Notes: generated by a model from the letters alone, not told the origin. A stretch of 64,000 nucleotides of DNA from Candidatus Aerophobetes bacterium Ae_b3b (GCA_005223085.1 NJBP01000002.1:1-64000), one strand, 5' to 3'; shown: positions 1 to 64,000, counted from the stretch's first letter. A program made the numbers and translations.

Positions 1-174
1 TAGCATATCTTCCTCCAGTTAATATCAATATTTACCATCTGCTCATACTCTCACAATATTATACTAGACTTCTTCATGAGGCTGATGGCTTTGATAGCAA
101 GAACATCAGGGAGAGGATTGGTTAAACTGTTTTGACAATATTTGAGCAAGACTCCATAGGATACGGACTTTGGG

Positions 175-1518
175 TTATCTCTTGCAAAGTTCTCTCCTCA
201 AGGATAGGTAATGCTCATCAGTACCTACCTCTTCCAGAAATATAACAAATTTTTGATGCAGATCCTTGGCTACTTGCCAGTTTTTATCAATGATGTTCTG
301 TGATTCTTTCGGGTCATTTTCTACGTCATAGAGCTGAGCAGGAGAGTTCTTTGTGCTATAGAGAAATGTCCATCTGGGTGTGGTAATGGTGCTGAAGTGT
401 GGCTGTTGCACAGTACGCACCCAGTCATCAACTATTTTGCTTTGCTCACCAGGGTTATACAGTGGAGGTGAGCTAACCACAAAATCCCGGAATGCATCCT
501 TCTCTCCTTCTAACAGAGAAATCAGAGATTTTCCCTGTACCGTTTCAGGAATTTTCGCCTCAGCCAATTCCAAAAGAGTCGGCATGATATCAACTAAAGA
601 GACCATTGCCTTAACTTTCTTTGGTTTTATGCCAGGAACATGGATAAGCAGAGGCACCCTAGTGATCTCCTGGTAAAGGGGTGATTGATATGCCTGATTA
701 TCTTGTTGTATTAGCTTACCGAAGAAGTCATGTTCGCCAAGGTAAAAGCCGTGGTCTGAGGTAAATACAATAGCTGTATTTTCCCACAACCCTATAGATT
801 TAACTCTATCCAGCAGTCGGCCAACCCAGCGGTCTACCATGGTAATCTCCCCACAGTAGCAGGCATGAGCAATCCTAATATCCTCTTCCTTCAATCCTTT
901 TTCGCGCCAGTTCCAGTAACAGGGTCCTACTACCCTACCGTCATAGCCAGGATAATATGGCTCGACATACCAGGAGGGTGGATCCCAGGGTTCATGAGGA
1001 TCCCAGGTGTCCACATAGAGAAAAAATTTTTTCTTGTAATAAAACTCCAGGTATTTTTCTGCTTCTGCCATAGTTCTTGGCGCACAGTAGTCCTCTTCGT
1101 ATCTTCTTTGGTAGTTAATTCTAGGGCGTTCTCCCCTCTCACTATTAGGAGAAATGAAGCGATACTGGCCGGGAATGTAAGAATAATCCTCAAATCCTCG
1201 ATCGTATCCATAACCATTCCTTGTGAAAAAGGGAATATCAACGGTCCCTAAGGTGGCATAACCTGCTTTTCCGAGAATTTGTGCTAGTATTTTTTCATCC
1301 CGCGGTAAAGGCTCCCATTTCAAATAGGAAAAAGTGAATTTCCCTGTAAATAAATCTGCCCGCATAGGCATAGTAGGGAAAGAAGCGGCATAACAGTTGT
1401 CAAATTGAACGCACTCTTCTGCAAATTGATCGAGATTGGGCGTACGAATATTCTTATTCCCGTAGCAGCCTAAATGGTCCCTTCGTAGAGTATCCGATAT
1501 AATTACAATAAGGTTCAT
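175..1518 (-). CDS. Sulfatase-like hydrolase, Thr-nucleophile type
   Basis: Alkaline-phosphatase-superfamily hydrolase of the sulfatase fold, 447 aa, without signal peptide, so cytoplasmic. Visible motifs are the N-terminal metal-site segment SDTLRRDHLGCYG (residues 8-20), the DPHEPWDPP segment and the second metal motif SDHGFYLGEHD. The sulfatase signature C/S-x-P-x-R is present as TMPMR (Thr49-Arg53), so the residue that would become formylglycine is Thr. Family knowledge says Thr is the nucleophile in alkaline phosphatases and NPP-type phosphodiesterases, so a phosphoester or phosphonate substrate is possible and sulfatase activity is unproven. The start is the ATG preceded by AGGAGGTAGGAAG; a further 12 in-frame codons upstream lie before this ribosome binding site. 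It is the last gene of the sat/arylsulfotransferase cluster. Nothing recognisable lies between the window edge and its stop codon. Confidence 0.85.
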   Translation of the reverse strand: MNLIVIISDTLRRDHLGCYGNKNIRTPNLDQFAEECVQFDNCYAASFPTMPMRADLFTGKFTFSYLKWEPLPRDEKILAQILGKAGYATLGTVDIPFFTRNGYGYDRGFEDYSYIPGQYRFISPNSERGERPRINYQRRYEEDYCAPRTMAEAEKYLEFYYKKKFFLYVDTWDPHEPWDPPSWYVEPYYPGYDGRVVGPCYWNWREKGLKEEDIRIAHACYCGEITMVDRWVGRLLDRVKSIGLWENTAIVFTSDHGFYLGEHDFFGKLIQQDNQAYQSPLYQEITRVPLLIHVPGIKPKKVKAMVSLVDIMPTLLELAEAKIPETVQGKSLISLLEGEKDAFRDFVVSSPPLYNPGEQSKIVDDWVRTVQQPHFSTITTPRWTFLYSTKNSPAQLYDVENDPKESQNIIDKNWQVAKDLHQKFVIFLEEVGTDEHYLSLRRELCKR

Positions 1519-1624
1519 CTTCCTACCTCCTGGTTTTAATTTATTGTGCCTCAAATTAGCTTTATTATTGTATTTTTGGACATTCTATTTTCATCTCATG
1601 GACTAACTCCCTATCCTGGCCTGC

Positions 1625-1648
1625 AATTTTGGGACAAAGCCCAAAATT
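1625..1648 (-). terminator. Intercistronic hairpin
   Basis: A perfect 9-bp inverted repeat (AATTTTGGG / CCCAAAATT) with a 6-nt loop lies between the small hypothetical gene and the last sulfatase-like gene. No U-tract follows on the minus strand, so it may be an mRNA stability or attenuation hairpin rather than a full terminator. Confidence 0.35.
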
Positions 1649-1757
1649 AAAACAAAAAATGTGCAGGACCATTTTGACCATGGCCAGTTATCTAAAGCGG
1701 AGAGTACATCCAGTTGACCCCTTAATTCTCTTCAAAGCTTTTCTTATGCAAATTCGG

Positions 1758-2063
1758 TTACCCTTCTTTCGCACCTTTCAAGAATTCCCTTACTACCTTC
1801 AGACTTTTATTCTTAACAACTAATTGAAACATTTTCTCCTTTGTCTCGGGTGGAAGTAGTTCAATGCTTTGAGTGGTGGCAGTATCAAACTTAGCTGCTG
1901 GATAAAATTTTAGAAGCTCATCCTTCTGCTTTTCGGTACATTGGAGTTTAAGTACCCTCATGCCGGCTAATACATCTTCTGTCATATTAGCGAGACCGAG
2001 TTCCTGTAATTCATTGTATCTTTCCTCATTAATCCATATGTTAATTGGACATCCTTGGGCCAT
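1758..2063 (-). CDS. Small hypothetical protein (101 aa)
   Basis: I do not recognise this protein. It is 101 aa, rich in Lys and Glu, predicted mostly helical, with no signal peptide, membrane segment or Cys-pair metal motif. It is very likely a real gene: GAGGTG stands 7 nt before the ATG, and it sits in line between the CysD-like gene and a sulfatase-like gene with short spacers on both sides. A central stretch (KLQCTEKQKDELLKFYPAAK) and a basic C-terminus could suggest an adaptor or regulator, but that is a guess. Confidence 0.6.
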   Translation of the reverse strand: MAQGCPINIWINEERYNELQELGLANMTEDVLAGMRVLKLQCTEKQKDELLKFYPAAKFDTATTQSIELLPPETKEKMFQLVVKNKSLKVVREFLKGAKEG

Positions 2064-2188
2064 CTCTTTTCACCTCTCATACTTATTCTTGAGACTCTCC
2101 TGACTTCTTTAGGCCTGATCGCTTTTGGATTTGGTTAATAAAGGGAAAAATTCCCTCTTATCGATCCTCAAATTTCTTATTATCAGCC

Positions 2189-3031
2189 CTACATATATCC
2201 AAGCTTTCGGAGTCTCCCCATTGCCTTCTCTTTGTCCTGTCTCCTACCCCCTCTTTCAACGGTATTTTCAAGATCTTGCTCCCAGGCAGGGATGCCAACT
2301 TCCATGGGATTGCTGGTTGTTCTTGCCCCTAGGGAGCGATAACCTATCTCATAGAGTGAACAGTAGGGAAGGTGGTGCAATTTTATGTTGTCCCAAATAT
2401 CCCTTTCGGTAAAGTGTAAAATTGGAGCTACTCTGGTGTGCTCAGGCACCAAATGACCCCCTTCTTTTTTGGTGAAGTATTTATCGTCCTTCCTTGCTGG
2501 GTGCTCATCCCGTCGAACAGCCATGAACAAGGCTTTTATATTATTTTCTTCCACGAACTGATTGAGAACAACTGTTTTCATGAGGTGATTGCCAGCATAA
2601 GACTCTGCCTCAAAGGTGAATGAGTCTTCCTCAAATCCAATTCGCTTAAGCTCAGCCTGATTTTGCTCATTTAAATCCTCTACATTGACGAGGCAGCCTA
2701 GATGACTTTGACAGCATTTAAGAACATCAAAATTACAAAGCCACTTAAGATCGACGTTCCATCTTTTTAAGATCCTGATAAGAAAGTCGGTGATTTCAGT
2801 AAATGCGTCCCCTTCATCAATGGTGATAACGTGTGGAAGCTCAATATTATCTTCCAAGCACACCTGACGAATGATCCAGAGATTGGTAGTACTATCTTTT
2901 CCTCCGGTCCAAGTAATAGCCGCTTCAGAGGGTCTAAACTTTTCAAATGCTTGCCGGACGATCTTTTTGGACTCGCCAATTTTTTTTTGAATCTCTCTGG
3001 TTCTTTCCTCACTAACCTGGTATCCTTTCAC
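2189..3031 (-). CDS. CysD-like / PAPS-reductase-family PP-loop protein
   Basis: An ATP pyrophosphatase of the adenine nucleotide alpha-hydrolase fold, 280 aa. The PP-loop is TGGKDST at residues 42-48. RRDEHPAR (173-180) and the C-terminal RGGRRQDK...LRKLGYM resemble CysD, the small subunit of the heterodimeric ATP sulfurylase, more than APS/PAPS reductases. The paired-Cys iron-sulfur motif of APS reductases is not visible; there is an unpaired Cys-Cys at 106-107. CysD normally works with the GTPase CysN, which is absent from the window, while a complete single-chain ATP sulfurylase lies two genes upstream. The protein may therefore adenylate another group. The GTG start is chosen because AGGAGG lies 7 nt upstream. 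The gene is in the same direction and close to the neighbouring sulfatase-like gene, suggesting an operon. Confidence 0.75.
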   Translation of the reverse strand: MKGYQVSEERTREIQKKIGESKKIVRQAFEKFRPSEAAITWTGGKDSTTNLWIIRQVCLEDNIELPHVITIDEGDAFTEITDFLIRILKRWNVDLKWLCNFDVLKCCQSHLGCLVNVEDLNEQNQAELKRIGFEEDSFTFEAESYAGNHLMKTVVLNQFVEENNIKALFMAVRRDEHPARKDDKYFTKKEGGHLVPEHTRVAPILHFTERDIWDNIKLHHLPYCSLYEIGYRSLGARTTSNPMEVGIPAWEQDLENTVERGGRRQDKEKAMGRLRKLGYM

Positions 3032-3065
3032 CGGTTTACCTCCTGCAACTTTTCTGTTTTAGTTA

Positions 3066-4280
3066 CTATTCCTTCCCTAACCATCTTCCTAGTCTTGGTC
3101 TCAATATCTCTTTCATCCTGTCTACCTTGGGGGATATTTCAGCTATATTGTTAAGCTCCTGGGGGTCCCGCCGAAGATCATACATCTCCCAGCTATCCGT
3201 ATTCTCTCTGTATATCACTTTGAACTCTTTGTTCTGGTAGTAGTATATGGGTCTATCGGTCTCCTTCTCGTGGGCGCTTCTTTTATCAATAGCCTCGCCA
3301 AAACATCCCCTTTCAGGAAACTCTTCCAGAGGAAGGAGAGAGTGACCTTCAAAACTTTCCTCGCGGTCTAGGCCAAAAAGATTAACGATCGTGGGGGGGA
3401 CATCAATGCTACTCACCAAGGTATCAGAAACCCTACCCCTCGTTTGGGTATGATTATAGATTAAAAAAGGCACATTTATGAGTTCGGAGTACATCTTGCC
3501 ATCATGAGAGAGACCCCCATGTTCACCAAACTCATCGCCGTGATCTGAAGTTATAACAATGACTGAACCCTCTAAGAGGTCGATTTTTTTTAATAGCTCA
3601 AAGAACTCTTCCACGTAACTGTCTACTTGCCGAATATGGACAGAGTAAAGTTTTTTTAGAAGTTCTACCTTTCCTTTGTCGGAGAGATCTCGTTTCAGTA
3701 GAGTTTCTTTAAATAAGTTAAACATTTCACCCCGACTGAGGTCAATGGAAGAATCAACCATATCAATATATTTTTTCTCAGGCATATAGGGCTCATGCAA
3801 ATCCATATAGTGAAGCCACAAGAAAAAAGGCTTGTATTTTCCTCCTTTGATATAGGAGGAGAGCCACTCCTTTACCTTTCCGTTAATCTCATCTCCTTTT
3901 ATATAGGGAACTTCCTCACTCACTTCATCTTCTATTGAATCATAAAAAACATCCCAGCACCGGTTCCAGCCAAAATAATCGCTAAGATAGGGATTTGAGT
4001 GAAACCCGGCGGTGGTGATTCCAGATTTTTGAAGTACTGTAGAAATCAAGGTTTTCTTTGGGGAAAGATACTTCTCTCTTCCGTATTCAAGATAATATGA
4101 AGAGGTGAGTATCGCTGGAAATGAGGCCTGAGTGTATGGTCCTGTAGCCTGCATATTAGTAAATCTAATGCAGCTTCCCTGAAGAGAGTCAATAAAGGGA
4201 GTTAAGTTACTTTTGCTGTCATAGCATCCTAGCACATCTTTTCTAAGGGTATCTATGGTAAGTAGAATAACATTTTTCAT
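3066..4280 (-). CDS. Sulfatase-like hydrolase, Thr-nucleophile type
   Basis: A 404-aa alkaline-phosphatase-superfamily protein with no signal peptide. Metal-site motifs are TIDTLRKDVLGCY at the N-terminus, LHYMDLHEPYMPEKKY in the middle, and ITSDHGDEFGEHGGLSHDG. The active-site segment reads GPYTQASFPAILTS, with Thr50 at the nucleophile position and no CxPxR, so formylglycine maturation is not expected. The fold is closer to the sulfatase branch with T-x-x-S-x-P segments than to arylsulfatase A. The substrate is unknown; its position between sat and the CysD-like gene suggests a part in sulfate or sulfuryl-ester metabolism. AGGA precedes the ATG. Confidence 0.82.
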   Translation of the reverse strand: MKNVILLTIDTLRKDVLGCYDSKSNLTPFIDSLQGSCIRFTNMQATGPYTQASFPAILTSSYYLEYGREKYLSPKKTLISTVLQKSGITTAGFHSNPYLSDYFGWNRCWDVFYDSIEDEVSEEVPYIKGDEINGKVKEWLSSYIKGGKYKPFFLWLHYMDLHEPYMPEKKYIDMVDSSIDLSRGEMFNLFKETLLKRDLSDKGKVELLKKLYSVHIRQVDSYVEEFFELLKKIDLLEGSVIVITSDHGDEFGEHGGLSHDGKMYSELINVPFLIYNHTQTRGRVSDTLVSSIDVPPTIVNLFGLDREESFEGHSLLPLEEFPERGCFGEAIDKRSAHEKETDRPIYYYQNKEFKVIYRENTDSWEMYDLRRDPQELNNIAEISPKVDRMKEILRPRLGRWLGKE

Positions 4281-4357
4281 TTTGCGTTCCTATTTGCTCT
4301 TCTTTTTATACTTTAACCTCTAGGTCTATCTGCAAGGTATCAATTTTTGGCTAATTA

Positions 4358-5617
4358 TTACCACAATGCTGGGAGTTTAAAAACAGGTTTTCTTTCAGCC
4401 AGATATTTCTCGGTACAAAAAGGAGAGCCAAAACCGTACTTTTCAGCGCTCTCCATTAACTTATCATATATCTCCGGTCTGAAGATAAGCTTGGTGGGCT
4501 TCACCTTATCCTCTATCATACTTCTAATTAATGTACCGCTGAATTTTTGTCTTTCCTGGCTATGACCACAGAGACCCGAGTAAGTGACTTCCCCACATAT
4601 TGGGCAGTACCACCATTCAAGCACCCGTACTGGCTTAATTTTCAATTTATGTTGGGGGATCTGGTCGAATATGCGGTGAGCATCATAGGAGCCATAGTAG
4701 CTACCTACTCCAGCATGGTCTCGACCAAACATGTGATGAGTGCATCCTAAGTTCGTCCGCAGAATGGCGTGGAAAATAGCCTCTCTTGGCCCTGCGTAGC
4801 GCATATCCCACAGAGCAATGGTCACCATATGAATATCATCTCTGAAGTACCTTGCCTCACAAAGTCGCTGATGACACAAAACAATGGCCTCATCTATATA
4901 ATCACCGGTTCGCTTAGGTCCAATTATACAGTTTACCAGGATCCCTGTCTTTAGCTTCTCTACGGGAAGTTCTCCATTTGCAGAAAACCAAGCTCCCTTC
5001 ATTAACCATTCATGCCCACTATGCGGCACATTCCTGGTTTGATGGGCTACTACTCTTTCCCAACCGTTTTCAACTATTCTCTTTCGCAGTTGCCTTGGCG
5101 TATACCAGAATCTATCAAAAGGGGGCTGGAACTCGGGGGGGTTCACCAAAGCAATCTTCCCCCCTAAGAAAGTATTCTCCAATCCCCTAAGCATTCTTAC
5201 TCCAGGGTGTCTCTCATCGGTTGTTCCCAGCACAGCCTCTGCTATTTTCGTTTTATTGAGTCTGAAAATATCTTCCACTTCCATCATCGCCAATGAAGAG
5301 GCAGTGTAAGTAAGGAGAATGGAATCTCCTTTCTTAATTTTCTTTGTTCTGATTTCCTCCTCTTTCACATCGAGAACAATGGGGATAGGCCAGAGCGTGC
5401 CGTCAGCCAAGGTCATCCTTTCGCATACCGCATCAACCTCTTCCTTACCCATAAAACCCTCTAGGGGGGTAAAAAAACCGTAGGCGATGTTGATGCATTC
5501 TCTCGCACATCGTCCACTGACGGGAATTTGCTTCAACTTTCTAATCTTTTCTGTTACTTCAGACTCGGGTATCACCCTTTCTCTAATCTCGCGGTTACCA
5601 TGCCCCTCATAGTTCAT
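4358..5617 (-). CDS. sat: ATP sulfurylase (sulfate adenylyltransferase)
   Basis: Makes APS and pyrophosphate from ATP and sulfate, or runs in reverse. The 419-aa single-chain enzyme has the full set of signatures: QTRN (193-196) followed by HSGH (199-202), and GRDHAG at 298-303. A C-terminal zinc-site candidate WYCPIC...CGH (Cys338, Cys341, Cys350, His352) is typical of the bacterial/archaeal form that works with dissimilatory or assimilatory APS reductase. There is no fused APS kinase. No aprAB, APS kinase or cysH lies in this window, so the fate of APS is unclear. The gene is flanked by arylsulfotransferase-like and sulfatase-like genes in the same orientation, which suggests that sulfate handled by this locus is activated locally. 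The start is the ATG preceded by AAGGA. Confidence 0.93.
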   Translation of the reverse strand: MNYEGHGNREIRERVIPESEVTEKIRKLKQIPVSGRCARECINIAYGFFTPLEGFMGKEEVDAVCERMTLADGTLWPIPIVLDVKEEEIRTKKIKKGDSILLTYTASSLAMMEVEDIFRLNKTKIAEAVLGTTDERHPGVRMLRGLENTFLGGKIALVNPPEFQPPFDRFWYTPRQLRKRIVENGWERVVAHQTRNVPHSGHEWLMKGAWFSANGELPVEKLKTGILVNCIIGPKRTGDYIDEAIVLCHQRLCEARYFRDDIHMVTIALWDMRYAGPREAIFHAILRTNLGCTHHMFGRDHAGVGSYYGSYDAHRIFDQIPQHKLKIKPVRVLEWWYCPICGEVTYSGLCGHSQERQKFSGTLIRSMIEDKVKPTKLIFRPEIYDKLMESAEKYGFGSPFCTEKYLAERKPVFKLPALW

Positions 5618-5692
5618 AGTTTAATCCTTCCCTCAAAAGGGTGTCGTCTTCGTTCAGATCGACTACCCCCTGTTTTTCTCTACTCTTTATGT

Positions 5693-6781
5693 TTAAGTAA
5701 ATTTGCCCTTCATATCCTGTAGGCCTTCATGTTCCGGACCATATCGGTATGCTCTGGGGATAATTCTGTTATGTCCATAAACCGGATCGGACGAGGCAGA
5801 GAAGGGATTAACGAATTCCCAAACGATCCGTCCTGATTTCATTACCTCAAAGATTCGTCCTGTCGCTGCCTCGCATATCAAAGTATTATCATTGGGTAGC
5901 CTCTGACAACTAGACATGTAGGCACTATAAAAAGCCATCCAAGGGTCATCCTTATATTCCCACACCATTTTATTGGTAGCGGGATTTACCTCCAAAACGC
6001 GAGAGTACCCTTCAGAAATATGGACACAGTGCGTCCCATTATCAAATAACAGAATGTTCCCATTTTCGAGGATGGTAGCACTATTTTGATGACCTAGCTC
6101 TCCTCCCGAACCCCACCGCCATTTGATATCTCCTGTAGATTTGCTGATGATACATATACTATTAAGTCGGGCGAAGCTAGCTAAGATATCCCCATTGGAT
6201 AGGATGGCAAATGAATTAGCCTCGGTCCACTGGCTACGGGGACATAAGGAACAAATAATGTCCTTTTCTGGATCTAAGTGCTCGTATGCCAACCACTTCC
6301 AGACTATCTTACCACGCGGATTAACCTCTTGAAAAGAGTCACCCCACATAATTCCTTCCTTTTCAGTACCTAGTATACCGCCTTTGACTTTTGCAGCAAT
6401 ATCCTTGGGTACCTGAACCCATCTAAGTACCATAGTATTTCCATTGAACAGGCGGCAAAAACTATGGTGCAAATACCGGTCCTGGTAATTCCATACCACA
6501 TTACCATTCCAATCTACTTCAAGTAACTCTCCCCCGGCACCCTTAAAACTAGCCAACGGTCCGTTTTCTAGCTGCCCGGCATAAAGCAGATTGCCACTAT
6601 TCAAAAGCACCCCGTACAACGCTGGTGGATATGGTACCTTCCATTGATGAACGACCCGTCCCTTCATATCAATTAACATCGTTTCCCTTATTCCCAAAGG
6701 AGTAAATAAGGTATACCCATTGTAAGCATTTGAATGAACATAGTGGGTAACCCCTTTCAAATTGGTTCGTGCAATGCCCAT
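5693..6781 (-). CDS. Arylsulfotransferase-like beta-propeller, catalytic residues altered
   Basis: A 362-aa protein with the repeated tryptophan and NGNT/NGNIL blades of the arylsulfotransferase (ASST) family; it is a tandem paralogue of the next upstream gene and shares its MGIART-LKGVTHYV start. ASST enzymes transfer sulfuryl groups between phenolic esters by way of a histidine. Relative to its paralogue, the positions matching His201, Arg218 and His246 are Glu187, Ala204 and Asn233, so three residues expected in the active site are missing. It may be a binding or sensor propeller, or a subfunctionalised copy. There is no signal peptide, whereas characterised ASSTs are exported. The ATG follows AGGAGG; seven upstream in-frame codons are excluded. 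It lies 30 bp after the paralogue, so the two are co-transcribed. Confidence 0.75.
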   Translation of the reverse strand: MGIARTNLKGVTHYVHSNAYNGYTLFTPLGIRETMLIDMKGRVVHQWKVPYPPALYGVLLNSGNLLYAGQLENGPLASFKGAGGELLEVDWNGNVVWNYQDRYLHHSFCRLFNGNTMVLRWVQVPKDIAAKVKGGILGTEKEGIMWGDSFQEVNPRGKIVWKWLAYEHLDPEKDIICSLCPRSQWTEANSFAILSNGDILASFARLNSICIISKSTGDIKWRWGSGGELGHQNSATILENGNILLFDNGTHCVHISEGYSRVLEVNPATNKMVWEYKDDPWMAFYSAYMSSCQRLPNDNTLICEAATGRIFEVMKSGRIVWEFVNPFSASSDPVYGHNRIIPRAYRYGPEHEGLQDMKGKFT

Positions 6782-6811
6782 TGGATCTCCTCCTTGCCCC
6801 ATTAAAAATAT

Positions 6812-7984
6812 CTACGTAGCATCAGGTCCATATATTCCATTTAACCACTCAAATTTGTCAGGATCTAAGTTCTTTCCTATTAGCCCCTCATGTTCATGTC
6901 CGTAGCGGTAAGCTCGATAGATTAGGTTAGCCTGACCGTAAACCACAAAGGGGCCATAAAAGGGACTGATATACTCCCAAACTATCTCACAATCAGGAGT
7001 CGCCTCGAAAATACGACCTCCATGAGTCTCACATATCAAAGTATTCCCGTTTGACAGACGCTGGGCCCCCCCCATACCAAAGGCATAGAACTCCGACGGA
7101 GGGTCATCCTTATATTCCCACTCAATTTTATTAGTAGCTGGATTAACCTCCAATACTCTAGAATAGTAATCCAGATCTTGGGTGAAAAAACGATGCGCTC
7201 CATTATCAAAGACTAAAATATTCCCATTATCCAGCATAGTAGGCTCATGCTGGTGTCCCAATTCCTCGGGACCCCACCTCCAGGTGATCTTTCCCGTAGC
7301 TTTATCAATAATACAGATGGTATTAGTCTGGCGAAATGAGCCTAAGATATTTCCATCTGGTAGCACAGTACAACCATTCATATGAGTCCATTCTCCTCGA
7401 TACTCCAGAGGGCAAATGACATCTATCTCCGGATCTAGGTGTTCGTACGATAGCCACTCCCACACTACTTTACCCTCAGGAGTAACCTCATTAAGGGCAT
7501 CAGCCCACATAACCCCCCCGCTCAACTCTGTACCCGGGATACCACCTTTGACCTTACTTTTAATGTCATCAGGCACAGTTACGTATTTTATAAGCATAGT
7601 ATTTCCATTTTCCATGCGGTAAAAGTCGTGATTAAATTGTGGTTCTTCGTACTTCAATACCAGATTATTATCCCAATCTACCTCTATTAAACACACGCCT
7701 CTATCTTGCTCATTTTGCTCGCAATCCTCACCAAAGAGGTAGGCAACCCCCGGTCCCATTATGCCCCCCGACTTAACACCTTGATAAACCAGATTACCAT
7801 TAGTCAAAAACCGTGCAAAATTTGGTTTATACGGTTCTGTAGACCAATGGTGCACAATTCTACCCTGCATGTCGATCAGCCACGCATCATTGCCAAACAT
7901 AGGCGTAAACAAAGTATACCCTTTATATGCCTTTGAAGGAACATAGTGGGTAACCCCCTTCAAACTGGTTCGTGCAATACCCAT
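6812..7984 (-). CDS. Arylsulfotransferase family protein
   Basis: A 390-aa beta-propeller of the arylsulfotransferase family (Arylsulfotran_2-like). Blade motifs include LPDGNIL and LDNGNILVFDNG. Residues expected to line the sulfuryl-transfer site are in place: NHDF (His119), WTHMN (His201, Asn203), SFRQT (Arg218) and GHQHE (His246, at the place of the catalytic QHDA histidine). No signal peptide is visible, so unlike periplasmic ASST it probably acts in the cytoplasm. It is likely to move a sulfuryl group between ester and phenolic or other hydroxyl acceptors; the real donor and acceptor are unknown. GGGAGG precedes the ATG, which sets the start. The neighbouring sat, sulfatase-like and phosphodiesterase-like genes support a role in sulfate-ester metabolism. 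Confidence 0.8.
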   Translation of the reverse strand: MGIARTSLKGVTHYVPSKAYKGYTLFTPMFGNDAWLIDMQGRIVHHWSTEPYKPNFARFLTNGNLVYQGVKSGGIMGPGVAYLFGEDCEQNEQDRGVCLIEVDWDNNLVLKYEEPQFNHDFYRMENGNTMLIKYVTVPDDIKSKVKGGIPGTELSGGVMWADALNEVTPEGKVVWEWLSYEHLDPEIDVICPLEYRGEWTHMNGCTVLPDGNILGSFRQTNTICIIDKATGKITWRWGPEELGHQHEPTMLDNGNILVFDNGAHRFFTQDLDYYSRVLEVNPATNKIEWEYKDDPPSEFYAFGMGGAQRLSNGNTLICETHGGRIFEATPDCEIVWEYISPFYGPFVVYGQANLIYRAYRYGHEHEGLIGKNLDPDKFEWLNGIYGPDAT

Positions 7985-8154
7985 TGGATTTCCTCCCTTC
8001 GTCAACCTGATTAAGAATCTTCTCGTACCTCGTGTTACGACCAACACAAACTAGACACAGCCTTGACATAGGCTGTTGACATATCCTATCTCCTCCTTAA
8101 AAAGCCTCTTTTATGAGAAAGGGGATTATTCTTGATTCCGCCTGATACTAAATT

Positions 8155-9633
8155 TCAATAACCTAAAAACTTGAGCCGAGAAGCTACTTTCTTGTCAGTC
8201 TCTTCGGGAGATGGCATTACCTCTTTTTTTACCATAGGTAGAATGGATGGCCTTTCCATATTTCTTGGGGTTGGTATGTCAAGAACATCCAGAACAGTCG
8301 GAGCAATGTTAAGTAATGATACTCCCTTAAGTTCCTTTCCCTCTGGGATACCTGGCCCAGTGATAACAAAGTAGCCACATAAACCATATGCCACGTCATG
8401 ACAGTCTTTTGCAGTATCAAATGAATATATTCTCTCTTGGTCATGACCTACTAGCTCACTGGTACCTAATCGGCCTTCATCAAAGTCCACCAACAGGTCC
8501 GGACCGTAGCTTACGTAAGGACCAAAACAAATATCACCGGGCTGCCACACCTGAGTGTTTAGAGGTTTTCCACCCTTATCGGGAATATCCTTTAGCTTAG
8601 CGGTCAATTCACCCAAGAATTTATCATAGTCCTTGGGGTCAACAATTCCTTGCGGTTCCCTTCCCTTCATATTGAGGTATAACTTACCAGTATAACCCGT
8701 ACTCCAGCATTTTGTCCTAGACCAGTCCACCTTAACATCCTTGAATGAGGTCGGCCTCTGTGGTTGCTCAAAGAGGCTCATATATCCCTCTTTCATTAGC
8801 CACTCATCAAGATTGATCCGTCCCTGAAGTTCTTTGGCACTATAGCCACTATAAATGAATAGTACGGTCTCTTTAGGTACGTTCTGATAGAGTTCTCCAA
8901 TATTCTTATCAATCCAAAGGTAGTAATCATGCAAAGCTCCTTCATAATGAGGATCAGGAGTGTACTGTCTATTTTGCGAATTAAAACCACCATAGAAAAG
9001 ACTCAGCATCCGAGTACATCCCATTACTGCCGTCATAACACAGTCACAATTTTTTTCATTAATAAAATACTTTGTCAATACGAAACGCTGCGAATCCATT
9101 TCGTAGATTTTTTGGAGCACCCGGCCCTTATCTACCTCCTTACCACCCACATCGGCCTCCGTCAGGTCAATAATATATTTCCCGACTAATTCATAAACCT
9201 CATCTTTAAGATTCTCGGGATAGGTAAAGCTAAGATCGAGGTTCGGAGTTATCAATCCAGAAATAACATAGCCTGCGGGAATTTTGGGAGAGGGCCAAGT
9301 AGCCGGGACATTAATCATCGCTACTCTCTGCATCTTTTTAGGAAGGATTGTGTATAGTAGATCAACCCTTCTTGTGACTTCGGAACTAACCACTTTTTTC
9401 TCACCATAAGAGAAATCATCCCTATAGGTAAAATCCCAGATTCCATAGGCTCCAGGGTTCCGACCAGATTGAGTGGATATCCACACTTGAGGGAGAGCCG
9501 GAGGAATTGCACTTTCTAAAACTCCCCAAATTCCCCTCTTCTGCATTTTCATCAAGTTAGGCAGCTCGTCCGCCCACTGCCTAAGAAACTCGGGACATAA
9601 TCCATCTAAGCCCAGCAATACTACTCTTGCCAT
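8155..9633 (-). CDS. Phosphodiesterase-family protein, probable pseudoenzyme
   Basis: A 492-aa protein of the type I phosphodiesterase/nucleotide pyrophosphatase family (alkaline phosphatase superfamily). It starts with LLGLDG, has the PP-A-L-P-Q-V-W segment where active relatives have PP-x-T-x-P-x-W, and ends with the family's ITGPGI...APTVLDVL block. The nucleophile Thr is replaced by Leu47. The second metal motif, normally SDHG followed by NLxEWL, is SGYS here although INLDEWL follows it correctly. The usual middle D-x-x-x-H pair is also missing. It is therefore probably catalytically dead or strongly altered. The start is the ATG 7 nt after GGAGG; a 29-codon in-frame upstream extension lies before the ribosome binding site. 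A related gene with intact motifs lies at 20.7 kb. Confidence 0.8.
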   Translation of the reverse strand: MARVVLLGLDGLCPEFLRQWADELPNLMKMQKRGIWGVLESAIPPALPQVWISTQSGRNPGAYGIWDFTYRDDFSYGEKKVVSSEVTRRVDLLYTILPKKMQRVAMINVPATWPSPKIPAGYVISGLITPNLDLSFTYPENLKDEVYELVGKYIIDLTEADVGGKEVDKGRVLQKIYEMDSQRFVLTKYFINEKNCDCVMTAVMGCTRMLSLFYGGFNSQNRQYTPDPHYEGALHDYYLWIDKNIGELYQNVPKETVLFIYSGYSAKELQGRINLDEWLMKEGYMSLFEQPQRPTSFKDVKVDWSRTKCWSTGYTGKLYLNMKGREPQGIVDPKDYDKFLGELTAKLKDIPDKGGKPLNTQVWQPGDICFGPYVSYGPDLLVDFDEGRLGTSELVGHDQERIYSFDTAKDCHDVAYGLCGYFVITGPGIPEGKELKGVSLLNIAPTVLDVLDIPTPRNMERPSILPMVKKEVMPSPEETDKKVASRLKFLGY

Positions 9634-9677
9634 AGACAGGCCTCCTAATTTCAGTAAGTCAGGAAGAGAAGTGCAAC

Positions 9678-9887
9678 TTAAGGAAAAATTACTAAGCAGT
9701 CCTTCTCTCGTCTGAAGCATATTCGTAACTTTATTTTTACGAAAAAACCCTCGATCCCTGATTTCTCTAACAAAACTTTCACTCTCGCAGCATTGCCGAG
9801 CTTTTCCATATTCCTGTCGGTTATCAGTAAGGGCTTCTCACCAAATTCGATTGCTTCACTTCCCACTCTCCCAGTTCCAGTTGCTCT
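9678..9887 (-). pseudogene. Remnant of iron-containing/glycerol dehydrogenase N-terminus
   Basis: The minus strand encodes a stretch with FGEKPLLITDRNMEKLG followed by VKVLLEKSGI, which matches the NAD-binding start of iron alcohol dehydrogenase/glycerol dehydrogenase proteins. Homology ends abruptly and the frame stops after about 60 codons, with no remaining catalytic domain. It sits in the 340-bp space between the permease and the phosphodiesterase-family gene, so it looks like the stump of a deleted dehydrogenase gene of this operon. Confidence 0.5.
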
Positions 9888-9974
9888 TCTTAATATTGAT
9901 ATTTGAAATATCTTTAAATTACTTCTGCTGTAGCCTTATCTTCGAGTTTACGAGTAAAGTGTCCATTACATCTT

Positions 9975-10799
9975 TTATATCTTTACGGCCCCCGCGGTAA
10001 GCCCTCTTACAAAATACTTCTGCAATAAGAAAAAACCAATAATTAAGGGAAAACACACTATTACATCTATGGCCATAAGATCATTCCAAAATATATTATA
10101 TTGACCTAACTTGGCACCTATAACTACAGTTAGCATCCGTCGATTAGCAGAAGTAGTGAGTACAAGTGCAAATATATATTGGTTCCACGCAACCAAAAAG
10201 CCAAATAAAGCCGTAGCTATCATTCCAGGAAAAGATAATGGCAGAATTATTCGGAGAAAGGCTCCCAATCTTGAGCATCCGTCGATTAGCGCAGCATCAT
10301 CCAGATCTACAGGTATATTGACAAAAAATCCTCTGAGTATAAGTGCACAAAAAGGTAAAGTAAATGTAAGATAGGTTAGCATGAGACCAGGATAGGTATC
10401 GTAAAGTCCAGTTCTCTTTAATATAAGATAATAGGGAAGGATTAAAAGAACAGGGGGTATCATCTGTGTGGAAAGCATATAGATAATAAATGTATTTTTA
10501 CCCTTAAATTCGAATCGAGAAAGCCCGTATCCTGCCACTGCTGCTAAGAACACAGAAACTAATGCTACGGAAATGGAAACTATCACGCTATTAATAACAG
10601 CCTGCAGGAATGCCGGATCACTCAATACCCTTTCGAAAGCTCCGAAGGTTATCTTTTCTGGTACCCAACGAGGAGGAATGGTGAAGACTTCCTGCGCTTC
10701 CCTTACAGAAATTGTGCACATCCAAAATATAGGAAATACTATAATTATAACTACTACAATACAACAGGTAAACCATACATATTTCTTAATATTCGTCAT
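9975..10799 (-). CDS. Carbohydrate ABC transporter permease (MalG type)
   Basis: Second inner-membrane subunit of a CUT1-type sugar importer, 274 aa, with about six hydrophobic segments. The cytoplasmic EAA loop reads DDAALIDGCSRLGAFLRIILP (start shown only in part as DAALIDGCSRLG), where the ATPase docks. The C-terminus RGLTAGAVKI is typical of MalG-like proteins. It follows its partner permease by 30 bp. No ATPase gene is adjacent; the only one in the window is at 24.5 kb. Confidence 0.9.
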   Translation of the reverse strand: MTNIKKYVWFTCCIVVVIIIVFPIFWMCTISVREAQEVFTIPPRWVPEKITFGAFERVLSDPAFLQAVINSVIVSISVALVSVFLAAVAGYGLSRFEFKGKNTFIIYMLSTQMIPPVLLILPYYLILKRTGLYDTYPGLMLTYLTFTLPFCALILRGFFVNIPVDLDDAALIDGCSRLGAFLRIILPLSFPGMIATALFGFLVAWNQYIFALVLTTSANRRMLTVVIGAKLGQYNIFWNDLMAIDVIVCFPLIIGFFLLQKYFVRGLTAGAVKI

Positions 10800-10829
10800 C
10801 TAGGCCACTTATCTTGCCAAATTTAAAAC

Positions 10830-11714
10830 TCATTTTATTTCCCTGGGAACAGAAAGCTTTATGTAAACAATAGCAAAAGCAAGAGTAAACAAAAATGTCA
10901 ATATTCCTTGTGCTGCGGCTCTTCCGAATCTTAAATCCTCAAAGGCAGTATAATAAATAAGCAAAGGTAAGTTTCGGGTAGCACCCGCGGGACCTCCCCC
11001 TGTAGTGAGGAAAATCAAGTCGAATTGTTTGAAAGACCAGATTGTATCTACCATACCCAAGGTAAGCAGACTGGGAACAATATAAGGTAAGGTAATATAG
11101 AAAAATTGCGTAACTTTACCTGCCCCATCTATACTAGCTGCTTCGTAAAGTCGCTGAGGTATACTTTCCATCGAGGCTAAAATAATAACTACAAAAAAAG
11201 GCAAGATTCTCCACACATACAATACTATTACTGATGGAAGGGTTAATTTATTATCTCCTAACCATATCCAAGGGTTCTTTAACAAACCAAGAGTCATAAG
11301 AATGCTATTGACAGCTCCAAAAGGATGAAAAATAACGAGCCAAATAGAAGCAGCTACTGCCCCGGCTAAAAGCCAAGGTACTATGATAACAGCGCGAAAA
11401 ATTCTTCTTATTCTTTCGAATCCCGCAAACCGCTGATTAAGTAATAGTGCTATGCTTACTCCTAAAACTAAATGTAAAAATACTGCACTTCCACTAAATA
11501 CAATAGTTATTAGAAAGGAATTCCAAAATTCAGGTGTTTGTAAGATTTGTAAATAATTGGAAAACCCAATGAAACTCTGTGTTTCCTCAGGTAGATAGTA
11601 TCTGCGAAATCCCAATAAAAGAACATAACCAAGAGGTATAGTAGTGATCGCCACGAGGCACGCACCTACAGGAAATACGCTTATCCAACCCGTTGTTTTA
11701 GAGCTTAGTTTCAT
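10830..11714 (-). CDS. Carbohydrate ABC transporter permease (MalF type)
   Basis: First permease of the CUT1 importer whose binding protein is encoded just upstream. It is 294 aa with about six membrane segments and an EAA loop YEAASIDGAGKVTQFFYITLP. Its ATG overlaps the stop codon of a decayed upstream reading frame (ATGA), suggesting that it was once translationally coupled to a gene that has since decayed. Partner of the 9975-10799 permease. Confidence 0.9.
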   Translation of the reverse strand: MKLSSKTTGWISVFPVGACLVAITTIPLGYVLLLGFRRYYLPEETQSFIGFSNYLQILQTPEFWNSFLITIVFSGSAVFLHLVLGVSIALLLNQRFAGFERIRRIFRAVIIVPWLLAGAVAASIWLVIFHPFGAVNSILMTLGLLKNPWIWLGDNKLTLPSVIVLYVWRILPFFVVIILASMESIPQRLYEAASIDGAGKVTQFFYITLPYIVPSLLTLGMVDTIWSFKQFDLIFLTTGGGPAGATRNLPLLIYYTAFEDLRFGRAAAQGILTFLFTLAFAIVYIKLSVPREIK

Positions 11715-11965
11715 TTTTTAGCTCTTTTCCAAAAATAGTTTGCACTTAATTCGTCGATGGGAGCTATGATTTTCTCACCACTATATTCTATTGCATATCT
11801 AACAAGAAGAGGTATTTGCAGTACATCGGGAGCAGTACCAGCATTTACAGCCACTAATATCTTCTCCTCGTATCTCGGGCCACTAACTCCTATAGTATTT
11901 AAAATCTTCTTATGTTGAGCGTTTCCCTCTACCGAGCAAAGAAAAACTCTTCCCCCGTTTGATTT
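11711..11965 (-). pseudogene. Decayed solute-binding-protein fragment
   Basis: An open minus-strand frame without a proper start encodes segments such as GTAPDVLQIPLLVRYA and IIAPIDEL, which resemble the N-terminal lobe of CUT1 sugar-binding proteins. A different frame just upstream (ALDKVDDIRLAKNQTGEEFF) is interrupted near a run of five G, consistent with a frameshift. The frame ends in ATGA shared with the downstream permease. It fills the 410-bp space between the intact binding protein and the permease and probably represents a collapsed duplicate binding-protein gene. Confidence 0.45.
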
Positions 11966-12055
11966 TTAGCAAGCCTGATATCATCCACTTTATCCAGCGC
12001 CTCTCGAGCTATCGCTCAAAATGAACCTGCTTCATTCCTCACTTATAGTACAGAG

Positions 12056-12098
12056 GCAAAGGAAAGCTGGAAGTTAAATAGCCCCAGCTTTCCTTTGC
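12056..12098 (-). terminator. Strong hairpin after the binding-protein gene
   Basis: A perfect 15-bp inverted repeat (GCAAAGGAAAGCTGG and its complement) with a 13-nt loop begins 27 bp past the stop of the solute-binding protein. There is no U-tract. Such intercistronic hairpins after binding-protein genes (as between malE and malF) commonly protect the upstream message and lower permease expression; that role is inferred. Confidence 0.55.
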
Positions 12099-12125
12099 TG
12101 TTCTAATCGCTAGTAAATGATTTTT

Positions 12126-13418
12126 TTACTCCTCCCCGTAGGCCTTTTCAAGAACTTCATTATATTTAGCAGCTGCTGCATCCAGGGCTTCCTTCGCTGA
12201 CTCTTCCCCCAGAAATACCTTATGAATTGCAGATACCACTATTCGGTTCATTTGAATCTCCTGAGGAATAGACCCAGTCTGGAAAAAGTTATTCGTGGAG
12301 CCAAATGTTTCAAAAAATCCCTCGTATTCACTCTTGAACTCAGGGAAATCTGCAATTTTCTTAGCCAGGGGCATGTATCCGCTTTTGTACCAGTAATAAA
12401 TTGTATCGTCGCTTGTCATGTACTTAATGAACTCCCATGCCTCGCTTTTATGCTTTGATTGTTTGGGGATACCCAAGTTTCCCCCATTATATACCGTTCC
12501 TATCGCTTCATCCATTGGCACAGGAGCATTTTTAATGTTCAACTCAGGAGCTTTTGCACCGTACACTGCCCAACACCAAGCTCCATCCAGAACCATAGCA
12601 GCCTTCTCGCCTGCAACCATATCACGCATATCTGCTGCTGTATAAGTTATAGAGCCAGGCATAGTGTATCCTTTTTTCTCCATATTCACCATAAAATCAA
12701 CAGTCTTCACCCCCGGTTCTTCATTGAACACTGCCTTTTTATTTCTAACATATTGGCCACCCATCGAATACAATAAAGGTCCAATAGTACAAACGTTAGC
12801 TCCAGCTACATTCTTTTCGCTAAGGCAGAAAACAGTTGCGTAACGAAATCTAGCAGGTTCTGCAAGCTTCTTGCTCACTTCAACAAAGTCTTCCAAAGTT
12901 GCAGGAGGAAGTAGGCCTTTTTTCGCAAATATGTCTGCGTTATACACCAGGCCTGCAACTCCCCCCCATAAAGGAAATACGTATGTTTTTCCACGAAAGG
13001 TACCTCGAGCTGCTTCAAAGAATTTATTTTGAAGCTCTTGTGCGTACTCCGGCGATTCCTGGTTTAGATAAGGGTCCAGCGGTTCAATTAACCCAAGTGA
13101 AACAAATTCCCATAGCCAATTTCTATTCACTGCCAATACATCAGGTAATCTCCCTGCTTGCCACATAGTGATTATTTTGTCGTGAGTGACCGGCCATGGA
13201 TCAGTGATTTGTTTTACGTTAATATCTGGATGTTTTTTTTCGAATCCTTTAATTATATGCTCCATTACCCCTGGTTTAGCTTCTTGACTAACCCATTCAT
13301 ACCAGGTGAGGGTTATTTTTTCAGCAGCTGCAGTGCCAAAAGAAATCAATACCAGACAGAAACTTAATAAAATCCCAAAGCTCAACATCCCCATACTTCT
13401 TTGCTTTCCTCCATACAT
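12126..13418 (-). CDS. Sugar ABC transporter solute-binding protein
   Basis: Periplasmic binding protein of family 1 (CUT1), 430 aa. A Sec signal peptide ends near GTAAAEKITLTWYEW. Typical features are the FEKKHPDINVKQI segment, the GRLPDVLAVNRNWL hinge region and KHKSEAWEFIKYMTSDD near the C-terminus. The ligand cannot be read from sequence; the neighbourhood suggests a sugar, polyol or oligosaccharide carrying ester groups. The ATG preceded by AAGGAGG is used rather than an in-frame ATG eight codons upstream. The mRNA leader is about 230 nt and carries the structured element and a second inverted repeat. Confidence 0.9.
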   Translation of the reverse strand: MYGGKQRSMGMLSFGILLSFCLVLISFGTAAAEKITLTWYEWVSQEAKPGVMEHIIKGFEKKHPDINVKQITDPWPVTHDKIITMWQAGRLPDVLAVNRNWLWEFVSLGLIEPLDPYLNQESPEYAQELQNKFFEAARGTFRGKTYVFPLWGGVAGLVYNADIFAKKGLLPPATLEDFVEVSKKLAEPARFRYATVFCLSEKNVAGANVCTIGPLLYSMGGQYVRNKKAVFNEEPGVKTVDFMVNMEKKGYTMPGSITYTAADMRDMVAGEKAAMVLDGAWCWAVYGAKAPELNIKNAPVPMDEAIGTVYNGGNLGIPKQSKHKSEAWEFIKYMTSDDTIYYWYKSGYMPLAKKIADFPEFKSEYEGFFETFGSTNNFFQTGSIPQEIQMNRIVVSAIHKVFLGEESAKEALDAAAAKYNEVLEKAYGEE

Positions 13419-13514
13419 CTTGTTCCTCCTTACATAGTTCAACCTTCGGCCAACGTTCCCCAGAGAAGCGGGCTTTCGACACTCCTCTCTTGACGACTTG
13501 GCTCACTTTTCCCT

Positions 13515-13567
13515 GAAAGCTTCTAAAAAGAAATTTAGTTATTTAACGCTTTTCTTCAGAAGCTTTC
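13515..13567 (-). promoter_or_regulatory. Leader inverted repeat upstream of binding protein A
   Basis: A perfect 10-bp inverted repeat (GAAAGCTTCT / AGAAGCTTTC), arms 33 bp apart, lies between the conserved leader element and the ribosome binding site of the solute-binding protein. Comparable repeats occupy the same place in the other two binding-protein leaders. Confidence 0.4.
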
Positions 13568-13576
13568 TCTTGTCCC

Positions 13577-13627
13577 AGCTACCGGCCTATGTACTTTCTC
13601 ACCCCCCTCCCGCCTTATTTTTAGACT
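13577..13627 (-). promoter_or_regulatory. Conserved leader element, copy A (degenerate)
   Basis: On the minus strand this shows the same order as copies B, C and D: a weak outer stem (AGTCTA with TAGCT, one bulge), AAAATAA, a GGC/GCC inner stem, and the loop sequence GGGAGGGGGGTGAGA. It starts about 160 nt upstream of the solute-binding-protein ATG and downstream of a predicted promoter. Confidence 0.45.
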
Positions 13628-13657
13628 TCCTTTCAAAAAAGACCTAACCTTGCTAAC

Positions 13658-13686
13658 TAATTATGAGCACATTCATTCTTTGTCAG
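13658..13686 (-). promoter_or_regulatory. Predicted sigma70-type promoter of ABC operon A
   Basis: Minus strand CTGACA (13681-13686), 17-bp spacer, TAATTA (13658-13663). It would start a leader of about 230 nt before the solute-binding protein. Confidence 0.4.
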
Positions 13687-13751
13687 TAATCATAGTGTGA
13701 AGTACTGTGTCTCTAGTCATGTCTCTTTTCTCATATTTTCTACTACGGGTT

Positions 13752-13823
13752 TTAAAGCGTATCCTTTGTCATGCCCTTGACGAATTCCTCAAGTTGGAGA
13801 ATAACCTCTCTAGACTGATTCAT
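13752..13823 (-). other. 23-codon ORF with strong ribosome binding site
   Basis: GGGAGG precedes an ATG that opens a 23-aa frame (MNQSREVILQLEEFVKGMTK and three more residues). It looks like the intact start of a gene that was truncated, or a leader peptide. I do not recognise it. The remaining part of the 13419-14000 intergenic space holds the promoter and leader described separately and nothing else I can identify. Confidence 0.3.
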
Positions 13824-14000
13824 TTTGACCCTCCCTTCTTGTCCATAGTTTTTCCCTGGAAAGGAGAATAGCAATTTTTCTCCTCCTTAACAAGAAGCAA
13901 TAATTACCGGACACAATATTTTTTATCCTCCTTAGCCTTCGCAAATTTCAATATCAGTTATTTTTCCCAGCTTTCAAATACGCTACAACATCGTATTTTC

Positions 14001-15419
14001 CTACTCCACCAAAAGTGGGGTACAGCCGGGCTCACCCTTTAGCTTCCTTAAGAACTCTGGAACCTTGCCACCGGCATCGGCAATTGCCAGATCTTTCATC
14101 CGCTCACAGATGTGAGGATACTCTTGGGCAATATTTTTTTCCAGTTTGGGATCAGCCTCTAAATCATAAAGAAGGGGGCTTTCACCCCAAAGATAAGCGT
14201 TATACCAATAGTGTCTGTCACGAACCATAACGAATGGTCCCCAGCCACAGGTAACATGATCGTATATCTCTTTTCCTTTGCCTAAGGCTAGAGGCCAAAT
14301 ATCTTTTCCATCCATGGGCTTTTCTGGCTCTATTCCTAATCTGGCAAGAATGGTGGCGGGTAAATCAAAGTTGTAAATTAGACTATCGCAGGTTGTACTT
14401 GCCCCTTCTGCTTCTGGATGGCGAATTATCAAAACCAAATCACAAATCTCTCGGCTCATGGGATGGCCTTGCTTTCCGACTATGTTATACTCACCAATGC
14501 AATGCCCATGATCAGAGATGAGAGCAATGAGAGTATTCTCCATTAATCCAAGATTTCTCATCTTCTCAATAAAATAACCTAGCCATCGGTCTACCAATGT
14601 TATCTCTCCGGCATAGTTTGCTCTAAGGCGTTTTAATACACGTGAGCTCAGTTGATCAACCGGACCATAAAGAGAGGATAAGAAGTCTATGGTATCATTA
14701 TCAGCATCATAGAGTTTTCTATAAGATTTAGGTGGATCCCAAGGCTCATGAGGATCAAAGGAATCAACCACGAGGAAGAACTTATCGGCATCTTGATTCC
14801 TCTCGAGCCAATTAGTAGCAGCTTTAAAAACCTGAGCAGGAAAATAATCCTCCTCACAATGTCTATCAGCCACATTAGTTAGATACTTGCCAACAAAATC
14901 TGTATAATTTCCAAATTTTTCTATTTTCCCAGATCCTCTTAACTTTGTTCTTAAATTTTCAGGTATGTGATTTTCAATCTCTTCCTCAGGTGGAGCAGGA
15001 CCTGAGCGATAAGGATCATGTTCCTGTCCTCTTATCCAGACCCACTCATCAAAACCACGATGAAAGTTCATTGATGGCTTAAACTGATGGTAAGTGTCGG
15101 TTATGAATGCCGTGCGATATCCATGCTGCTGCAGAATCTCAGTGATAGTATCACGTTCTTCGGAGATAGGCCCCCAGCCAGGTGAACCAATAAAAAGGTT
15201 GCCCCTGGAAGCTTTATGACCTATGAAGGGAAAGATATGACAGCCGGTTTGTAGAACTCTTCGAACCTGTAAAGTAGGAAGTGATTCTGGATAAGCATGG
15301 GTGAAAAGTACCGACTCTTTAGTTAAGGAGTCAAGATAAGGTGTTTTAATCCACTTATTTCCATAACAGCCTACATGATCCTGTCTTAAGGTATCAATGA
15401 TTATCAATACCACATTCAT
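14001..15419 (-). CDS. Sulfatase-like hydrolase, Thr-nucleophile type
   Basis: A 472-aa cytoplasmic sulfatase-fold protein. Motifs: IIDTLRQDHVGCYGNKWIKT, DSFDPHEPWDPPKSY, the metal-site ISDHGHCIGEYN. The active-site segment LPTLQVRRVLQTGC has Thr49 at the formylglycine position, and even the conserved Pro of CxPxR is Gln51. Thr-nucleophile chemistry on a phospho- or sulfo-ester is possible. GAGGAGGAAAT precedes the ATG. It lies downstream of one ABC importer and upstream of another, so it probably acts on an imported substrate. It is closest in motif layout to the 22.9 kb and 0.2 kb proteins. Confidence 0.85.
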   Translation of the reverse strand: MNVVLIIIDTLRQDHVGCYGNKWIKTPYLDSLTKESVLFTHAYPESLPTLQVRRVLQTGCHIFPFIGHKASRGNLFIGSPGWGPISEERDTITEILQQHGYRTAFITDTYHQFKPSMNFHRGFDEWVWIRGQEHDPYRSGPAPPEEEIENHIPENLRTKLRGSGKIEKFGNYTDFVGKYLTNVADRHCEEDYFPAQVFKAATNWLERNQDADKFFLVVDSFDPHEPWDPPKSYRKLYDADNDTIDFLSSLYGPVDQLSSRVLKRLRANYAGEITLVDRWLGYFIEKMRNLGLMENTLIALISDHGHCIGEYNIVGKQGHPMSREICDLVLIIRHPEAEGASTTCDSLIYNFDLPATILARLGIEPEKPMDGKDIWPLALGKGKEIYDHVTCGWGPFVMVRDRHYWYNAYLWGESPLLYDLEADPKLEKNIAQEYPHICERMKDLAIADAGGKVPEFLRKLKGEPGCTPLLVE

Positions 15420-15572
15420 CCCATTTCCTCCTCGTAGAGCTTTTTTTAAAATTATCAGCCTGCCTACTTATCCTTTGTGTAACGAGCATTACTCTATTAA
15501 AACTGGCAATTCCCTTTTATGAATATAAAACTTTGGGAGAAGTTATCCTGAAAATAAACTCAAATGCTTGCT

Positions 15573-15600
15573 AGTATAAACACACTATAGCTGATTACAA
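15573..15600 (-). promoter_or_regulatory. Predicted promoter for the 14 kb sulfatase-like gene
   Basis: Minus strand TTGTAA (15595-15600), 16-bp spacer, TATACT (15573-15578), about 150 nt upstream of the ATG. I see nothing else in the 15420-15792 intergenic space. Confidence 0.35.
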
Positions 15601-15792
15601 ATTAGCAAGGACAAAAGTCAACGTGACCCGTATCTTTCCTGTCTAATTGGGTGCAGAAAATTTCCGATTCGAGAAAAAATTACAAAGCTTCAAAGAAAAT
15701 TGAATTACATTGAATTTTCCATCAAGGCCTTACAAAGAACGAGAAGTCAGGATAGGTGTTTAGCCCTGTCTTTCTATCGCTGTAACAGCACA

Positions 15793-16641
15793 TCATTGCT
15801 TAACAGCCCCCGCCGCAAGTCCCGCAACTAAATGGCGCTGCAACAAAAGGAAGAAAATAACGGTAGGGACAGTAGCCACGACTGAGGCAGCCATCACTAC
15901 TCCCCAATCCGTTGTATACTGCCCAAGAAAGTTTGCTACCCCCACCGGTACGGTCTTTTTCTCAGTCTGGGTCATCAAGGTTAGCGCAAACACAAACTCG
16001 TTCCATGTTACTGCAAATGTATATGCTGAAGTTGCCACCAGACCCGGCAGGGAAATGGGCAAAATTACTCGAAAAATGACGCCCAGTGGTGAGCACCCAT
16101 CGACAACGGCTGCCTCATCCAAGACTTTGGGAATTGTCTCAAAGTAACCTAATAGCATATATATGGAGAAAGGTACCGTAATGGCGATATAGACAATGAT
16201 CAAACCCAGATAGGAGTTCACCAGGCGAAGGGCCCAAAACATCATAAAAACGGGGGTAACTAAGATTACCCAGGGGAACATTTGGGTAAAACCGACCATG
16301 GCCAATATTGAATTTCTCCCCGGGAAATGATAGCGGGAAATGGCATAAGCCGCTGGCGAAGAGATAAGCCAAACACAAACGATAGTAGCAGTCGTGCACA
16401 TAAACACGCTATTTAGAACGAAGCGGAAAAATCCAGCTTCAAGGATTCCCCGGTAATTTTCCAAGGTTAACGAACGACCGATCAATTGGAGTTCCCTGGT
16501 TAATAAATCAGTGGAAGGTTTTAGAGAACTAATAATCATCCAGAAGAAAGGGAATAGTATCAATCCAATGATGGCAAAAGTTACTACTACCACCGGTAAA
16601 TCGCGGATCCTTGAAGACATATTCTCTTCGCTCCATATCAT
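15793..16641 (-). CDS. Carbohydrate ABC transporter permease (MalG type)
   Basis: A 282-aa CUT1 permease with about six hydrophobic segments, EAA loop LDEAAVVDGCSPLGVIFRVI and C-terminal GLAAGAVKQ. The first ATG overlaps the stop of the upstream permease (ATGA), which favours translational coupling; a second in-frame ATG seven codons later has a purine-rich upstream region and could be used instead. It completes the importer encoded at 15.8-19.0 kb. Confidence 0.9.
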   Translation of the reverse strand: MIWSEENMSSRIRDLPVVVVTFAIIGLILFPFFWMIISSLKPSTDLLTRELQLIGRSLTLENYRGILEAGFFRFVLNSVFMCTTATIVCVWLISSPAAYAISRYHFPGRNSILAMVGFTQMFPWVILVTPVFMMFWALRLVNSYLGLIIVYIAITVPFSIYMLLGYFETIPKVLDEAAVVDGCSPLGVIFRVILPISLPGLVATSAYTFAVTWNEFVFALTLMTQTEKKTVPVGVANFLGQYTTDWGVVMAASVVATVPTVIFFLLLQRHLVAGLAAGAVKQ

Positions 16642-17627
16642 GCAGTTATATTTCGTTTAAAAAGAGTACTAAAATATACCAATGCGAATCCCATCATTAT
16701 CACCGTCATTATGACCCCAAAGGTTGCCCCGTACCCTACCTTGTAATTGACAAAGCTCTCGAAATACACATTGGTCCCCAGTACATGAGTAAAATCACCT
16801 GGACCTCCTCGGGTAGAGAGCCACACGTAAACAAAATTGTTAAATGTCCAGATTGTGATCATGAAACCCACGATGGTGATAATTGGTTTCAGAAGAGGAA
16901 GTGTGACATAACGAAGTTCATGAAACCAGCCCGCTCCATCGATTCTGGCAACTTCGTATAACTCCTGCGGGATGGATTGAAGCCCAGCAAGAAAACTGAC
17001 CACGGCGAACGGCAGCTCTCGCCATACCACTATTAAAATAATTGATAGCCAGACGACAGAAATATCAGTTAAGAAAAAAATCGGCTGACGTATCAATCCG
17101 AGGTTCTGAAGAGTTAAATTGACCACTCCGTATCTGCTATGAAGCATCCACTTCCAAATGGTTACCGCCACCACAGGAGGAACTCCCCAGGGTACAAAAA
17201 TAAGTATGCGCCCCATTCCGGCTAGGTGCCACCGCTTTAAGGCCTTGGAATTTAAAAGCAGTGCCAGTCCAAGACCCAGTAAAATCCGAAAAACCACCGT
17301 GGCCCCTGTGAGCCACAATACTGTGTTCTTAAGGGCATTATAAAACGCAGGATCCTCCGTGACCTTGATGAAGTTTTCCAGACCGACGAATTCTCCTCTT
17401 CCCTTGGCAGTCTCAAAAAGGCTAATCTTATGCAGACTGAGCTCTATATTATACAGGGAAGGTATGAAGAAAAAGAAGACCAGGAGGGCTACGGCGGGCA
17501 AAATCAACCCATAGGCGTGAAATCTAGGTCGATGAGACCTATGCAGCCTTCCCCAGAGATTATTACTCTTCCCCATTTCTAGCCCCCCTGTCTCCTTTTT
17601 ATCCTCACCTACACCATTTTCTTGCAA
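16638..17627 (-). CDS. Carbohydrate ABC transporter permease (MalF type)
   Basis: A 329-aa CUT1 permease with a charged N-terminal tail of about 40 residues, then about six membrane segments. The EAA loop reads YEVARIDGAGWFHELRYVTLP. It begins 3 bp after the stop of the binding-protein gene and overlaps the next permease by 4 bp, so the three genes form one operon. Confidence 0.9.
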   Translation of the reverse strand: MQENGVGEDKKETGGLEMGKSNNLWGRLHRSHRPRFHAYGLILPAVALLVFFFFIPSLYNIELSLHKISLFETAKGRGEFVGLENFIKVTEDPAFYNALKNTVLWLTGATVVFRILLGLGLALLLNSKALKRWHLAGMGRILIFVPWGVPPVVAVTIWKWMLHSRYGVVNLTLQNLGLIRQPIFFLTDISVVWLSIILIVVWRELPFAVVSFLAGLQSIPQELYEVARIDGAGWFHELRYVTLPLLKPIITIVGFMITIWTFNNFVYVWLSTRGGPGDFTHVLGTNVYFESFVNYKVGYGATFGVIMTVIMMGFALVYFSTLFKRNITA

Positions 17628-17630
17628 CTT

Positions 17631-18965
17631 CTAGGACTTCCCGGTTGCCTCTTGCAATGCCTCCTCAATAGCCTCCAGGAGATCCTTGCTTGCTCTTTCT
17701 ACTGACTTCTGACCCGAATAAACCGCAGCGAATTCACGGTTCGTAAGGGACCACATCGTCTGTACTCGAACAGGTGAGACAATATACTCATAGAATGTCT
17801 GTGCTTGCGGTATGAGTTTTACATATCCCTCGTATTCAGATGCATAGCTAACTTTTTCCAGAAGCGTTTTTTGGGCGGAGAACTGTTGTCGGTAATAGGT
17901 TTCAAATACATGCTCAGAGCACATCCATTTTAGAAGTTCCCAGGATTCCTTTAGATGTTTGGTATTCTTGTTGATGGCCAGAGTGCGCCCTCCCAAGTGG
18001 GTTCGCCGAGTCACCCTGCCTGCCGGAACCTGGGCAGAGGCTAGGGGTGCCTGGGGATTAGCGTCCATTGCCGCACGAAATGATTGAGGGGGCATGAATC
18101 CCATAGCAAAGTCACCTTTGGCCAGTCCATGGAGTATCTCGGGGTCTCCCCAGGAGTCGACGGCGATTAAGGATCGTGGGGAAATACCTTCCTCAAAGAA
18201 ACTATTGAAATACCGCATGGCTTCCGCAATTGCCTCGGCATCAACTCCAAGTTGCCAGGTACCATCGCCGTTTTGTTTCATAAAGGTATATCCGTGACTC
18301 CAAATAAAGTAGTTAACCAAGAACCACATTCCCCCGGTAGGGCCGCTGCCGGCTGGAAAAGCAAAGCCGTATCGATCTATTATTCCATCTCCATCACGAT
18401 CTTCGGTCAGTTTCTTTGCCACCTCTTTGAAATGAGACCAGGAATCGTCCGGAAAGCCAACAATACCCGCTTTGGCAAAGAAATCTTTTCGATATATCAT
18501 CGCGAAGGTATCAGTGGTCCAAGGGATTCCATAGACATCATCACCCATCTTTCCAAGCTCTAGCGCGACAAAATCATCAATTCCCCTCGGTAGTGGATAT
18601 TTCTCGAACAAGGGATTGAGTTTAACCAATGTACCAGCCTTGGCCAAGTCCATTGTCCATACAAAAGCAAGTTGGAGCACATCGGGGCCTCCACCAACTC
18701 CCGCTTCCCGGACAAATTGAGTAAGAGCATCTGACCAGGGTACTACCTCATATTGGACTTTGATGTTAGGATGCTTCCGGTCAAACTCTTGCACAGCTTC
18801 TGATAGGCCAGTAGCATCAGCCGGAGAATCGTTTTGCCGGAATATCAGACTAATCTTATCTTGGGCAAATCCGGCCATCCCGGTGACCAACGTTAAAGTC
18901 AAACTAAGACCTACTACTAAGACAAGCTCTATTAGTTTTCGTTTCTCAATTCTCATTAATTTCAT
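17631..18965 (-). CDS. Sugar ABC transporter solute-binding protein
   Basis: Family 1 periplasmic binding protein, 444 aa, with Sec signal ending at about GMAGFAQDK. Characteristic segments are FDRKHPNIKVQYEVVPWSDA, GGGPDVLQLAFVWTMDLA and the C-terminal KHLKESWELLKWM. An EF-hand-like DRDGDGIIDRYGF loop (a DxDxDG calcium-binding pattern) is present, as in several sugar-binding proteins. GGAGG precedes the first ATG. The 435-bp upstream space carries the predicted promoter, the conserved leader element and an inverted repeat. Confidence 0.9.
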   Translation of the reverse strand: MKLMRIEKRKLIELVLVVGLSLTLTLVTGMAGFAQDKISLIFRQNDSPADATGLSEAVQEFDRKHPNIKVQYEVVPWSDALTQFVREAGVGGGPDVLQLAFVWTMDLAKAGTLVKLNPLFEKYPLPRGIDDFVALELGKMGDDVYGIPWTTDTFAMIYRKDFFAKAGIVGFPDDSWSHFKEVAKKLTEDRDGDGIIDRYGFAFPAGSGPTGGMWFLVNYFIWSHGYTFMKQNGDGTWQLGVDAEAIAEAMRYFNSFFEEGISPRSLIAVDSWGDPEILHGLAKGDFAMGFMPPQSFRAAMDANPQAPLASAQVPAGRVTRRTHLGGRTLAINKNTKHLKESWELLKWMCSEHVFETYYRQQFSAQKTLLEKVSYASEYEGYVKLIPQAQTFYEYIVSPVRVQTMWSLTNREFAAVYSGQKSVERASKDLLEAIEEALQEATGKS

Positions 18966-19008
18966 TTACTTTACCTCCTATATACAGGCATGGTTCAATT
19001 TGCCGTCA

Positions 19009-19053
19009 AATTCTCCAAGGAAATCTTAATTACCAGAGATCCCTTGGAAAATT
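19009..19053 (-). promoter_or_regulatory. Leader inverted repeat upstream of binding protein B
   Basis: A 12-bp inverted repeat (AATTTTCCAAGG / CCTTGGAGAATT on the minus strand, one G-U pair) with a 21-nt loop, 44 bp before the ATG. It occupies the same position as the repeats in the two sister leaders. Confidence 0.45.
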
Positions 19054-19062
19054 CTTTGCCTC

Positions 19063-19116
19063 AAGCTAGCCTGGCCCCTTATCTCTCACCTCCCTCCTGG
19101 CCTTATTTTCTAGCTT
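19063..19116 (-). promoter_or_regulatory. Conserved leader element, copy B
   Basis: Minus strand: AAGCTAG, AAAATAA, GGCC, the loop AGGAGGGAGGTGAGAG and more, GGCC, three nt, CTAGCTT. The outer stem is 7 bp (19063-19069 with 19110-19116) and the inner stem 4 bp (19073-19076 with 19099-19102), with an asymmetric 3/7-nt internal loop. This exact geometry recurs in copy D. Confidence 0.55.
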
Positions 19117-19283
19117 TTGTTCCACCAAGCCAGATCGTGTTCTCCCAACCTCTCGGAAATTGCTTTATCACCTCGTCAGTTTATGGACCTCTTTTTAGAT
19201 ATCCCTTTCACCTCCCTTCAATTTCTATTTCTACTCTCTGTCTTCTCGTGATAACAAAAACCTTAATTTTTTTAAACTTTGTT

Positions 19284-19325
19284 CTCTCAAAACTTTATCT
19301 TAGGATGCGGCTATTAGAAAACCAA
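19284..19325 (-). promoter_or_regulatory. Predicted promoter and operator-like site of ABC operon B
   Basis: Minus strand TTGGTT (19320-19325), 17-bp spacer, TAAGAT (19297-19302), followed by GTTTTGAGAG (19284-19293). A near-identical GTTTTTGAGAG occurs twice just downstream of the promoter of ABC operon C, which suggests a shared regulator site. Confidence 0.35.
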
Positions 19326-19400
19326 CACCAGAGAGGTGTAGTTGTTTATCTACTATACCCTGTGATCGGCAGAAAAGCTATATTAAGTCCTTGCCCGTAT

Positions 19401-20708
19401 TTAGAAAGACCGACGATAAATTTGCTCCACATCTTCCTCAGTTGCTGGGACAGGATTCTTTTCTACACCTCTCCTCATAGTTTTAAACGCACCTTGGGCC
19501 ATATTCGAAATCTTATTTTGATCGATCTTCAATTGACTAAGATTTACTCTCAAACCCACCTTCTCCAGTAGCTCCTTTACTGCCTGGATACTCTTTTTTG
19601 CCTTCTCCTTAGTGCATTCACGTATCGATTGACCCATAGTTTTAGCTATCTCACAGTACTTATGCACAGTTTTTTTATCCCCGTTATCGATGTTAAACTC
19701 CATCACGTTAGAGGAGATGGCAGCTAAGGCCACCCCATGATCAACATTAGGATAATGTCCGCTTATCGGATGAGCCATAGCGTGGGGAAGAGCTGCAGAT
19801 GCGACGGCAATAGCCCAACCAGCGTAGGTATCAGCGAGGGCCATGTTGAATCTTGCCTCCATGTTATCTCCTTCCCGGTAGGCTGCAGGAAGATAACTGA
19901 AGACAAGTTCAATCGCCTTCAAGCAGTAGCTATCTACAATAGGATTACCCTCCCTGGATACAAAAGCCTCCAAAACATGGGCCAAGGTATCAAATCCTGT
20001 ACGGGCAGTTAGTTCTGGAGACATATTTTTTGCTATATTTAAATCTACAATGGATACCCGGGGATACATATACTCTGAACCGAACCCTGGCTTTTCACAC
20101 GTCTCAGGGTTGCTAATCACAGCATATCTGGTTACATGACTTCCAGTACCCGACGTGGAAGTCACAGCAATTACGGGTAATGTGGCCTCGGTTATAGATA
20201 GTGGTTCATCCTGTGTTACCGAGAAATCCCAGATAGAACAGGGGCTACTTTTAGAGTGCCCTGCCACTACTGCTATTACTTTTGCCGAATCCATAGCCGA
20301 ACCTCCACCCATGCCCACTATCACCTCACACTGGTTTTGTAAAGCCAATTTAGCCCCTTCATCCACTATATCTACGGTGGGATTGGGTTCTACCTTCCCA
20401 TAATGGAATACCTTAAGCCCTTCTTGCTCCAGATATTTTCTTGCTTTGTCCAAGAATCCCAATCTCTGCATGCTTTTTCTACCTGTAACCAGTAGGACAG
20501 ATTTACCCAGTTTTCTTGTCTCTTTACCGAGACTTTCCAGCGCTCCCTCTCCAAATATGAGGTTAGTTCGAGGAAATAGGTACCGAAATGTCATTTTCTT
20601 CTCCATCTGTAGTTTATGACTACTTTTGCTTACCCTGTCTTCTATATTTTCCAGCACTCCTTTACCAGACATTAACTCTGTTCTGGGTAGCAGATATTCA
20701 AAATTCAT
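19401..20708 (-). CDS. Iron-containing alcohol dehydrogenase
   Basis: NAD(P)-dependent group III alcohol dehydrogenase, 435 aa. It has GMGGGSAMDSAK (nucleotide binding), STSGTGS and the metal-binding region FDTLAHVLEAF...HAMAHPISGHY with the expected His residues. The N-terminus is odd: residues 1-38 (NFEYLLPRTELMSGKGVLE) repeat the true family start at residues 39-60 (TFRYLFPRTNLIFGEGALE). A second ATG at 20594 with GGAG upstream may be the ancestral start. The first ATG overlaps the stop of the upstream phosphodiesterase gene (ATGA), so the extended form is probably translated. It is likely to oxidise an alcohol or polyol released by the upstream hydrolases. Confidence 0.88.
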   Translation of the reverse strand: MNFEYLLPRTELMSGKGVLENIEDRVSKSSHKLQMEKKMTFRYLFPRTNLIFGEGALESLGKETRKLGKSVLLVTGRKSMQRLGFLDKARKYLEQEGLKVFHYGKVEPNPTVDIVDEGAKLALQNQCEVIVGMGGGSAMDSAKVIAVVAGHSKSSPCSIWDFSVTQDEPLSITEATLPVIAVTSTSGTGSHVTRYAVISNPETCEKPGFGSEYMYPRVSIVDLNIAKNMSPELTARTGFDTLAHVLEAFVSREGNPIVDSYCLKAIELVFSYLPAAYREGDNMEARFNMALADTYAGWAIAVASAALPHAMAHPISGHYPNVDHGVALAAISSNVMEFNIDNGDKKTVHKYCEIAKTMGQSIRECTKEKAKKSIQAVKELLEKVGLRVNLSQLKIDQNKISNMAQGAFKTMRRGVEKNPVPATEEDVEQIYRRSF

Positions 20709-22639
20709 TCTTCTTGCTCCACTACATCGTAAAGTACTCGCCCCTCTGCATTTCCCGGTGGGTGTATGCCTACAAGATAAGCTACAGTTGGTGTCACATC
20801 TATAGTTCTCGCTGGAACCTTACGTCGATATCCCTTTTTAACACCTGGACCCTTTATGAAAAGAATTGCTTTCATCGTCCCCAAGTTCTGCCTAGAAGAC
20901 GGAAGATAGGTATGGTGGACGCCAGCGAAGGGATAAATGCCTTCCTCAGACTCATAGGGAGGATCCTCAATAATAGGCAGTCCTTTAGTGAGTATCCAAG
21001 CTGTCTCATCGTTGTACTTTGGATTTAGAGTATATACGATATCTCCCACTCTATCTCCGTGCTGACCAAAAAACGCGGCCTCTTCCTTCTTCAAGATCAT
21101 ATTTACGACATTCTCTCTAGTTTCTGGATCTTTGAGATTTCGGAAAAGGTCGATAACCTTCTCTCTTATCTTCTCGTAATCTTTAGGGTCTACAACCCCT
21201 CCTTTTTCTCGTCCGGCGAGGTTAACATAAATATACGAACCAAAGGGAGAAAAGACTTTAGTTTTGGACCAGTCAACTTTCAGGTTACCATCCTCAGTCT
21301 CTTTGTAAGCTATAAGACCTTCTCTCGCCAAAAAGTTATTGCAGTGGAATACCTTCCTTGGAGCCATATGTCCATGGTCTGAGACAACTAAGATAAGGGC
21401 CTCTTCTCCAGCTGCTTTCATAAGTCTTCCTAAGTAGACATCCGCCATCTGATAGACTCTACGGATGACCTCTTCACATTCTGTTGCCCTTTGCTCCTTG
21501 TAGGCAGAACTTTCCGGGTCCATTCCTCCAAGATAGCAGTGATCAGTGTAATCTATTCCGTGCCACTGGGCAAAGAGCATATCCCAGTCCTTATTCTTCA
21601 CAAGATACTCTCCTGCCTCTGCCAACCAGCTCATTTGATTCTCCAGCTCCTCTAGATATGTTTTTGAATCTATCCATCCTCCCAATATAGGACTGTAAAT
21701 ATCACAGAGAAGCTGATACGGTCGGCCGATATGCTCTGTGAGCTCTCTGGCAAGACTATCTGGATAAGTCCACCCCGTGGAGGGAAAGATCTGGCTAAAG
21801 TAGAGACGAAACCTTTTCGCATCCTTGGAAAGCTCAATGAGTTTCATACGAAAGTTCCCTTCCTCTTTTCCTTTACTGGTGGTAAATTCTGCCTTCAAAA
21901 AGTTGCTCCACTCCCCTTCAGTTATGCTACATAAAGCTTTTTCTATATCTTTTTCCTCTGAGAGGAAAAATCTGTCGTAACCCTCACCTTTGCTATCTAT
22001 AACCAGAGCATAAAATGCTTTCTCTTCTCCCCCCGGAGGACGGATCTTTAGTATGGTCTCTAGCGGAGGAGAGTTTGAAGAAGGCCTGTTTCCCCATCTC
22101 TGCGCCTCCTTAAACTCTACCTTATAGGCACAGCTTATCTCCTTAGGTCCTGCCCCATAGGCTTCCATGTTTCTTTCTCGCATCTTCTCTGTGGAAAACC
22201 CAAGTCTAGGAGCAATTTGGAAAGGGTTCCAATCTGGATTTCCCACTCCTTCAACCTGTAGACCTTCCTTTATAGTTGGAGGCCAGGAGGCTGGGTAACG
22301 CAAGAGAATTACCTTCTTTCCCTGTCTTTCTGCTGCGTTCCATAGGTACTCTGCCTGACATCTTTCGGTGGTGAAAGACTGAAACCTCTCAGAAAGGGAA
22401 GTTCCGGGAAGATGAAGAGTCATCTCCACAATACCGTGAGTACCTACGTTGGCTCCTGTGGCAATACAGGTCCAGTTCATAGCTGTACCTGTGGGAATAG
22501 CAGGAAAAGTTTCTGAGGTCACTCCCTCTTCCATAAGGCGCTTCATGTTGGGAAGATGACCTTCCTTCACAAATCTTTCCACTAAGTTCAAATTCGCAGA
22601 GTCGAGTCCTAGTAGTATACATTTTTTTACGCGTGCCAT
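20705..22639 (-). CDS. Type I phosphodiesterase / nucleotide pyrophosphatase family hydrolase
   Basis: Alkaline-phosphatase-superfamily hydrolase, 644 aa, apparently active. LLGLDSAN supplies the first metal ligand, Thr52 in TGTAMNW is at the nucleophile position, GIDYTDH supplies the middle ligands, and VVSDHGHMAPRK the second metal site. A C-terminal block HHTYLPSSRQN...TPTVAYLVG is typical. No signal peptide is visible, so an imported or internal phosphodiester, nucleotide sugar or similar ester is the likely substrate. AGGGAGA precedes the ATG. It overlaps the iron alcohol dehydrogenase by 4 bp. Confidence 0.85.
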   Translation of the reverse strand: MARVKKCILLGLDSANLNLVERFVKEGHLPNMKRLMEEGVTSETFPAIPTGTAMNWTCIATGANVGTHGIVEMTLHLPGTSLSERFQSFTTERCQAEYLWNAAERQGKKVILLRYPASWPPTIKEGLQVEGVGNPDWNPFQIAPRLGFSTEKMRERNMEAYGAGPKEISCAYKVEFKEAQRWGNRPSSNSPPLETILKIRPPGGEEKAFYALVIDSKGEGYDRFFLSEEKDIEKALCSITEGEWSNFLKAEFTTSKGKEEGNFRMKLIELSKDAKRFRLYFSQIFPSTGWTYPDSLARELTEHIGRPYQLLCDIYSPILGGWIDSKTYLEELENQMSWLAEAGEYLVKNKDWDMLFAQWHGIDYTDHCYLGGMDPESSAYKEQRATECEEVIRRVYQMADVYLGRLMKAAGEEALILVVSDHGHMAPRKVFHCNNFLAREGLIAYKETEDGNLKVDWSKTKVFSPFGSYIYVNLAGREKGGVVDPKDYEKIREKVIDLFRNLKDPETRENVVNMILKKEEAAFFGQHGDRVGDIVYTLNPKYNDETAWILTKGLPIIEDPPYESEEGIYPFAGVHHTYLPSSRQNLGTMKAILFIKGPGVKKGYRRKVPARTIDVTPTVAYLVGIHPPGNAEGRVLYDVVEQEE

Positions 22640-22710
22640 ACCATGCTTCTCCCTAGTTCGTTAATGTGCCCTTCGCAAAATTCGAAAATCAGCTACTGCT
22701 ACTTTATCTC

Positions 22711-22887
22711 CTATCTGCTTGCGATAGAGTATCCATCAGTCCAGAGTTTTCTGCTGCAGCATCTTCCGCTTAGATGTAGGAACTCATACAAAATCTCATT
22801 CCTCGATATACTCTTTATTATATTCACCAGCTTTGCTGGAGTGTGCCTTGGTGGAGCTGAAAGGAAAAGATGGACATGACCCCTCAT
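22711..22887 (-). pseudogene. IS200/IS605-type TnpA transposase remnant
   Basis: A 58-codon frame encodes GHVHLFLSAPPRHTPAKLV and then IIKSIS...LWTDGYSIAS, which matches the middle of IS200/IS605 HUH transposases (HVHLF histidine pair, then PPKxSPAxVVKxIKG and LWSDGYFV). The N-terminal part and the region with the catalytic Tyr are gone. It fills most of the space between the phosphodiesterase and the sulfatase-like gene and shows that a transposon was once inserted here. Confidence 0.7.
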
Positions 22888-22897
22888 ATTGTAAGAA

Positions 22898-24268
22898 CTA
22901 CCTCACTGAAGTGTGAGATAACTCATACTGAAGCTGCAACATCTTTGTTTTCTGGGAGAAGGTTCTGTTTATCTCTTTTACTTTAAGGGTGAAATACCTG
23001 CCAAGATGGGATAAAAACTCCTCTACTTTTTCCGGATACTCGTCGATGAGGTTTTTTGTTTCTTTAGAATCCCCCTTTAAGTTATAAAGTTCATTTTTCT
23101 CCCCTTCAGGGTGAACAAGTAAGCTCCACTCTTTATCTCGGATGCACCGATGATATGATTCATGGTAACCGGTTATGATAAAATCTCTTATCTTCTCCTT
23201 TTTTCCCCTAACAACGGGCCAGAAGCTTTTCCCGGACATAGCCTGGGTCTCTTTTTTGAGATCCATTGCCTCCAGGATGGTAGGAAGAACATCAGGCATT
23301 TGAATGAGAGTATCAATCCTTTTCCCTGCATAAAGTCCCTCAGGAGGATGAATGAAAAGAGGTATTCTTATAAGCTCACCGTATAGATTATCCGGGGTCT
23401 TCATTATGGAGCCATGATCTCCATGAGGATGTCCATGATCGGAGAGGAGTGCTATAAGAGAGTTATCATAAAGACCACAATCTTTTATCTTCTCTAAAAG
23501 GTATCCCACCCACTTATCCACAAAGCTTACCTCTCCTGCATATAGAGCTTTCACATATTTTAGCTCCTCATCACTCATCCAGTCAACTTTTCCATATTGG
23601 GGATGGATGAGTTTGGGACCTTCATAATTAGGATTGGTATACATCTTATCAAAAGGAGAAGGAGGGTCCCAGGGCTCATGGGGATCAAAGGAGTCCACCC
23701 AGAGAAAGATCTTTTCCTCACCTTTATTGCGTTCCAGCCACCTTACCGCCTCCTGCATGACCTGGGCGGCAAAATAGTCTTCTTCTTTTTGCCAATGTTC
23801 GGTATTTTTCAAGTACTGCTCAAGCATTCCCTCCACAGGATCGCCTTTCATGGCTGGCTTTATATAACCATTGATATTCTTATTTAAAGGGCCTGACACA
23901 TAGGAGTCTGCCTCCTGTCCCCTTATCCAACGAAAGCAGCTAAATCCTCGGTGAAAGTTCATGTCAGGTTTAAATAAATGGTAGGTGTCAGCAATCAAGG
24001 CTGAGGTGTAGCCGTACTCTCTCAATATCTCTGAGATAGTTACATCCTCTTTGGTTAAGGGTTGCCAGGGTCGGTAGGGAAGGCTACTACATCCTGTGAA
24101 AAGCTCAGTTCTAGCCGGAATGGTGGGAAGACCTTCGGTGTAAGCCTCTTCAAAGAGGATACTCTCCTTAGCAAATTTATCTATATTGGGCGTCTTTATC
24201 CATGTATTCCCATAGCATCCCAGATGATCCTGCCTCAAACTATCCAGCATAATCACAATAAGGTTCAT
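22898..24268 (-). CDS. Sulfatase-like hydrolase, Thr-nucleophile type
   Basis: A 456-aa cytoplasmic sulfatase-fold protein. Motifs: MLDSLRQDHLGCYGNTWIKT, DSFDPHEPWDPPSPF and LSDHGHPHGDHGS. The nucleophile segment is LPTIPARTELFTG, with Thr49 where sulfatases have Cys or Ser. It retains Pro and Arg of the signature. AGGAGGAAAGTTG precedes the ATG used here. It is the first gene of a probable sulfatase-phosphodiesterase-alcohol dehydrogenase string, interrupted by a transposase remnant. Confidence 0.85.
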   Translation of the reverse strand: MNLIVIMLDSLRQDHLGCYGNTWIKTPNIDKFAKESILFEEAYTEGLPTIPARTELFTGCSSLPYRPWQPLTKEDVTISEILREYGYTSALIADTYHLFKPDMNFHRGFSCFRWIRGQEADSYVSGPLNKNINGYIKPAMKGDPVEGMLEQYLKNTEHWQKEEDYFAAQVMQEAVRWLERNKGEEKIFLWVDSFDPHEPWDPPSPFDKMYTNPNYEGPKLIHPQYGKVDWMSDEELKYVKALYAGEVSFVDKWVGYLLEKIKDCGLYDNSLIALLSDHGHPHGDHGSIMKTPDNLYGELIRIPLFIHPPEGLYAGKRIDTLIQMPDVLPTILEAMDLKKETQAMSGKSFWPVVRGKKEKIRDFIITGYHESYHRCIRDKEWSLLVHPEGEKNELYNLKGDSKETKNLIDEYPEKVEEFLSHLGRYFTLKVKEINRTFSQKTKMLQLQYELSHTSVR

Positions 24269-24513
24269 CAACTTTCCTCCTGTTTTTTGATCTTATCTAC
24301 TTTGCCTCTAGCCATAGTTTGGTTGGATATTCTGGTATTATTCATTACGAAAGGTAACCGTCAAAAAAATTGCAGGATGATCATAAGAAAGAACTAATCT
24401 CCTCGAGAAGAAATTTGAACCACGTCATACTCTCTACCTTTCTTTAAGAGCTCTACCGTAATCAAGTCACCGCTGAAGCCCTGGAAAATACTCATAATTC
24501 GGGATAGATTTCT

Positions 24514-25635
24514 TTATGAAGGTAAACTTTTACCTGTAGTAGGATCGAACAAGTAGATATTTTTTTCTCTAAAAGCAAGGAAAATTTGATCTCCAACCCC
24601 AAGCTCTTCTACCTCCAGAGGAGGAAACACTCCTCTCAATTTTATCCTGTCCCTTTCAAAATGTACCACTATCTCTCGACCAAATTTCTCTATTACCTCA
24701 ACACTCATCTTCAAGCTGCCTATGTATCCTCTCGGAGATCTTTGATTAGCTTTTACTATACAAATATCTTCTGGCCTCATTCCAATTACTACCTTGTCTA
24801 TATTACTTTCTTTAATAACTTGGGTTAATCTAGGGGACAGCAGAATCTTAAAATCTTTGTTTAAAAGAACTAATCCTCTTCCCTCTTTAAGTTTAAATTC
24901 ACAATCACCAAAGATGTTCATAGGAGGATTTCCAATGAATCTAGCAACAAATTTGTTTTTGGGTCTAAAATACACCTCCATAGGAGATCCTATTTGCTGG
25001 ATCTTTCCTTCATTTATAACAACAATTCGATCACTAATTGACATTGCCTCATTCTGATCATGGGTTACATGAATTATCGTTGCTCCAAGCTTTTGGTTTA
25101 ACCTACGTAACTCTGTTTGGAGTTCTATTCTCAATCGCGCATCTAGGTTAGCAAAGGGCTCATCCATCAGAAAAACTGAAGGATCTCGCACAATTGCTCT
25201 ACCAATAGCTGCTCGCTGTTGCTGTCCTCCACTTAACTCATGAGGCATTCTTTCAAGCAAATGTTCGATTCTAAGCAGGCGTGCAGCATTTTTTACTTTT
25301 TCCAAAATCTGCTCCTTAGAAAACTTCCTCTGCATACGCAGCCCAAAAGCAATGTTGTTTTTGATTGAAAGATGAGGAAATAAGGCAATACTCTGGAAAA
25401 CCATGGCTATATCTCGGTCCTTGGGAGGAAGATGGGTGACCTCTCTTTTCCCTATGAAAACTTTCCCCTGATCTGGCTGTTCGAGACCAGCTACACAATA
25501 AAGAGTTGTAGATTTACCACATCCACTGGGCCCTAGTAAGGTCATCAATTCTCCATCGTTAACCTTCAAATTAAAATCTTTGACCGCTGTTATCTTGCCG
25601 TATTTTTTGGTCAAATTTTCGAGTCTAGCTTCCAT
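24514..25635 (-). CDS. Sugar ABC transporter ATP-binding protein (MalK/UgpC type)
   Basis: A 373-aa ATPase: Walker A GPSGCGKST (residues 35-43), signature LSGGQQQR (134-141), Walker B FLMDEP (155-160), followed by a C-terminal TOBE-type regulatory domain with GMRPEDI and GFREK-like ends. It belongs to the operon with the two permeases and binding protein at 25.6-28.9 kb. As it is the only ATPase gene in the window and two other CUT1 importers lack one, it may energise all three, as MsmK does in streptococci. Confidence 0.93.
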   Translation of the reverse strand: MEARLENLTKKYGKITAVKDFNLKVNDGELMTLLGPSGCGKSTTLYCVAGLEQPDQGKVFIGKREVTHLPPKDRDIAMVFQSIALFPHLSIKNNIAFGLRMQRKFSKEQILEKVKNAARLLRIEHLLERMPHELSGGQQQRAAIGRAIVRDPSVFLMDEPFANLDARLRIELQTELRRLNQKLGATIIHVTHDQNEAMSISDRIVVINEGKIQQIGSPMEVYFRPKNKFVARFIGNPPMNIFGDCEFKLKEGRGLVLLNKDFKILLSPRLTQVIKESNIDKVVIGMRPEDICIVKANQRSPRGYIGSLKMSVEVIEKFGREIVVHFERDRIKLRGVFPPLEVEELGVGDQIFLAFREKNIYLFDPTTGKSLPS

Positions 25636-25638
25636 TCT

Positions 25639-26514
25639 TCATTCCCGTGATCTTGCAACTAATCCTCGTATTATCTGTTTTTGAGCTAATAAGATGACTA
25701 ACAATATGGGGATCATGGACACAACCGAGGCAGCTGTCACTAAATCCCAAGGCTGATAATATCCAACCGCAAATCGAAATATACCAATTGGAGCAGGCTG
25801 AGACGCCTTGGTGTGACTGAACAAGTTAGAAAAGAAAAATTCATTGTAAGTCATTATGAATGTCATTAATCCTACTGAAATAAAGCCCGGTAGGGCTAAG
25901 GGAACAATTACTTTCCAAAGAGCCTCAATCCTTGTGCATCCTTCAACTCGGGCAGCTTTCTCCAGATCCTGGGGTATCTGTTTATAGAACGCCTGAAGGG
26001 CCCAAACTGCTATTGGTAGCAAGTAAGCCGAGTCTGGTAAAATCATGGCAAGATGGGTATCTAACAAACCCCATCTGGAAAACATCTCAAATAGAGGGAA
26101 GAGAAAAGATACTTGAGGAAACATGGAAAGTCCCAGAATTGTGAGCATTATGATCATCTTCCCTTTGAGGCGGGCTCTACCAAAAACATACCCGGCTAAA
26201 CTTCCAGCAAATAAAATAATAATTGTTGTGGAGCCAGAAATAATGACACTATTTAAAAGGTACCTTTCAAAATCCATGAATTTCCATATCTTTATAATAT
26301 ATGGGCTAAGGTCAATACTCCTGGGTATAAGGTGTTGGATACGACTGTACAGTTCAGAGGGAGGTTTAACAGAAGACATGAATAACCAGTAAACCGGAAA
26401 TAAAGCCTGAAGAATAAAGATAGACACAAGTATCCAAAATGCTACTTTATAAAGTTTTGATCCATCCCCCTGAAATACTAATTTACTTGCCTTCTTTATT
26501 CCTTTTAAGATCAT
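25639..26514 (-). CDS. Carbohydrate ABC transporter permease (MalG type)
   Basis: A 291-aa CUT1 permease, about six hydrophobic segments, with EAA loop LEKAARVEGCTRIEALWKV and C-terminal IIRGLVARSRE. Its ATG overlaps the stop of the MalF-type permease by 4 bp (ATGA), and its own stop lies 3 bp before the ATPase start, so the order is binding protein, MalF, MalG, ATPase in one transcript. Confidence 0.9.
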   Translation of the reverse strand: MILKGIKKASKLVFQGDGSKLYKVAFWILVSIFILQALFPVYWLFMSSVKPPSELYSRIQHLIPRSIDLSPYIIKIWKFMDFERYLLNSVIISGSTTIIILFAGSLAGYVFGRARLKGKMIIMLTILGLSMFPQVSFLFPLFEMFSRWGLLDTHLAMILPDSAYLLPIAVWALQAFYKQIPQDLEKAARVEGCTRIEALWKVIVPLALPGFISVGLMTFIMTYNEFFFSNLFSHTKASQPAPIGIFRFAVGYYQPWDLVTAASVVSMIPILLVILLAQKQIIRGLVARSRE

Positions 26515-27527
26515 TTTCTTCTTTTCTCCATATATTGAATGAACACCAGGTAGGCCAATATAATAAGAAAAGTAAATATCATTGTCATCGTAGCTATTGC
26601 ACTTCCTTTTCCGATGTTCTTCGCAGTGAAAAAAGTCCTTATCGTTAATAACTGCAAGGTCTCGGTAAGTCTCCCTGGCCCTCCGCCTGTCATAGTCTCA
26701 ATAATGCCATATATCCTCATCGCTGTAATTGCCCGCCATAGCACCACTACTGTTATAGCTGGCATAATAAGGGGAAGGGTAATGTGCCGAAAGATCTGCC
26801 AGGTGTTCGCCCCATTTACCTTAGCTACTTTATAATATTCCGAGGGTATCGACTCCAGAGCTGCAAGTAGTAATAATGTACTGATAGGAATATTTCGCCA
26901 TACTGCTGCAACAATAACAGCATTCATAGCTACAGCTGAGTACATCCAGTTAAATACATGGGAGTAAGATAGCAACCATGGAATGTATTCTTCTATGAAT
27001 CCTGCTGACTTCAACAGATAGTTAATAACTCCATATTCGCTACTATACATTAGTTTAAAGGTTATACCTGCAATAGCTATAGGAGTAGCCCAAGGTACCA
27101 GAAGTGCAGTTCTAATAATAGCCTTTCCTTTAGTTTGTTTGGAGGCAAGAAAAGCACCCATCATTGCAAACAGGAGCATAAAAACAATATTTAAAACAGT
27201 AAAATAAAAGGAATGGAGAAGAGCGGCAAAAAAGATTGGGTCCGTCAAAAGGGAGATGTAATTGGCAAGCCCGGTGAATTTATACTCCAGCCAGGGTTTG
27301 GTCGGTGCATATTGGTGAAAGCTCACCCAAATTGTTCCAAGGAGAGGAACCCCGATTATTACGGTAAGTAATAGGATAAGGGGACTTAATAGGAGAAGAC
27401 AAAAGTGCCCCTCCGATAGTCTTTCCACCCATAGACTGAATTTACCGGGTATACCTCTTATCCCATTTATGAAAAGACCCAGGGAAACCGTTCTTAGTTT
27501 CCCTGGGCTGTTTCTCCCTTTTACCAT
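26511..27527 (-). CDS. Carbohydrate ABC transporter permease (MalF type)
   Basis: A 338-aa CUT1 permease with an N-terminal soluble tail of about 40 residues. The EAA loop reads YYKVAKVNGANTWQIFRHITL. Its first 17 codons contain a perfect 11-bp inverted repeat (27478-27507), so the start of the mRNA region forms a hairpin that may hold down translation relative to the binding protein. No good ribosome binding site precedes the ATG, which fits coupling to the upstream gene. Confidence 0.88.
   Translation of the reverse strand: MVKGRNSPGKLRTVSLGLFINGIRGIPGKFSLWVERLSEGHFCLLLLSPLILLLTVIIGVPLLGTIWVSFHQYAPTKPWLEYKFTGLANYISLLTDPIFFAALLHSFYFTVLNIVFMLLFAMMGAFLASKQTKGKAIIRTALLVPWATPIAIAGITFKLMYSSEYGVINYLLKSAGFIEEYIPWLLSYSHVFNWMYSAVAMNAVIVAAVWRNIPISTLLLLAALESIPSEYYKVAKVNGANTWQIFRHITLPLIMPAITVVVLWRAITAMRIYGIIETMTGGGPGRLTETLQLLTIRTFFTAKNIGKGSAIATMTMIFTFLIILAYLVFIQYMEKRRK
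27478..27507 (-). promoter_or_regulatory. Hairpin at the binding protein-permease junction
   Basis: A perfect 11-bp inverted repeat (CCCAGGGAAAC / GTTTCCCTGGG), 8-nt loop, lies 29 bp past the stop of the binding-protein gene and inside the first codons of the permease. It is the functional counterpart in position of the hairpin at 12056-12098. Confidence 0.5.
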
Positions 27528-27535
27528 ATCACTGT

Positions 27536-28909
27536 TTACTTTTTCCTTCCATACTCTTCCTCGATCTTCCTCATACCGGCTTCAAGACGTTGAACAGCTT
27601 CCTTCACATCGTACTGGCCAATTAGCATAGGCTTAAGTACATCTATCAGCAGTGCTCTCAGCTCCCCGTAGACCGGGCTGAACGGCCGCTCATTAGCGTA
27701 TTGAACTGCTTGCCCAATGGTTCTCGCATAGGGGGCAAGCAAAGGGGAAACTTCTTTAATTTTCTCAGGAGTGAAAAGAGCCGAGTAGGGAGGTAGGGCT
27801 CCCATAGCGTTAATGAGGAAGAGCAATGAATTGGGCTCTGCTGCTGCTTGAATTACCTTTACTGCTGCCCTCTTGTTCTTGGAGTTGGGATTCACTCCCC
27901 ACCACCATCCCCCCATTGAACTGTTGCCATGAGGAGACATTGCCGAGTAAAGTGGTGTCGCTGCCCATTTCTCGGAAGAGAGTCCAGTTACCGGTTCCAA
28001 TTGAGTAATTCCGAAGTTCCAGAGTCTCATAAAAACGGACTTACCGGCACCAAACATCCTCATCGCGTCACTGTTATTCCAACTGATAGCTTCTTTAGGC
28101 ATAATCTTGTGCTTTAAATACAAGTCCTGCCAGGCCTTCAGAGTCATAATAACCTCGGGGGCATCAGCGGTTATGGGACGGTCTCCTACCGGTCCATAGA
28201 GATACTGTTTTCCTCCGTAGAGATATCCGTCAAAAGCCCGCAAAAGCTCAAAGAAGAAGCCATCAAAACTTCCACCCTCATGGGGAGCGATCCAGCCGTA
28301 AGGAACACCTTCTTTTTCAGAGACCTTTTTAGCAGCATCAATGAGGTTGCCCAAGCTGGGGTTACTGTCAAACTGTAAGGGAGTAACCTTGTATCCATAT
28401 TTTCCTAAGAGATCCTTCCGCACGTAGAGAACTCCTACCCCGAACCGCCAAGGAACAGCATAGTACTTGTTACCCCATGCCGCAGCATAAATACTTTGGT
28501 GTACTGGAAAAAGTCGGTTCCAAAAATCTTTGGGCATGTGTTCCATCAGTGCTTCCGCATCTAGCCATCCTGCAGTAACATATTCTGCATAGTCCTCTAC
28601 GGTAAGACTGGTGAGGTCCGGTAGTGACTGTCCAGTTATCATAATTGTGGCAACTTCTTCCCTTTCCTTGGGGACACTGACATCAGAACGTCCAGGAACG
28701 AATTCGACTTTTATATCTTCTCCCATTTTTATTACATTGTCTTGAACGATGGATTTCCACTTCTCCCAGTTCTCATCAGTCATTCCCTTATTAGCCCGGA
28801 ACTGAACTTTAGTGGTAGCCCCAGCGGTACCGAGGCTAATCCCTGCTAGGATAAGGCAACTCAAAGCCAATATACAGAGACTTCTGCAAACATTTGCTTT
28901 TGCTCTCAT
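27536..28909 (-). CDS. Sugar ABC transporter solute-binding protein
   Basis: Family 1 periplasmic binding protein, 457 aa. The Sec signal ends near LGTAGATTKVQF. Recognisable parts are TIMITGQSLPDLTSLTVEDY, WGNKYYAVPWRFGVGVLYVR (domain hinge) and the FSPVYGELRALLIDVLKPML region. GGGAGG precedes the ATG. The first gene of the only ABC operon here that carries its own ATPase. Ligand unknown. Confidence 0.9.
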   Translation of the reverse strand: MRAKANVCRSLCILALSCLILAGISLGTAGATTKVQFRANKGMTDENWEKWKSIVQDNVIKMGEDIKVEFVPGRSDVSVPKEREEVATIMITGQSLPDLTSLTVEDYAEYVTAGWLDAEALMEHMPKDFWNRLFPVHQSIYAAAWGNKYYAVPWRFGVGVLYVRKDLLGKYGYKVTPLQFDSNPSLGNLIDAAKKVSEKEGVPYGWIAPHEGGSFDGFFFELLRAFDGYLYGGKQYLYGPVGDRPITADAPEVIMTLKAWQDLYLKHKIMPKEAISWNNSDAMRMFGAGKSVFMRLWNFGITQLEPVTGLSSEKWAATPLYSAMSPHGNSSMGGWWWGVNPNSKNKRAAVKVIQAAAEPNSLLFLINAMGALPPYSALFTPEKIKEVSPLLAPYARTIGQAVQYANERPFSPVYGELRALLIDVLKPMLIGQYDVKEAVQRLEAGMRKIEEEYGRKK

Positions 28910-28973
28910 ATTTTCCCTCCCTGAAATATGGTTCGAATTTCTAGGAAAGCTCTCATCAAGAAAAAACCATGAG

Positions 28974-29024
28974 TTAACAACCTACCTCGAGAACTTCCTT
29001 TTCCTGAGCTGACAGCCTACTCAT
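28974..29024 (-). other. Possible 16-codon leader peptide
   Basis: In leader copy C the conserved AGGAGGAGGTGAG is followed by an ATG that opens MSRLSAQEKEVLEVGC and stops. The spacing to the purine-rich sequence is good for translation, but the peptide is not conserved in the other copies, so the ATG may be fortuitous. Confidence 0.2.
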
Positions 29025-29056
29025 TCTCTCACCTCCTCCTGGCCTATTTTTAGCTC
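29006..29056 (-). promoter_or_regulatory. Conserved leader element, copy C
   Basis: Minus strand: GAGCT, AAAAATAG, GGC, loop with AGGAGGAGGTGAGAG, GCC on the other side, four nt, AGCTC. Outer stem 29006-29010 with 29052-29056, inner stem 29015-29017 with 29041-29043, internal loop 4/8 nt. The first outer pair is G-C here and A-T in copy B. It lies about 100 nt upstream of the binding-protein ATG. Confidence 0.5.
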
Positions 29057-29114
29057 TTCTCTTACCGACAATCCAGCTTCACTACTACTTGTGAGGATTT
29101 TTCGAGCAGCATTT

Positions 29115-29204
29115 CTCTCAAAAACTTTCCTTAACAATGTTCACTCTCAAAAACATTGACAAAACATCCATCGAGATTATACCAAAAAAGAGCCGCTTTG
29201 GCAA
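29115..29204 (-). promoter_or_regulatory. Predicted promoter with tandem operator-like repeats, ABC operon C
   Basis: Minus strand TTGCCA (29199-29204), 17-bp spacer, TATAAT (29176-29181): a near-consensus sigma70-type promoter. Just downstream are two direct copies of GTTTTTGAGAG (29144-29154 and 29115-29125), 18 bp apart, in a position suited to repressor binding. The IclR-type gene nearby is a candidate regulator. Nothing else is seen in the 28910-29269 intergenic space beyond the leader element. Confidence 0.5.
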
Positions 29205-29269
29205 GACCACCCTCGTTTTAGTTTCGCCTTCTAACCTGCATTCCTCATCGATCCAGAAAAGATTGCCCC

Positions 29270-30247
29270 TTACTCTCCCTTCAGCATCTCCCTTCGTTTG
29301 TTGAGCAGAGATTCAATAGCTTCTATATCTTCATTGGAGAGAGTCCACTTTGCTGCAACAACATTTTCCTCAATTTGAGATTGTCGTCGTGCCCCTACGA
29401 TAGCTGCGGTTACCTCGGGACGTCGTAGCACCCAACCAATCGCCACGTGCGCCACAGTGATATCATTCTTTTTGGCAATAGACCGTAGGCCCTCAACCAA
29501 CGCAAGATTAGCGCCTAACTCGGGTTCCTGAAAATGAGGATCTCTATCACGCCGATGGTCATCGTGGGGCAAGCTGTGTATCCACTCCTTGGTGAACTTC
29601 CCGGTCAAAATGCCCTTTTGCAGGGGACTGTACACAATGACACCGATGTTGTTGGCTGCACAATAATCCAGCAGCCCTTCCTCCACACCCCGCTCGAGCA
29701 TACTGTAGGGCGGCTCGAGTGAAGCCACCGGATGAATGGGCTGGATACGTTGGAGTTGTTCTACGTTGAAATTAGAAACTCCAATGTAGCGGACCTTCCC
29801 CTCTTTTACCAGCTCGGCCATGGCAGCCCAGCCTTCCTCAATATCTTTGTCGGGATCTGGCCAGTGCATTAGATACAAATCAATAACCTCGACCTTTAGT
29901 CGCCGGAAGCTTGCCTCAATTTCGCGGCGGATACTGTCTTTGGTCAGTATGCCAGATATCTTCCCCTTTGAGTCCCACTTCCGACCGCACTTGGTAACAA
30001 GGATCACCCGCTCACGTATTCCTTTGATAGCCCTGCCCACGACCTCCTCTGAGTGACCAAATCCGTATACTGGAGCGGTATCTATCCAATTTATCCCTAG
30101 TTCCACACCTCGCCGGATCACAGCAATCGACTGTTCGTCATCCTGGGGACCCCAACTCCATGTCCACCCGCTTCCTCCAATTCCGGCCGTCCCTAGTCCA
30201 ATGGTTGATAGGCTAAGCCCTGTGTAACCCAGTCTTCTTGTCTTCAC
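29270..30247 (-). CDS. Aldo/keto reductase
   Basis: NAD(P)H-dependent oxidoreductase of the TIM-barrel AKR family, about 325 aa. The catalytic Asp and Tyr are seen in GINWIDTAPVYGFGHSEEVVG, the Lys in VILVTKCG and the His in YLMHWPD. NADP-binding C-terminal part reads AIVGARRQSQIEENV. It would reduce a sugar or ketone. The second of two adjacent GTG codons, 7 nt after AGGAGG, is the likely start. It stands alone between the ABC operon and the IclR-type gene and probably belongs to the same catabolic programme. Confidence 0.88.
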   Translation of the reverse strand: MKTRRLGYTGLSLSTIGLGTAGIGGSGWTWSWGPQDDEQSIAVIRRGVELGINWIDTAPVYGFGHSEEVVGRAIKGIRERVILVTKCGRKWDSKGKISGILTKDSIRREIEASFRRLKVEVIDLYLMHWPDPDKDIEEGWAAMAELVKEGKVRYIGVSNFNVEQLQRIQPIHPVASLEPPYSMLERGVEEGLLDYCAANNIGVIVYSPLQKGILTGKFTKEWIHSLPHDDHRRDRDPHFQEPELGANLALVEGLRSIAKKNDITVAHVAIGWVLRRPEVTAAIVGARRQSQIEENVVAAKWTLSNEDIEAIESLLNKRREMLKGE

Positions 30248-30411
30248 CACTACGCCTCCTCGCAAGTCTTATAAAGGGTCAATTTTCGATGAGTAAGCGC
30301 TACCACACCTGAGGTTCTCTTCCTCAGGCCAGAAGTATATCTAGCCCCCGAGCCTTGCTTTCTGACCACCAAAAGCATATCTCCTGCCTTACGTTTCTTC
30401 CAATTCTTCTT

Positions 30412-30528
30412 TTACCTGCTCGACACAGCTGCGTCCATAATTCTACTCACGTAAGTAATTATCTCGCCTCCTTTTATTTCCATTTCTCCACGTATGGAGC
30501 CATCCCCGGCATATAAAATTTTGATCAC
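30412..30528 (-). pseudogene. Truncated GATase1-like N-terminus
   Basis: GGGAGG precedes a GTG that opens a 38-codon frame: MIKILYAGDGSIRGEM then KGGEIITYVSRIMDAA. The start resembles the KxLYxGDG opening of a family of glutamine-amidotransferase-like (ThuA/GATase1) proteins, and the frame then stops. It is probably the first part of a deleted gene; the orphan leader element copy D lies about 260 bp upstream. The assignment is tentative. The rest of the 30248-31027 space holds only that element and a hairpin. Confidence 0.35.
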
Positions 30529-30791
30529 GCCTCTTACCTCCCATTCTTATTTTTGAGATCCAGCTTGCGATTCTGACAGAATAACAAAGTTCCTTTTATC
30601 CTAATTATGATTTGAACATGGTTGCAGGGTCAAGCAGGCGTGGTATCTTAAGTCTGACCAGTCTGTTTCCACCCTTTTCGTCTGGTGACGCCTCAGCAGC
30701 CATACCATAGATCTATCTCTTGTTCTCGCCTCTTCAAACTGGACTCGACCTTTTCGGTGACATGGCTTTCCTGGCTACTTCACATATCTCC

Positions 30792-30866
30792 AAGCTGGAT
30801 CGGCCCTCCCTACCTGTCGGCGGACTACCTAACTCCTCACCTCCTGTCGGCCCTATTTTCCAGCTT
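30792..30866 (-). promoter_or_regulatory. Conserved leader element, copy D (orphan)
   Basis: Minus strand: AAGCTGG, AAAATAG, GGCC, loop with ACAGGAGGTGAGG, GGCC, three nt, CCAGCTT. Outer stem 7 bp (30792-30798 with 30860-30866), inner stem 4 bp (30802-30805 with 30849-30852), internal loop 3/7 nt. Geometry is identical to copy B, with an A-T to G-C compensatory pair. No complete gene follows directly, only a truncated frame. Confidence 0.5.
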
Positions 30867-30968
30867 TGCCGCCTTCAAAAGATCTGAAGAACTGGTTTTG
30901 TAGCCAGTGCAAACCGCTTTCGACCTTTCTTTTGCTTAGGATGGAGATTGAGCCATGAAAGAACAATA

Positions 30969-30989
30969 AGGCAGACCCAGGATCTGCCT
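30969..30989 (-). terminator. Hairpin after the IclR-type gene
   Basis: Perfect 7-bp stem AGGCAGA / TCTGCCT with a 7-nt loop, about 40 nt past the stop of the regulator gene, followed on the minus strand by a U-rich but interrupted stretch. Plausible weak terminator. Confidence 0.35.
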
Positions 30990-31027
30990 GCACCTTGGAA
31001 TCTAAAAGGGCTGTCTTTCGACTCTGT

Positions 31028-31807
31028 TTATGTTTTATTCTCTAATCTTTCCCAGCCAAGCTTATTTGAAACCTCCCCCGCTGCTCGCTTAACTATCCTG
31101 CCTAGCTCTTCTTTTCGTCCTCGTCTCATACGGAAAGTCGGTCCAGCAATGCCAATAACACCTGCTATCTTTTTTGAATGATCGAATATGGGGGCGGCGA
31201 TGCGTCGGACCCCGAGTCTTACCTCCTGATCATCAAAAGCGTATCCGTTGGCTCGGATTTCTTTTAACTCTTCTTTCAACTTCTCGGCATCGGTGATGGT
31301 ATTTTGCGTAAACTGCTTTAACCCTCTTTCTCTTATAATATACTCAAAGTCTTCCTCAGACATATAGGCCAGAAAAACCTTTCCTACGGCGGTTGGATGC
31401 AAAGTTGAGTATCTGCTCCCAATATGGGCTACCAGTCTTATAGACTCGTAACTTTCGTGCTTGTCGATATAAACTATCTCTTTATCATCAAGAATAGCTA
31501 GTTCTACAGTTTCTTTCGATTTCTCCATCAGCTTCTGCATTGAAGCTCTTGCCTTTTCCCGTAAATCCAGTCTATCTAGAAGTCTATCGCCAAGGGTCAA
31601 AAGCTTTAGAGTCAGTTGATATTTCCTGGTCACAGGATTGTGGCTAACATAGCCCCTTTGCTGCAAATTAGAGAGCAATCGTGAAAGTGAAGGCTTGGGG
31701 ATGTTTAAAGAAGAGCTAAGCTGAGTAAAAGATAGCTCTCCTTGCTCACTCGCCAACAATTCGATAATCTTGAGAACCCTATCTACCGCTGGAATCAGTT
31801 TTTGCAT
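31028..31807 (-). CDS. IclR family transcriptional regulator
   Basis: A 259-aa regulator with an N-terminal winged helix (LSFTQLSSSLNIPKPSLSRLLSNL, quoted in part as LNIPKPSLSRLLSNLQQRGY at about residues 33-52) and the C-terminal IclR effector domain (SRYSTLHPTAVGKVFLAYM region, then GVRRIAAPIFD and VIGIAGPTFRM). IclR proteins usually control sugar, aromatic or glyoxylate catabolism and bind small organic acids. It is the only DNA-binding regulator seen among the three ABC operons and is the best candidate to control them through the repeated GTTTTTGAGAG-like sites. Confidence 0.9.
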   Translation of the reverse strand: MQKLIPAVDRVLKIIELLASEQGELSFTQLSSSLNIPKPSLSRLLSNLQQRGYVSHNPVTRKYQLTLKLLTLGDRLLDRLDLREKARASMQKLMEKSKETVELAILDDKEIVYIDKHESYESIRLVAHIGSRYSTLHPTAVGKVFLAYMSEEDFEYIIRERGLKQFTQNTITDAEKLKEELKEIRANGYAFDDQEVRLGVRRIAAPIFDHSKKIAGVIGIAGPTFRMRRGRKEELGRIVKRAAGEVSNKLGWERLENKT

Positions 31808-31979
31808 CTTTATTAATCCATATATGAAACAAAGGTTCCTTTTTCTTAACTTAATAATAATATGAAAATCTCAAGTGTCAACCCCCCCCTTTTTATTTTT
31901 TGATAACCGGATGAGCCAAAAATATTGAGGGGATCGGCTATCTAAGCTACAATGAGTGCGGCGTAAATCAGCGAGTTTC

Positions 31980-32114
31980 ATGGCAATAAAAGTGAAAGAT
32001 ACGGAAAGATATATTGTTAAGATTATCCATTTTGGAAGTACCGCTAAAGGAGAAGGAAGCGAGGAGGGATGTATATTCAGTGAAAAAGGGAAATTTAAAG
32101 AAAGTTTTCGCTGA
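31980..32114 (+). pseudogene. Nucleotidyltransferase (MNT) domain remnant
   Basis: A 44-codon plus-strand frame encodes RYIVKIIHFGSTAKGEGSEE, which matches the start of minimal nucleotidyltransferases (xxILFGSRARGExxxDSDIDL) but loses the DxD metal site directly afterwards. It is a decayed antitoxin/nucleotidyltransferase gene, or part of one. The remaining 31808-32154 intergenic space has only the AT-rich region upstream of the IclR-type gene. Confidence 0.45.
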
Positions 32115-32154
32115 CCTCCGTTAAAAGAAAAATAATCTAAAAATCTTTGGTCTT

Positions 32155-32889
32155 TTACCCGTTCTCTATCTCTCTGCTTAAGATTATGGCTTCGGCTACC
32201 TCACGCATGGATTTACGGGTATTCATGCTCTGCCTCTGGATCCTTCGGTATGCTTCCTCTCCAGAAAGCCCTAGCCTTTGCATCAAAATATCCTTGGCCC
32301 GTTCTACCAGCTTACGGGCTTCAAGCTCTTCTTGAATCACCCTTGTCTTTACCATCAGTTCTGTATTCTCGATGGCAATGGCAGCCTCATTGGCAACAGT
32401 GGTGAGAACATCCACCTCCACTTTAGAGAATTTATGGAGACGCGAAGTATAGCAGTTGATTACTCCAATAGTCCGGCCCTTAACGCTCAAGGGAACACAT
32501 AGAAGTGATTTTAGACCCTCTTTTTCAGCTATGTCCTTATACTTATACTCTGCCCTCTTCATAACATCAAATACAGCAATGGGCCTACTCTCTTTTATCA
32601 CCTTACCAGCAATACCCTCTCCCACCTTCAAGGGAGGCTTCTTGTTGTACTCTTCACTGATACTCTGAGTAGCCCTGATAATTAACTTTTCGTCTTTCTC
32701 ATCTAACAACATTAAAGAGCAGATTTTAGAATTCATTACCTGAGCTGTCACGGTAACAATTAGCCTTAAGATATCCTCAAGGTAAAGATCAGAGGATATG
32801 GCTTTGCTTATTTTGGAAAGAGCCTCTATCTTTTCCACATAAGAAGGAACTTCTTTATTTCCCGTAGGGGAATTTTTGGATTGTCGCAT
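32155..32889 (-). CDS. GAF-ANTAR domain protein (RNA-binding antiterminator type)
   Basis: A 244-aa protein with a GAF sensor domain (about residues 30-165, with SLMLLDE, VGEGIAGKVI, SLLCVPL and IGVINCYT) followed by an ANTAR domain (about 180-240, LVERAKDILMQRLGLSGEEA). ANTAR domains bind paired RNA hairpins in leaders and prevent termination. A GAF input suggests a small-molecule or redox signal. No target hairpin pair is obvious next to it; the repeated leader element of the ABC operons is an unproven candidate. Confidence 0.88.
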   Translation of the reverse strand: MRQSKNSPTGNKEVPSYVEKIEALSKISKAISSDLYLEDILRLIVTVTAQVMNSKICSLMLLDEKDEKLIIRATQSISEEYNKKPPLKVGEGIAGKVIKESRPIAVFDVMKRAEYKYKDIAEKEGLKSLLCVPLSVKGRTIGVINCYTSRLHKFSKVEVDVLTTVANEAAIAIENTELMVKTRVIQEELEARKLVERAKDILMQRLGLSGEEAYRRIQRQSMNTRKSMREVAEAIILSREIENG

Positions 32890-32908
32890 TTTACTTTCTT
32901 ATAATATT

Positions 32909-32938
32909 CAACCGCAGAGCACGCCGAGAACGCTAAGA
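32909..32938. repeat. Short dispersed-type repeat (CGCAGAG/CGCCGAGAACGC)
   Basis: ACCGCAGAGCACGCCGAGA and the following ACGCTAAGAG resemble a GC-rich degenerate unit that is dispersed in many bacterial genomes. Only one copy is seen in the window, so the call rests on resemblance. Confidence 0.2.
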
Positions 32939-32966
32939 GTAAGACAGTTGCGGTGAACAGTTACAG

Positions 32967-33689
32967 TTAATCCAGTTTAAATACGGGAACCGGGGACCTT
33001 TTATGTTCGGATTTTTTCTTTAACTCCTTTACCCTGGCTACCATCCGGGGAGGAAGAGAATCGGTTTTACCCGATTCTATGGCCAAAATAATTCTATCTA
33101 GATCCGAGTAACTCAGGCCTATTTCTCCCTCATCGGTCTGTTCTTTCCACAACCCAGCACTTGGCTTTCTTTTTATTATCTCCTCGGGAATTCCCAAACT
33201 TACAGCCAGCTCCCTCACCTGGGTCTTCAAAAGATCTCCTAGAGGAAGGATATCACATCCTCCATCCCCATATTTGGTAAAGTAACCTATGAGGATTTCA
33301 CTTTTATTTCCTGTCCCGGCCACTAAATAATTCAAATCATTGGCAAAATAATATAGAGTGGTCATTCGCAGTCTCGGTTTCAAATTGGCCAAAGCTAGCT
33401 TCTCGGCGGAAGGGAGGATCTCGAGGAATCTGTCGTAAACAGGGTCAAGAACTATGTGTTCTGTCCTCATACTCAACTTTTTAGCCATCAAGCCAGCGTA
33501 GTGCTCATCCAAAGATTCGCTATAGCAGGGCATAATCAGCCCCAGCACTTTGTCTTTCATGGCCATCCTGGCCAAACAGGCAACTACCGAGGAATCTACC
33601 CCTCCACTCAGACCAACTACCACACCCTCAGCCCCTGCCTCCTGGACCTTTTCCCTAATCCAGTTAGATACCCGATCTTCTAGCCTCAT
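32967..33689 (-). CDS. nadE: NAD synthetase, ammonia-dependent
   Basis: Last step of NAD synthesis: amidation of deamido-NAD with ATP. The 240-aa protein has the PP-loop LSGGVDSS (27-34), AGTGNKSEILIGYFTKYGDG (ammonia and substrate site) and KPSAGLWKEQTDEGEIGLSY. There is no N-terminal glutaminase domain, so it takes free ammonia. It is in line with the HIT gene, 27 bp downstream. Confidence 0.95.
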   Translation of the reverse strand: MRLEDRVSNWIREKVQEAGAEGVVVGLSGGVDSSVVACLARMAMKDKVLGLIMPCYSESLDEHYAGLMAKKLSMRTEHIVLDPVYDRFLEILPSAEKLALANLKPRLRMTTLYYFANDLNYLVAGTGNKSEILIGYFTKYGDGGCDILPLGDLLKTQVRELAVSLGIPEEIIKRKPSAGLWKEQTDEGEIGLSYSDLDRIILAIESGKTDSLPPRMVARVKELKKKSEHKRSPVPVFKLD

Positions 33690-33716
33690 TTTTATCCAGT
33701 GCTTAAACCATCAAAA

Positions 33717-34190
33717 TCACATATTCTCCTTTAATTTTTGATAGGTCTTGCGCAAAGACTCTGAGATTATCTTGGTATTTGAAATAACAGGCATAAAATT
33801 GGTGTCCCCTTTCCAACGGGGAACCACGTGAAGATGTAAATGACCGACTATACCTGCCCCGGCTACACTTCCCAGATTCATCCCCACATTGAAACCCTCA
33901 GGGCGTAAAACCTTCTTAAGTAGAGTTATCATCCGGGAGAGAATCTCCATCATATCCCTTGCCTCATCACCCTCTAAATCCTCAACTGAGTCAATGTGCC
34001 GATATGGAGCTATCATGAGGTGACCATTATTGTAAGGATAGGTATTAAGCATCACCAGGCACCTTTTTCCCCTGAGGAGAATGTAGTTATCCTCGTCCTT
34101 CTCTTGCTTGGGTTTTTCGCAAAATATGCATTTACCCTCCTTCTCACCCAGGATATACTCAATTCGCCAGGGAGCCCATAGTCTCTTCAT
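33717..34190 (-). CDS. HIT family hydrolase (Ap4A phosphorylase/hydrolase type)
   Basis: A 157-aa histidine-triad protein. The HIT motif HLHLHVVPRW is at residues 117-126, with a CIFC zinc pair at 21-24, as in the bacterial branch of Ap4A-acting HIT proteins (LWAPWRIEYI start is characteristic). The ATG is preferred over a TTG five codons upstream because GGTGG precedes it. It is the first gene left of the dnaA promoter region and is divergent from dnaA. Confidence 0.9.
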   Translation of the reverse strand: MKRLWAPWRIEYILGEKEGKCIFCEKPKQEKDEDNYILLRGKRCLVMLNTYPYNNGHLMIAPYRHIDSVEDLEGDEARDMMEILSRMITLLKKVLRPEGFNVGMNLGSVAGAGIVGHLHLHVVPRWKGDTNFMPVISNTKIISESLRKTYQKLKENM

Positions 34191-34253
34191 CTGATGACCC
34201 ACCAATTGCTTATTTTATGGCTAACCTAGTATAATTATTGAGTTTTGTCAACC

Positions 34254-34281
34254 TTGACATCTAAAATATCCCCTATAAAAT
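34254..34281 (+). promoter_or_regulatory. dnaA promoter
   Basis: TTGACA (34254-34259), 16-bp spacer, TAAAAT (34276-34281) on the plus strand, about 180 bp upstream of dnaA. The -35 box is a perfect sigma70-type match. Confidence 0.55.
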
Positions 34282-34291
34282 AGAAAATAAA

Positions 34292-34322
34292 TTGTGGGTT
34301 TTCTTTTGTGCATAACCCACAA
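34292..34322 (+). promoter_or_regulatory. Hairpin in the dnaA leader, overlapping a DnaA box
   Basis: Perfect 9-bp stem TTGTGGGTT / AACCCACAA with a 13-nt loop. The loop and 3' arm contain TGTGCATAA (34307-34315), a consensus DnaA box in reverse orientation, so the site could serve both DnaA binding and RNA structure. Confidence 0.4.
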
Positions 34323-34402
34323 GATGAGCCTGGAGCGTGAGTTTGGGTGAACAAGGGAAGTGCCTTGATAAGATCTTTTTCTTAATCCTGAAGGGTTTTT
34401 AG

Positions 34403-34422
34403 TTATCCACACCTGTGGATAA
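34403..34422. promoter_or_regulatory. Paired inverted DnaA boxes in front of dnaA
   Basis: TTATCCACA and its exact inverse TGTGGATAA are separated by 2 bp, both perfect to the TTATNCACA consensus. Together with the box at 34307-34315 they probably mediate dnaA autoregulation and form part of the bipartite origin. Confidence 0.85.
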
Positions 34423-34461
34423 CTCTGTGATTAACTTCTGACGGTGAAAAGAGTTTTTTTG

Positions 34462-35787
34462 ATGACCGATCGAGAGAAAAGCGTCTGGGAAGAGCTTCTA
34501 TCCAAGCTAGAGAAAAAACTCAAGCCACAGAACTTTAAGACCTGGTTTAAACCCACCCAATTATATTCAGTTACCTCAGAAAAGCTGACCATTATGGTTC
34601 CCAATGATTTCTTTAAAAAATGGCTAGATAGGTACTATATGGGAATGATAAGAAGAGAGATTGCCAAGATTAGTGGGCATGAAATGGAGGTAGATTTTAT
34701 TCTTCCTCCAAAGTACAACAATATCAAAAAGAGAAAAAATGTTGGCTTTAAGAAAAAACGTTCTGTTTCCCGGTTAAACCCTAGATTTCACTTCAATAGC
34801 TTTGTGGTAGGAAATAATAACCGATTAGCCCATGCGGCGGCTCTGGCAGTAGCTCAATCTCCTGCGCGTGCTTACAACCCTTTGTTTATCTATGGGAAGG
34901 TAGGGTTGGGAAAGACTCACCTCTTGCAAGCTATCGGTCACTATATTACGGAAAACAGTGAATTAACCTTTACCTATCTATCTTCTGAACAATTTACCAA
35001 TGAATTAATAAATGCCATTAGGGATGATAAAACAACTGCTTTTAGAAGAAGGTACAGAAATACCGATGTTCTGCTGGTGGATGATATTCACTTCCTGGCC
35101 GGGAAAGAGAGAACTCAGGAGGAGTTTTTTCATACTTTTAATGCCTTACATGAAGCCCACAAACAGATAGTTCTTTCAAGTGATAGACCCCCTATAGAGA
35201 TTCCTACCTTAGAGAAAAGGCTTCAATCACGTTTTGAATGGGGCCTTATTGCTGATATTCAGTCTCCAGACCTAGAAACGAGGATTGCTATTTTAAAAAA
35301 GAAAGCAGAAATCGAAAATATGGAGCTTCCTGATGAAGTGGCTACGTTTATTGCTGAGAGAATAAAAACTAATATTCGTAAGCTAGAGGGCTGTCTGGTA
35401 AGAATAACTGCTCATTCCTCTCTATTCAAAGAAAAAATAGACATGAATTCAGTTAAGGAAATCTTAAAAGGCATTCTTCCTGAAGAAAAACCCAGACCGA
35501 TTACGGTAGAGTTGGTCCAAAAAACAGTTAGTAAATACTATAAGATTAAAGAATCAACAATTAAAGGGAAAAAGAGAAGTAGATCTATTGCTTTTCCCAG
35601 ACAAATAGCTATGTACCTGTGCCGGGAGCTCACCGAGGATTCTTTTCCAGAAATTGGAGCAAAATTTGGCGGCAAAGATCACACAACGGTCATGTACGCC
35701 TACAGAAAGATAGTCGAACAGGCTAAGAAAGATGAGGTTTTAAGTAATGAACTAAAAGAACTAGAGAACATACTAAAAACCTCTTAA
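34462..35787 (+). CDS. dnaA: Chromosomal replication initiator protein DnaA
   Basis: AAA+ initiator that binds DnaA boxes and opens oriC. The 441-aa protein has domain I (residues 1-80, NFKTWFKPTQL), the AAA+ core with Walker A YGKVGLGKTHLL (Lys151) and Walker B LLVDDIHFL, sensor LSSDRPP, and domain IV with the signature GKDHTTVMYAYRK. The Walker A loop has Lys at its second position, where most DnaA proteins have Gly (GGVGLGKT). The ATG at 34462 is chosen; an in-frame GTG at 34444 is an alternative, and neither has a strong ribosome binding site. dnaN does not follow; a thioredoxin gene does. Confidence 0.97.
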   Translation: MTDREKSVWEELLSKLEKKLKPQNFKTWFKPTQLYSVTSEKLTIMVPNDFFKKWLDRYYMGMIRREIAKISGHEMEVDFILPPKYNNIKKRKNVGFKKKRSVSRLNPRFHFNSFVVGNNNRLAHAAALAVAQSPARAYNPLFIYGKVGLGKTHLLQAIGHYITENSELTFTYLSSEQFTNELINAIRDDKTTAFRRRYRNTDVLLVDDIHFLAGKERTQEEFFHTFNALHEAHKQIVLSSDRPPIEIPTLEKRLQSRFEWGLIADIQSPDLETRIAILKKKAEIENMELPDEVATFIAERIKTNIRKLEGCLVRITAHSSLFKEKIDMNSVKEILKGILPEEKPRPITVELVQKTVSKYYKIKESTIKGKKRSRSIAFPRQIAMYLCRELTEDSFPEIGAKFGGKDHTTVMYAYRKIVEQAKKDEVLSNELKELENILKTS

Positions 35788-35843
35788 TATTCTGGGTAAT
35801 ATTTGGGAATAAAAGTTAATAAGAACTTAAAAAGTTCCTTGAT

Positions 35844-35999
35844 TGTGAATAAGATAGAAAAGTTTAGTTATTATCCTCATACTTATCTTCTTATCCTGAA
35901 TAGGTGGAAGCGTAGCTTTCGCATTTATCCCCATAACTCACAAGTACTACTACTACTACTATTTGTTTATAAAATAATAGTATAAATAAGTAAGTCTTA
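35844..35999 (+). other. Putative replication origin oriC
   Basis: Downstream of dnaA are TGTGAATAA (35844-35852, perfect box in reverse), TTATCCTCA (35871-35879), TTATCCTGA (35891-35899) and TTATCCCCA (35925-35933). After an 11-bp gap come five exact CTA trinucleotides (35947-35961), then an AT-rich stretch (35962-35999). Boxes, DnaA-trio and unwinding element in this order match the Bacillus subtilis-type basal origin. Genes switch direction across the dnaA region. This fills the 35788-36048 intergenic space. Confidence 0.8.
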
Positions 36000-36048
36000 A
36001 TTAAAGGATATCTGGAGTGAGAGAAATAATACTTTTTAGGAGAATGAA

Positions 36049-36375
36049 ATGAGTCAGGTTAAAGAACTCAAGGAAGAAGATTTTCAAGAAAAAGTACTGG
36101 AAGCCGATAAACCCGTAGTAATAGATTTCTGGGCTAAGTGGTGTAATCCCTGTTTAAAAATGGAACCCATAATTGAAGGGCTAAGTGAGGAATTCAAAGG
36201 TAAGGTCGAGATCTACAAATTAAATGTAGACGAAAATACCTCTAAAGCAGCTGAATATGGAGTACGTGGTATTCCTGCTTACTTTTTTTTCAAAAATGGA
36301 GAAGTAGTTGATCGAGTAGTCGGAATAACATCAAAAAAGGAACTTACGCGACGCTTAATAAAGTTAATAAGATAA
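36049..36375 (+). CDS. trxA: Thioredoxin
   Basis: A 108-aa thioredoxin-fold protein with FWAKWCNPCLKMEPI: the redox pair is CNPC rather than the usual CGPC, which can shift the redox potential. The cis-Pro loop GIPAYFFF and the end KKELTRRLIKLI are typical. AGGAG precedes the ATG. It lies 6 bp upstream of the RACo-like gene, suggesting co-transcription and perhaps a role in keeping that iron-sulfur protein or its partners reduced. Confidence 0.9.
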   Translation: MSQVKELKEEDFQEKVLEADKPVVIDFWAKWCNPCLKMEPIIEGLSEEFKGKVEIYKLNVDENTSKAAEYGVRGIPAYFFFKNGEVVDRVVGITSKKELTRRLIKLIR

Positions 36376-36381
36376 TGATTC

Positions 36382-38229
36382 ATGAAAAATAGGAAAATAA
36401 GGGTAATTTTCCGACCAGAAAAAAAGGAGATTCTCACCTCTATTAAAAGTTCTCTTAAGGAAGTGATAAAAAGAGCAGGAATTAAGATAAATTTTCCTTG
36501 CGGCGGAAAAGGTATATGTGGAAAGTGTAAAGTTAAAGTCAAAGGGAAACTTTCTCCCTTAACTTCGGCTGAAAAAAAACATCTCCAGCCAGTAGAGAAA
36601 GATGTTCGCCTGGCTTGCCAGGCAGTTGTTGAAGGCAACATCGAGGTTGAGGTTTACCCTCTTTCCTTAATTTCCTTTCCCAAAATTTTAACTAATAGAA
36701 TAAACAGGGAAATAAAAATCAAGCCTTTAATTAAGAAAACATACCTTTCTCTTCCTCCTCCCAGCCTTAAAGATCAAATTGCTGATCTATCCCGCCTGGA
36801 AAAATATCTAAAGGAAAGAGGAATTAGGTATCCTTTTGCTGATCTTGATTTAGTTAAAAAGCTCCCGAGGGTTATGCGGGAGGCAGATTTCAAGCTTACG
36901 GCCGTATTAAAGAAGCAAAGATTATTGACAGTGGAAAAAGGGGACACCAGAGGAAAAAATTTCGGAGTGGCTTTCGATGTAGGAACTACGACAGTGGTGG
37001 GGACACTAATAGACCTGGACACAGGAGAAGAGCTAGCTACACGCGCTCTCTTAAACCCACAGGCCTCGTTCGGAGAAGATGTGGTAAGCCGAATAGATTT
37101 TCTTCAATCACACCTGGAGGGGCTCAAGATTCTGCAGAAAAGGATAATCGGGGCAATAAACCGGATAATCCAGATGTTGAGCCGAGTAGGTGAAGTAAAA
37201 AGAGAAAACATTTATTTAGCTACCTTTGTAGGAAATACAGTCATGCAGCATCTTCTTTTGGGAGTGAATCCTACAAATTTAGCTCTTTATCCTTATGTCC
37301 CTGTGCTCAAGAGATCTATGGAGTTAAAAGCTAGTGATTTAGGGATTAGAATAAATCCCCAGGGGAGCTTATATTTTTTTCCTAATATCGCTGCTTTTGT
37401 AGGAGGAGATACAGTTGCAGTCATTCTGGCCACCTCCTTATTCGATGATAATAGTCAGAAGGTAAGATTAGCCATAGACATTGGGACAAACGGTGAGATT
37501 GTCCTGGCCAAAGGAAAAAAGTTGGTTTGCGCCTCTACGGCTGCTGGACCGGCCTTTGAAGGAGCGAGGATCTCCCAGGGAATGAGAGCAGAAAGAGGGG
37601 CTATAGAGAAGGTAAAACTTGAAGAAGGGAAGGTAGAGATAGGGGTGATAGGAGGGGGTAGGGCCAGGGGAATTTGTGGCAGTGGATTGATAGATGCCTC
37701 CAGCCAGCTTCTAAAGGAAGAGATCATTGACAGCTCGGGATGGCTCAAGCCTTCTTCCAAAGCAAAAGAAAAATGGTCGAGTAGGATAACAAAGAAAAAT
37801 AACCACAATGGTTTTCTTTTGGTGGAAAGAGAAAAAGCTCAAGATAGAATTCCTATTGTCCTCACCCAGAAAGATATAAGGGAGCTTCAATTGGCCAAGG
37901 GAGCTATTTGCTCGGGGATAAAAATTCTCCTCACTCGTCTTGAAGTAGAAAAAGGCGAAGTAGATGAGGTTCTTCTGGCTGGAGCATTTGGAAGCTACAT
38001 TAACCCTGAAAGTGCTCATCTAATTGGTCTAATTCCCAATTTTCCTAAAGCTAAAGTGAGGAGTGTGGGTAATGCGGCAAGTCTGGGTGCAATTATGGCT
38101 CTTGTTTCAGAAGAGGACTGTAAGCAAGCAGAGAAAATTTCTGAAGGGGTAGATTATGTTGAGCTGGCCTCTTTCCCCGAGTTTCCGGATATCCTCACCC
38201 AGGCCATGAGATTTGGGAAGCAGGATTGA
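36382..38229 (+). CDS. RACo/RamA-like corrinoid-protein reductive activator
   Basis: A 615-aa protein with an N-terminal [2Fe-2S] ferredoxin domain (Cys40, Cys46, Cys49, Cys79: C-x5-C-x2-C-x29-C) and a C-terminal ASKHA-type ATPase region (FDVGTTTVVGTLIDL, AIDIGTNGEIVLA, AGAFGSYINPES). RACo and related proteins use ATP to re-reduce inactive cob(II)alamin in corrinoid methyltransferase systems. The cobalamin uptake genes and methyltetrahydrofolate methyltransferase at the other end of the window fit this job. It is 6 bp downstream of thioredoxin. Confidence 0.85.
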   Translation: MKNRKIRVIFRPEKKEILTSIKSSLKEVIKRAGIKINFPCGGKGICGKCKVKVKGKLSPLTSAEKKHLQPVEKDVRLACQAVVEGNIEVEVYPLSLISFPKILTNRINREIKIKPLIKKTYLSLPPPSLKDQIADLSRLEKYLKERGIRYPFADLDLVKKLPRVMREADFKLTAVLKKQRLLTVEKGDTRGKNFGVAFDVGTTTVVGTLIDLDTGEELATRALLNPQASFGEDVVSRIDFLQSHLEGLKILQKRIIGAINRIIQMLSRVGEVKRENIYLATFVGNTVMQHLLLGVNPTNLALYPYVPVLKRSMELKASDLGIRINPQGSLYFFPNIAAFVGGDTVAVILATSLFDDNSQKVRLAIDIGTNGEIVLAKGKKLVCASTAAGPAFEGARISQGMRAERGAIEKVKLEEGKVEIGVIGGGRARGICGSGLIDASSQLLKEEIIDSSGWLKPSSKAKEKWSSRITKKNNHNGFLLVEREKAQDRIPIVLTQKDIRELQLAKGAICSGIKILLTRLEVEKGEVDEVLLAGAFGSYINPESAHLIGLIPNFPKAKVRSVGNAASLGAIMALVSEEDCKQAEKISEGVDYVELASFPEFPDILTQAMRFGKQD

Positions 38230-38292
38230 AAAAAAGGGACGTGATTATTTTTTCTTTTATCAGGGAATTGCTGGATAGCTGAACGCTTACAG

Positions 38293-38538
38293 CTATTTTT
38301 CGGTGGAGGGGGGAGTTTCTTTCTCCTGGGACTCTTCCTCAAGACTCTCCGGCTTTAGTTTACCCTCCGCAATCTCCTTTAAAACCAAGATAGGCAGTTT
38401 CTCGTGAGTGTCCTCTAGGGCCCTTTTATCTTTCTCTTTAACAAGTTGTCTGATTCTTCGAATGGCCAAACGGGTAAGCTCGTATTTATCTTCTATCCCA
38501 CTTTTACGTAATAAATCATCAGTAGAGAATTTAATCAG
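38293..38538 (-). CDS. rpoZ: RNA polymerase omega subunit, probable CTG start
   Basis: An 81-aa omega subunit that helps assemble RNA polymerase. The conserved core KYELTRLAIRRIRQL is followed by KLPILVLKEIAEGKL, then an acidic tail. No ATG, GTG or TTG is available at the right place. AAGGAG stands 6 nt before a CTG that opens IKFSTDDLLRKSGIEDKYEL, so CTG is the probable start. The gene follows gmk by 23 bp in the classic yicC-gmk-rpoZ order, which supports the assignment. Confidence 0.85.
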   Translation of the reverse strand: MIKFSTDDLLRKSGIEDKYELTRLAIRRIRQLVKEKDKRALEDTHEKLPILVLKEIAEGKLKPESLEEESQEKETPPSTEK

Positions 38539-38561
38539 TTTAAGCTCCTTTTAGCTTGATA

Positions 38562-39191
38562 TCAGTGGTCAAAATCTCTCAATTCTCGCACGGGTACTCT
38601 ATTCATGCGACAGCGTTCCGCTCTGATTATGGCGGTCAAGTCATCCAAAGCTCTATTTATATCGTTGTTTATTATTAAATAATCATAATAAGGCGCATAC
38701 TCAATCTCTTTTTTTGCCTGTGTTATCCTTTCCTTAACCCTCTCGTAATCCTCGGTACGCCGGCTTTTTAACCGTTTTTCTAACTCCTGCCAAGAGGGAG
38801 GAAGGAGAAAGATTAGCACCGCCTGAGGATAGTTTTTCTTGATTTGGGTTCCGCCCTTGACATCAACCTCCAGCACCACATCTTTTTCCGCTTCTATGGC
38901 TTTATTTAAAAGATTAGCTGAGGTTCCGTAAAGTTGCTCATGCACCTTTGCCCATTCCACGAATTTTCGGTCCTCTATCATTTTTTGGAATTCTGTGGGT
39001 GAGACAAAGCAATAGTCTACCCCTTCTATCTCATTCTTACGAGGATGCCGAGTAGTGAAAGATACCGAACAAGTAAATGAGGGTGAGTTTTGGAGAAGTC
39101 TTTTGCAGAGGGTAGTTTTGCCCGCTCCTGAAGGAGCAGAAATAACCACGATTAAACTCTTCTTTTTAAACAAATTTCTCCTTTTATTCAT
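38562..39191 (-). CDS. gmk: Guanylate kinase
   Basis: Phosphorylates GMP to GDP. The 209-aa protein has the P-loop SAPSGAGKTT (18-27), the GMP-binding segment FTTRHPRKNEIEGVDYCFVS and EVDVKGGTQIKKNYP. It lies between yicC and rpoZ as in many bacteria. Confidence 0.96.
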   Translation of the reverse strand: MNKRRNLFKKKSLIVVISAPSGAGKTTLCKRLLQNSPSFTCSVSFTTRHPRKNEIEGVDYCFVSPTEFQKMIEDRKFVEWAKVHEQLYGTSANLLNKAIEAEKDVVLEVDVKGGTQIKKNYPQAVLIFLLPPSWQELEKRLKSRRTEDYERVKERITQAKKEIEYAPYYDYLIINNDINRALDDLTAIIRAERCRMNRVPVRELRDFDH

Positions 39192-39286
39192 AGAAAATGA
39201 TTTTTCAGGATTTAGAGTTAAGCACCAGAAACCTAACTAGATTAGCTAAGTTCTAAATTCTCTTTTACTCATAAGTGGTTGGTTAG

Positions 39287-40162
39287 TCATTCGATGTTCT
39301 GAACTTCCTCTCTGATTCTTTCTAGATCCTCTTTAATTTGGACAACAAGGCGAGAGATAATAAAAGAATTAGCTTTTGCTCCCATGGTGTTAATTTCTCT
39401 ATGGAGTTCCTGTAGTATAAATCTTATTTTTTTCCCCACCGACTCTTTCTGCTGCAAAGTGGTTTGCAACTCGCGTAAATGAGATTGAAATCTTAGCTTT
39501 TCCTCGCTGATGTCACCGCGTGAGATAAGGAAGGATAGCTCGCGGGCGACCTTTTCCCTATCTTCTCCTAATGCCAAAAGGTTCTTCAGGCTTTCCTTTA
39601 CCTTCTCTTGATAGAGGTTTTGAGCCGTGGGGATCTCTTCTTCCAGGTCGGAAAGTCTTTTTTGGATTCTCTTCAGGTACCGAAGAATACTTTGAAGATG
39701 TTCTTTTCCCTCCTTTCCCCTCATCTTGAGAACGTTCTTTAAGGCCTTGGTTAAGGCTTTCTCCAACGTGGTCTCTAAACTCTTCTTGATCTGTGGTTTT
39801 CTAGGGGGTGAGATTACACCTCGAAGTGCTAAAAGATGAGAGAGGGTCACTCTGTCATCTAGCCCTAGGTTCTGGCAAAGCCCAGAAAGGGCATTTTTGT
39901 AGGAGGTGACAAGCTCCCGATTTATCACTACTTCAGAGAGGAAGGGGGGTTTCCATTTAGCCTCAACATTAAGACTTACTTTTCCCCGCTTAATTTTTTC
40001 TCTAACCAAATGCCTAATTTTTTTCTCCCAGGCAAAAGGAATCGGTTCAGAAGATTTAACTTCTATTTCTAGGAACCGGTGGTTAACTGTGCTCATCTCC
40101 ACATGGAGATCTACTTCCTTGTTGCTCTCTCTTCCTTCCCCATACCCGGTCATACTGTACAA
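39287..40162 (-). CDS. yicC: YicC family protein (putative endoribonuclease)
   Basis: A 291-aa YicC/YloC protein. The start MYSMTGYGEGR and the STVNHRFLEIEVK segment are diagnostic, and the C-terminal DUF1732 part reads EINTMGAKANSFIISRLVVQ. Family members are reported as RNases acting on small RNA. It is the first gene of the yicC-gmk-rpoZ group. Confidence 0.93.
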   Translation of the reverse strand: MYSMTGYGEGRESNKEVDLHVEMSTVNHRFLEIEVKSSEPIPFAWEKKIRHLVREKIKRGKVSLNVEAKWKPPFLSEVVINRELVTSYKNALSGLCQNLGLDDRVTLSHLLALRGVISPPRKPQIKKSLETTLEKALTKALKNVLKMRGKEGKEHLQSILRYLKRIQKRLSDLEEEIPTAQNLYQEKVKESLKNLLALGEDREKVARELSFLISRGDISEEKLRFQSHLRELQTTLQQKESVGKKIRFILQELHREINTMGAKANSFIISRLVVQIKEDLERIREEVQNIE

Positions 40163-40224
40163 TTAAAACGCTCCCCCCCCCGACTAATCATTATTATACC
40201 TTGCCCCTCTCCCCTGTCAAGAGA

Positions 40225-40420
40225 ATCTCGGGACTCTTCCCCTTCGTCGCTGTATATCGACTTTGGATTGTTTCTGCTCGTCTTCTCGTTTCGGGAAAGA
40301 CGTGAAACTCGTCGCTCCGCTCCTCAGACATCACGTCTTTCTTCTTCCTCAACTCGAAGACTCGTTAAGGTGGCTGATATAAGGCTCCTTTGGGGAAAGT
40401 CCCTCGATACGCGTATAAAT
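40225..40420. repeat. Dispersed composite repeat, copy 1
   Basis: A 196-bp segment between yicC and folK that recurs, with insertions, at 51882-52234. Shared blocks include TCTCGGGACTCTTCCCCTTC, CGCTGTATATCGACTTTGG and the 3' block GGTGGCTGATATAAGGCTCC followed by AAAGTCCCTCGATACGCG. There is no convincing coding function. The rest of the 40163-40517 space is not recognised. Confidence 0.8.
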
Positions 40421-40517
40421 CTTCTGAACAGCTTCCCGCAAAAGTTTAAAAGCCCCCTGGCCGATAGATAACCATATAAACTGGGATCCTTGATAAATCT
40501 TTCTGATCCTTCTAGTC

Positions 40518-41015
40518 TTAATGACCTGCATACCCATTCTCCAGGATTTTGTCCACCTGGTGTGAGTCCTTAAGTCCTTTCAGAATCTCCTTCAAGGATT
40601 TTCCCAGCACCGGATGAACAAGGTGGGAATTGATTTCTACCAGCGGTATAAGGGCAAACCTTCTTTTATGTAGATGAGGGTGGGGAACTATGAGGTCGAC
40701 CTTGTCAACTACTGCATCCTCGTAGAGCAAAAGATCGAGGTCTATCACCCGGGGGTTCTTCTTTTTTTCTCTGATTCTTCCCATCCTTTTCTCAATTTGG
40801 AGTAAGGTATCGAGCAGTTTTTCCGGGGACTGTTCTGTTTTCCCTTCCAGAACGCAGTTTACAAACCATCTTCCTTCCATTCCCACTGGCTCGGTAAGGT
40901 AGAAAGAGGATATTTTCTCTACGGCTATCTTCTCTTTGAGGTGATCCAGGGCGACTTTTATATTCTTAAGTCTATCGCCCTTATTTGAACCTAACCCGAT
41001 ATAGACGACTGGCAT
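40518..41015 (-). CDS. folK: HPPK (2-amino-4-hydroxy-6-hydroxymethyldihydropteridine pyrophosphokinase)
   Basis: Folate synthesis: pyrophosphorylates hydroxymethyl-dihydropterin. The 165-aa protein has YIGLGSNKGDR, the loop KKNPRVIDLDLLLY and PHPHLHKRRFALIPL. Stand-alone rather than fused to folB or folP. Confidence 0.95.
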   Translation of the reverse strand: MPVVYIGLGSNKGDRLKNIKVALDHLKEKIAVEKISSFYLTEPVGMEGRWFVNCVLEGKTEQSPEKLLDTLLQIEKRMGRIREKKKNPRVIDLDLLLYEDAVVDKVDLIVPHPHLHKRRFALIPLVEINSHLVHPVLGKSLKEILKGLKDSHQVDKILENGYAGH

Positions 41016-41078
41016 TTATTTCCTGGCCTCAAAATATCTCCCACCAAACTTCTCATAATCCCCTGTAGTAAGATACCT

Positions 41079-41411
41079 TCAGCAATCCCCGGGAGAAAGA
41101 CAGAAAGCGAATTTTATGGCTTGATTAACTTGACTTATCTTTTCGGCACTTAAAAGACAAACTCTTTCCCTTAGCAGTTCCTTGCGGATAGTAATTATGG
41201 TATCTAAGTTTGCAACACACCTTTTAGGAAGACCATCCTTAGGACCAAGACATACCTCAACAGGTATGTCTCTGATGGTGGTAGTTACCTCTGCCACCGT
41301 AACTGCATTTCTTATCGGGTAGGCCTCATCCCGGGAAAGAAGCACTACGGGACGTTTCCTAATAGGTGAAGGCAGTTCAGCCCACCAGATCTCTCCTCTT
41401 TTCATCACCAT
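41079..41411 (-). CDS. mazF: MazF/PemK-type endoribonuclease toxin
   Basis: A 110-aa toxin that cuts RNA. KRGEIWWAELPSPIRKRPVVLLS is the family start (first part KRGEIWWAELPSP at residues 4-16), with the conserved Thr/Ser strand TVAEVTTTIRDIPVEV and NLDTIITI. Its ATG overlaps the antitoxin stop codon by translational coupling (ATGGTGA). Confidence 0.92.
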   Translation of the reverse strand: MVMKRGEIWWAELPSPIRKRPVVLLSRDEAYPIRNAVTVAEVTTTIRDIPVEVCLGPKDGLPKRCVANLDTIITIRKELLRERVCLLSAEKISQVNQAIKFAFCLSPGDC

Positions 41412-41659
41412 TCCTCTTTGGTAAGTGCTGTTAAAGAAGCCTTTTCCCAGGCTATCGATTCACCTATGGTCTCCGGCATTTTTTTATATCCTTCCTCGTA
41501 TTTTCTGATAAGCTTTTTCATACTTTTGGACTCTTCCCATAGTTTAACCGCCTGTAAAACAGCTTTACTACGAGTTAATCTCTCCTGCTGCCTGAGCGCC
41601 TCCAGTTTGTTGAAATCCTCTTCAGGAATGCTTATAGCAAATTTCACTACCTTAGTCAT
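41405..41659 (-). CDS. Ribbon-helix-helix antitoxin
   Basis: An 84-aa CopG/MetJ-type DNA-binding antitoxin: VVKFAISIPEEDFNKLEALR forms the beta strand and first helix, LTRSKAVLQAVKLW the second. The acidic/aromatic C-terminus would cap the toxin. It precedes mazF and overlaps it by 7 bp, the usual order for autoregulated pairs. Confidence 0.9.
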   Translation of the reverse strand: MTKVVKFAISIPEEDFNKLEALRQQERLTRSKAVLQAVKLWEESKSMKKLIRKYEEGYKKMPETIGESIAWEKASLTALTKEEW

Positions 41660-41830
41660 GAGGCTCTCCTTTGGAAAATATTTTCATACTCTAGTATAAC
41701 GACATTTTCCCATATGTCAATCCTATGTACACGCCTAAGTCAAATGATGACGATGACCTAACCCAAATCACACATTTTACAGCCCACCCTTTATCTGTTA
41801 GAATAGAGGTAAATACTTAGTGAACCACGC

Positions 41831-41913
41831 CATTGCGAGCGCAAGCGAAGCAATCTCAACCTTCATCAGAGATTGCCACGTCGTCCCGAAGACTTTCGGG
41901 ACTCCTCGCAATG
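41831..41913. repeat. Palindromic REP/MITE-like repeat
   Basis: A two-stem imperfect palindrome: CATTGCGAG (41831-41839) pairs with CTCGCAATG (41905-41913), and GCAATCTC (41850-41857) with GAGATTGC (41869-41876). The same CATTGCGAG...GCAATCTC half-sites bound the GIY-YIG gene at 63.2-63.6 kb. Nothing else is recognised in the 41660-42102 intergenic space apart from the ribosome binding site of the next gene. Confidence 0.8.
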
Positions 41914-42102
41914 ACAGAAGGGAACGTACTTCACTGAATTTTTACGAATAGAGGGAGGGTTTTTCGGAATGCGCAGAAAGGGGAGGGATGAATGGAAATA
42001 GTGTTGGGCGAAACCAAGGACTCAGGCATTTATGGAAAAAAGAGTGAAGTAACCAGACTCAATGGGATGAGAGCGGGTTGAACAAAACGAGGAGGAAGAG
42101 GG

Positions 42103-43302
42103 ATGAAAGTCAGTCCGACATATGAGCGCGATTTGGAAATTCATTTACACGGGCCGGGCCCGAGTGACGTGCCGGGAGAGGTTTTAAGAGCAATCTCGAT
42201 GACTACCCTGGGCCACTTAGATTCAGAATTCATCAGAATAATGGACGAGACCCAGGCCATGTTAAGAATGCTGTATCAAACCGAAAATCGAATGACCATT
42301 CCCATTTCCGGCACCGGAAGCTCGGGCATGGAGACCCTGGTAGCTAATCTCATCGAGCCTCAAGATAGAGTAATGGTGGTGAAAAATGGAGTCTTTGGAG
42401 GAAGGATTGCCGATGAAGTATCTCGATTTGGGGCGGAAGTGGTACCGATCGATCTAGAATGGGGAACTGTGGTTACCCCTGATGAGGTAAGAGAAGCTTT
42501 TTCTAGAAAAAGCTGTCAGGCGCTTTTCCTGGTACACGCAGAGACCTCTACTGGTGCCCATCAACAACATATGAAAGAAATTGGTGAGGTTGTTCACCAA
42601 AATGGCGCCCTATTTCTAGTTGATACGGTAACATCTTTAGGAGGGACCGAAGTAAAGATAGATGAGTGGGGGATCGACGCTGCCTACAGTGGAACCCAAA
42701 AATGCCTTAGTGTGCCCCCAGGGCTTTCTCCCATTACGTTAAATGAGAGAGCCATGGAAAAGCTCCGGGGAAGAAAGGTAAGAAGCTGGTATTTTGATTT
42801 AGGGATGATCGAGAAGTACTGGAATGAGGGGCATCAAAGAAAATATCATCATACTGCCCCGGTGAATATGATTTATGCCCTCCATGAAGGGCTCAGGTTA
42901 GCCCTAGAAGAAGGGTTTGAGGCAAGATTCCAACGCCACCGAAGAAACGCTGCCACCCTTCAGGCTGGTCTTGAAACCTTAGGTTTCACCTACATTGTGA
43001 GAAAACAGGACCAAAGACTTCCCATGCTTCATGCGGTCTACCTTCCCGAGGGAGCAGAAGAAGGCAAACTTTGGGGAGAAATAAGATCGAGTTACCATAT
43101 TGAGATTGGTGGTGGTCTGGGGAAATTCAGTGGAAGGGCCTGGAGAATTGGACTGATGGGTCACTCGTCAACAGAAGACAAAGTATATCGGCTTCTCAAT
43201 GCTATTGGAGAGGTATTCGAAAAATATGGTCTTGTAGGTGATCGAGCCGCCGGTGTTCAAGGTGCCAAAGCTATTTACAAGGACGCAAGAAGGCTGAGGT
43301 GA
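42103..43302 (+). CDS. Class V aminotransferase (alanine/serine-glyoxylate type)
   Basis: PLP enzyme that interconverts glyoxylate and glycine with alanine or serine as amino donor. The 399-aa protein has GPGPSDVP near the start, ISGTGSSGMET (phosphate site), VDTVTSLGG and the PLP lysine in YSGTQKCLSVPPG (Lys200). GAGGAGGAAGAGGG precedes the ATG. It converges with a glcD-like gene just downstream; together they would turn glycolate into glycine. Confidence 0.92.
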   Translation: MKVSPTYERDLEIHLHGPGPSDVPGEVLRAISMTTLGHLDSEFIRIMDETQAMLRMLYQTENRMTIPISGTGSSGMETLVANLIEPQDRVMVVKNGVFGGRIADEVSRFGAEVVPIDLEWGTVVTPDEVREAFSRKSCQALFLVHAETSTGAHQQHMKEIGEVVHQNGALFLVDTVTSLGGTEVKIDEWGIDAAYSGTQKCLSVPPGLSPITLNERAMEKLRGRKVRSWYFDLGMIEKYWNEGHQRKYHHTAPVNMIYALHEGLRLALEEGFEARFQRHRRNAATLQAGLETLGFTYIVRKQDQRLPMLHAVYLPEGAEEGKLWGEIRSSYHIEIGGGLGKFSGRAWRIGLMGHSSTEDKVYRLLNAIGEVFEKYGLVGDRAAGVQGAKAIYKDARRLR

Positions 43303-43332
43303 TATTTTTGTGGTAATATCCGGTTTCCATCT

Positions 43333-44733
43333 TCAGTCAGGAAGAATTTTTCCCGGATTGAGGATGTTGTTGGGGTCGAAAAGCTGTTTGATGCCCCGGA
43401 AGAGTTTCAGTATTTTCGGGCCCACTGCTTTTTCGAGGTATTTACTCCTCGTGGCACCAACTCCGTGCTCGCCGGTTATCTGCCCACCCAGGGCAAGAGC
43501 GATATCAAAAATCTCCCCACTGATTTTAGGAATGATTTCCTTCCATTTATCTTCAGGATAATCCTCTTTGAGGATATTAACATGAACATTCCCATCACCT
43601 GAATGGCCGAAACAGATGATTGGATACTCGTATCTTTCCTGCAGTTTCTTTATCTCACGTAGAAAATCGTTTATCCGGGCTCGAGGAACGACGATGTCCT
43701 CCATGTGATTGACTGGGCTTCTCTCCTTCAGTGCCTCAATGATGGCCCGCCTGGCTTCCCATAATTTCTCCTGAGTGGGACGGTCATCGGCAACCAAAAC
43801 ATCAATGGCATCGTGCTCAAAACAGACCTCGCCGACAGTCTCACAGAGTGCTTCCACATCTTCTTTCCGATTTCCATCCAGTTTTATGAGGAGAAAGGCG
43901 GCCGCTTCACGTAGAGGGAGTTCTTTCTTAAGGTATTTCTCACAGGCGAGGAGGGAGTCTTGTTCCATAAACTCAATGGAGGTAGGGAGTATCTGTCGTT
44001 TGATAATGGCTGAGACCGTGTCCGCTGCACCTTGAAATTCATTGAAGGCCACCAATAGGTCTATGGTTACCCTGGGAAGGGGAATGAGACGAAGGATTAT
44101 CTTGGTTATGATGGCTAAGGTACCCTCGGAGCCGATGAGAAGCCCGATTAAATCATAACCGGTGACGTTTTTGACAAGTTTCCCGCCCAATTGAATTACT
44201 TGACCCGAGGGCAGAACCGCCTCCAGTCCGCAAACGTAGTCTTTGGTCACTCCGTACTTAACGGCCCGCGGTCCACCAGCGCATTCGGCGACGTTGCCGC
44301 CGATAGAGCAGGAGTCCAGGCTGGCCGGATCCGGCGGATAGAAAAGCCCTTCTCTCTCTACGGCTTCATGGATTTTGCTGGTTATAACACCTGGTTCAAC
44401 CGTTATCATAAGATTCTTCTTATCAATTTCCAGAATTCGGTCCATTTTTTCCAGGGAGAGAACTATCCCCCCGCAAACAGGGACTGCCCCACCGGAGAGA
44501 CCATAGCCAGCGCCGCGCGGAGTTACGGGAATTCTTTTCTCATTGGCGAATTTCATGACTTTTGAGATCTGCTGGACCGTTGTCGCCCTGACAACTACCT
44601 CCGGTCGGGCCTTCAGGCCAGGGACCTCATCGTGGGCATACATCTCCAGCAGATCTGGATCAAGCAAAACCCTATCTTTACCAAATAGACCGGTTAGGAA
44701 TTCCAGGACCTCATGGTCGACTTTTGCATACAT
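43333..44733 (-). CDS. glcD: FAD-linked oxidase, glycolate oxidase subunit GlcD type
   Basis: Flavoprotein oxidising glycolate, D-lactate or a similar 2-hydroxy acid. The 466-aa protein has the FAD-binding PCMH segment TPRGAGYGLSGGAVP, DPASLDSCSIGGNVAECAGG and the C-terminal FGHSGDGNVHVNIL and GEHGVG motifs. There are no glcE/glcF genes beside it. The start is the ATG after GGGAGGG; ten in-frame codons upstream are excluded. It is convergent with the aminotransferase gene. Confidence 0.92.
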   Translation of the reverse strand: MYAKVDHEVLEFLTGLFGKDRVLLDPDLLEMYAHDEVPGLKARPEVVVRATTVQQISKVMKFANEKRIPVTPRGAGYGLSGGAVPVCGGIVLSLEKMDRILEIDKKNLMITVEPGVITSKIHEAVEREGLFYPPDPASLDSCSIGGNVAECAGGPRAVKYGVTKDYVCGLEAVLPSGQVIQLGGKLVKNVTGYDLIGLLIGSEGTLAIITKIILRLIPLPRVTIDLLVAFNEFQGAADTVSAIIKRQILPTSIEFMEQDSLLACEKYLKKELPLREAAAFLLIKLDGNRKEDVEALCETVGEVCFEHDAIDVLVADDRPTQEKLWEARRAIIEALKERSPVNHMEDIVVPRARINDFLREIKKLQERYEYPIICFGHSGDGNVHVNILKEDYPEDKWKEIIPKISGEIFDIALALGGQITGEHGVGATRSKYLEKAVGPKILKLFRGIKQLFDPNNILNPGKILPD

Positions 44734-44927
44734 TTCTAAACCCTCCCCTTGTTGAGGGATCAAGTTTACCCACTAATGATGCTCAATGCAGAGTTACTTT
44801 GAGTCGTTTATCGATAGAAATCTGTTTTTTTCGATGGATAAGTGTGGCAGTAGAGAAAGCGAGTGTCAAAGAAGGTTAAAAAATTTCTTTTGGCTACAAT
44901 GATACGGGACACATTCAGGCAAAAGGT

Positions 44928-45320
44928 CTACTCAATCTTCACTATTACCTGGCGGTGGCGGGGGCCATCGAACTCACAGAAGTAGATGGACTGCCAGGTG
45001 CCCAGGACTAATTGGCCTTTCTCCACGAATATAGTTTCAGAAGAGCCAACTAAAGATGCCTTTATATGAGCGGGGGAGTTTCCTTCCCGGTGTTGATAAT
45101 CACCGCTCCAGGGGATGATCTTATCCAGTTGATTCAGTATATCTCTTCTCACACTGGGGTCAGCTCCTTCATTGATAAGGATCCCGGCCGTGGTATGAGG
45201 AACAAATACCTGGCAGGTCCCCTCTTCTACCCGGGCCTCTTTTACAATATCCTCTACTTGAGAACTGATGTCGATTAACTCTGACCGGGAATGGGTAGAA
45301 AGGGAAAATTTTTTTATCAC
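44928..45320 (-). CDS. yjbQ: YjbQ/UPF0047 family protein
   Basis: A 130-aa protein of the YjbQ family (secondary thiamine-phosphate synthase activity reported in E. coli). Diagnostic segments are CQVFVPHTTAGILINEGADP, HREGNSPAHIKASL and LGTWQSIYFCEFDGPRHR with conserved His residues. Last gene of the fmdB-argH-lysA/dapF-dapA-PIN operon, 1 bp after the PIN gene. Confidence 0.9.
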   Translation of the reverse strand: MIKKFSLSTHSRSELIDISSQVEDIVKEARVEEGTCQVFVPHTTAGILINEGADPSVRRDILNQLDKIIPWSGDYQHREGNSPAHIKASLVGSSETIFVEKGQLVLGTWQSIYFCEFDGPRHRQVIVKIE

Positions 45321-45321
45321 T

Positions 45322-45789
45322 TTAGCCTCCTTCTTGTTTCATGAGCTTCTCGGGGGTAGTAATCCTTATGCGGGGATAACCGCTAATCAGATTATAGGCA
45401 TTTATTCTTCTTTCTACCTGGGTTTTGACCAGATGTGCAAAATCCCAGCTAACAAATATATCCACTTTGTTTATCACTGCCAGTGCTAGATGTAGAGCAT
45501 CGTTGAAGGCATTTGGGGGGATGATCTTTTCCTCGACATACCTTCTAGCTAGTTTCTCGGCCAAGGGGGAGACCTCCAGGGGAGGAAAATCACTAATTAA
45601 GGAGAGGATGGCCTCTCTTTTATCTTTAGTCTCCAGGGCCTTTATTTCATCAATGGTTAACCTTGAGATTATCACCCGGCAATGAGGAATCCGAACCTTC
45701 CACCACTGACGAGTGATCCTTCGGCGCTGCGGCTGGGAGGTCTCGCAGCAAGCAGAAGGAATGGAGGGATCAAGATAAACACTCTTCAT
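45322..45789 (-). CDS. PIN domain protein
   Basis: A 155-aa PIN-like nuclease: YLDPS at the N-terminus gives the first acidic residue, LTIDEIKAL the second, and NAFNDALHLALAVI with SWDFAHL the last. It begins 3 bp after dapA and no antitoxin gene is next to it. PIN proteins with this WWK and FVSWDFAHLV pattern occur as solitary genes, so it may not act as a toxin. Confidence 0.85.
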   Translation of the reverse strand: MKSVYLDPSIPSACCETSQPQRRRITRQWWKVRIPHCRVIISRLTIDEIKALETKDKREAILSLISDFPPLEVSPLAEKLARRYVEEKIIPPNAFNDALHLALAVINKVDIFVSWDFAHLVKTQVERRINAYNLISGYPRIRITTPEKLMKQEGG

Positions 45790-45792
45790 AGA

Positions 45793-46662
45793 TTAAAGTA
45801 GTCCATAGTCAGCCAGAGCCTTCTCCAGCCTTTCCTCATTCTCCTTTTTCATCCCATCCAGAGGAAGTCTCCACTCTGGCTCGATCATCCCCAGACGGGC
45901 CATGGCTGTCTTTACTGGAAGAGGATTGGTCTCTATGAACATAGCCCGGGACAGGGGATATGTCTTGTAGTGAAGCTCCTTTGCTTTGCTGATATTTCTC
46001 TTTAAGTAAGCTTCCACCATTTGAGACATCTCTCCGGGTAAGATATTCGCTAGCACTGATATTACTCCCACTCCACCAAGAGATAGGATGGGCAAAGTAT
46101 GAGAATCATTTCCGGAAAGGACAGAAAAGTTAGGGTCGGATAAAGACATAATAGTTGATACCTGGTCCATATTACCACTCGCTTCTTTAATGCCTGCTAT
46201 GTGGGTGAGCTTGCTTAATTTAGCCACCAATGCTGCATCAATATTGACTCCAGTGCGTGAAGGGACATTATAGATAATAATAGGAAGGCCAATGGCCTCT
46301 AATTTCCGGTAATGAGCTTCCAGACCCTTAGGGGTGGGTTTATTGTAATAGGGAGTGATTACCAGGGCAGCATCTGCACCGGCTTCTTTGGCAAATTGAG
46401 TTAACTCTTCGGCCTCATGGGTGCTGTTGGAACCAGTCCCGGCGATTACCGGAACTCGATGATTGACCTCTTTCACAGTTATCTCTACCACTCGTTCGTG
46501 TTCATCAAAGGACAAAGTAGGTGACTCCCCTGTGGTTCCACAAGGAACTATTCCATCCACTCCTTTTTCCAGACAAAACCCGATGAGCTTGCGGAAGCTA
46601 TCCTCATCTACCTCCCCCCCTTTGAAAGGGGTAACTATGGCTACATGACATCCTTTGAACAT
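45793..46662 (-). CDS. dapA: 4-hydroxy-tetrahydrodipicolinate synthase
   Basis: First step of the lysine/DAP branch: condenses pyruvate with aspartate semialdehyde. The 289-aa TIM-barrel enzyme shows CGTTGESPTLS, the Tyr of IIYNVPSRTGVN and the Schiff-base lysine in HIAGIKEASGNM. It overlaps the end of the lysA-dapF fusion gene by 22 bp. Confidence 0.96.
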   Translation of the reverse strand: MFKGCHVAIVTPFKGGEVDEDSFRKLIGFCLEKGVDGIVPCGTTGESPTLSFDEHERVVEITVKEVNHRVPVIAGTGSNSTHEAEELTQFAKEAGADAALVITPYYNKPTPKGLEAHYRKLEAIGLPIIIYNVPSRTGVNIDAALVAKLSKLTHIAGIKEASGNMDQVSTIMSLSDPNFSVLSGNDSHTLPILSLGGVGVISVLANILPGEMSQMVEAYLKRNISKAKELHYKTYPLSRAMFIETNPLPVKTAMARLGMIEPEWRLPLDGMKKENEERLEKALADYGLL

Positions 46663-48824
46663 TGGCTAACCTCCCCTTCCCATTTTCCCTCATATACCAC
46701 TTCTGCTTTACCTTCCAGGGAAACTTGAGTAAAATTATGGGTGCCTGATTTTTGAAAATAGACTTTCAGATCTCCCCCGCCGGTTTTTATCTTCACCGGA
46801 GAATTAAGGGCGTAGACTAGATTTGCTGCTAAAGCTGTAGCTACTGCTCCGGTACCACAACTTAGAGTCTCTGCCTCTACCCCTCTTTCGTAGGTTCTCA
46901 TCCTCACGGTATCATCCTTTATTTCTGCAAAGTCAACATTGGTGCCCTCTGGCTGAAACTTTCCATGGTATCTTATTCGGGATCCCATTTTGGGAAGATC
47001 AATCTTTTCTACCTCCGGGACAAAGAGAACAAAGTGAGGTACTCCCGTATCCAGAAAATGGCCTGTGTAGGAGCCATCCCCCAGGTTTATCTCTAGGTTT
47101 AACTGAGAAATGGAAGGATCTTTCATTCTTATGCGGACCCGATTCTTTTTTACCTGGGAGAAAATCTTTCCCGATAAGGTCTCAAAAGAACATTTTTCCC
47201 CCACAATTTTCTTAAGGTGGGCAAATCTAGCTATGCATCGGGCTCCATTTCCACACATTGCCGGTTCGCTCCCGTCAGGATTGAAAATGCGCATTTTAAA
47301 ATCAGCTACCCGAGATTTTTCCAGAAGTAGAACTCCATCTGCTCCAATGCCGATCTTTCTGGGACATATGGTTCTGGAAAATTCGGGTCCATTCTTGATA
47401 AACTGGGAGCGGTTATCAATGACGATAAAGTCATTGCCACTTCCCTGTAACTTGGTGAAAGGGATGGGACCAGAAAGAGCTTTCTTTTCCCCCAGTGGGC
47501 GAGCTGAGCAAGATTTAGAACTCGAGGGAGAACCTCTAAAGGAGGAGAATAATTCCTCAGGGATGGACTCCTCCTTAATCAGATCTTTATAAGTTTCCCT
47601 CTCTCGAATTATCCACCACTGATCCTTCTTTACCAACACTTCTGCTGGTCTGGGTCGAGCATTGTAAGTAAAGCTCATGCTAAAGCAATAGGCTCCGGTA
47701 TCCATGATAGCCAGATACTCTCCTTCCGTGATTTGAGGAAGAGGTCTTTCCCGAGCAAAGAAATCTCCCGACTCACAGACCGGACCTACTACATCTACCA
47801 CTTCAGGGGAACCCGCCCCATGAGGTTCTTTTAGTTTTTTTATCTGGTGATAGGCTCCGTAAAGGGATGGTCTAATGAGATCGTTCATCCCCGCATCTAC
47901 AATGATAAATCTCTTTTTCCCTCTATTCTTTTTATAAAGTACCTGAGTGATTAAGACCCCGGCCGGTCCCACCAGGAATCTTCCTGGCTCAAGGATTAAT
48001 TTTGCCCCGGTTTTCTTGATCAATGGATAGATTTTTTCTGCTAGATCCATGATGTTTAAAGGGAGCTTTCCTTCCTCATAGCTAATGCCAAATCCCCCTC
48101 CCATATCCACATATTTTAGGTTCAGTCCCTTTTCTTTAAGCAGTTCAAGAAAATCCAGGATCTTTTCCAGAGCCCTAAGATAAGGCTGAAGGCTGGTTAT
48201 CTGGGAGCCGAGATGAAAATGAATCCCTACTGGCTCCAAGAGGGGTGATTTTTTAACCTGGGAGTATAGTTTCTCTGCCTCATCAAAGTCAAGACCGAAC
48301 TTATTTTCCCTCTTGCCGGTGGTGATGTAGCGGTGAGTTTTCGGATCCACGTCGGGATTTATGCGTAAGGATATTTTGGCACTCTGGTTCAATTGGCGGC
48401 TGAGCTTTTCTATTAATCTTAACTCTCCTGGTGACTCCACGTTAAAGATAAAGATGTTCTCTCTTAGGGCGTATTCTATCTCCTCTTTATTTTTTCCGGG
48501 TCCCGCAAAAACTATTTTTTGAGGAGGGAATCCAGCCTGAAGCGCTTTGTATAGCTCTCCTCCCGAGAGAATGTCTGCTCCCGCACCTTCAGTAGCCAGA
48601 ATTCGGCAAAGGGTAAGATTGGCATTGGCCTTTACTGAGTAGCAAATTAAGGGGGAGAGTTTGCTGAAGGCGTGGCAGACTTCCCGGTAACCATCGATTA
48701 GGCTATTATAGCTGTAAAGATAAAGAGGGGTCCCTACCTCCTCAGCCACCTGGCCAACTGGTACCTCTTCGCAGAAAAGCTGCCTGGCCTTATAGTGAAA
48801 ATGGCTTTTTCTATTAGCTGGCAA
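46641..48824 (-). CDS. LysA-DapF fusion: DAP decarboxylase / DAP epimerase
   Basis: A 727-aa bifunctional protein for the last two steps of lysine synthesis. Residues 1-425 are the PLP enzyme DAP decarboxylase (PLP lysine in YSVKANANL, Lys65; HFHLGSQI; EPGRFLVGPAG; CESGDFFA). A linker of about 25 residues rich in Ser and Pro leads to DAP epimerase (455-727: KLQGSGNDFIVIDN, the first catalytic Cys in MCGNGARC, the second in LSCGTGAVATALA). Epimerase and decarboxylase act in succession, so fusion would channel meso-DAP. It overlaps argH by 11 bp and dapA by 22 bp. Confidence 0.95.
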   Translation of the reverse strand: MPANRKSHFHYKARQLFCEEVPVGQVAEEVGTPLYLYSYNSLIDGYREVCHAFSKLSPLICYSVKANANLTLCRILATEGAGADILSGGELYKALQAGFPPQKIVFAGPGKNKEEIEYALRENIFIFNVESPGELRLIEKLSRQLNQSAKISLRINPDVDPKTHRYITTGKRENKFGLDFDEAEKLYSQVKKSPLLEPVGIHFHLGSQITSLQPYLRALEKILDFLELLKEKGLNLKYVDMGGGFGISYEEGKLPLNIMDLAEKIYPLIKKTGAKLILEPGRFLVGPAGVLITQVLYKKNRGKKRFIIVDAGMNDLIRPSLYGAYHQIKKLKEPHGAGSPEVVDVVGPVCESGDFFARERPLPQITEGEYLAIMDTGAYCFSMSFTYNARPRPAEVLVKKDQWWIIRERETYKDLIKEESIPEELFSSFRGSPSSSKSCSARPLGEKKALSGPIPFTKLQGSGNDFIVIDNRSQFIKNGPEFSRTICPRKIGIGADGVLLLEKSRVADFKMRIFNPDGSEPAMCGNGARCIARFAHLKKIVGEKCSFETLSGKIFSQVKKNRVRIRMKDPSISQLNLEINLGDGSYTGHFLDTGVPHFVLFVPEVEKIDLPKMGSRIRYHGKFQPEGTNVDFAEIKDDTVRMRTYERGVEAETLSCGTGAVATALAANLVYALNSPVKIKTGGGDLKVYFQKSGTHNFTQVSLEGKAEVVYEGKWEGEVSQCSKDVM

Positions 48825-50205
48825 TGGGATTTTCTCCTTCCTCCAGTTTCTCCCTGGCCAGTTTTATCTGTCTGGCCAGAGACTTTTTTCCGGTACCCCC
48901 GGTTGATTCCTTATTAAAAACAGATTCTTCCAGCTTTATCCTTTGGAAAACATCGGCCTCAAAAAGAGAAGAAATCTTTTGATAGTCCTTCAAGGCTAGA
49001 TCCTCAAAACACTTATTTTCCTTTAAACAGTGTTTAACCAATTTTCCCACCATTCCGTGAGCTTCTCTGAAAGGAACGCCTTTCTCTACCAGATAATCAG
49101 CCAGGTCCGTAGCCGCGAAAAAGCCCTGTTGGGCCTGTTTTCTCATATTCTCATGGTTTAGCTTTATCTTACCTATCATCCTGGGGTACAGTTTTAAACA
49201 TCGCTTGATAATCTTCACCGCTTCAAACAAAGAAGATTTGTCTTCCTGTAGATCTCGATTATAAGAGAGGGGAAGAGCCTTCATGGTGGTGAGAAGAGAA
49301 AAAAGATCCCCATAAACTCTGGCCGTTTTTGCCCGAGTGAGTTCGGCCACATCAGGATTCTTTTTCTGCGGCATGAGACTGGAGCCGGTGGTAAAGGCAT
49401 CACTTATTTCAACAAAGGAGAAGGCAGGAGATGACCAGAGGATGAGATCCTCTGAGAGACGGGAAAGATGCATCATTAAAAGAGCCACACAACATAGAAA
49501 TTCAATAATATAATCACGGTCACTCACGGTGTCCATACTGTTCTTGGTAATGAGGGGAAAATTTAAAAGCCTGGCCACATAGGCTCTATCAATGGGCAAA
49601 GACGTTCCCGCCAGAGCCCCTACCCCCAGGGGAAGGACATTGACTCGGACATAGCAGTCTTTTAGCCGTAGTTTATCCCTTTGTAGCATCCAAAAATATG
49701 CCAGAAGGTGGTGAGAGAAAAAAACTGGCTGGGCATATTGTAGGTGCGTATAGCCGGGTAGGATAACCTGCCTGTTTTTTTCGGCAAATTCAAGGATCAC
49801 CCTTTGGAAATTAGATATAAGATGGAGGATTTCACTTATTTCCTCTCTCAAGAAAAGTCTTTCATCCAGGGCTATCTGGTCATTTCTGGATCTTGCCGTG
49901 TGAAGTTTTTTGCCAGCCTCCCCGGCTCTTCTTATTACCTCCTCCTCTATAGCCATATGAATGTCTTCTTTTCCAGTGAAGTCAAGCTTTCCCTTATCTA
50001 AGTCTTTTTTTATCTCTTCCAGGGCCAGGATGATCTTTTGAGCCTCCTTTTCCTCGATGATTCCCACCTTGGAGAGCATTTTGACATGAGCAATGCTCCC
50101 GATTATATCGTGGGGGTAGAGTTTTCTATCTACGTCAATAGAGGAGGTGAAGTCCTTCACTAACTCATCGGTCTCCTCACTGAATCTTTCGGCCCAGAGG
50201 CTCAT
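48814..50205 (-). CDS. argH: Argininosuccinate lyase
   Basis: Last step of arginine synthesis. The 463-aa fumarase-superfamily protein has HTARSRNDQIALD, the signature SSLMPQKKNPD and PGYTHLQYAQPV. Upstream of the lysine genes in one operon. Confidence 0.97.
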   Translation of the reverse strand: MSLWAERFSEETDELVKDFTSSIDVDRKLYPHDIIGSIAHVKMLSKVGIIEEKEAQKIILALEEIKKDLDKGKLDFTGKEDIHMAIEEEVIRRAGEAGKKLHTARSRNDQIALDERLFLREEISEILHLISNFQRVILEFAEKNRQVILPGYTHLQYAQPVFFSHHLLAYFWMLQRDKLRLKDCYVRVNVLPLGVGALAGTSLPIDRAYVARLLNFPLITKNSMDTVSDRDYIIEFLCCVALLMMHLSRLSEDLILWSSPAFSFVEISDAFTTGSSLMPQKKNPDVAELTRAKTARVYGDLFSLLTTMKALPLSYNRDLQEDKSSLFEAVKIIKRCLKLYPRMIGKIKLNHENMRKQAQQGFFAATDLADYLVEKGVPFREAHGMVGKLVKHCLKENKCFEDLALKDYQKISSLFEADVFQRIKLEESVFNKESTGGTGKKSLARQIKLAREKLEEGENPIAS

Positions 50206-50221
50206 AAAAATATTCCCTTAT

Positions 50222-50443
50222 TTATCTATGGCAAGGTGCACAGCTTGGTGCTCGGCAGGTAGAACAGCTACTCGTTCCACCTAGTGTGCCTTCTTTGGTT
50301 CTCCCGCTGATGAATCGAGGAAGAAGTTTTTTCAGTTGGGAGCTACCGCATTTTGCGCATTTAAGTTCATTTTCCTTACCCAGATTTACCAAGCGGGTAA
50401 ACTCTTCCCCGCAACTGCCACATTTGTATCGATATAAAGGCAT
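50222..50443 (-). CDS. FmdB family zinc-ribbon protein
   Basis: A 73-aa putative regulatory protein. MPLYRYKCGSCGEEF and ELKCAKCGS supply two CxxC knuckles. A Cys-rich tail (SSCSTCRAPSCAPCH) follows, as in many FmdB proteins of anaerobes. It begins the argH operon, 16 bp upstream. Confidence 0.9.
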   Translation of the reverse strand: MPLYRYKCGSCGEEFTRLVNLGKENELKCAKCGSSQLKKLLPRFISGRTKEGTLGGTSSCSTCRAPSCAPCHR

Positions 50444-50602
50444 CTTAACCTACCTCTTCGGGCTTTCCCTCTCTATTAGCGCAATCTGGTGCTTAAGTTT
50501 AGTATAATTCGGTGGAGCTGTCAAATTGACTCTCTTAGAAAAATTGCTTATTATGGTTTAGTGAGCTTATTGGAAACCAAAGTTTTTGAATGATTGAAAA
50601 AA

Positions 50603-51877
50603 ATGAGGAAAAGATTAACTTTAAGGTATAAAGACAAGGAGATTGAGGTAAAAATTCCCCTGGGGAATCTTATGTATGTTATAAAGCCAGAGGATCTTCC
50701 TGGACTAGAGAATGAGCAAAAATCTATTAAGCACTCGCTAGAGAATCCCATAGGCTCAGCTCCTCTATCTCAACAAGTGAAAAAAGGAATGAAGGTGGTT
50801 ATCATGGCAGATGATATTACTCGACCCACACCCCGAGAGAGGATTCTTCCGGCCCTCCTGGATGGATTAAATGAATCTGGCATACTTGATAGAGATATCA
50901 CGGTGTTGATTGCTCTGGGAACTCATCGTTATATGAGCAAAGAGGAGATAGAGCACTGTTTTGGGAAAAGGCTTACGGAAAGAGTAACCATCTTAAACCA
51001 TGAGTGGAAGGCTAAAGCTAATCTTGTCTACCTGGGCTCAACTCCCAGGGGGATACCCGTCTCCATTAATAAGATCGCCCATGAGGCTGATTATTTAATT
51101 GGGGTAGGCAGTATTGTTCCTCATTCTCTTGCTGGTTATGGAGGAGGCGCTAAGATAGTCCAGCCTGGAATTTGTTCTTGGGAGACCACTGGGAAAACGC
51201 ATCTTCTGGCGGTAGAAAGGAATGACTTTCTTGAAGTTGCAGGAAATCCGGAAAATGAGGCCAGGTTGGAGATGGAGGAGGTGGCAAGAATTGCTGGATT
51301 AAATTTCATTGTTAATGTGGTACTCAATGGCAAAGGAAGAATAGTCAAGGTAGTTTCCGGTGACCCAGTGAAGGCCCACAGAGAGGGAGTAAAAGTAGCC
51401 AGGAAAGTTTATGAGCAAAAAATACCCGAGTTAGCTGATGTGATTATAGCAAGTGCCTATCCAGCCAATATAGACTATTGGCAGGGTGCCAAGGCCCTCT
51501 CTTATGCCCAACACGGCCTTAGAGAAAAGGGCACGGTTATCCTTCTAGCTTCCTTCCCTGATGGCATCTCTCCCACGCACTCTGAGTTTGAAAAATACGG
51601 AGATAGGCCATATGAGGAGATAAAGCGGCTAATTAAAGAAAATAAGATTCAGGATCTCGTCTGTGCCTCTATTTTAGTTTGTCATGCGCTGGTTAGAGAT
51701 CGCTGTGAAGTTATCTGCGTTTCGGAGGGACTGTCTATAGAACAAAAGGAAAGGCTTGGCTTCAGGCACGCCGATAGCCTGGATGAGGCATGGGAAATGG
51801 TCTTATCAAAGTATGGAAAAGGGGTGAAGATAGGGCTTATAGACCATGGAGGTGATATGCTGCCCAGACCTGGTTAA
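50603..51877 (+). CDS. larA: LarA-like nickel-pincer racemase family protein
   Basis: A 424-aa lactate-racemase-family protein (DUF2088 fold). Motifs: DDITRPTPRERI, ALGTHRYMS, and IVPHSLAGYGGGAKIVQPG, the region that holds the catalytic His and the Lys that binds the nickel-pincer cofactor in LarA. Paralogues racemise or epimerise other 2-hydroxy acids, so the substrate is open. No larBCE cofactor genes are in the window. The ATG is preferred over a TTG three codons upstream; neither has a strong ribosome binding site. Confidence 0.85.
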   Translation: MRKRLTLRYKDKEIEVKIPLGNLMYVIKPEDLPGLENEQKSIKHSLENPIGSAPLSQQVKKGMKVVIMADDITRPTPRERILPALLDGLNESGILDRDITVLIALGTHRYMSKEEIEHCFGKRLTERVTILNHEWKAKANLVYLGSTPRGIPVSINKIAHEADYLIGVGSIVPHSLAGYGGGAKIVQPGICSWETTGKTHLLAVERNDFLEVAGNPENEARLEMEEVARIAGLNFIVNVVLNGKGRIVKVVSGDPVKAHREGVKVARKVYEQKIPELADVIIASAYPANIDYWQGAKALSYAQHGLREKGTVILLASFPDGISPTHSEFEKYGDRPYEEIKRLIKENKIQDLVCASILVCHALVRDRCEVICVSEGLSIEQKERLGFRHADSLDEAWEMVLSKYGKGVKIGLIDHGGDMLPRPG

Positions 51878-51881
51878 GAAT

Positions 51882-52234
51882 ATCTCGGGACTCTTCCCCT
51901 TCGTCGCTGTATATCGACTTTGGATTGTTTCTGCTCGTCTTCTCGTTGCCTGCGGCACCTTAACGGCCGGGAAAGACGTGAGGATCTCGAGGGGGGAAAC
52001 ATCCCCCCTCGACGCTACGCTGCTCCCCCCAATCCAAAAACAGGCAGAGCACGTCGCTCCGCTCCTCAGACAACACGTCTTTCTTTTCCTCAACTATTCT
52101 TGAGGGGGAAAATATTCCCCCTCAACGCTCGCTTCGCTCACTGCTCCCCCTAAATTCGAAGCCTGCAGAGCTGACTCGTTAAGGTGGCTGATATAAGGCT
52201 CCTTCGGGGAAAGTCCCTCGATACGCGTATAAAT
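51882..52234. repeat. Dispersed composite repeat, copy 2, with nested palindromes
   Basis: Begins 4 bp after the larA stop and shares its 5' and 3' blocks with 40225-40420, differing by only a few bases in them. It is longer because of insertions that include two related hairpins: GAGGGGGGAAAC (51989-52010) and TGAGGGGGAAAATATTCC (52101-52124), each followed by an ACGCT...CTGCTCCCCC tail. A short-element family has therefore inserted into a larger repeat. No gene is seen in the 51878-52299 space. Confidence 0.8.
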
Positions 52235-52299
52235 ATCTTCCTGGTACTGGTAGTTTAGCCCGTTTTTGAAAAAGCTAAAGAGCGAAAGGAGAAAATGGT

Positions 52300-53331
52300 T
52301 TGAAGGCGATTTTAAAAAATAAGGAGGCCGTAGGTTTTGATCTTGAGGAGATACCTGTACCTGAGCCCAAGTCCAAAGAGGTTCTGGTTAAAGTGAAAGC
52401 TGCTGCTATATGCGGCTCGGATTTGAAAATTTTTAAGTGGATACCCTGGTGTAAAAATGTGGTTAAGTCTTTGCCCTTTATTCCAGGGCATGAATGTGCC
52501 GGTGAGGTGGTGGAGGTTGGAAAGGAGGTTAAAAGGATAAAAGTAGGGGATAAAGTAGCAGCGGAAACCCATATTACCTGTGGAAAATGCTGGCAATGTC
52601 GGCATGACCGCTCTCACACCTGCCAGAATATGGAACTTTTTGGTCACACTGTAAACGGCTGTTTTGCTGAATACTGTATAATACCCCTGGTCTCTACCAG
52701 GAGGGTGCCTGAGGATCTACCTTTTGAGAAGGGATGTCTTCTCGAACCAATGGGAATCCCCTTGAGGGCTGTATACGAAGGAGAAGTAGAGGGAGATTCA
52801 GTAGTGGTTATAGGATGTGGGCCTATCGGGCAATTTGCGGTAGGGATTTCGAGGATAAAAGGAGCCGAAAAAATTATCGCTACCGATATTAACGAGAAAA
52901 GGCTAAACCTAGCCAGGAGAATGGGAGCGACTCATCTGGTTAATGCTCAAAAAGAATCTCTCGTAGATAGAGTTTTATCCCTGACCAACGGAAATGGAGC
53001 AGGAGTGATAATCGAGGCTTCGGGTGATGCTCAAGCCTTAGAGAAAGCATTTAATTACTTAAGGACTGGGGGAAAGTTATTTATGATAGGTCATCCTGAG
53101 GAGCTTTTAAAGATTGATGGATCTCCTCAGATTATTCTCAAGGAAGCCAGAATCAGAGGACTGTTCGGAAGGGAAATATGGAGAACCTGGGAGATAGCCG
53201 AGAATCTACTTTCCGCGGGAAAACTCAATATAGATCCTATAATTACTCATAAATTTTCCTTAGAAGATTTCGAGAAGGCCTTCGATATAGCAATTTCGGG
53301 CCAAGGATGCAAGATACTTCTCATTCCTTGA
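52300..53331 (+). CDS. Zinc-dependent medium-chain dehydrogenase (sorbitol/threonine dehydrogenase type)
   Basis: A 343-aa NAD(P)-dependent polyol or sugar dehydrogenase. Catalytic zinc ligands are seen in CGSDLK and PGHECAGEV. The structural zinc loop is CGKCWQC...HTC, and the Rossmann motif is VIGCGPIGQF. The TTG start follows AAAGGAG at good spacing; the nearest ATG is out of frame. First gene of a dehydrogenase-epimerase-kinase operon. Confidence 0.9.
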   Translation: MKAILKNKEAVGFDLEEIPVPEPKSKEVLVKVKAAAICGSDLKIFKWIPWCKNVVKSLPFIPGHECAGEVVEVGKEVKRIKVGDKVAAETHITCGKCWQCRHDRSHTCQNMELFGHTVNGCFAEYCIIPLVSTRRVPEDLPFEKGCLLEPMGIPLRAVYEGEVEGDSVVVIGCGPIGQFAVGISRIKGAEKIIATDINEKRLNLARRMGATHLVNAQKESLVDRVLSLTNGNGAGVIIEASGDAQALEKAFNYLRTGGKLFMIGHPEELLKIDGSPQIILKEARIRGLFGREIWRTWEIAENLLSAGKLNIDPIITHKFSLEDFEKAFDIAISGQGCKILLIP

Positions 53332-53352
53332 TAGCTTTAAAGGAGTAATTCA

Positions 53353-54300
53353 ATGGCTGTTCTTATTACGGGAGGTTACGGACAATTAGGGTCCTGGCTT
53401 ACCTACCAGTTTGCTGGGGTGGGAAAAGAGGTTATAGTTCTCGATGTGGTAGGTAAAGACCTTGATTATCTTAAGGAAATAAAAGATAAGATTAGATTTG
53501 TTCGGGCAAGTGTGCTCGATTTCCCAAAACTGGTGGAAGTATTTATCCGGTACAAGGATAAAATTGAGGGAATTATACATACAGTAGCGATAACTGCCGA
53601 CCCCTCTCTTGAGGGAAACCCTCACCAGGCTCTTATGATAAATCTCACCGGGACAGTCAATATGCTCGAGCTGGCTAGACTCTTTAAAATTAAGAAATTT
53701 CTCTTTGCTAGCTCAGGAGCAGTATATGGAGAGGTAAAAGACAACCCTTCTGAACTTACTCATCCTCTTCATCCTAGTGACTTATATGGCGCCAGCAAGG
53801 TGGCCGGGGAGCTCATTGGTCAGCAATATGAGCATCACTATGGTCTTGATTTTCGGAGTGCTCGTCTTTACTTTTTCTTTGGTCCGGGAAGGCTTCCTTC
53901 CCAGCAAACTGAGCTGTTTAAAAATCTTCTAGGGCCTCTTGAGGGTCTTCCTGGTCTAAAACTGGAGAAGGGTGCCGATCAGAAACTGGGATTTACTTAC
54001 GTTAAAGATATCGCCTATGGAACTTATCTTCTCTACCAGGCTGAAAATCTCAAGCACAAATCGGTAAATATCTCTTCCGAACAACCGATTTCTTTCCTCC
54101 AGATGGTGAGCTTAGCTCAAAAGTATAGTGATAAACCTACTCAGGTGGAGATAGGCCCGGGCAAGCTCTTTCCTCGAGGAGAGACTTTGGATATCTCTCT
54201 TGCCAAAGAGGAGCTTGGATTTTATCCCCAATATACTGTGGAGGAAGGTATGCGCGAATACGCCCGGTGGGTAAAGAAAAATGCGATGAGGAAGGATTAG
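53353..54300 (+). CDS. NAD-dependent epimerase/dehydratase
   Basis: Extended short-chain dehydrogenase, 315 aa, with TGGYGQLGSW (NAD binding), the catalytic Ser in FASSGAVYGE and YGASK at the active site. It acts on a sugar or nucleotide sugar; which is unclear. 21 bp downstream of the dehydrogenase and 13 bp before the kinase, pointing to a sugar catabolic operon of the apiose/erythrose or pentose kind. Confidence 0.9.
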   Translation: MAVLITGGYGQLGSWLTYQFAGVGKEVIVLDVVGKDLDYLKEIKDKIRFVRASVLDFPKLVEVFIRYKDKIEGIIHTVAITADPSLEGNPHQALMINLTGTVNMLELARLFKIKKFLFASSGAVYGEVKDNPSELTHPLHPSDLYGASKVAGELIGQQYEHHYGLDFRSARLYFFFGPGRLPSQQTELFKNLLGPLEGLPGLKLEKGADQKLGFTYVKDIAYGTYLLYQAENLKHKSVNISSEQPISFLQMVSLAQKYSDKPTQVEIGPGKLFPRGETLDISLAKEELGFYPQYTVEEGMREYARWVKKNAMRKD

Positions 54301-54313
54301 AGAGGACGATAAG

Positions 54314-55867
54314 ATGGCTAGATATGTCATTGGCGGTGATGTGGGCTCATCCGGGTACAAAGCAGTCCTTCTGGATATGGAAACCGGTGAGGTTAAGGCA
54401 ACTGCTAGTGTGGTTTATGAAGTGAACTGGGTTAAGCCAAGCTGGGCTCAACAAGATCCTATTCTCTGGAAAAGAGCATTTATAAAGGCAACTAAAAGGC
54501 TATTAAAAAATGCAGGAATTGCAAGTAAAGAAGTTGAGGGGATTGCTTTTTCCGGTCAGCAGCACGGAGCAGTGGTAGTGGATAAGGATAATCAACCTTT
54601 GTATGAAGCCATTTTATGGTGTTGTCAAAGGAGTGCTCAGGAATGTAAGGATATAGAAGAAAGTGTAGCTAAAGAGACTGCCAGAACAGATGCTTATGTT
54701 GAAGAGATTGGTATGCATGCTATGCCTGGTTTTCAAGGACCAAAGGTGCTCTGGATCTACAGGCACCTACCTCAGGTTTATAAAAGGACAGAACAACTTT
54801 TATTTCCCAAGGACTGGCTAAAGACAGAGATCAGCCGAGAAAAAAGGTGGGCAACAGAACTTTCTGATCTTTCTGGCTCGGGCTATCTAAGGCTAGATGG
54901 CACATTGTCGGAATTAGTAATGAAGGTTATGAAATTAAATTCTCGCTGGGTACCGGAGATTCTTCCTTCTACTTCTCAAGTAGGTACTGTTTCAGAGGGA
55001 ATAGCTAAAAAGACAGGCTTAGATGTAGATACCAGAATCTTCGGTGGAGGAGGAGATAATCCGTGTAGTATGCTAGGCAATAATGCCTATCTTCTAGAGA
55101 GTGTAGGTACCTCAGGTACCTTTTCCGTCAGGGTTAAACAGCCCATCGTGGATGGAACCCTACATCCTTTCATTCTTCCTGACGATAGATTTAATCATCC
55201 CCGGGGACCAAGACAGCCCTTGCACTGTATTATTGATGCGGCCAGTGCCATAGATTATATCGCCGAGAAGGTTTATGGAAAAGGTAGGTTTACTTACGAG
55301 ATGCTTAACAGAGTTGCCAGAAATACGCCGGCAGGCTCCAATGGCAAAATCATTATTCCTTTTATCCATGGACAAAGGGTTCCCTATGCGCCTCAGGGTA
55401 AACTCTACATCAAGGGATATGATCCGACTAAGGATAAAAAGGAAGATTTGATTCGTGCGGTAATGGAGGGAGTAGCCTATGCTATGAAGTATGGCTTTGA
55501 GCTCTTACAAAGAGGTATGCAAAAGCAGAAAATAGCTGAGCCGAAAAGAATTACCATTACCGGGGGCGGTTCTAAAGGCGAAGAAGCTAGCCAGATAAGA
55601 TCGGATGTTTACGGCAAGGAGCTTATCAATCCTCATACTGAGGGTGCCGCGGTTGGTGCTGCCTACATTGCTGCAGCAGGAGTGCTTGATGAGCCAGTAG
55701 AAGAGGTATCAGCCAGGTTATTTGAAAGAGGGATTCAACTCAGCCTGCAAAAACCCACTTTTGTAATTCCCCGGGATGAAAACATCAGGCTGTATGAAGA
55801 GGGCTATCAAAGATATTTAGAAATTCTTGAAGAGGCTATTGAAAATAACTTTGAGCAAAAATGGTAG
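54314..55867 (+). CDS. xylB: FGGY-family carbohydrate kinase (xylulokinase type)
   Basis: A 517-aa sugar kinase. GGDVGSSGYKAVLLD is the phosphate loop, AFSGQQHGAVVVD the substrate site typical of xylulokinases, FGGGGDN and TITGGGSKGEEASQIRSDVY the C-terminal ATP and sugar contacts. The likely substrate is D-xylulose or a related ketose formed by the dehydrogenase/epimerase pair. The gene symbol rests on motif similarity only. Confidence 0.88.
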   Translation: MARYVIGGDVGSSGYKAVLLDMETGEVKATASVVYEVNWVKPSWAQQDPILWKRAFIKATKRLLKNAGIASKEVEGIAFSGQQHGAVVVDKDNQPLYEAILWCCQRSAQECKDIEESVAKETARTDAYVEEIGMHAMPGFQGPKVLWIYRHLPQVYKRTEQLLFPKDWLKTEISREKRWATELSDLSGSGYLRLDGTLSELVMKVMKLNSRWVPEILPSTSQVGTVSEGIAKKTGLDVDTRIFGGGGDNPCSMLGNNAYLLESVGTSGTFSVRVKQPIVDGTLHPFILPDDRFNHPRGPRQPLHCIIDAASAIDYIAEKVYGKGRFTYEMLNRVARNTPAGSNGKIIIPFIHGQRVPYAPQGKLYIKGYDPTKDKKEDLIRAVMEGVAYAMKYGFELLQRGMQKQKIAEPKRITITGGGSKGEEASQIRSDVYGKELINPHTEGAAVGAAYIAAAGVLDEPVEEVSARLFERGIQLSLQKPTFVIPRDENIRLYEEGYQRYLEILEEAIENNFEQKW

Positions 55868-55880
55868 AATTCAGGAAAAC

Positions 55881-57104
55881 TTATTCTGGAGGTTGAGAAC
55901 CCTGAGATTTTAGCTGGGCGGCTTTTTCATGGTGATCCGCTGCCTGTAAATACATTCCTTTCTCTGCGTACAGGTCCCCTAGTAGCTCATGGGCCTGAGC
56001 ATCCTGCGGGTTAATCTGTATTACCTTCCTCAAGTTTTGTTCAGCAAGATCGTACTTTTTCTCTTCAAAATAAATAAGGCCTAAATTGAAATAGGCATCT
56101 GGATTGTCGGGATGATGCTGGGTCTCTTTCTCATAACACTCAATGGCTTGCTCGTTTTTACCTTGCTTGTAGTAAATACTACCCAGATGAAAGTAGGTGT
56201 CCTGAAAAACAGGTTTCAGTTTTAGGACCTCTTGAAACTCCTCAATTGCTTGTGCGTACTTTTGTAGCTGGACGTAGGTGTGAGCTAAATTATAATGGAA
56301 GAAAGGCTCATCTGGTTTTATTTTTACTGCTTTTTCCAGCTCGGCTTCTGCTTTAGGATACTCTCCTTGTTCCATATAAATGTTAGCCAGATAGGCATGG
56401 GCATAACTATTTTTGGGTTCCAGCTCTATCACTATCTGCAACTCCTTCTCTGCTTTTTCATAGTTTTTCTGTTCAAGATGGACCCTTCCTAAATAAAGAT
56501 GAGAATCTACGTGTTTAGGGTTCTGAGTGACCGCTTTCTGGAGTGATTCCAAAGCCTTGTCCCAACGATGGAGCTTAAAATAACTCATTCCTAAACTCGT
56601 ATACGCTCTCTTTAAATCAGGGTTAAGATCAATAGCTTTTTCAAAGTTCTCCATCGCTTTTTCGTATTCCCCCTGCCAGTAAAGGATTTGGCCTAAATTG
56701 TACCAGGCTAGAGCATCGGAAGGATTAATGGTTATTTCTTTCTCATATTCAGTTATAGCTTTTTCAGGCAGTTGCTGATAGGAAAATAGGTTTCCCAATA
56801 GCAAGTGAATCCCTGGATAGGCTGGTTTAAGTTTTACGCAGACCATAAGCTCCTCAGTAGCTTCCTCGTATTCTTTGAGTTCGAGGTCGGTGAGAGCTAA
56901 GTTATAGTGGGCTTCAAAGTTGTCCGGCTCCAGTTTAACAGCCTGCTCGAAGGCTTGCCTAGCTTTGGTGTACTCCTTCAAGTGATAATAATCCAGTCCG
57001 AGCTTAATATATGGTGCCGAGTTTTGTTCTGGATATGCCAATCCTGAAGAAAATAAGATTATCCCCAGGCCTATCAGAAATGAAAACACTACTATTTTCT
57101 TCAA
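55881..57104 (-). CDS. Exported TPR-repeat protein
   Basis: A 407-aa protein with an N-terminal signal (VVFSFLIGLGIILFSSGLAY) and about ten tetratricopeptide repeats (for example AHYNLALTDLELKEYEEA and AWYNLGQILYWQGEYEKA), ending in a short QPPE tail. TPR arrays mediate protein contacts in the periplasm. It overlaps the tonB stop codon by 4 bp (ATGA), so it belongs to the B12-regulated transport operon and may help envelope coupling. Confidence 0.9.
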   Translation of the reverse strand: MKKIVVFSFLIGLGIILFSSGLAYPEQNSAPYIKLGLDYYHLKEYTKARQAFEQAVKLEPDNFEAHYNLALTDLELKEYEEATEELMVCVKLKPAYPGIHLLLGNLFSYQQLPEKAITEYEKEITINPSDALAWYNLGQILYWQGEYEKAMENFEKAIDLNPDLKRAYTSLGMSYFKLHRWDKALESLQKAVTQNPKHVDSHLYLGRVHLEQKNYEKAEKELQIVIELEPKNSYAHAYLANIYMEQGEYPKAEAELEKAVKIKPDEPFFHYNLAHTYVQLQKYAQAIEEFQEVLKLKPVFQDTYFHLGSIYYKQGKNEQAIECYEKETQHHPDNPDAYFNLGLIYFEEKKYDLAEQNLRKVIQINPQDAQAHELLGDLYAEKGMYLQAADHHEKAAQLKSQGSQPPE

Positions 57105-58573
57105 TCTCTATCCTCCTTGATCAAAGTAGATTCCTCTAGCTGATAAACAATTTGTAGTTCTACAGTGAGAGAATTTTTCTGCCAGGAAGAGGGAAAAGGA
57201 GGAAAAGGTGAGGTATCTTTTATCAGTTTTTCTGCGGCGCGATTGAGCACTTCGTAACTACAGGGAGACGAAACTTCAGTCTTTATGACTCTGCCACTGG
57301 AATTAATCGTGAATCTGACCTTTATTCTTCCTTTCCATCCGTGTTGCCTGGCAACCGATGGATATTTTTTGTTGGCGTTGATTAACTTTCGAGTCTTTTG
57401 TGCATATTCTCTTAGCCAAAGGCTCTCGGTAAGGCGCTCTGTATCTTCCTTCAGGATCCTGATTTCTTCTCGGTGAAAATCTGGCTCAGTGGTCAGAGGT
57501 GAGAATTTCTTTTTTTCTACGATGGGGGAATAACCACGAGTCCTTGGCTGCACAATCGGATCTAAGGAAGTGGACAAAATTTCGCGCCTAACCTTTTCCT
57601 TAGCTTTACCGAGGGATATTCTCGGGAGCGGATTTGGTTCCCTCAAAGCGGCTTTTTTATAAGGGAAAACTCGTGAAGCTCTTGAGATTATGATTTCGGG
57701 TCGTATACCTTCTTCTGTGATTCTTACCTGGTGAGGATAGTAGTTCTTTTCACTTTTCCTCATAGGGAAAGCGTTAAGGTTCCTTTCCGTGGGTAAATAA
57801 GAAGCTGACATAGGTTCCGATTTCTTTTCCTCGAAAAGAAGACCCAGGAAAGCCAGGCTTCCCTCCCTTTGTCTTAGCGGTAGAGTCTGGTTTAAACCTA
57901 CAGGCTCAGTAGCTAAACTCGGGGTATGATCGGCCAACCTTTTTTGGCTCAAGTTTTCCTCCCTCGCAAGGTAAACGCTTGCTTCAATTTTCCTGAGGAG
58001 AGGAGATTTTTCCACTTGGGTTAAGGGTGAGAAAGACGAGGAGATGGCGGCTTTGTCAACTGAAAGATTCACTCCCGGGATCTTACTCACCATCTTGGAT
58101 GTTCCTTCTCTGAGAGGGTTAGATTCCATGGTCGATTCACGTACCTTTGTTGGTGGGGAAAAAAGGGATAGAGATTTTCTTTTCCTGTGGTTAGATGTCT
58201 CTTCGGGAGAAAGGATTCTCTCCTGAGATCTCAGATTGGAAGAAATAGAGGGCTTTATCGTGCGAATCGAAGATGGCTTGAGTAGCTCCCTATTCTTTCT
58301 TTTGAATGCAATGGTTAAGGGAGAGATTATGGATTTTCCCGATGATTCCCTCAGGTGATGATTTATTTTAGGCAAAGAGATAATGTAGTCTACTTTTATA
58401 CTTTTGACATATTTGACAGACTTCGGGGGAGAAAGGAAAATGGGGGCTGCAAGAAGTCCCAAATGAATGAGTATGGAAATGAGAAGAGAAAATGTCTCTA
58501 CTTTCAATTTACCCACTCTATTTTTCTTACCAGTCCCTAATTTCCCCCTTTTTACTTTCTTTCTAGAGGCCAA
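57101..58573 (-). CDS. tonB: TonB-type energy transducer, long linker
   Basis: A 490-aa protein. One N-terminal membrane helix (about residues 27-47, FSLLISILIHLGLLAAPIF) anchors it, and the C-terminal TonB domain (about 400-488: YPSVARQHGWKGRIKVRFTI, then GRVIKTEVSSP) contacts receptors. The middle of about 350 residues is unusually long, Ser/Arg/Lys-rich and unordered. It overlaps the receptor gene by 11 bp. ExbB and ExbD genes are not in the window. Confidence 0.85.
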   Translation of the reverse strand: MASRKKVKRGKLGTGKKNRVGKLKVETFSLLISILIHLGLLAAPIFLSPPKSVKYVKSIKVDYIISLPKINHHLRESSGKSIISPLTIAFKRKNRELLKPSSIRTIKPSISSNLRSQERILSPEETSNHRKRKSLSLFSPPTKVRESTMESNPLREGTSKMVSKIPGVNLSVDKAAISSSFSPLTQVEKSPLLRKIEASVYLAREENLSQKRLADHTPSLATEPVGLNQTLPLRQREGSLAFLGLLFEEKKSEPMSASYLPTERNLNAFPMRKSEKNYYPHQVRITEEGIRPEIIISRASRVFPYKKAALREPNPLPRISLGKAKEKVRREILSTSLDPIVQPRTRGYSPIVEKKKFSPLTTEPDFHREEIRILKEDTERLTESLWLREYAQKTRKLINANKKYPSVARQHGWKGRIKVRFTINSSGRVIKTEVSSPCSYEVLNRAAEKLIKDTSPFPPFPSSWQKNSLTVELQIVYQLEESTLIKEDRD

Positions 58574-60449
58574 TTTTCATCCCCAGATTGATTCTTCTAC
58601 CCGGCATGGGGTAATCCCTGAACACCTGGTATGACTCATCCAGTAAATTCTCCCCCGTGGCAAAAACCTCAACTTTCTTGGTTAACCTTTGAGAAAGCCT
58701 GGCGTTAAGGAGATTATAGCCCTTTAATTTCTGGGTGTTTTCTCTATTGGTATATTGCTCACTTACCTTCTCTGTCTCTATGCGGATGCCTAATCCAAAA
58801 TCTGTTTCATATTCCAGACTCAAGCCCATTTTGTATTCAGGTGTATATGCCAGATAATTTCCTTTATACTCCTCACCCTCATCCTTAGCTTGTTGATAGA
58901 GATAATTTAATCCGAGAGATAACCTCGAGGTCAACTGTAATCTGAGCTCCGATTCTATACCCTGGTTATGGGCCTTGTCTACATTGGTAGCCTGCCAGTG
59001 CCAGGGTGAAATCTCCACCCAGCTAATTAGCTGCTCAGTTTTTCTATCAAACCAACTTATTCTGGCTAGTAGAGGCAGGCTAAACTGATGCTCCAATCCC
59101 AACTCATAGCCTCTAGATTTTTCTGGTTTAAGGTCTTCATTTCCAAATAGACCCATTCCCCATCCCCAATCCTCATACCAGTAAAGTTCATTTACCGTAG
59201 GGGGCCTGAAAGCCTGACCATAGGAAGCACGAAGGCGGGTATTGTGTCCTAAAAGGTAAAGGAGACTCACTCGAGGACTGCATTGGGAAGCGTAGGCGGA
59301 GGGATTGTCGTACCTCAGTCCCGGGAGGAGGACTAAGCGGGAAGAAGGATTTATCTCGTCCTGAAGATAAAGAGAAATCGTATCTAACTTCCGGGGGTCA
59401 CCAATTCTGGAAGCTCCATCAATGGTTGTGACTTTGACCCGATCCTGTCTTAGCTCCAAACCTATCGTGGGGAAATGTCTTCCCCAGGGGAGGCTATACT
59501 GCATTTGCACACCACTGGCAAGATTTTCTGTTGTATCTTTCATCGGACCGCCCCAGGCCTCAGGGTCTTGGTAACATATTTCATATTGTTCGATAAAAGT
59601 TTTAGTAAGAAGACGAGCTCCTCCTTTTAAATCCTTGTGGTAGGAAAGATCCAAGAAGTTCCTTTTGTCCTCTTCCCGGGCACCAGGAGTGGGATAAGTG
59701 GTGGAGCCGGGAACCCCGCTGTCTCGATGAGAGTAACCAGCCAATAAAGAGAACCCCGATGAATCATTGACTTCATAAGTGAGCTTGGCTGTCGCATGTG
59801 TCTCGTTACAGCCACTATTTTCTCTGTCTCCGGCTGAGTCTCCCAGCTTAGCGGTGAGAAAGTATCCAGTCTTGTCTAGCTTTCCACCATGGGTAAGAGT
59901 GTATCCACTGGTTTCATAGGTGCCATAGGAAGCTCTGATCTCGGTCTGCCTCTTTTCAGGAGCAGGTTTGGTAATGATATTGATAACGCCGCTCAGGGCG
60001 TTAGCTCCGTAGAGAGAGGAGAAGGGACCTCTAACTACCTCGATCCTTTCGATGTTTTGTACCGGAAGGAAACCCAGATCTATGGTTCCGGAAGCGGCAG
60101 GATTTAATTCTCGTCCATCCATTAAAACTAAGACTTGATCTGCGGCAGAACCGCGAATATGTGCTGTAGTCAGTGAACCCGGACCCCCGTAAGCGGTCAC
60201 TCTCATTCCCGCTACATTCTCTAATGCCTGAGCCACCGTGGAAGCACCGGTTTGTTCGATCTCTTTTTCAGTGATGACCGTGGTGCTCACCGGAACATCC
60301 TTTAATAAATGGGGAGTACGGGTAGCGGTAATAACTATTTTTTCTAGCTCTAGGATGCTTTCTTCTTTATTTTCCTCAGCCTCTGTCCAACCGGAAAAGA
60401 TAAGCACTAGACCCAAGGTTACCATAAGTAATCTGCTAAATGAAGACAT
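58563..60449 (-). CDS. btuB: TonB-dependent receptor, BtuB-like
   Basis: Outer-membrane receptor, probably for cobalamin or a corrinoid. The 628-aa protein has a signal peptide (ending near WTEAEENKE) and the TonB box region IVITATRTPHLLKDVPVSTT. The plug domain contains IRGSAADQVLVLMDG and VEVVRGPFSSLYGANALSGV. The C-terminal beta-barrel ends in RRINLGMKIGL with a terminal aromatic-poor strand. It is directly downstream of a cobalamin riboswitch and terminator, which supports the substrate assignment. Confidence 0.92.
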   Translation of the reverse strand: MSSFSRLLMVTLGLVLIFSGWTEAEENKEESILELEKIVITATRTPHLLKDVPVSTTVITEKEIEQTGASTVAQALENVAGMRVTAYGGPGSLTTAHIRGSAADQVLVLMDGRELNPAASGTIDLGFLPVQNIERIEVVRGPFSSLYGANALSGVINIITKPAPEKRQTEIRASYGTYETSGYTLTHGGKLDKTGYFLTAKLGDSAGDRENSGCNETHATAKLTYEVNDSSGFSLLAGYSHRDSGVPGSTTYPTPGAREEDKRNFLDLSYHKDLKGGARLLTKTFIEQYEICYQDPEAWGGPMKDTTENLASGVQMQYSLPWGRHFPTIGLELRQDRVKVTTIDGASRIGDPRKLDTISLYLQDEINPSSRLVLLPGLRYDNPSAYASQCSPRVSLLYLLGHNTRLRASYGQAFRPPTVNELYWYEDWGWGMGLFGNEDLKPEKSRGYELGLEHQFSLPLLARISWFDRKTEQLISWVEISPWHWQATNVDKAHNQGIESELRLQLTSRLSLGLNYLYQQAKDEGEEYKGNYLAYTPEYKMGLSLEYETDFGLGIRIETEKVSEQYTNRENTQKLKGYNLLNARLSQRLTKKVEVFATGENLLDESYQVFRDYPMPGRRINLGMKIGL

Positions 60450-60550
60450 TGCCTTCTCCCTTCCTTTTATTCTCTGTATCTAACGGTGCTAACCTACATG
60501 CCTCATCCTTCTGAGGGTACTCCTCAGTTATTCAAAAAGCTACTTCCTAT

Positions 60551-60588
60551 AAAAAACCCCAGCCTTCCCGATAAAGAAAGCTGGGGTT
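60551..60588 (-). terminator. Riboswitch-controlled intrinsic terminator
   Basis: Minus strand stem AACCCCAGC / GCTGGGGTT (9 bp, loop of 16 nt) followed directly by a U-tract. It lies between the cobalamin riboswitch and btuB, so B12 binding probably favours its formation. Confidence 0.85.
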
Positions 60589-60646
60589 CTATTGTTCGAC
60601 AAAAACCCTCATTACCTTTTATGCGAAGAAGGAGGGTACACACACA

Positions 60647-60842
60647 TAGGCAGGTCTTCTGGCTCCCGGTGACCTCAATCTTGAGTTTTTCTACTCTCCG
60701 CGCCTTCCCATCTCACTGGCTCATCAAAATTACTACATCAAGAGACAGTGGCCTAGTGCGGATTTCGCTACCGGTTACAGCGGCGCAACCGCGAGGGTTT
60801 CTCACCCTCTTCCCTTTTAAGCCCACATAGGGCACCTATATA
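60647..60842 (-). promoter_or_regulatory. Cobalamin (adenosylcobalamin) riboswitch
   Basis: Minus-strand sequence has the B12 element in order: AGGTGCCC near the 5' end, AAGGGAAGAGGGTGAGAAAC, the B12 box core GCCGCTGTAACCGG, GCCACTG, GGGAAGGCGCGGAGAGTAG, and GAGCCAGAAGACCTGCCT at the 3' end. Followed by a terminator and btuB-tonB-TPR genes. The 60450-60935 space holds nothing else. Confidence 0.95.
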
Positions 60843-60935
60843 CTTCAACCAGGACATTAAAGAGCAGATATTTTATAATACTGTATCAAGAATTTTTGTC
60901 AAATTGAACGTTCCAAGATTCCCTCATTTAGTGAA

Positions 60936-62264
60936 CTATTTTTTTTCCTTTCCGTTAAAGATCCTTCTATAGCTTAGGTTTAAAATGAGGGCAGGAAGTG
61001 AATATTTCCACCTTCTTCCTCCGGATAAACTGGTCAGTCTCTTAAAAATAGAAGAAAGACGATAGATTCTCTGATAGGCCCAGTCAAATCCTTGTTTTAG
61101 CTCCTGAGGAGTCATTGATTTTGGTTTAAAGACCGCATGGGCCAGGTCATAATTTGACCAATTTCTATCTATGATTCTATCTTCTTTTTCTAATTTTTCA
61201 TATAATTTTGTCCCCGGCAAAGGGGTGAGAATGCTGAATTGAACGACATCTAACTTCACTCTCTCTATGAATTCTACTGTTTTTTTGAAGATACTCTTAT
61301 CATCATGATCAAAGCCAAAGATAAAGGCCCCTTCAATTGATATCCCAAACCGGTGGATTTTTTCAATAGCCTTCTCGTAGAATTTTATCTTATTTTGAGA
61401 TTTATCAGCTTCCGCCAGGGAGGCTTCAGAAATTGATTCAAAACCAATGAATAGTCCTTTGCATCCGCTGGCTGCTGCCAGTTGCAGAACGTCTTCGTGC
61501 CGGGCTATGTTGATAGAAGATTGCCCTATCCATAAAAGCTTATAGGGTACCAAAGCCTTAAACAGCTCCCGGGCATAGGCAATATTCCCGACAATGTTAT
61601 CATCGAGAAATCCCAGGAAGCGCGTTTTTAGGGGTTTACTTACCATACCTTTGATTTCTTCTATGACTTTTTTTACCGGACGAAAGCGATATTTCTTGCC
61701 GAAAAATTTAGAGACCGAACAGAAACTACAATCAAAGGGACAGCCCCTGGTCAATTGCAAGAAACGACTGAGAAGATAGCCTTTATCCTTAACGAGCTCT
61801 CTTCTGGGAATAGGTATCTTCACCGGATCCGGCCTCTGGGAATTTCGGTAGAACTTGGCCAGTGCTTGCTTTCCTCCCCTTTTAAAATCCTCAATTAGCC
61901 TCTCCCATAATCCTTCTGCCTCTCCTATTACTACTGCATCTGCATGTTTAGCTGTTTCCTCGGGCAAAACTGTCGCATGTATCCCCCCAAAGACCACCAG
62001 AACCCCTCTTTCTCTAAATGTATCCGCTATTTCGTAAGCACGGGGACTGGAGGCGGTCATAGTAGTTATCCCTACCAGGTCAACCTTCTTATCAAAATCT
62101 ATCTCTTCAATATTCTCATCAATTATCTCCACTTTTACATCCTTAGGAGTTAAGGCAGATACAATAAGAAGATTATGGGGGGGAACTTTAAAGATTCTAC
62201 CTCTGCCCATTCTCTTAATTTTTGTCTCTTTTTTCCAGGTAGGTGAAATCAACAGTATTTTCAT
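60936..62264 (-). CDS. B12-binding radical SAM protein
   Basis: A 442-aa enzyme with an N-terminal cobalamin-binding (B12-BD) domain, VDLVGITTMTASSPRAYEIA and VVFGGIHATVLPEE, and a radical SAM core with LTRGCPFDCSFC (Cys175, Cys179, Cys182 bind the [4Fe-4S] cluster). The DUF4070-like end suits lipid, hopanoid or methyltransfer chemistry; the substrate is unknown. The ATG after GGAAGAGGAAAT is used instead of one 11 codons upstream. The neighbouring B12 uptake genes provide its cofactor. Confidence 0.9.
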   Translation of the reverse strand: MKILLISPTWKKETKIKRMGRGRIFKVPPHNLLIVSALTPKDVKVEIIDENIEEIDFDKKVDLVGITTMTASSPRAYEIADTFRERGVLVVFGGIHATVLPEETAKHADAVVIGEAEGLWERLIEDFKRGGKQALAKFYRNSQRPDPVKIPIPRRELVKDKGYLLSRFLQLTRGCPFDCSFCSVSKFFGKKYRFRPVKKVIEEIKGMVSKPLKTRFLGFLDDNIVGNIAYARELFKALVPYKLLWIGQSSINIARHEDVLQLAAASGCKGLFIGFESISEASLAEADKSQNKIKFYEKAIEKIHRFGISIEGAFIFGFDHDDKSIFKKTVEFIERVKLDVVQFSILTPLPGTKLYEKLEKEDRIIDRNWSNYDLAHAVFKPKSMTPQELKQGFDWAYQRIYRLSSIFKRLTSLSGGRRWKYSLPALILNLSYRRIFNGKEKK

Positions 62265-62337
62265 ATTTCCTCTTCCTTTTTTTGAATGATTTTCCATTTT
62301 ATGCCTGTCTTTTCAAAGTATAGCTAGCTTCGTCATC

Positions 62338-63138
62338 TCACCTCAACCTCCCTTGGCGATAGGCAGAAATATAATCCATACAGTATTCATCCAATCCAAG
62401 AGCTGCTTGAGCTGAGAGTAGAATATTCATCATCCCGCGCTCACAGGGGTCAATAATTATCCCATCACATCCGGCTGCCATAAGCATAGCCAGAAAAACT
62501 TTATTTAAGTTATTCCGTAAGGGAAGCCCGAAGGAAATATTTGATAATCCAAGAGCAATGTGAGCTTCAGGGAATTCTCTTTTGGTAGCAATAATAGCAT
62601 CTAAGATAAATCTTGCCTGTCCCGGATTGGTTGAGGCGGGACGGACAAGATGATCAAAATAAACTTTATCCAGAGGAATCCCTTCTTCTTCAATTATCTT
62701 TGCTAAGTTCCTGGTGATCTTCATCCTTCCCTCATAATCTTCAGGCATACCGTTATCATCCATGGTTAATGCAATTACACCTGTTCTATATTTCTTTACC
62801 AAAGGTAGGATATCTTCAATGCGCTTTTTTTCTCCGGTAATAGAATTTATTATAGTTCCCGGTCTATTGCACAGCTTCAGCCCTTCTTCCAGTGCTAGGG
62901 AGTTAGCTGAATCAAATACAAGGGGAAGCTTTGTTGCCTTAGATACTACCTCTGTTAACCATCTCATATCATCTACTTCCTTTGCTGGATCACCGCCGGC
63001 ATTAACATCTATATGAGTGGCACCTGCTTCAGTCTGTTTACGTGCTTCCAACATAATAAAATCAGCATCTCTTTCCCATACCTTTTCTTTAATTTTCTTT
63101 CGCGTCATATTAATGCGTTCTCCAATGATTGTGAACAT
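62338..63138 (-). CDS. Methyltetrahydrofolate:corrinoid methyltransferase (MeTr type)
   Basis: A 266-aa dihydropteroate-synthase-fold protein. FTIIGERINMTRKKI, HIDVNAGGDPAKEVDDM and GLSNISFGLP are typical of AcsE and the folate domain of methionine synthase. It would pass the methyl group of methyl-THF to a corrinoid protein. Together with the homocysteine methyltransferase gene beyond the inserted GIY-YIG unit it forms a split methionine-synthase set; the corrinoid protein is probably outside the window. Confidence 0.92.
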   Translation of the reverse strand: MFTIIGERINMTRKKIKEKVWERDADFIMLEARKQTEAGATHIDVNAGGDPAKEVDDMRWLTEVVSKATKLPLVFDSANSLALEEGLKLCNRPGTIINSITGEKKRIEDILPLVKKYRTGVIALTMDDNGMPEDYEGRMKITRNLAKIIEEEGIPLDKVYFDHLVRPASTNPGQARFILDAIIATKREFPEAHIALGLSNISFGLPLRNNLNKVFLAMLMAAGCDGIIIDPCERGMMNILLSAQAALGLDEYCMDYISAYRQGRLR

Positions 63139-63200
63139 AGCTTTTTCTCCTCCTAGTTAGTTCCCAGTTCATAATTTACAAAATAATATTGTATTTAGCC

Positions 63201-63606
63201 TGTCATTGCGAGGGACAAGGTCCCGAAGCAATCTCAAGACAGACTCGGAACAGGCTCCGTAATCTCTTATAGTTCCCCATACAAATCCCGCCATTCCTTA
63301 TTCATACTATTGATTAACTCAATCTTCCTCTGCCTTGAGCCAGCTTTGATCTGTTTCTCTTTCAAAATGGCACTCTCTATATCCTCAAATACCTCATAAT
63401 ACACAAGTTTAGTAATGTTATATTTTTTTGTGAATCCATCGACAAGTTTTTCTTTGTGCTCATAAACCCTTCTTTTTAAATTGTTGGTAACACCTGTATA
63501 AAGTACAGTGTTCCTTTGGTTGGTCATTATGTAAATATAGTACTGTTTATTCATTTATTTATAGATGCCATTGGATTGCTTCGTCGCTTCGCTCCTCGCA
63601 ATGACA
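63201..63606. mobile_element. GIY-YIG gene unit bounded by inverted repeats
   Basis: TGTCATTGCGAGG with GAAGCAATCTCA (63201-63236) on the left is matched in inverse on the right by GGATTGCTTCGTCGCTTCG and CTCCTCGCAATGACAG (63572-63606). Between them lies only the GIY-YIG gene. The unit separates two genes that form one functional pair, so it looks like an insertion. Mobility is inferred. Confidence 0.6.
63267..63554 (-). CDS. GIY-YIG nuclease superfamily protein
   Basis: A 95-aa single-domain protein. YYIYIMTNQRNTVLYTGVTN carries the YIY...YTG version of the GIY-YIG core. LKRRVYEHKEK gives the catalytic Arg and the surrounding conserved residues, KLVYYE and AILKEKQIK the rest. Proteins of this UvrC-like group are common in repeat-bounded units and may nick DNA at them. 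It interrupts the methyltransferase operon. Confidence 0.9.
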   Translation of the reverse strand: MNKQYYIYIMTNQRNTVLYTGVTNNLKRRVYEHKEKLVDGFTKKYNITKLVYYEVFEDIESAILKEKQIKAGSRQRKIELINSMNKEWRDLYGEL

Positions 63607-63643
63607 GTAAATCACACAAGTTAATCCGGAGACGAATAATAGG

Positions 63644-64000
63644 TTAACCAGAAAATTTAATCACTGTTTCCAGATATTTTTTAGCTATATCAATGTAACT
63701 GGGGACTTCTTTAGCAATTAAACGAATATGCTCAGGGGTAGTTCCGCAACATCCTCCAATCATACTTATTCCTGCTTTTATCAAATCAGGAATCAACCTT
63801 GCCATCTCTTCTGGAGTTTCCCGATAAACAGTTTTTCCCTCTTCCAGTTGAGGAGATCCTGCATTTGGTTTTATCCACAAAGGCAGGGTAGTAGCAGAAC
63901 GTATAATACAGGCTATTTCAACCATATTTTCTATTCCAGAGCCACAATTTGCTCCTACTATGTCTGCTCCAGTTTTTTCTAATTCGACCACTGCTTTTCT
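63644..64000 (-). CDS. Homocysteine S-methyltransferase, C-terminal part (runs off window)
   Basis: The visible 118 codons contain GADIVGANCGSGIENMVE and the zinc-binding MIGGCCGTTPEHI of cobalamin-dependent methionine synthase module 1 / MmuM-type proteins. The frame stays open through the end of the window, so the N-terminal part lies beyond it. With the MeTr-type gene it suggests a split methionine synthase or a methyltransferase for another thiol. Confidence 0.9.
   Translation of the reverse strand, partial: RKAVVELEKTGADIVGANCGSGIENMVEIACIIRSATTLPLWIKPNAGSPQLEEGKTVYRETPEEMARLIPDLIKAGISMIGGCCGTTPEHIRLIAKEVPSYIDIAKKYLETVIKFSG

Follow-up and report, generated by a model that had tools for sequence, protein, structure and literature searches.

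A covarying two-hairpin leader RNA with a strong Shine-Dalgarno sequence and no start codon precedes substrate-binding protein genes in Aerophobetes

Introduction

Bacteria need more of a substrate-binding protein than of its membrane partners, and accounts of how this ratio is set usually treat one gene at a time. Several kinds of structured RNA offer points of comparison for leaders in front of such genes: malK-type and other orphan cis-regulatory RNA motifs stand before transporter genes, second-messenger riboswitches recur many times within a genome ahead of genes with related functions, and the RNA targets of ANTAR proteins consist of two stem-loops with six-nucleotide loops. A different kind of precedent comes from Bacillus messages that are protected at their 5′ ends, where the nuclease that is blocked is RNase J. 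There, leaders with a strong Shine-Dalgarno (SD) sequence stabilize mRNAs even when no start codon follows (PMC3997798, and the aprE and STAB-SD papers cited in it), while the tisB standby site of Escherichia coli combines 5′ structure with an open ribosome-contact region ~100 nt upstream of the ribosome site (PMC7708055).

Here we describe a leader RNA of the Aerophobetes that resembles each of these systems in part. With STAB-SD and the aprE/gsiB/ermC-type Bacillus stabilizers it shares a strong 5′ UTR SD without a start codon and possibly a stem-loop close to the 5′ end, but the Bacillus stabilizers are single-gene sequences, whereas the Aerophobetes leader joins two covarying hairpins to a conserved tail, reaches ~30 copies per genome and precedes one protein class, in a phylum whose 17 searched genomes gave no above-cut-off RNase J match. 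Like the malK-type and orphan motifs, it is a structured leader before ABC-transport operons, differing from them in that it matches no Rfam 15 model and spans at least six binding-protein families. The likeness to tisB lies in the 5′ structure and the open contact region; tisB, however, works with protein S1 and a sequestered ribosome site, whereas the leader has direct anti-SD complementarity and the gene's own site is mostly predicted open. As for ANTAR targets, an ANTAR protein is encoded near one of the copies described below (copy D; window 32182-32337), but the leader is without the pair of hexaloops.

Results

Four copies of one element in the window

The first-pass annotation of the window (the whole 64,000-nt stretch of DNA analyzed here) had proposed that four minus-strand sites share one structured layout, and all four proved to be present at the coordinates given and with the parts described (Table 1), except that the outer stem of copy A is degenerate (~3 bp) and that the larger half of the element, a second hairpin and a tail, had been missed. 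In 5′ to 3′ order the element consists of an outer stem P1 (typically AAGCTA/TAGCTT), the segment AAAATAR, a GGCC/GGCC stem P2 whose loop of ~20-35 nt carries GGAGGTGA, one long hairpin P3, and the tail AATGAACNATGTC, for a total of ~145 nt. P3 and the tail occur in most copies (copy D is without a clear second hairpin), the tail is strongly conserved among the 53 best-matching copies, and the unpaired AAAATAR, GGAGGTGA and tail segments are all highly conserved and flanked by covarying stems.

Recognizable promoters, which are consensus matches only, place a predicted start ~20-40 nt 5′ of P1 at only about a quarter of sites, and they differ in position and presence between copies while the leader is retained. 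Some copies also have upstream sequence in common.

Covariance models built without the four window sites recovered every one of them. The model of the 5′ domain (R1), seeded with seven copies that all lie outside the window, gave rough, home-made-model E-values per genome of 1.2e-8 for copy C, 1.9e-8 for D, 2.4e-7 for B and 1.4e-3 for A, and the full-length model (R3), in whose seed none of the four was included, gave equally rough values of 8e-16 (A), 1e-13 (C), 2.5e-11 (B) and 4e-5 (D). With up to 3 mismatches allowed, the window contains 3 occurrences of the core pattern, compared with 0.01 expected from shuffled sequence. A further match at window 49685 (+) was taken as a chance match that had entered the seed of another model, R2, where it inflates the score of its own site, and was disregarded.

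Table 1. Leader copies in the window, their parts and the genes that follow them.
Feature	Coordinates	Strand	Remarks
Copy A, 5′ domain	13574..13629	-	degenerate P1, AAAATAA, P2, SD-like loop GGGGGGTGAG; R1 match, R1 untrained on A
Copy A, P3 hairpin	13515..13567	-	GAAAGCTTCT...AGAAGCTTTC
Copy A, tail	13495..13508	-	AAGTGAGCCAAGTC
Gene 3′ of copy A	12129..13418	-	SBP_bac_1 solute-binding protein
Copy B, 5′ domain	19061..19118	-	P1 AAGCTAG/CTAGCTT, P2 GGCC/GGCC, loop AGGAGGGAGGTGAG
Copy B, SD core	19086-19093	-	
Copy B, P3 hairpin	19008..19054	-	stem 15 bp
Copy B, tail	18987..19000	-	AATTGAACCATGCC
Gene 3′ of copy B	17634..18965	-	SBP_bac_1 solute-binding protein
Copy C, 5′ domain	29004..29058	-	P1 GAGCT/AGCTC, P2, loop AGGAGGAGGTGAG
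Copy C, P3 hairpin	28943..28999	-	
Copy C, tail	28925..28938	-	ATTCGAACCATATT
Gene 3′ of copy C	27539..28909	-	SBP_bac_1 solute-binding protein
Copy D, 5′ domain	30790..30868	-	enlarged loop, P1 AAGCTGG/CCAGCTT; P3 and tail weak
Next gene after copy D	29273..30250	-	aldo/keto reductase, ~540 nt downstream

A covarying RNA dispersed through one phylum

Compensatory changes in the outer stem, which had been noted for copies B, D and C, can be read directly in the sequences (AAGCTAG/CTAGCTT, AAGCTGG/CCAGCTT and GAGCT/AGCTC), and the same is true of other copies with AGGCT/AGCCT and GGCT/AGTC. Across 97 aligned copies, two-sided changes were found in 28 of the 30 pairs, and two-sided cells numbered 229 against 82±9 in shuffles, with none of 500 shuffles equaling any measure. 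Fitting of the alignments to the model and the relatedness of the copies tilt these counts in favor of the fold. When pairing partners were shifted by one column, the paired fraction fell from 88.6% to 63-66%, and in the 5′ domain alone all 10 pairs showed two-sided changes. The element is a folded RNA with stems P1, P2 and P3.

Searching related genomes with these models revealed copies far beyond the locus. The 5′ domain model matched in all 17 genomes of the Aerophobetes, a bacterial phylum known here from metagenome assemblies only, with 31 matches in the Candidatus Aerophobetes genome of the window, 27 and 26 in two others and fewer elsewhere, while the full-length model gave 97 matches that include the four window sites. 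A loose pattern likewise detected seven copies in the genome of the window (2.04 Mb in 86 contigs), further copies in ten genomes related to it and none in 44 unrelated genomes; a refined model matched none of 273 other bacteria, and the exact pattern was absent from the viral contigs searched. Scanning ~85,000 genomes with the pattern returned 18 contigs, 16 of which are Candidatus Aerophobetes. The remaining two are filed as archaea, namely Bathyarchaeota (L140), where the match lies 5′ of a binding-protein operon, and Aenigmatarchaeota (L144), where it lies 5′ of an alpha-galactosidase-like ORF; both are likely misbinned Aerophobetes contigs. No Rfam 15 model scored above its gathering threshold, or even at lax E-values, and the openly accessible literature yielded no paper that deals with RNA motifs or riboswitches of the Aerophobetes. 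The proposal of a new structured leader RNA is thus borne out by its presence throughout the phylum, its covariation and the lack of an Rfam counterpart: the element is specific to the Aerophobetes, dispersed at up to ~30 copies per genome, and previously undescribed.

A loop Shine-Dalgarno sequence that outmatches the genes' own ribosome sites

The 3′ end of the 16S rRNA in the window's genome reads GGCTGGATCACCTCCTTT / GGATCACCTCCTTT, and the loop core GGAGGTGA, exact in 71 of 104 copies, is a near-perfect complement of its anti-SD. The median duplex with the anti-SD is -18.2 kcal/mol for the loop as against -11.6 kcal/mol for the genes' own ribosome sites. Substitutions in the core are mostly A to G (18 at two A positions, compared with 10 G to A at five G positions), and these A to G changes preserve G-U pairing with the anti-SD. 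Behind the loop, ATG falls in the start-codon window at 3 of 102 sites where 23.8 are expected from the same bases shuffled, a depletion counted on related copies and so not on independent events. The central finding is an SD that is stronger than the genes' own, lacks a start codon and is framed by conserved stems. The gene's own ribosome site is recognizable further downstream and mostly predicted open (64% of sites more than 0.5 unpaired), and a U-run follows P3 at only 1 of the 53 sites with a clear tail, which leaves no terminator there.

Genes downstream of the leader

Where the site could be read, the median distance from the 5′ domain to the start of the first downstream ORF is 104 nt. 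Three of the window copies had been placed 100-200 nt before binding-protein starts, which agrees with the ~95-156 nt that separate copies A-C from these start codons. Among the downstream ORFs, 83 of 98 encode a hydrophobic N-terminus; among other ORFs of the window the figure is 7 of 39. Pfam assignment of 97 downstream proteins gave SBP_bac_1 (42), SBP_bac_5 (18), Peripla_BP_4 (7), DctP (3), Peripla_BP_6 (3) and TctC (2), so that, taking the families as mutually exclusive, substrate-binding proteins of at least six families make up ~75 of the 97. They belong to ABC, TRAP and tripartite tricarboxylate transporters whose substrates are unrelated and include peptides and branched-chain amino acids; exceptions among the downstream genes include a groES-groEL operon, short-chain dehydrogenases, a sulfatase and an aminotransferase. 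The label of sugar-import operons, given from the window alone, is accordingly too narrow, and since the leader stands 5′ of unrelated binding-protein families we regard it as a binding-protein leader and not as a sugar riboswitch, which is unlikely; sugar specificity was rejected on this gene content.

Seen from the side of the genes, the window's genome holds 41 SBP_bac_1 genes, and the 30 loci searched for the leader gave strong matches (E below 1e-4) at 16 and weak ones at 6. These matches are correctly oriented and placed save for two, one of which belongs to a neighboring binding-protein gene while the other lies 5′ of a permease.

Discussion

We propose, at a rough probability of 45%, that the element is a cis-acting mRNA leader serving as an expression module for extracytoplasmic substrate-binding proteins by way of 30S docking without initiation. 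P1 and P2 would keep GGAGGTGA exposed in a loop within the 5′ portion of the message, and a 30S subunit would dock there and not initiate, which is possible because the start codon is absent behind the loop. The docked subunit, together with the 5′ stem-loop and the strong P3, may shield the message from 5′-end decay, and/or ribosomes may be kept near the gene's own start ~100 nt downstream, with the outcome that binding protein is produced in excess. From the anti-SD complementarity we infer the docking itself and, more weakly, mRNA stabilization as its outcome; by analogy with the Bacillus leaders, the element probably keeps messages stable or ribosome-loaded. Several points weigh against this model. 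Promoter-like sites suggest closeness to the 5′ end for only about a quarter of copies, and the conservation of the tail and of AAAATAR is not accounted for by docking. RNase J gave no above-cut-off match and RNase E/G was not found in the 17 carrier genomes, which are incomplete metagenome assemblies, and this makes it doubtful that the Bacillus mechanism operates here unchanged. The leader offers a clear test case in a phylum where these 5′-end nucleases were not found. The phylum as a whole seems to rely on a single dispersed RNA module across unrelated transporter families, and a broader, more tentative reading is that of a phylum-wide post-transcriptional system in which a start-codon-less docking RNA marks substrate-binding proteins of all transporter types and couples the stability or output of their messages to the availability of free 30S subunits. 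Should the loop dock 30S, it would to our knowledge be the first natural RNA class built around an SD without a start codon.

Much of the same evidence could be read as a riboswitch-like RNA responding to some general signal, nutritional or second-messenger, and uniting all binding-protein operons in one regulon: the conserved unpaired segments sit within covarying stems, and the frequent recurrence of the element within a genome, ahead of genes with related functions, recalls second-messenger riboswitches. We consider this unlikely, given that the conserved fold comes without an expression platform (the U-run and the open gene sites described above), that the best-conserved segment is simply the anti-SD complement, and that no covariation backs the alternative in which the tail would pair with the P2-P1 linker; the missing terminator and sequestration speak against a classical riboswitch, though not against every signal-sensing RNA. 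The strong anti-SD duplex and the scarcity of start codons would also suit a standby or loading site, on which a 30S subunit waits before passing to the start ~100-150 nt downstream, such that translation and not stability is raised. Here tisB provides the precedent (PMC7708055), yet genes whose own ribosome sites are recognizable and mostly predicted open need no standby, and a very strong SD would retain a 30S subunit and not release it, making this account rather doubtful as well.

The conservation of loop and tail and the regulon-like dispersal of copies would also suit the target of an RNA-binding protein or of a C-rich trans-acting small RNA pairing with the GGAGGTGA loop, a reading we hold to be improbable. 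Two protein candidates fail: CsrA, considered for the GGA in the loop, was absent from all 17 genomes and detected in the control genomes, and ANTAR, raised in the first-pass annotation as a possible partner, was found in only 6 of the 17 and not in the other 11, which carry the element just as the six do, so that it was rejected as a general partner, the loops being no ANTAR hexaloops. Translation of a short leader peptide from the loop SD or from a tail ATG is very improbable and was rejected; the near-perfect SD and the ATG, GTG or TTG kept in 40 of 53 tails would allow it, but start codons are depleted behind the loop, the tail start varies to ATA, GCG and others, and the tail ORFs end from 2 codons on and lie in all frames relative to the gene. 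Least credible of all is that the copies are recently duplicated promoter regions without RNA function, as the upstream sequence common to some of them could suggest, because it is contradicted by compensated base changes, seen throughout the phylum in P1, P2 and P3 alike, and the promoters vary in place and presence where the leader stays.

Three alternative pairings were tried and set aside. The tail-linker pairing noted above came from one fold (L016) and had a permutation fraction of 0.12, and pairing of the tail with 16S rRNA was no better than shuffled. For a switch helix in which the 5′ strand of P1 would pair with the sequence preceding it, TAGATCTTT, the energy was -4.3 kcal/mol versus -3.4 kcal/mol when shuffled, only a slight gain.

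Conserved sequence around the leader

Directly 5' of several copies of the leader, the structured RNA that precedes substrate-binding protein genes in Aerophobetes, we observed a second conserved stretch common to several genomes, in which a hairpin resembling a terminator is followed by CAAAGGAGCTTATGGGAATATCAGGG...CCCTGATGGTCTGGTCCGCAGGCTCCTTTG. This latter portion folded better than its shuffles (z about -3) and had no match when compared with Rfam; the stretch is possibly another undescribed structured RNA. A separate block, TTTATAACTTGAGTTAAGAAGACGGATAATT, also lies 5' of the leader at several loci of different genomes, and two leader copies carry an additional strong hairpin (TATGGTGCCACATGGCGCCATA / TATAGTGCCATACGGCACTATA).

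Leader copies L140 and L144 were found on contigs of MAGs filed as Bathyarchaeota and Aenigmatarchaeota, respectively, and these contigs are probably misbinned. Regarding the mRNA stabilisation proposed for the leader, searches of 17 Aerophobetes genomes found RNase E/G in none of them and returned no RNase J match above the cut-off in any. The window itself also holds a cobalamin riboswitch with an ORF downstream.

Features in the window and at leader loci
Feature	Location	Strand	Remark
Cobalamin riboswitch	window 60632-60854	(-)	105.9 bits
ORF downstream of riboswitch	window 58563-60449		628 aa; start resembles signal peptide
Second upstream stretch	L005 1538-1780	(-)	
Second upstream stretch	L007 1250-1487	(+)	
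Second upstream stretch	L109 60-302	(+)	
Second upstream stretch	L081 1484-1760	(-)	
Second upstream stretch	L104 about 1290-1394	(-)	
Upstream block	L008, L103, L125, L097		5' of leader
Additional hairpin	L101, L116		lies between P3 (long hairpin) and position of tail
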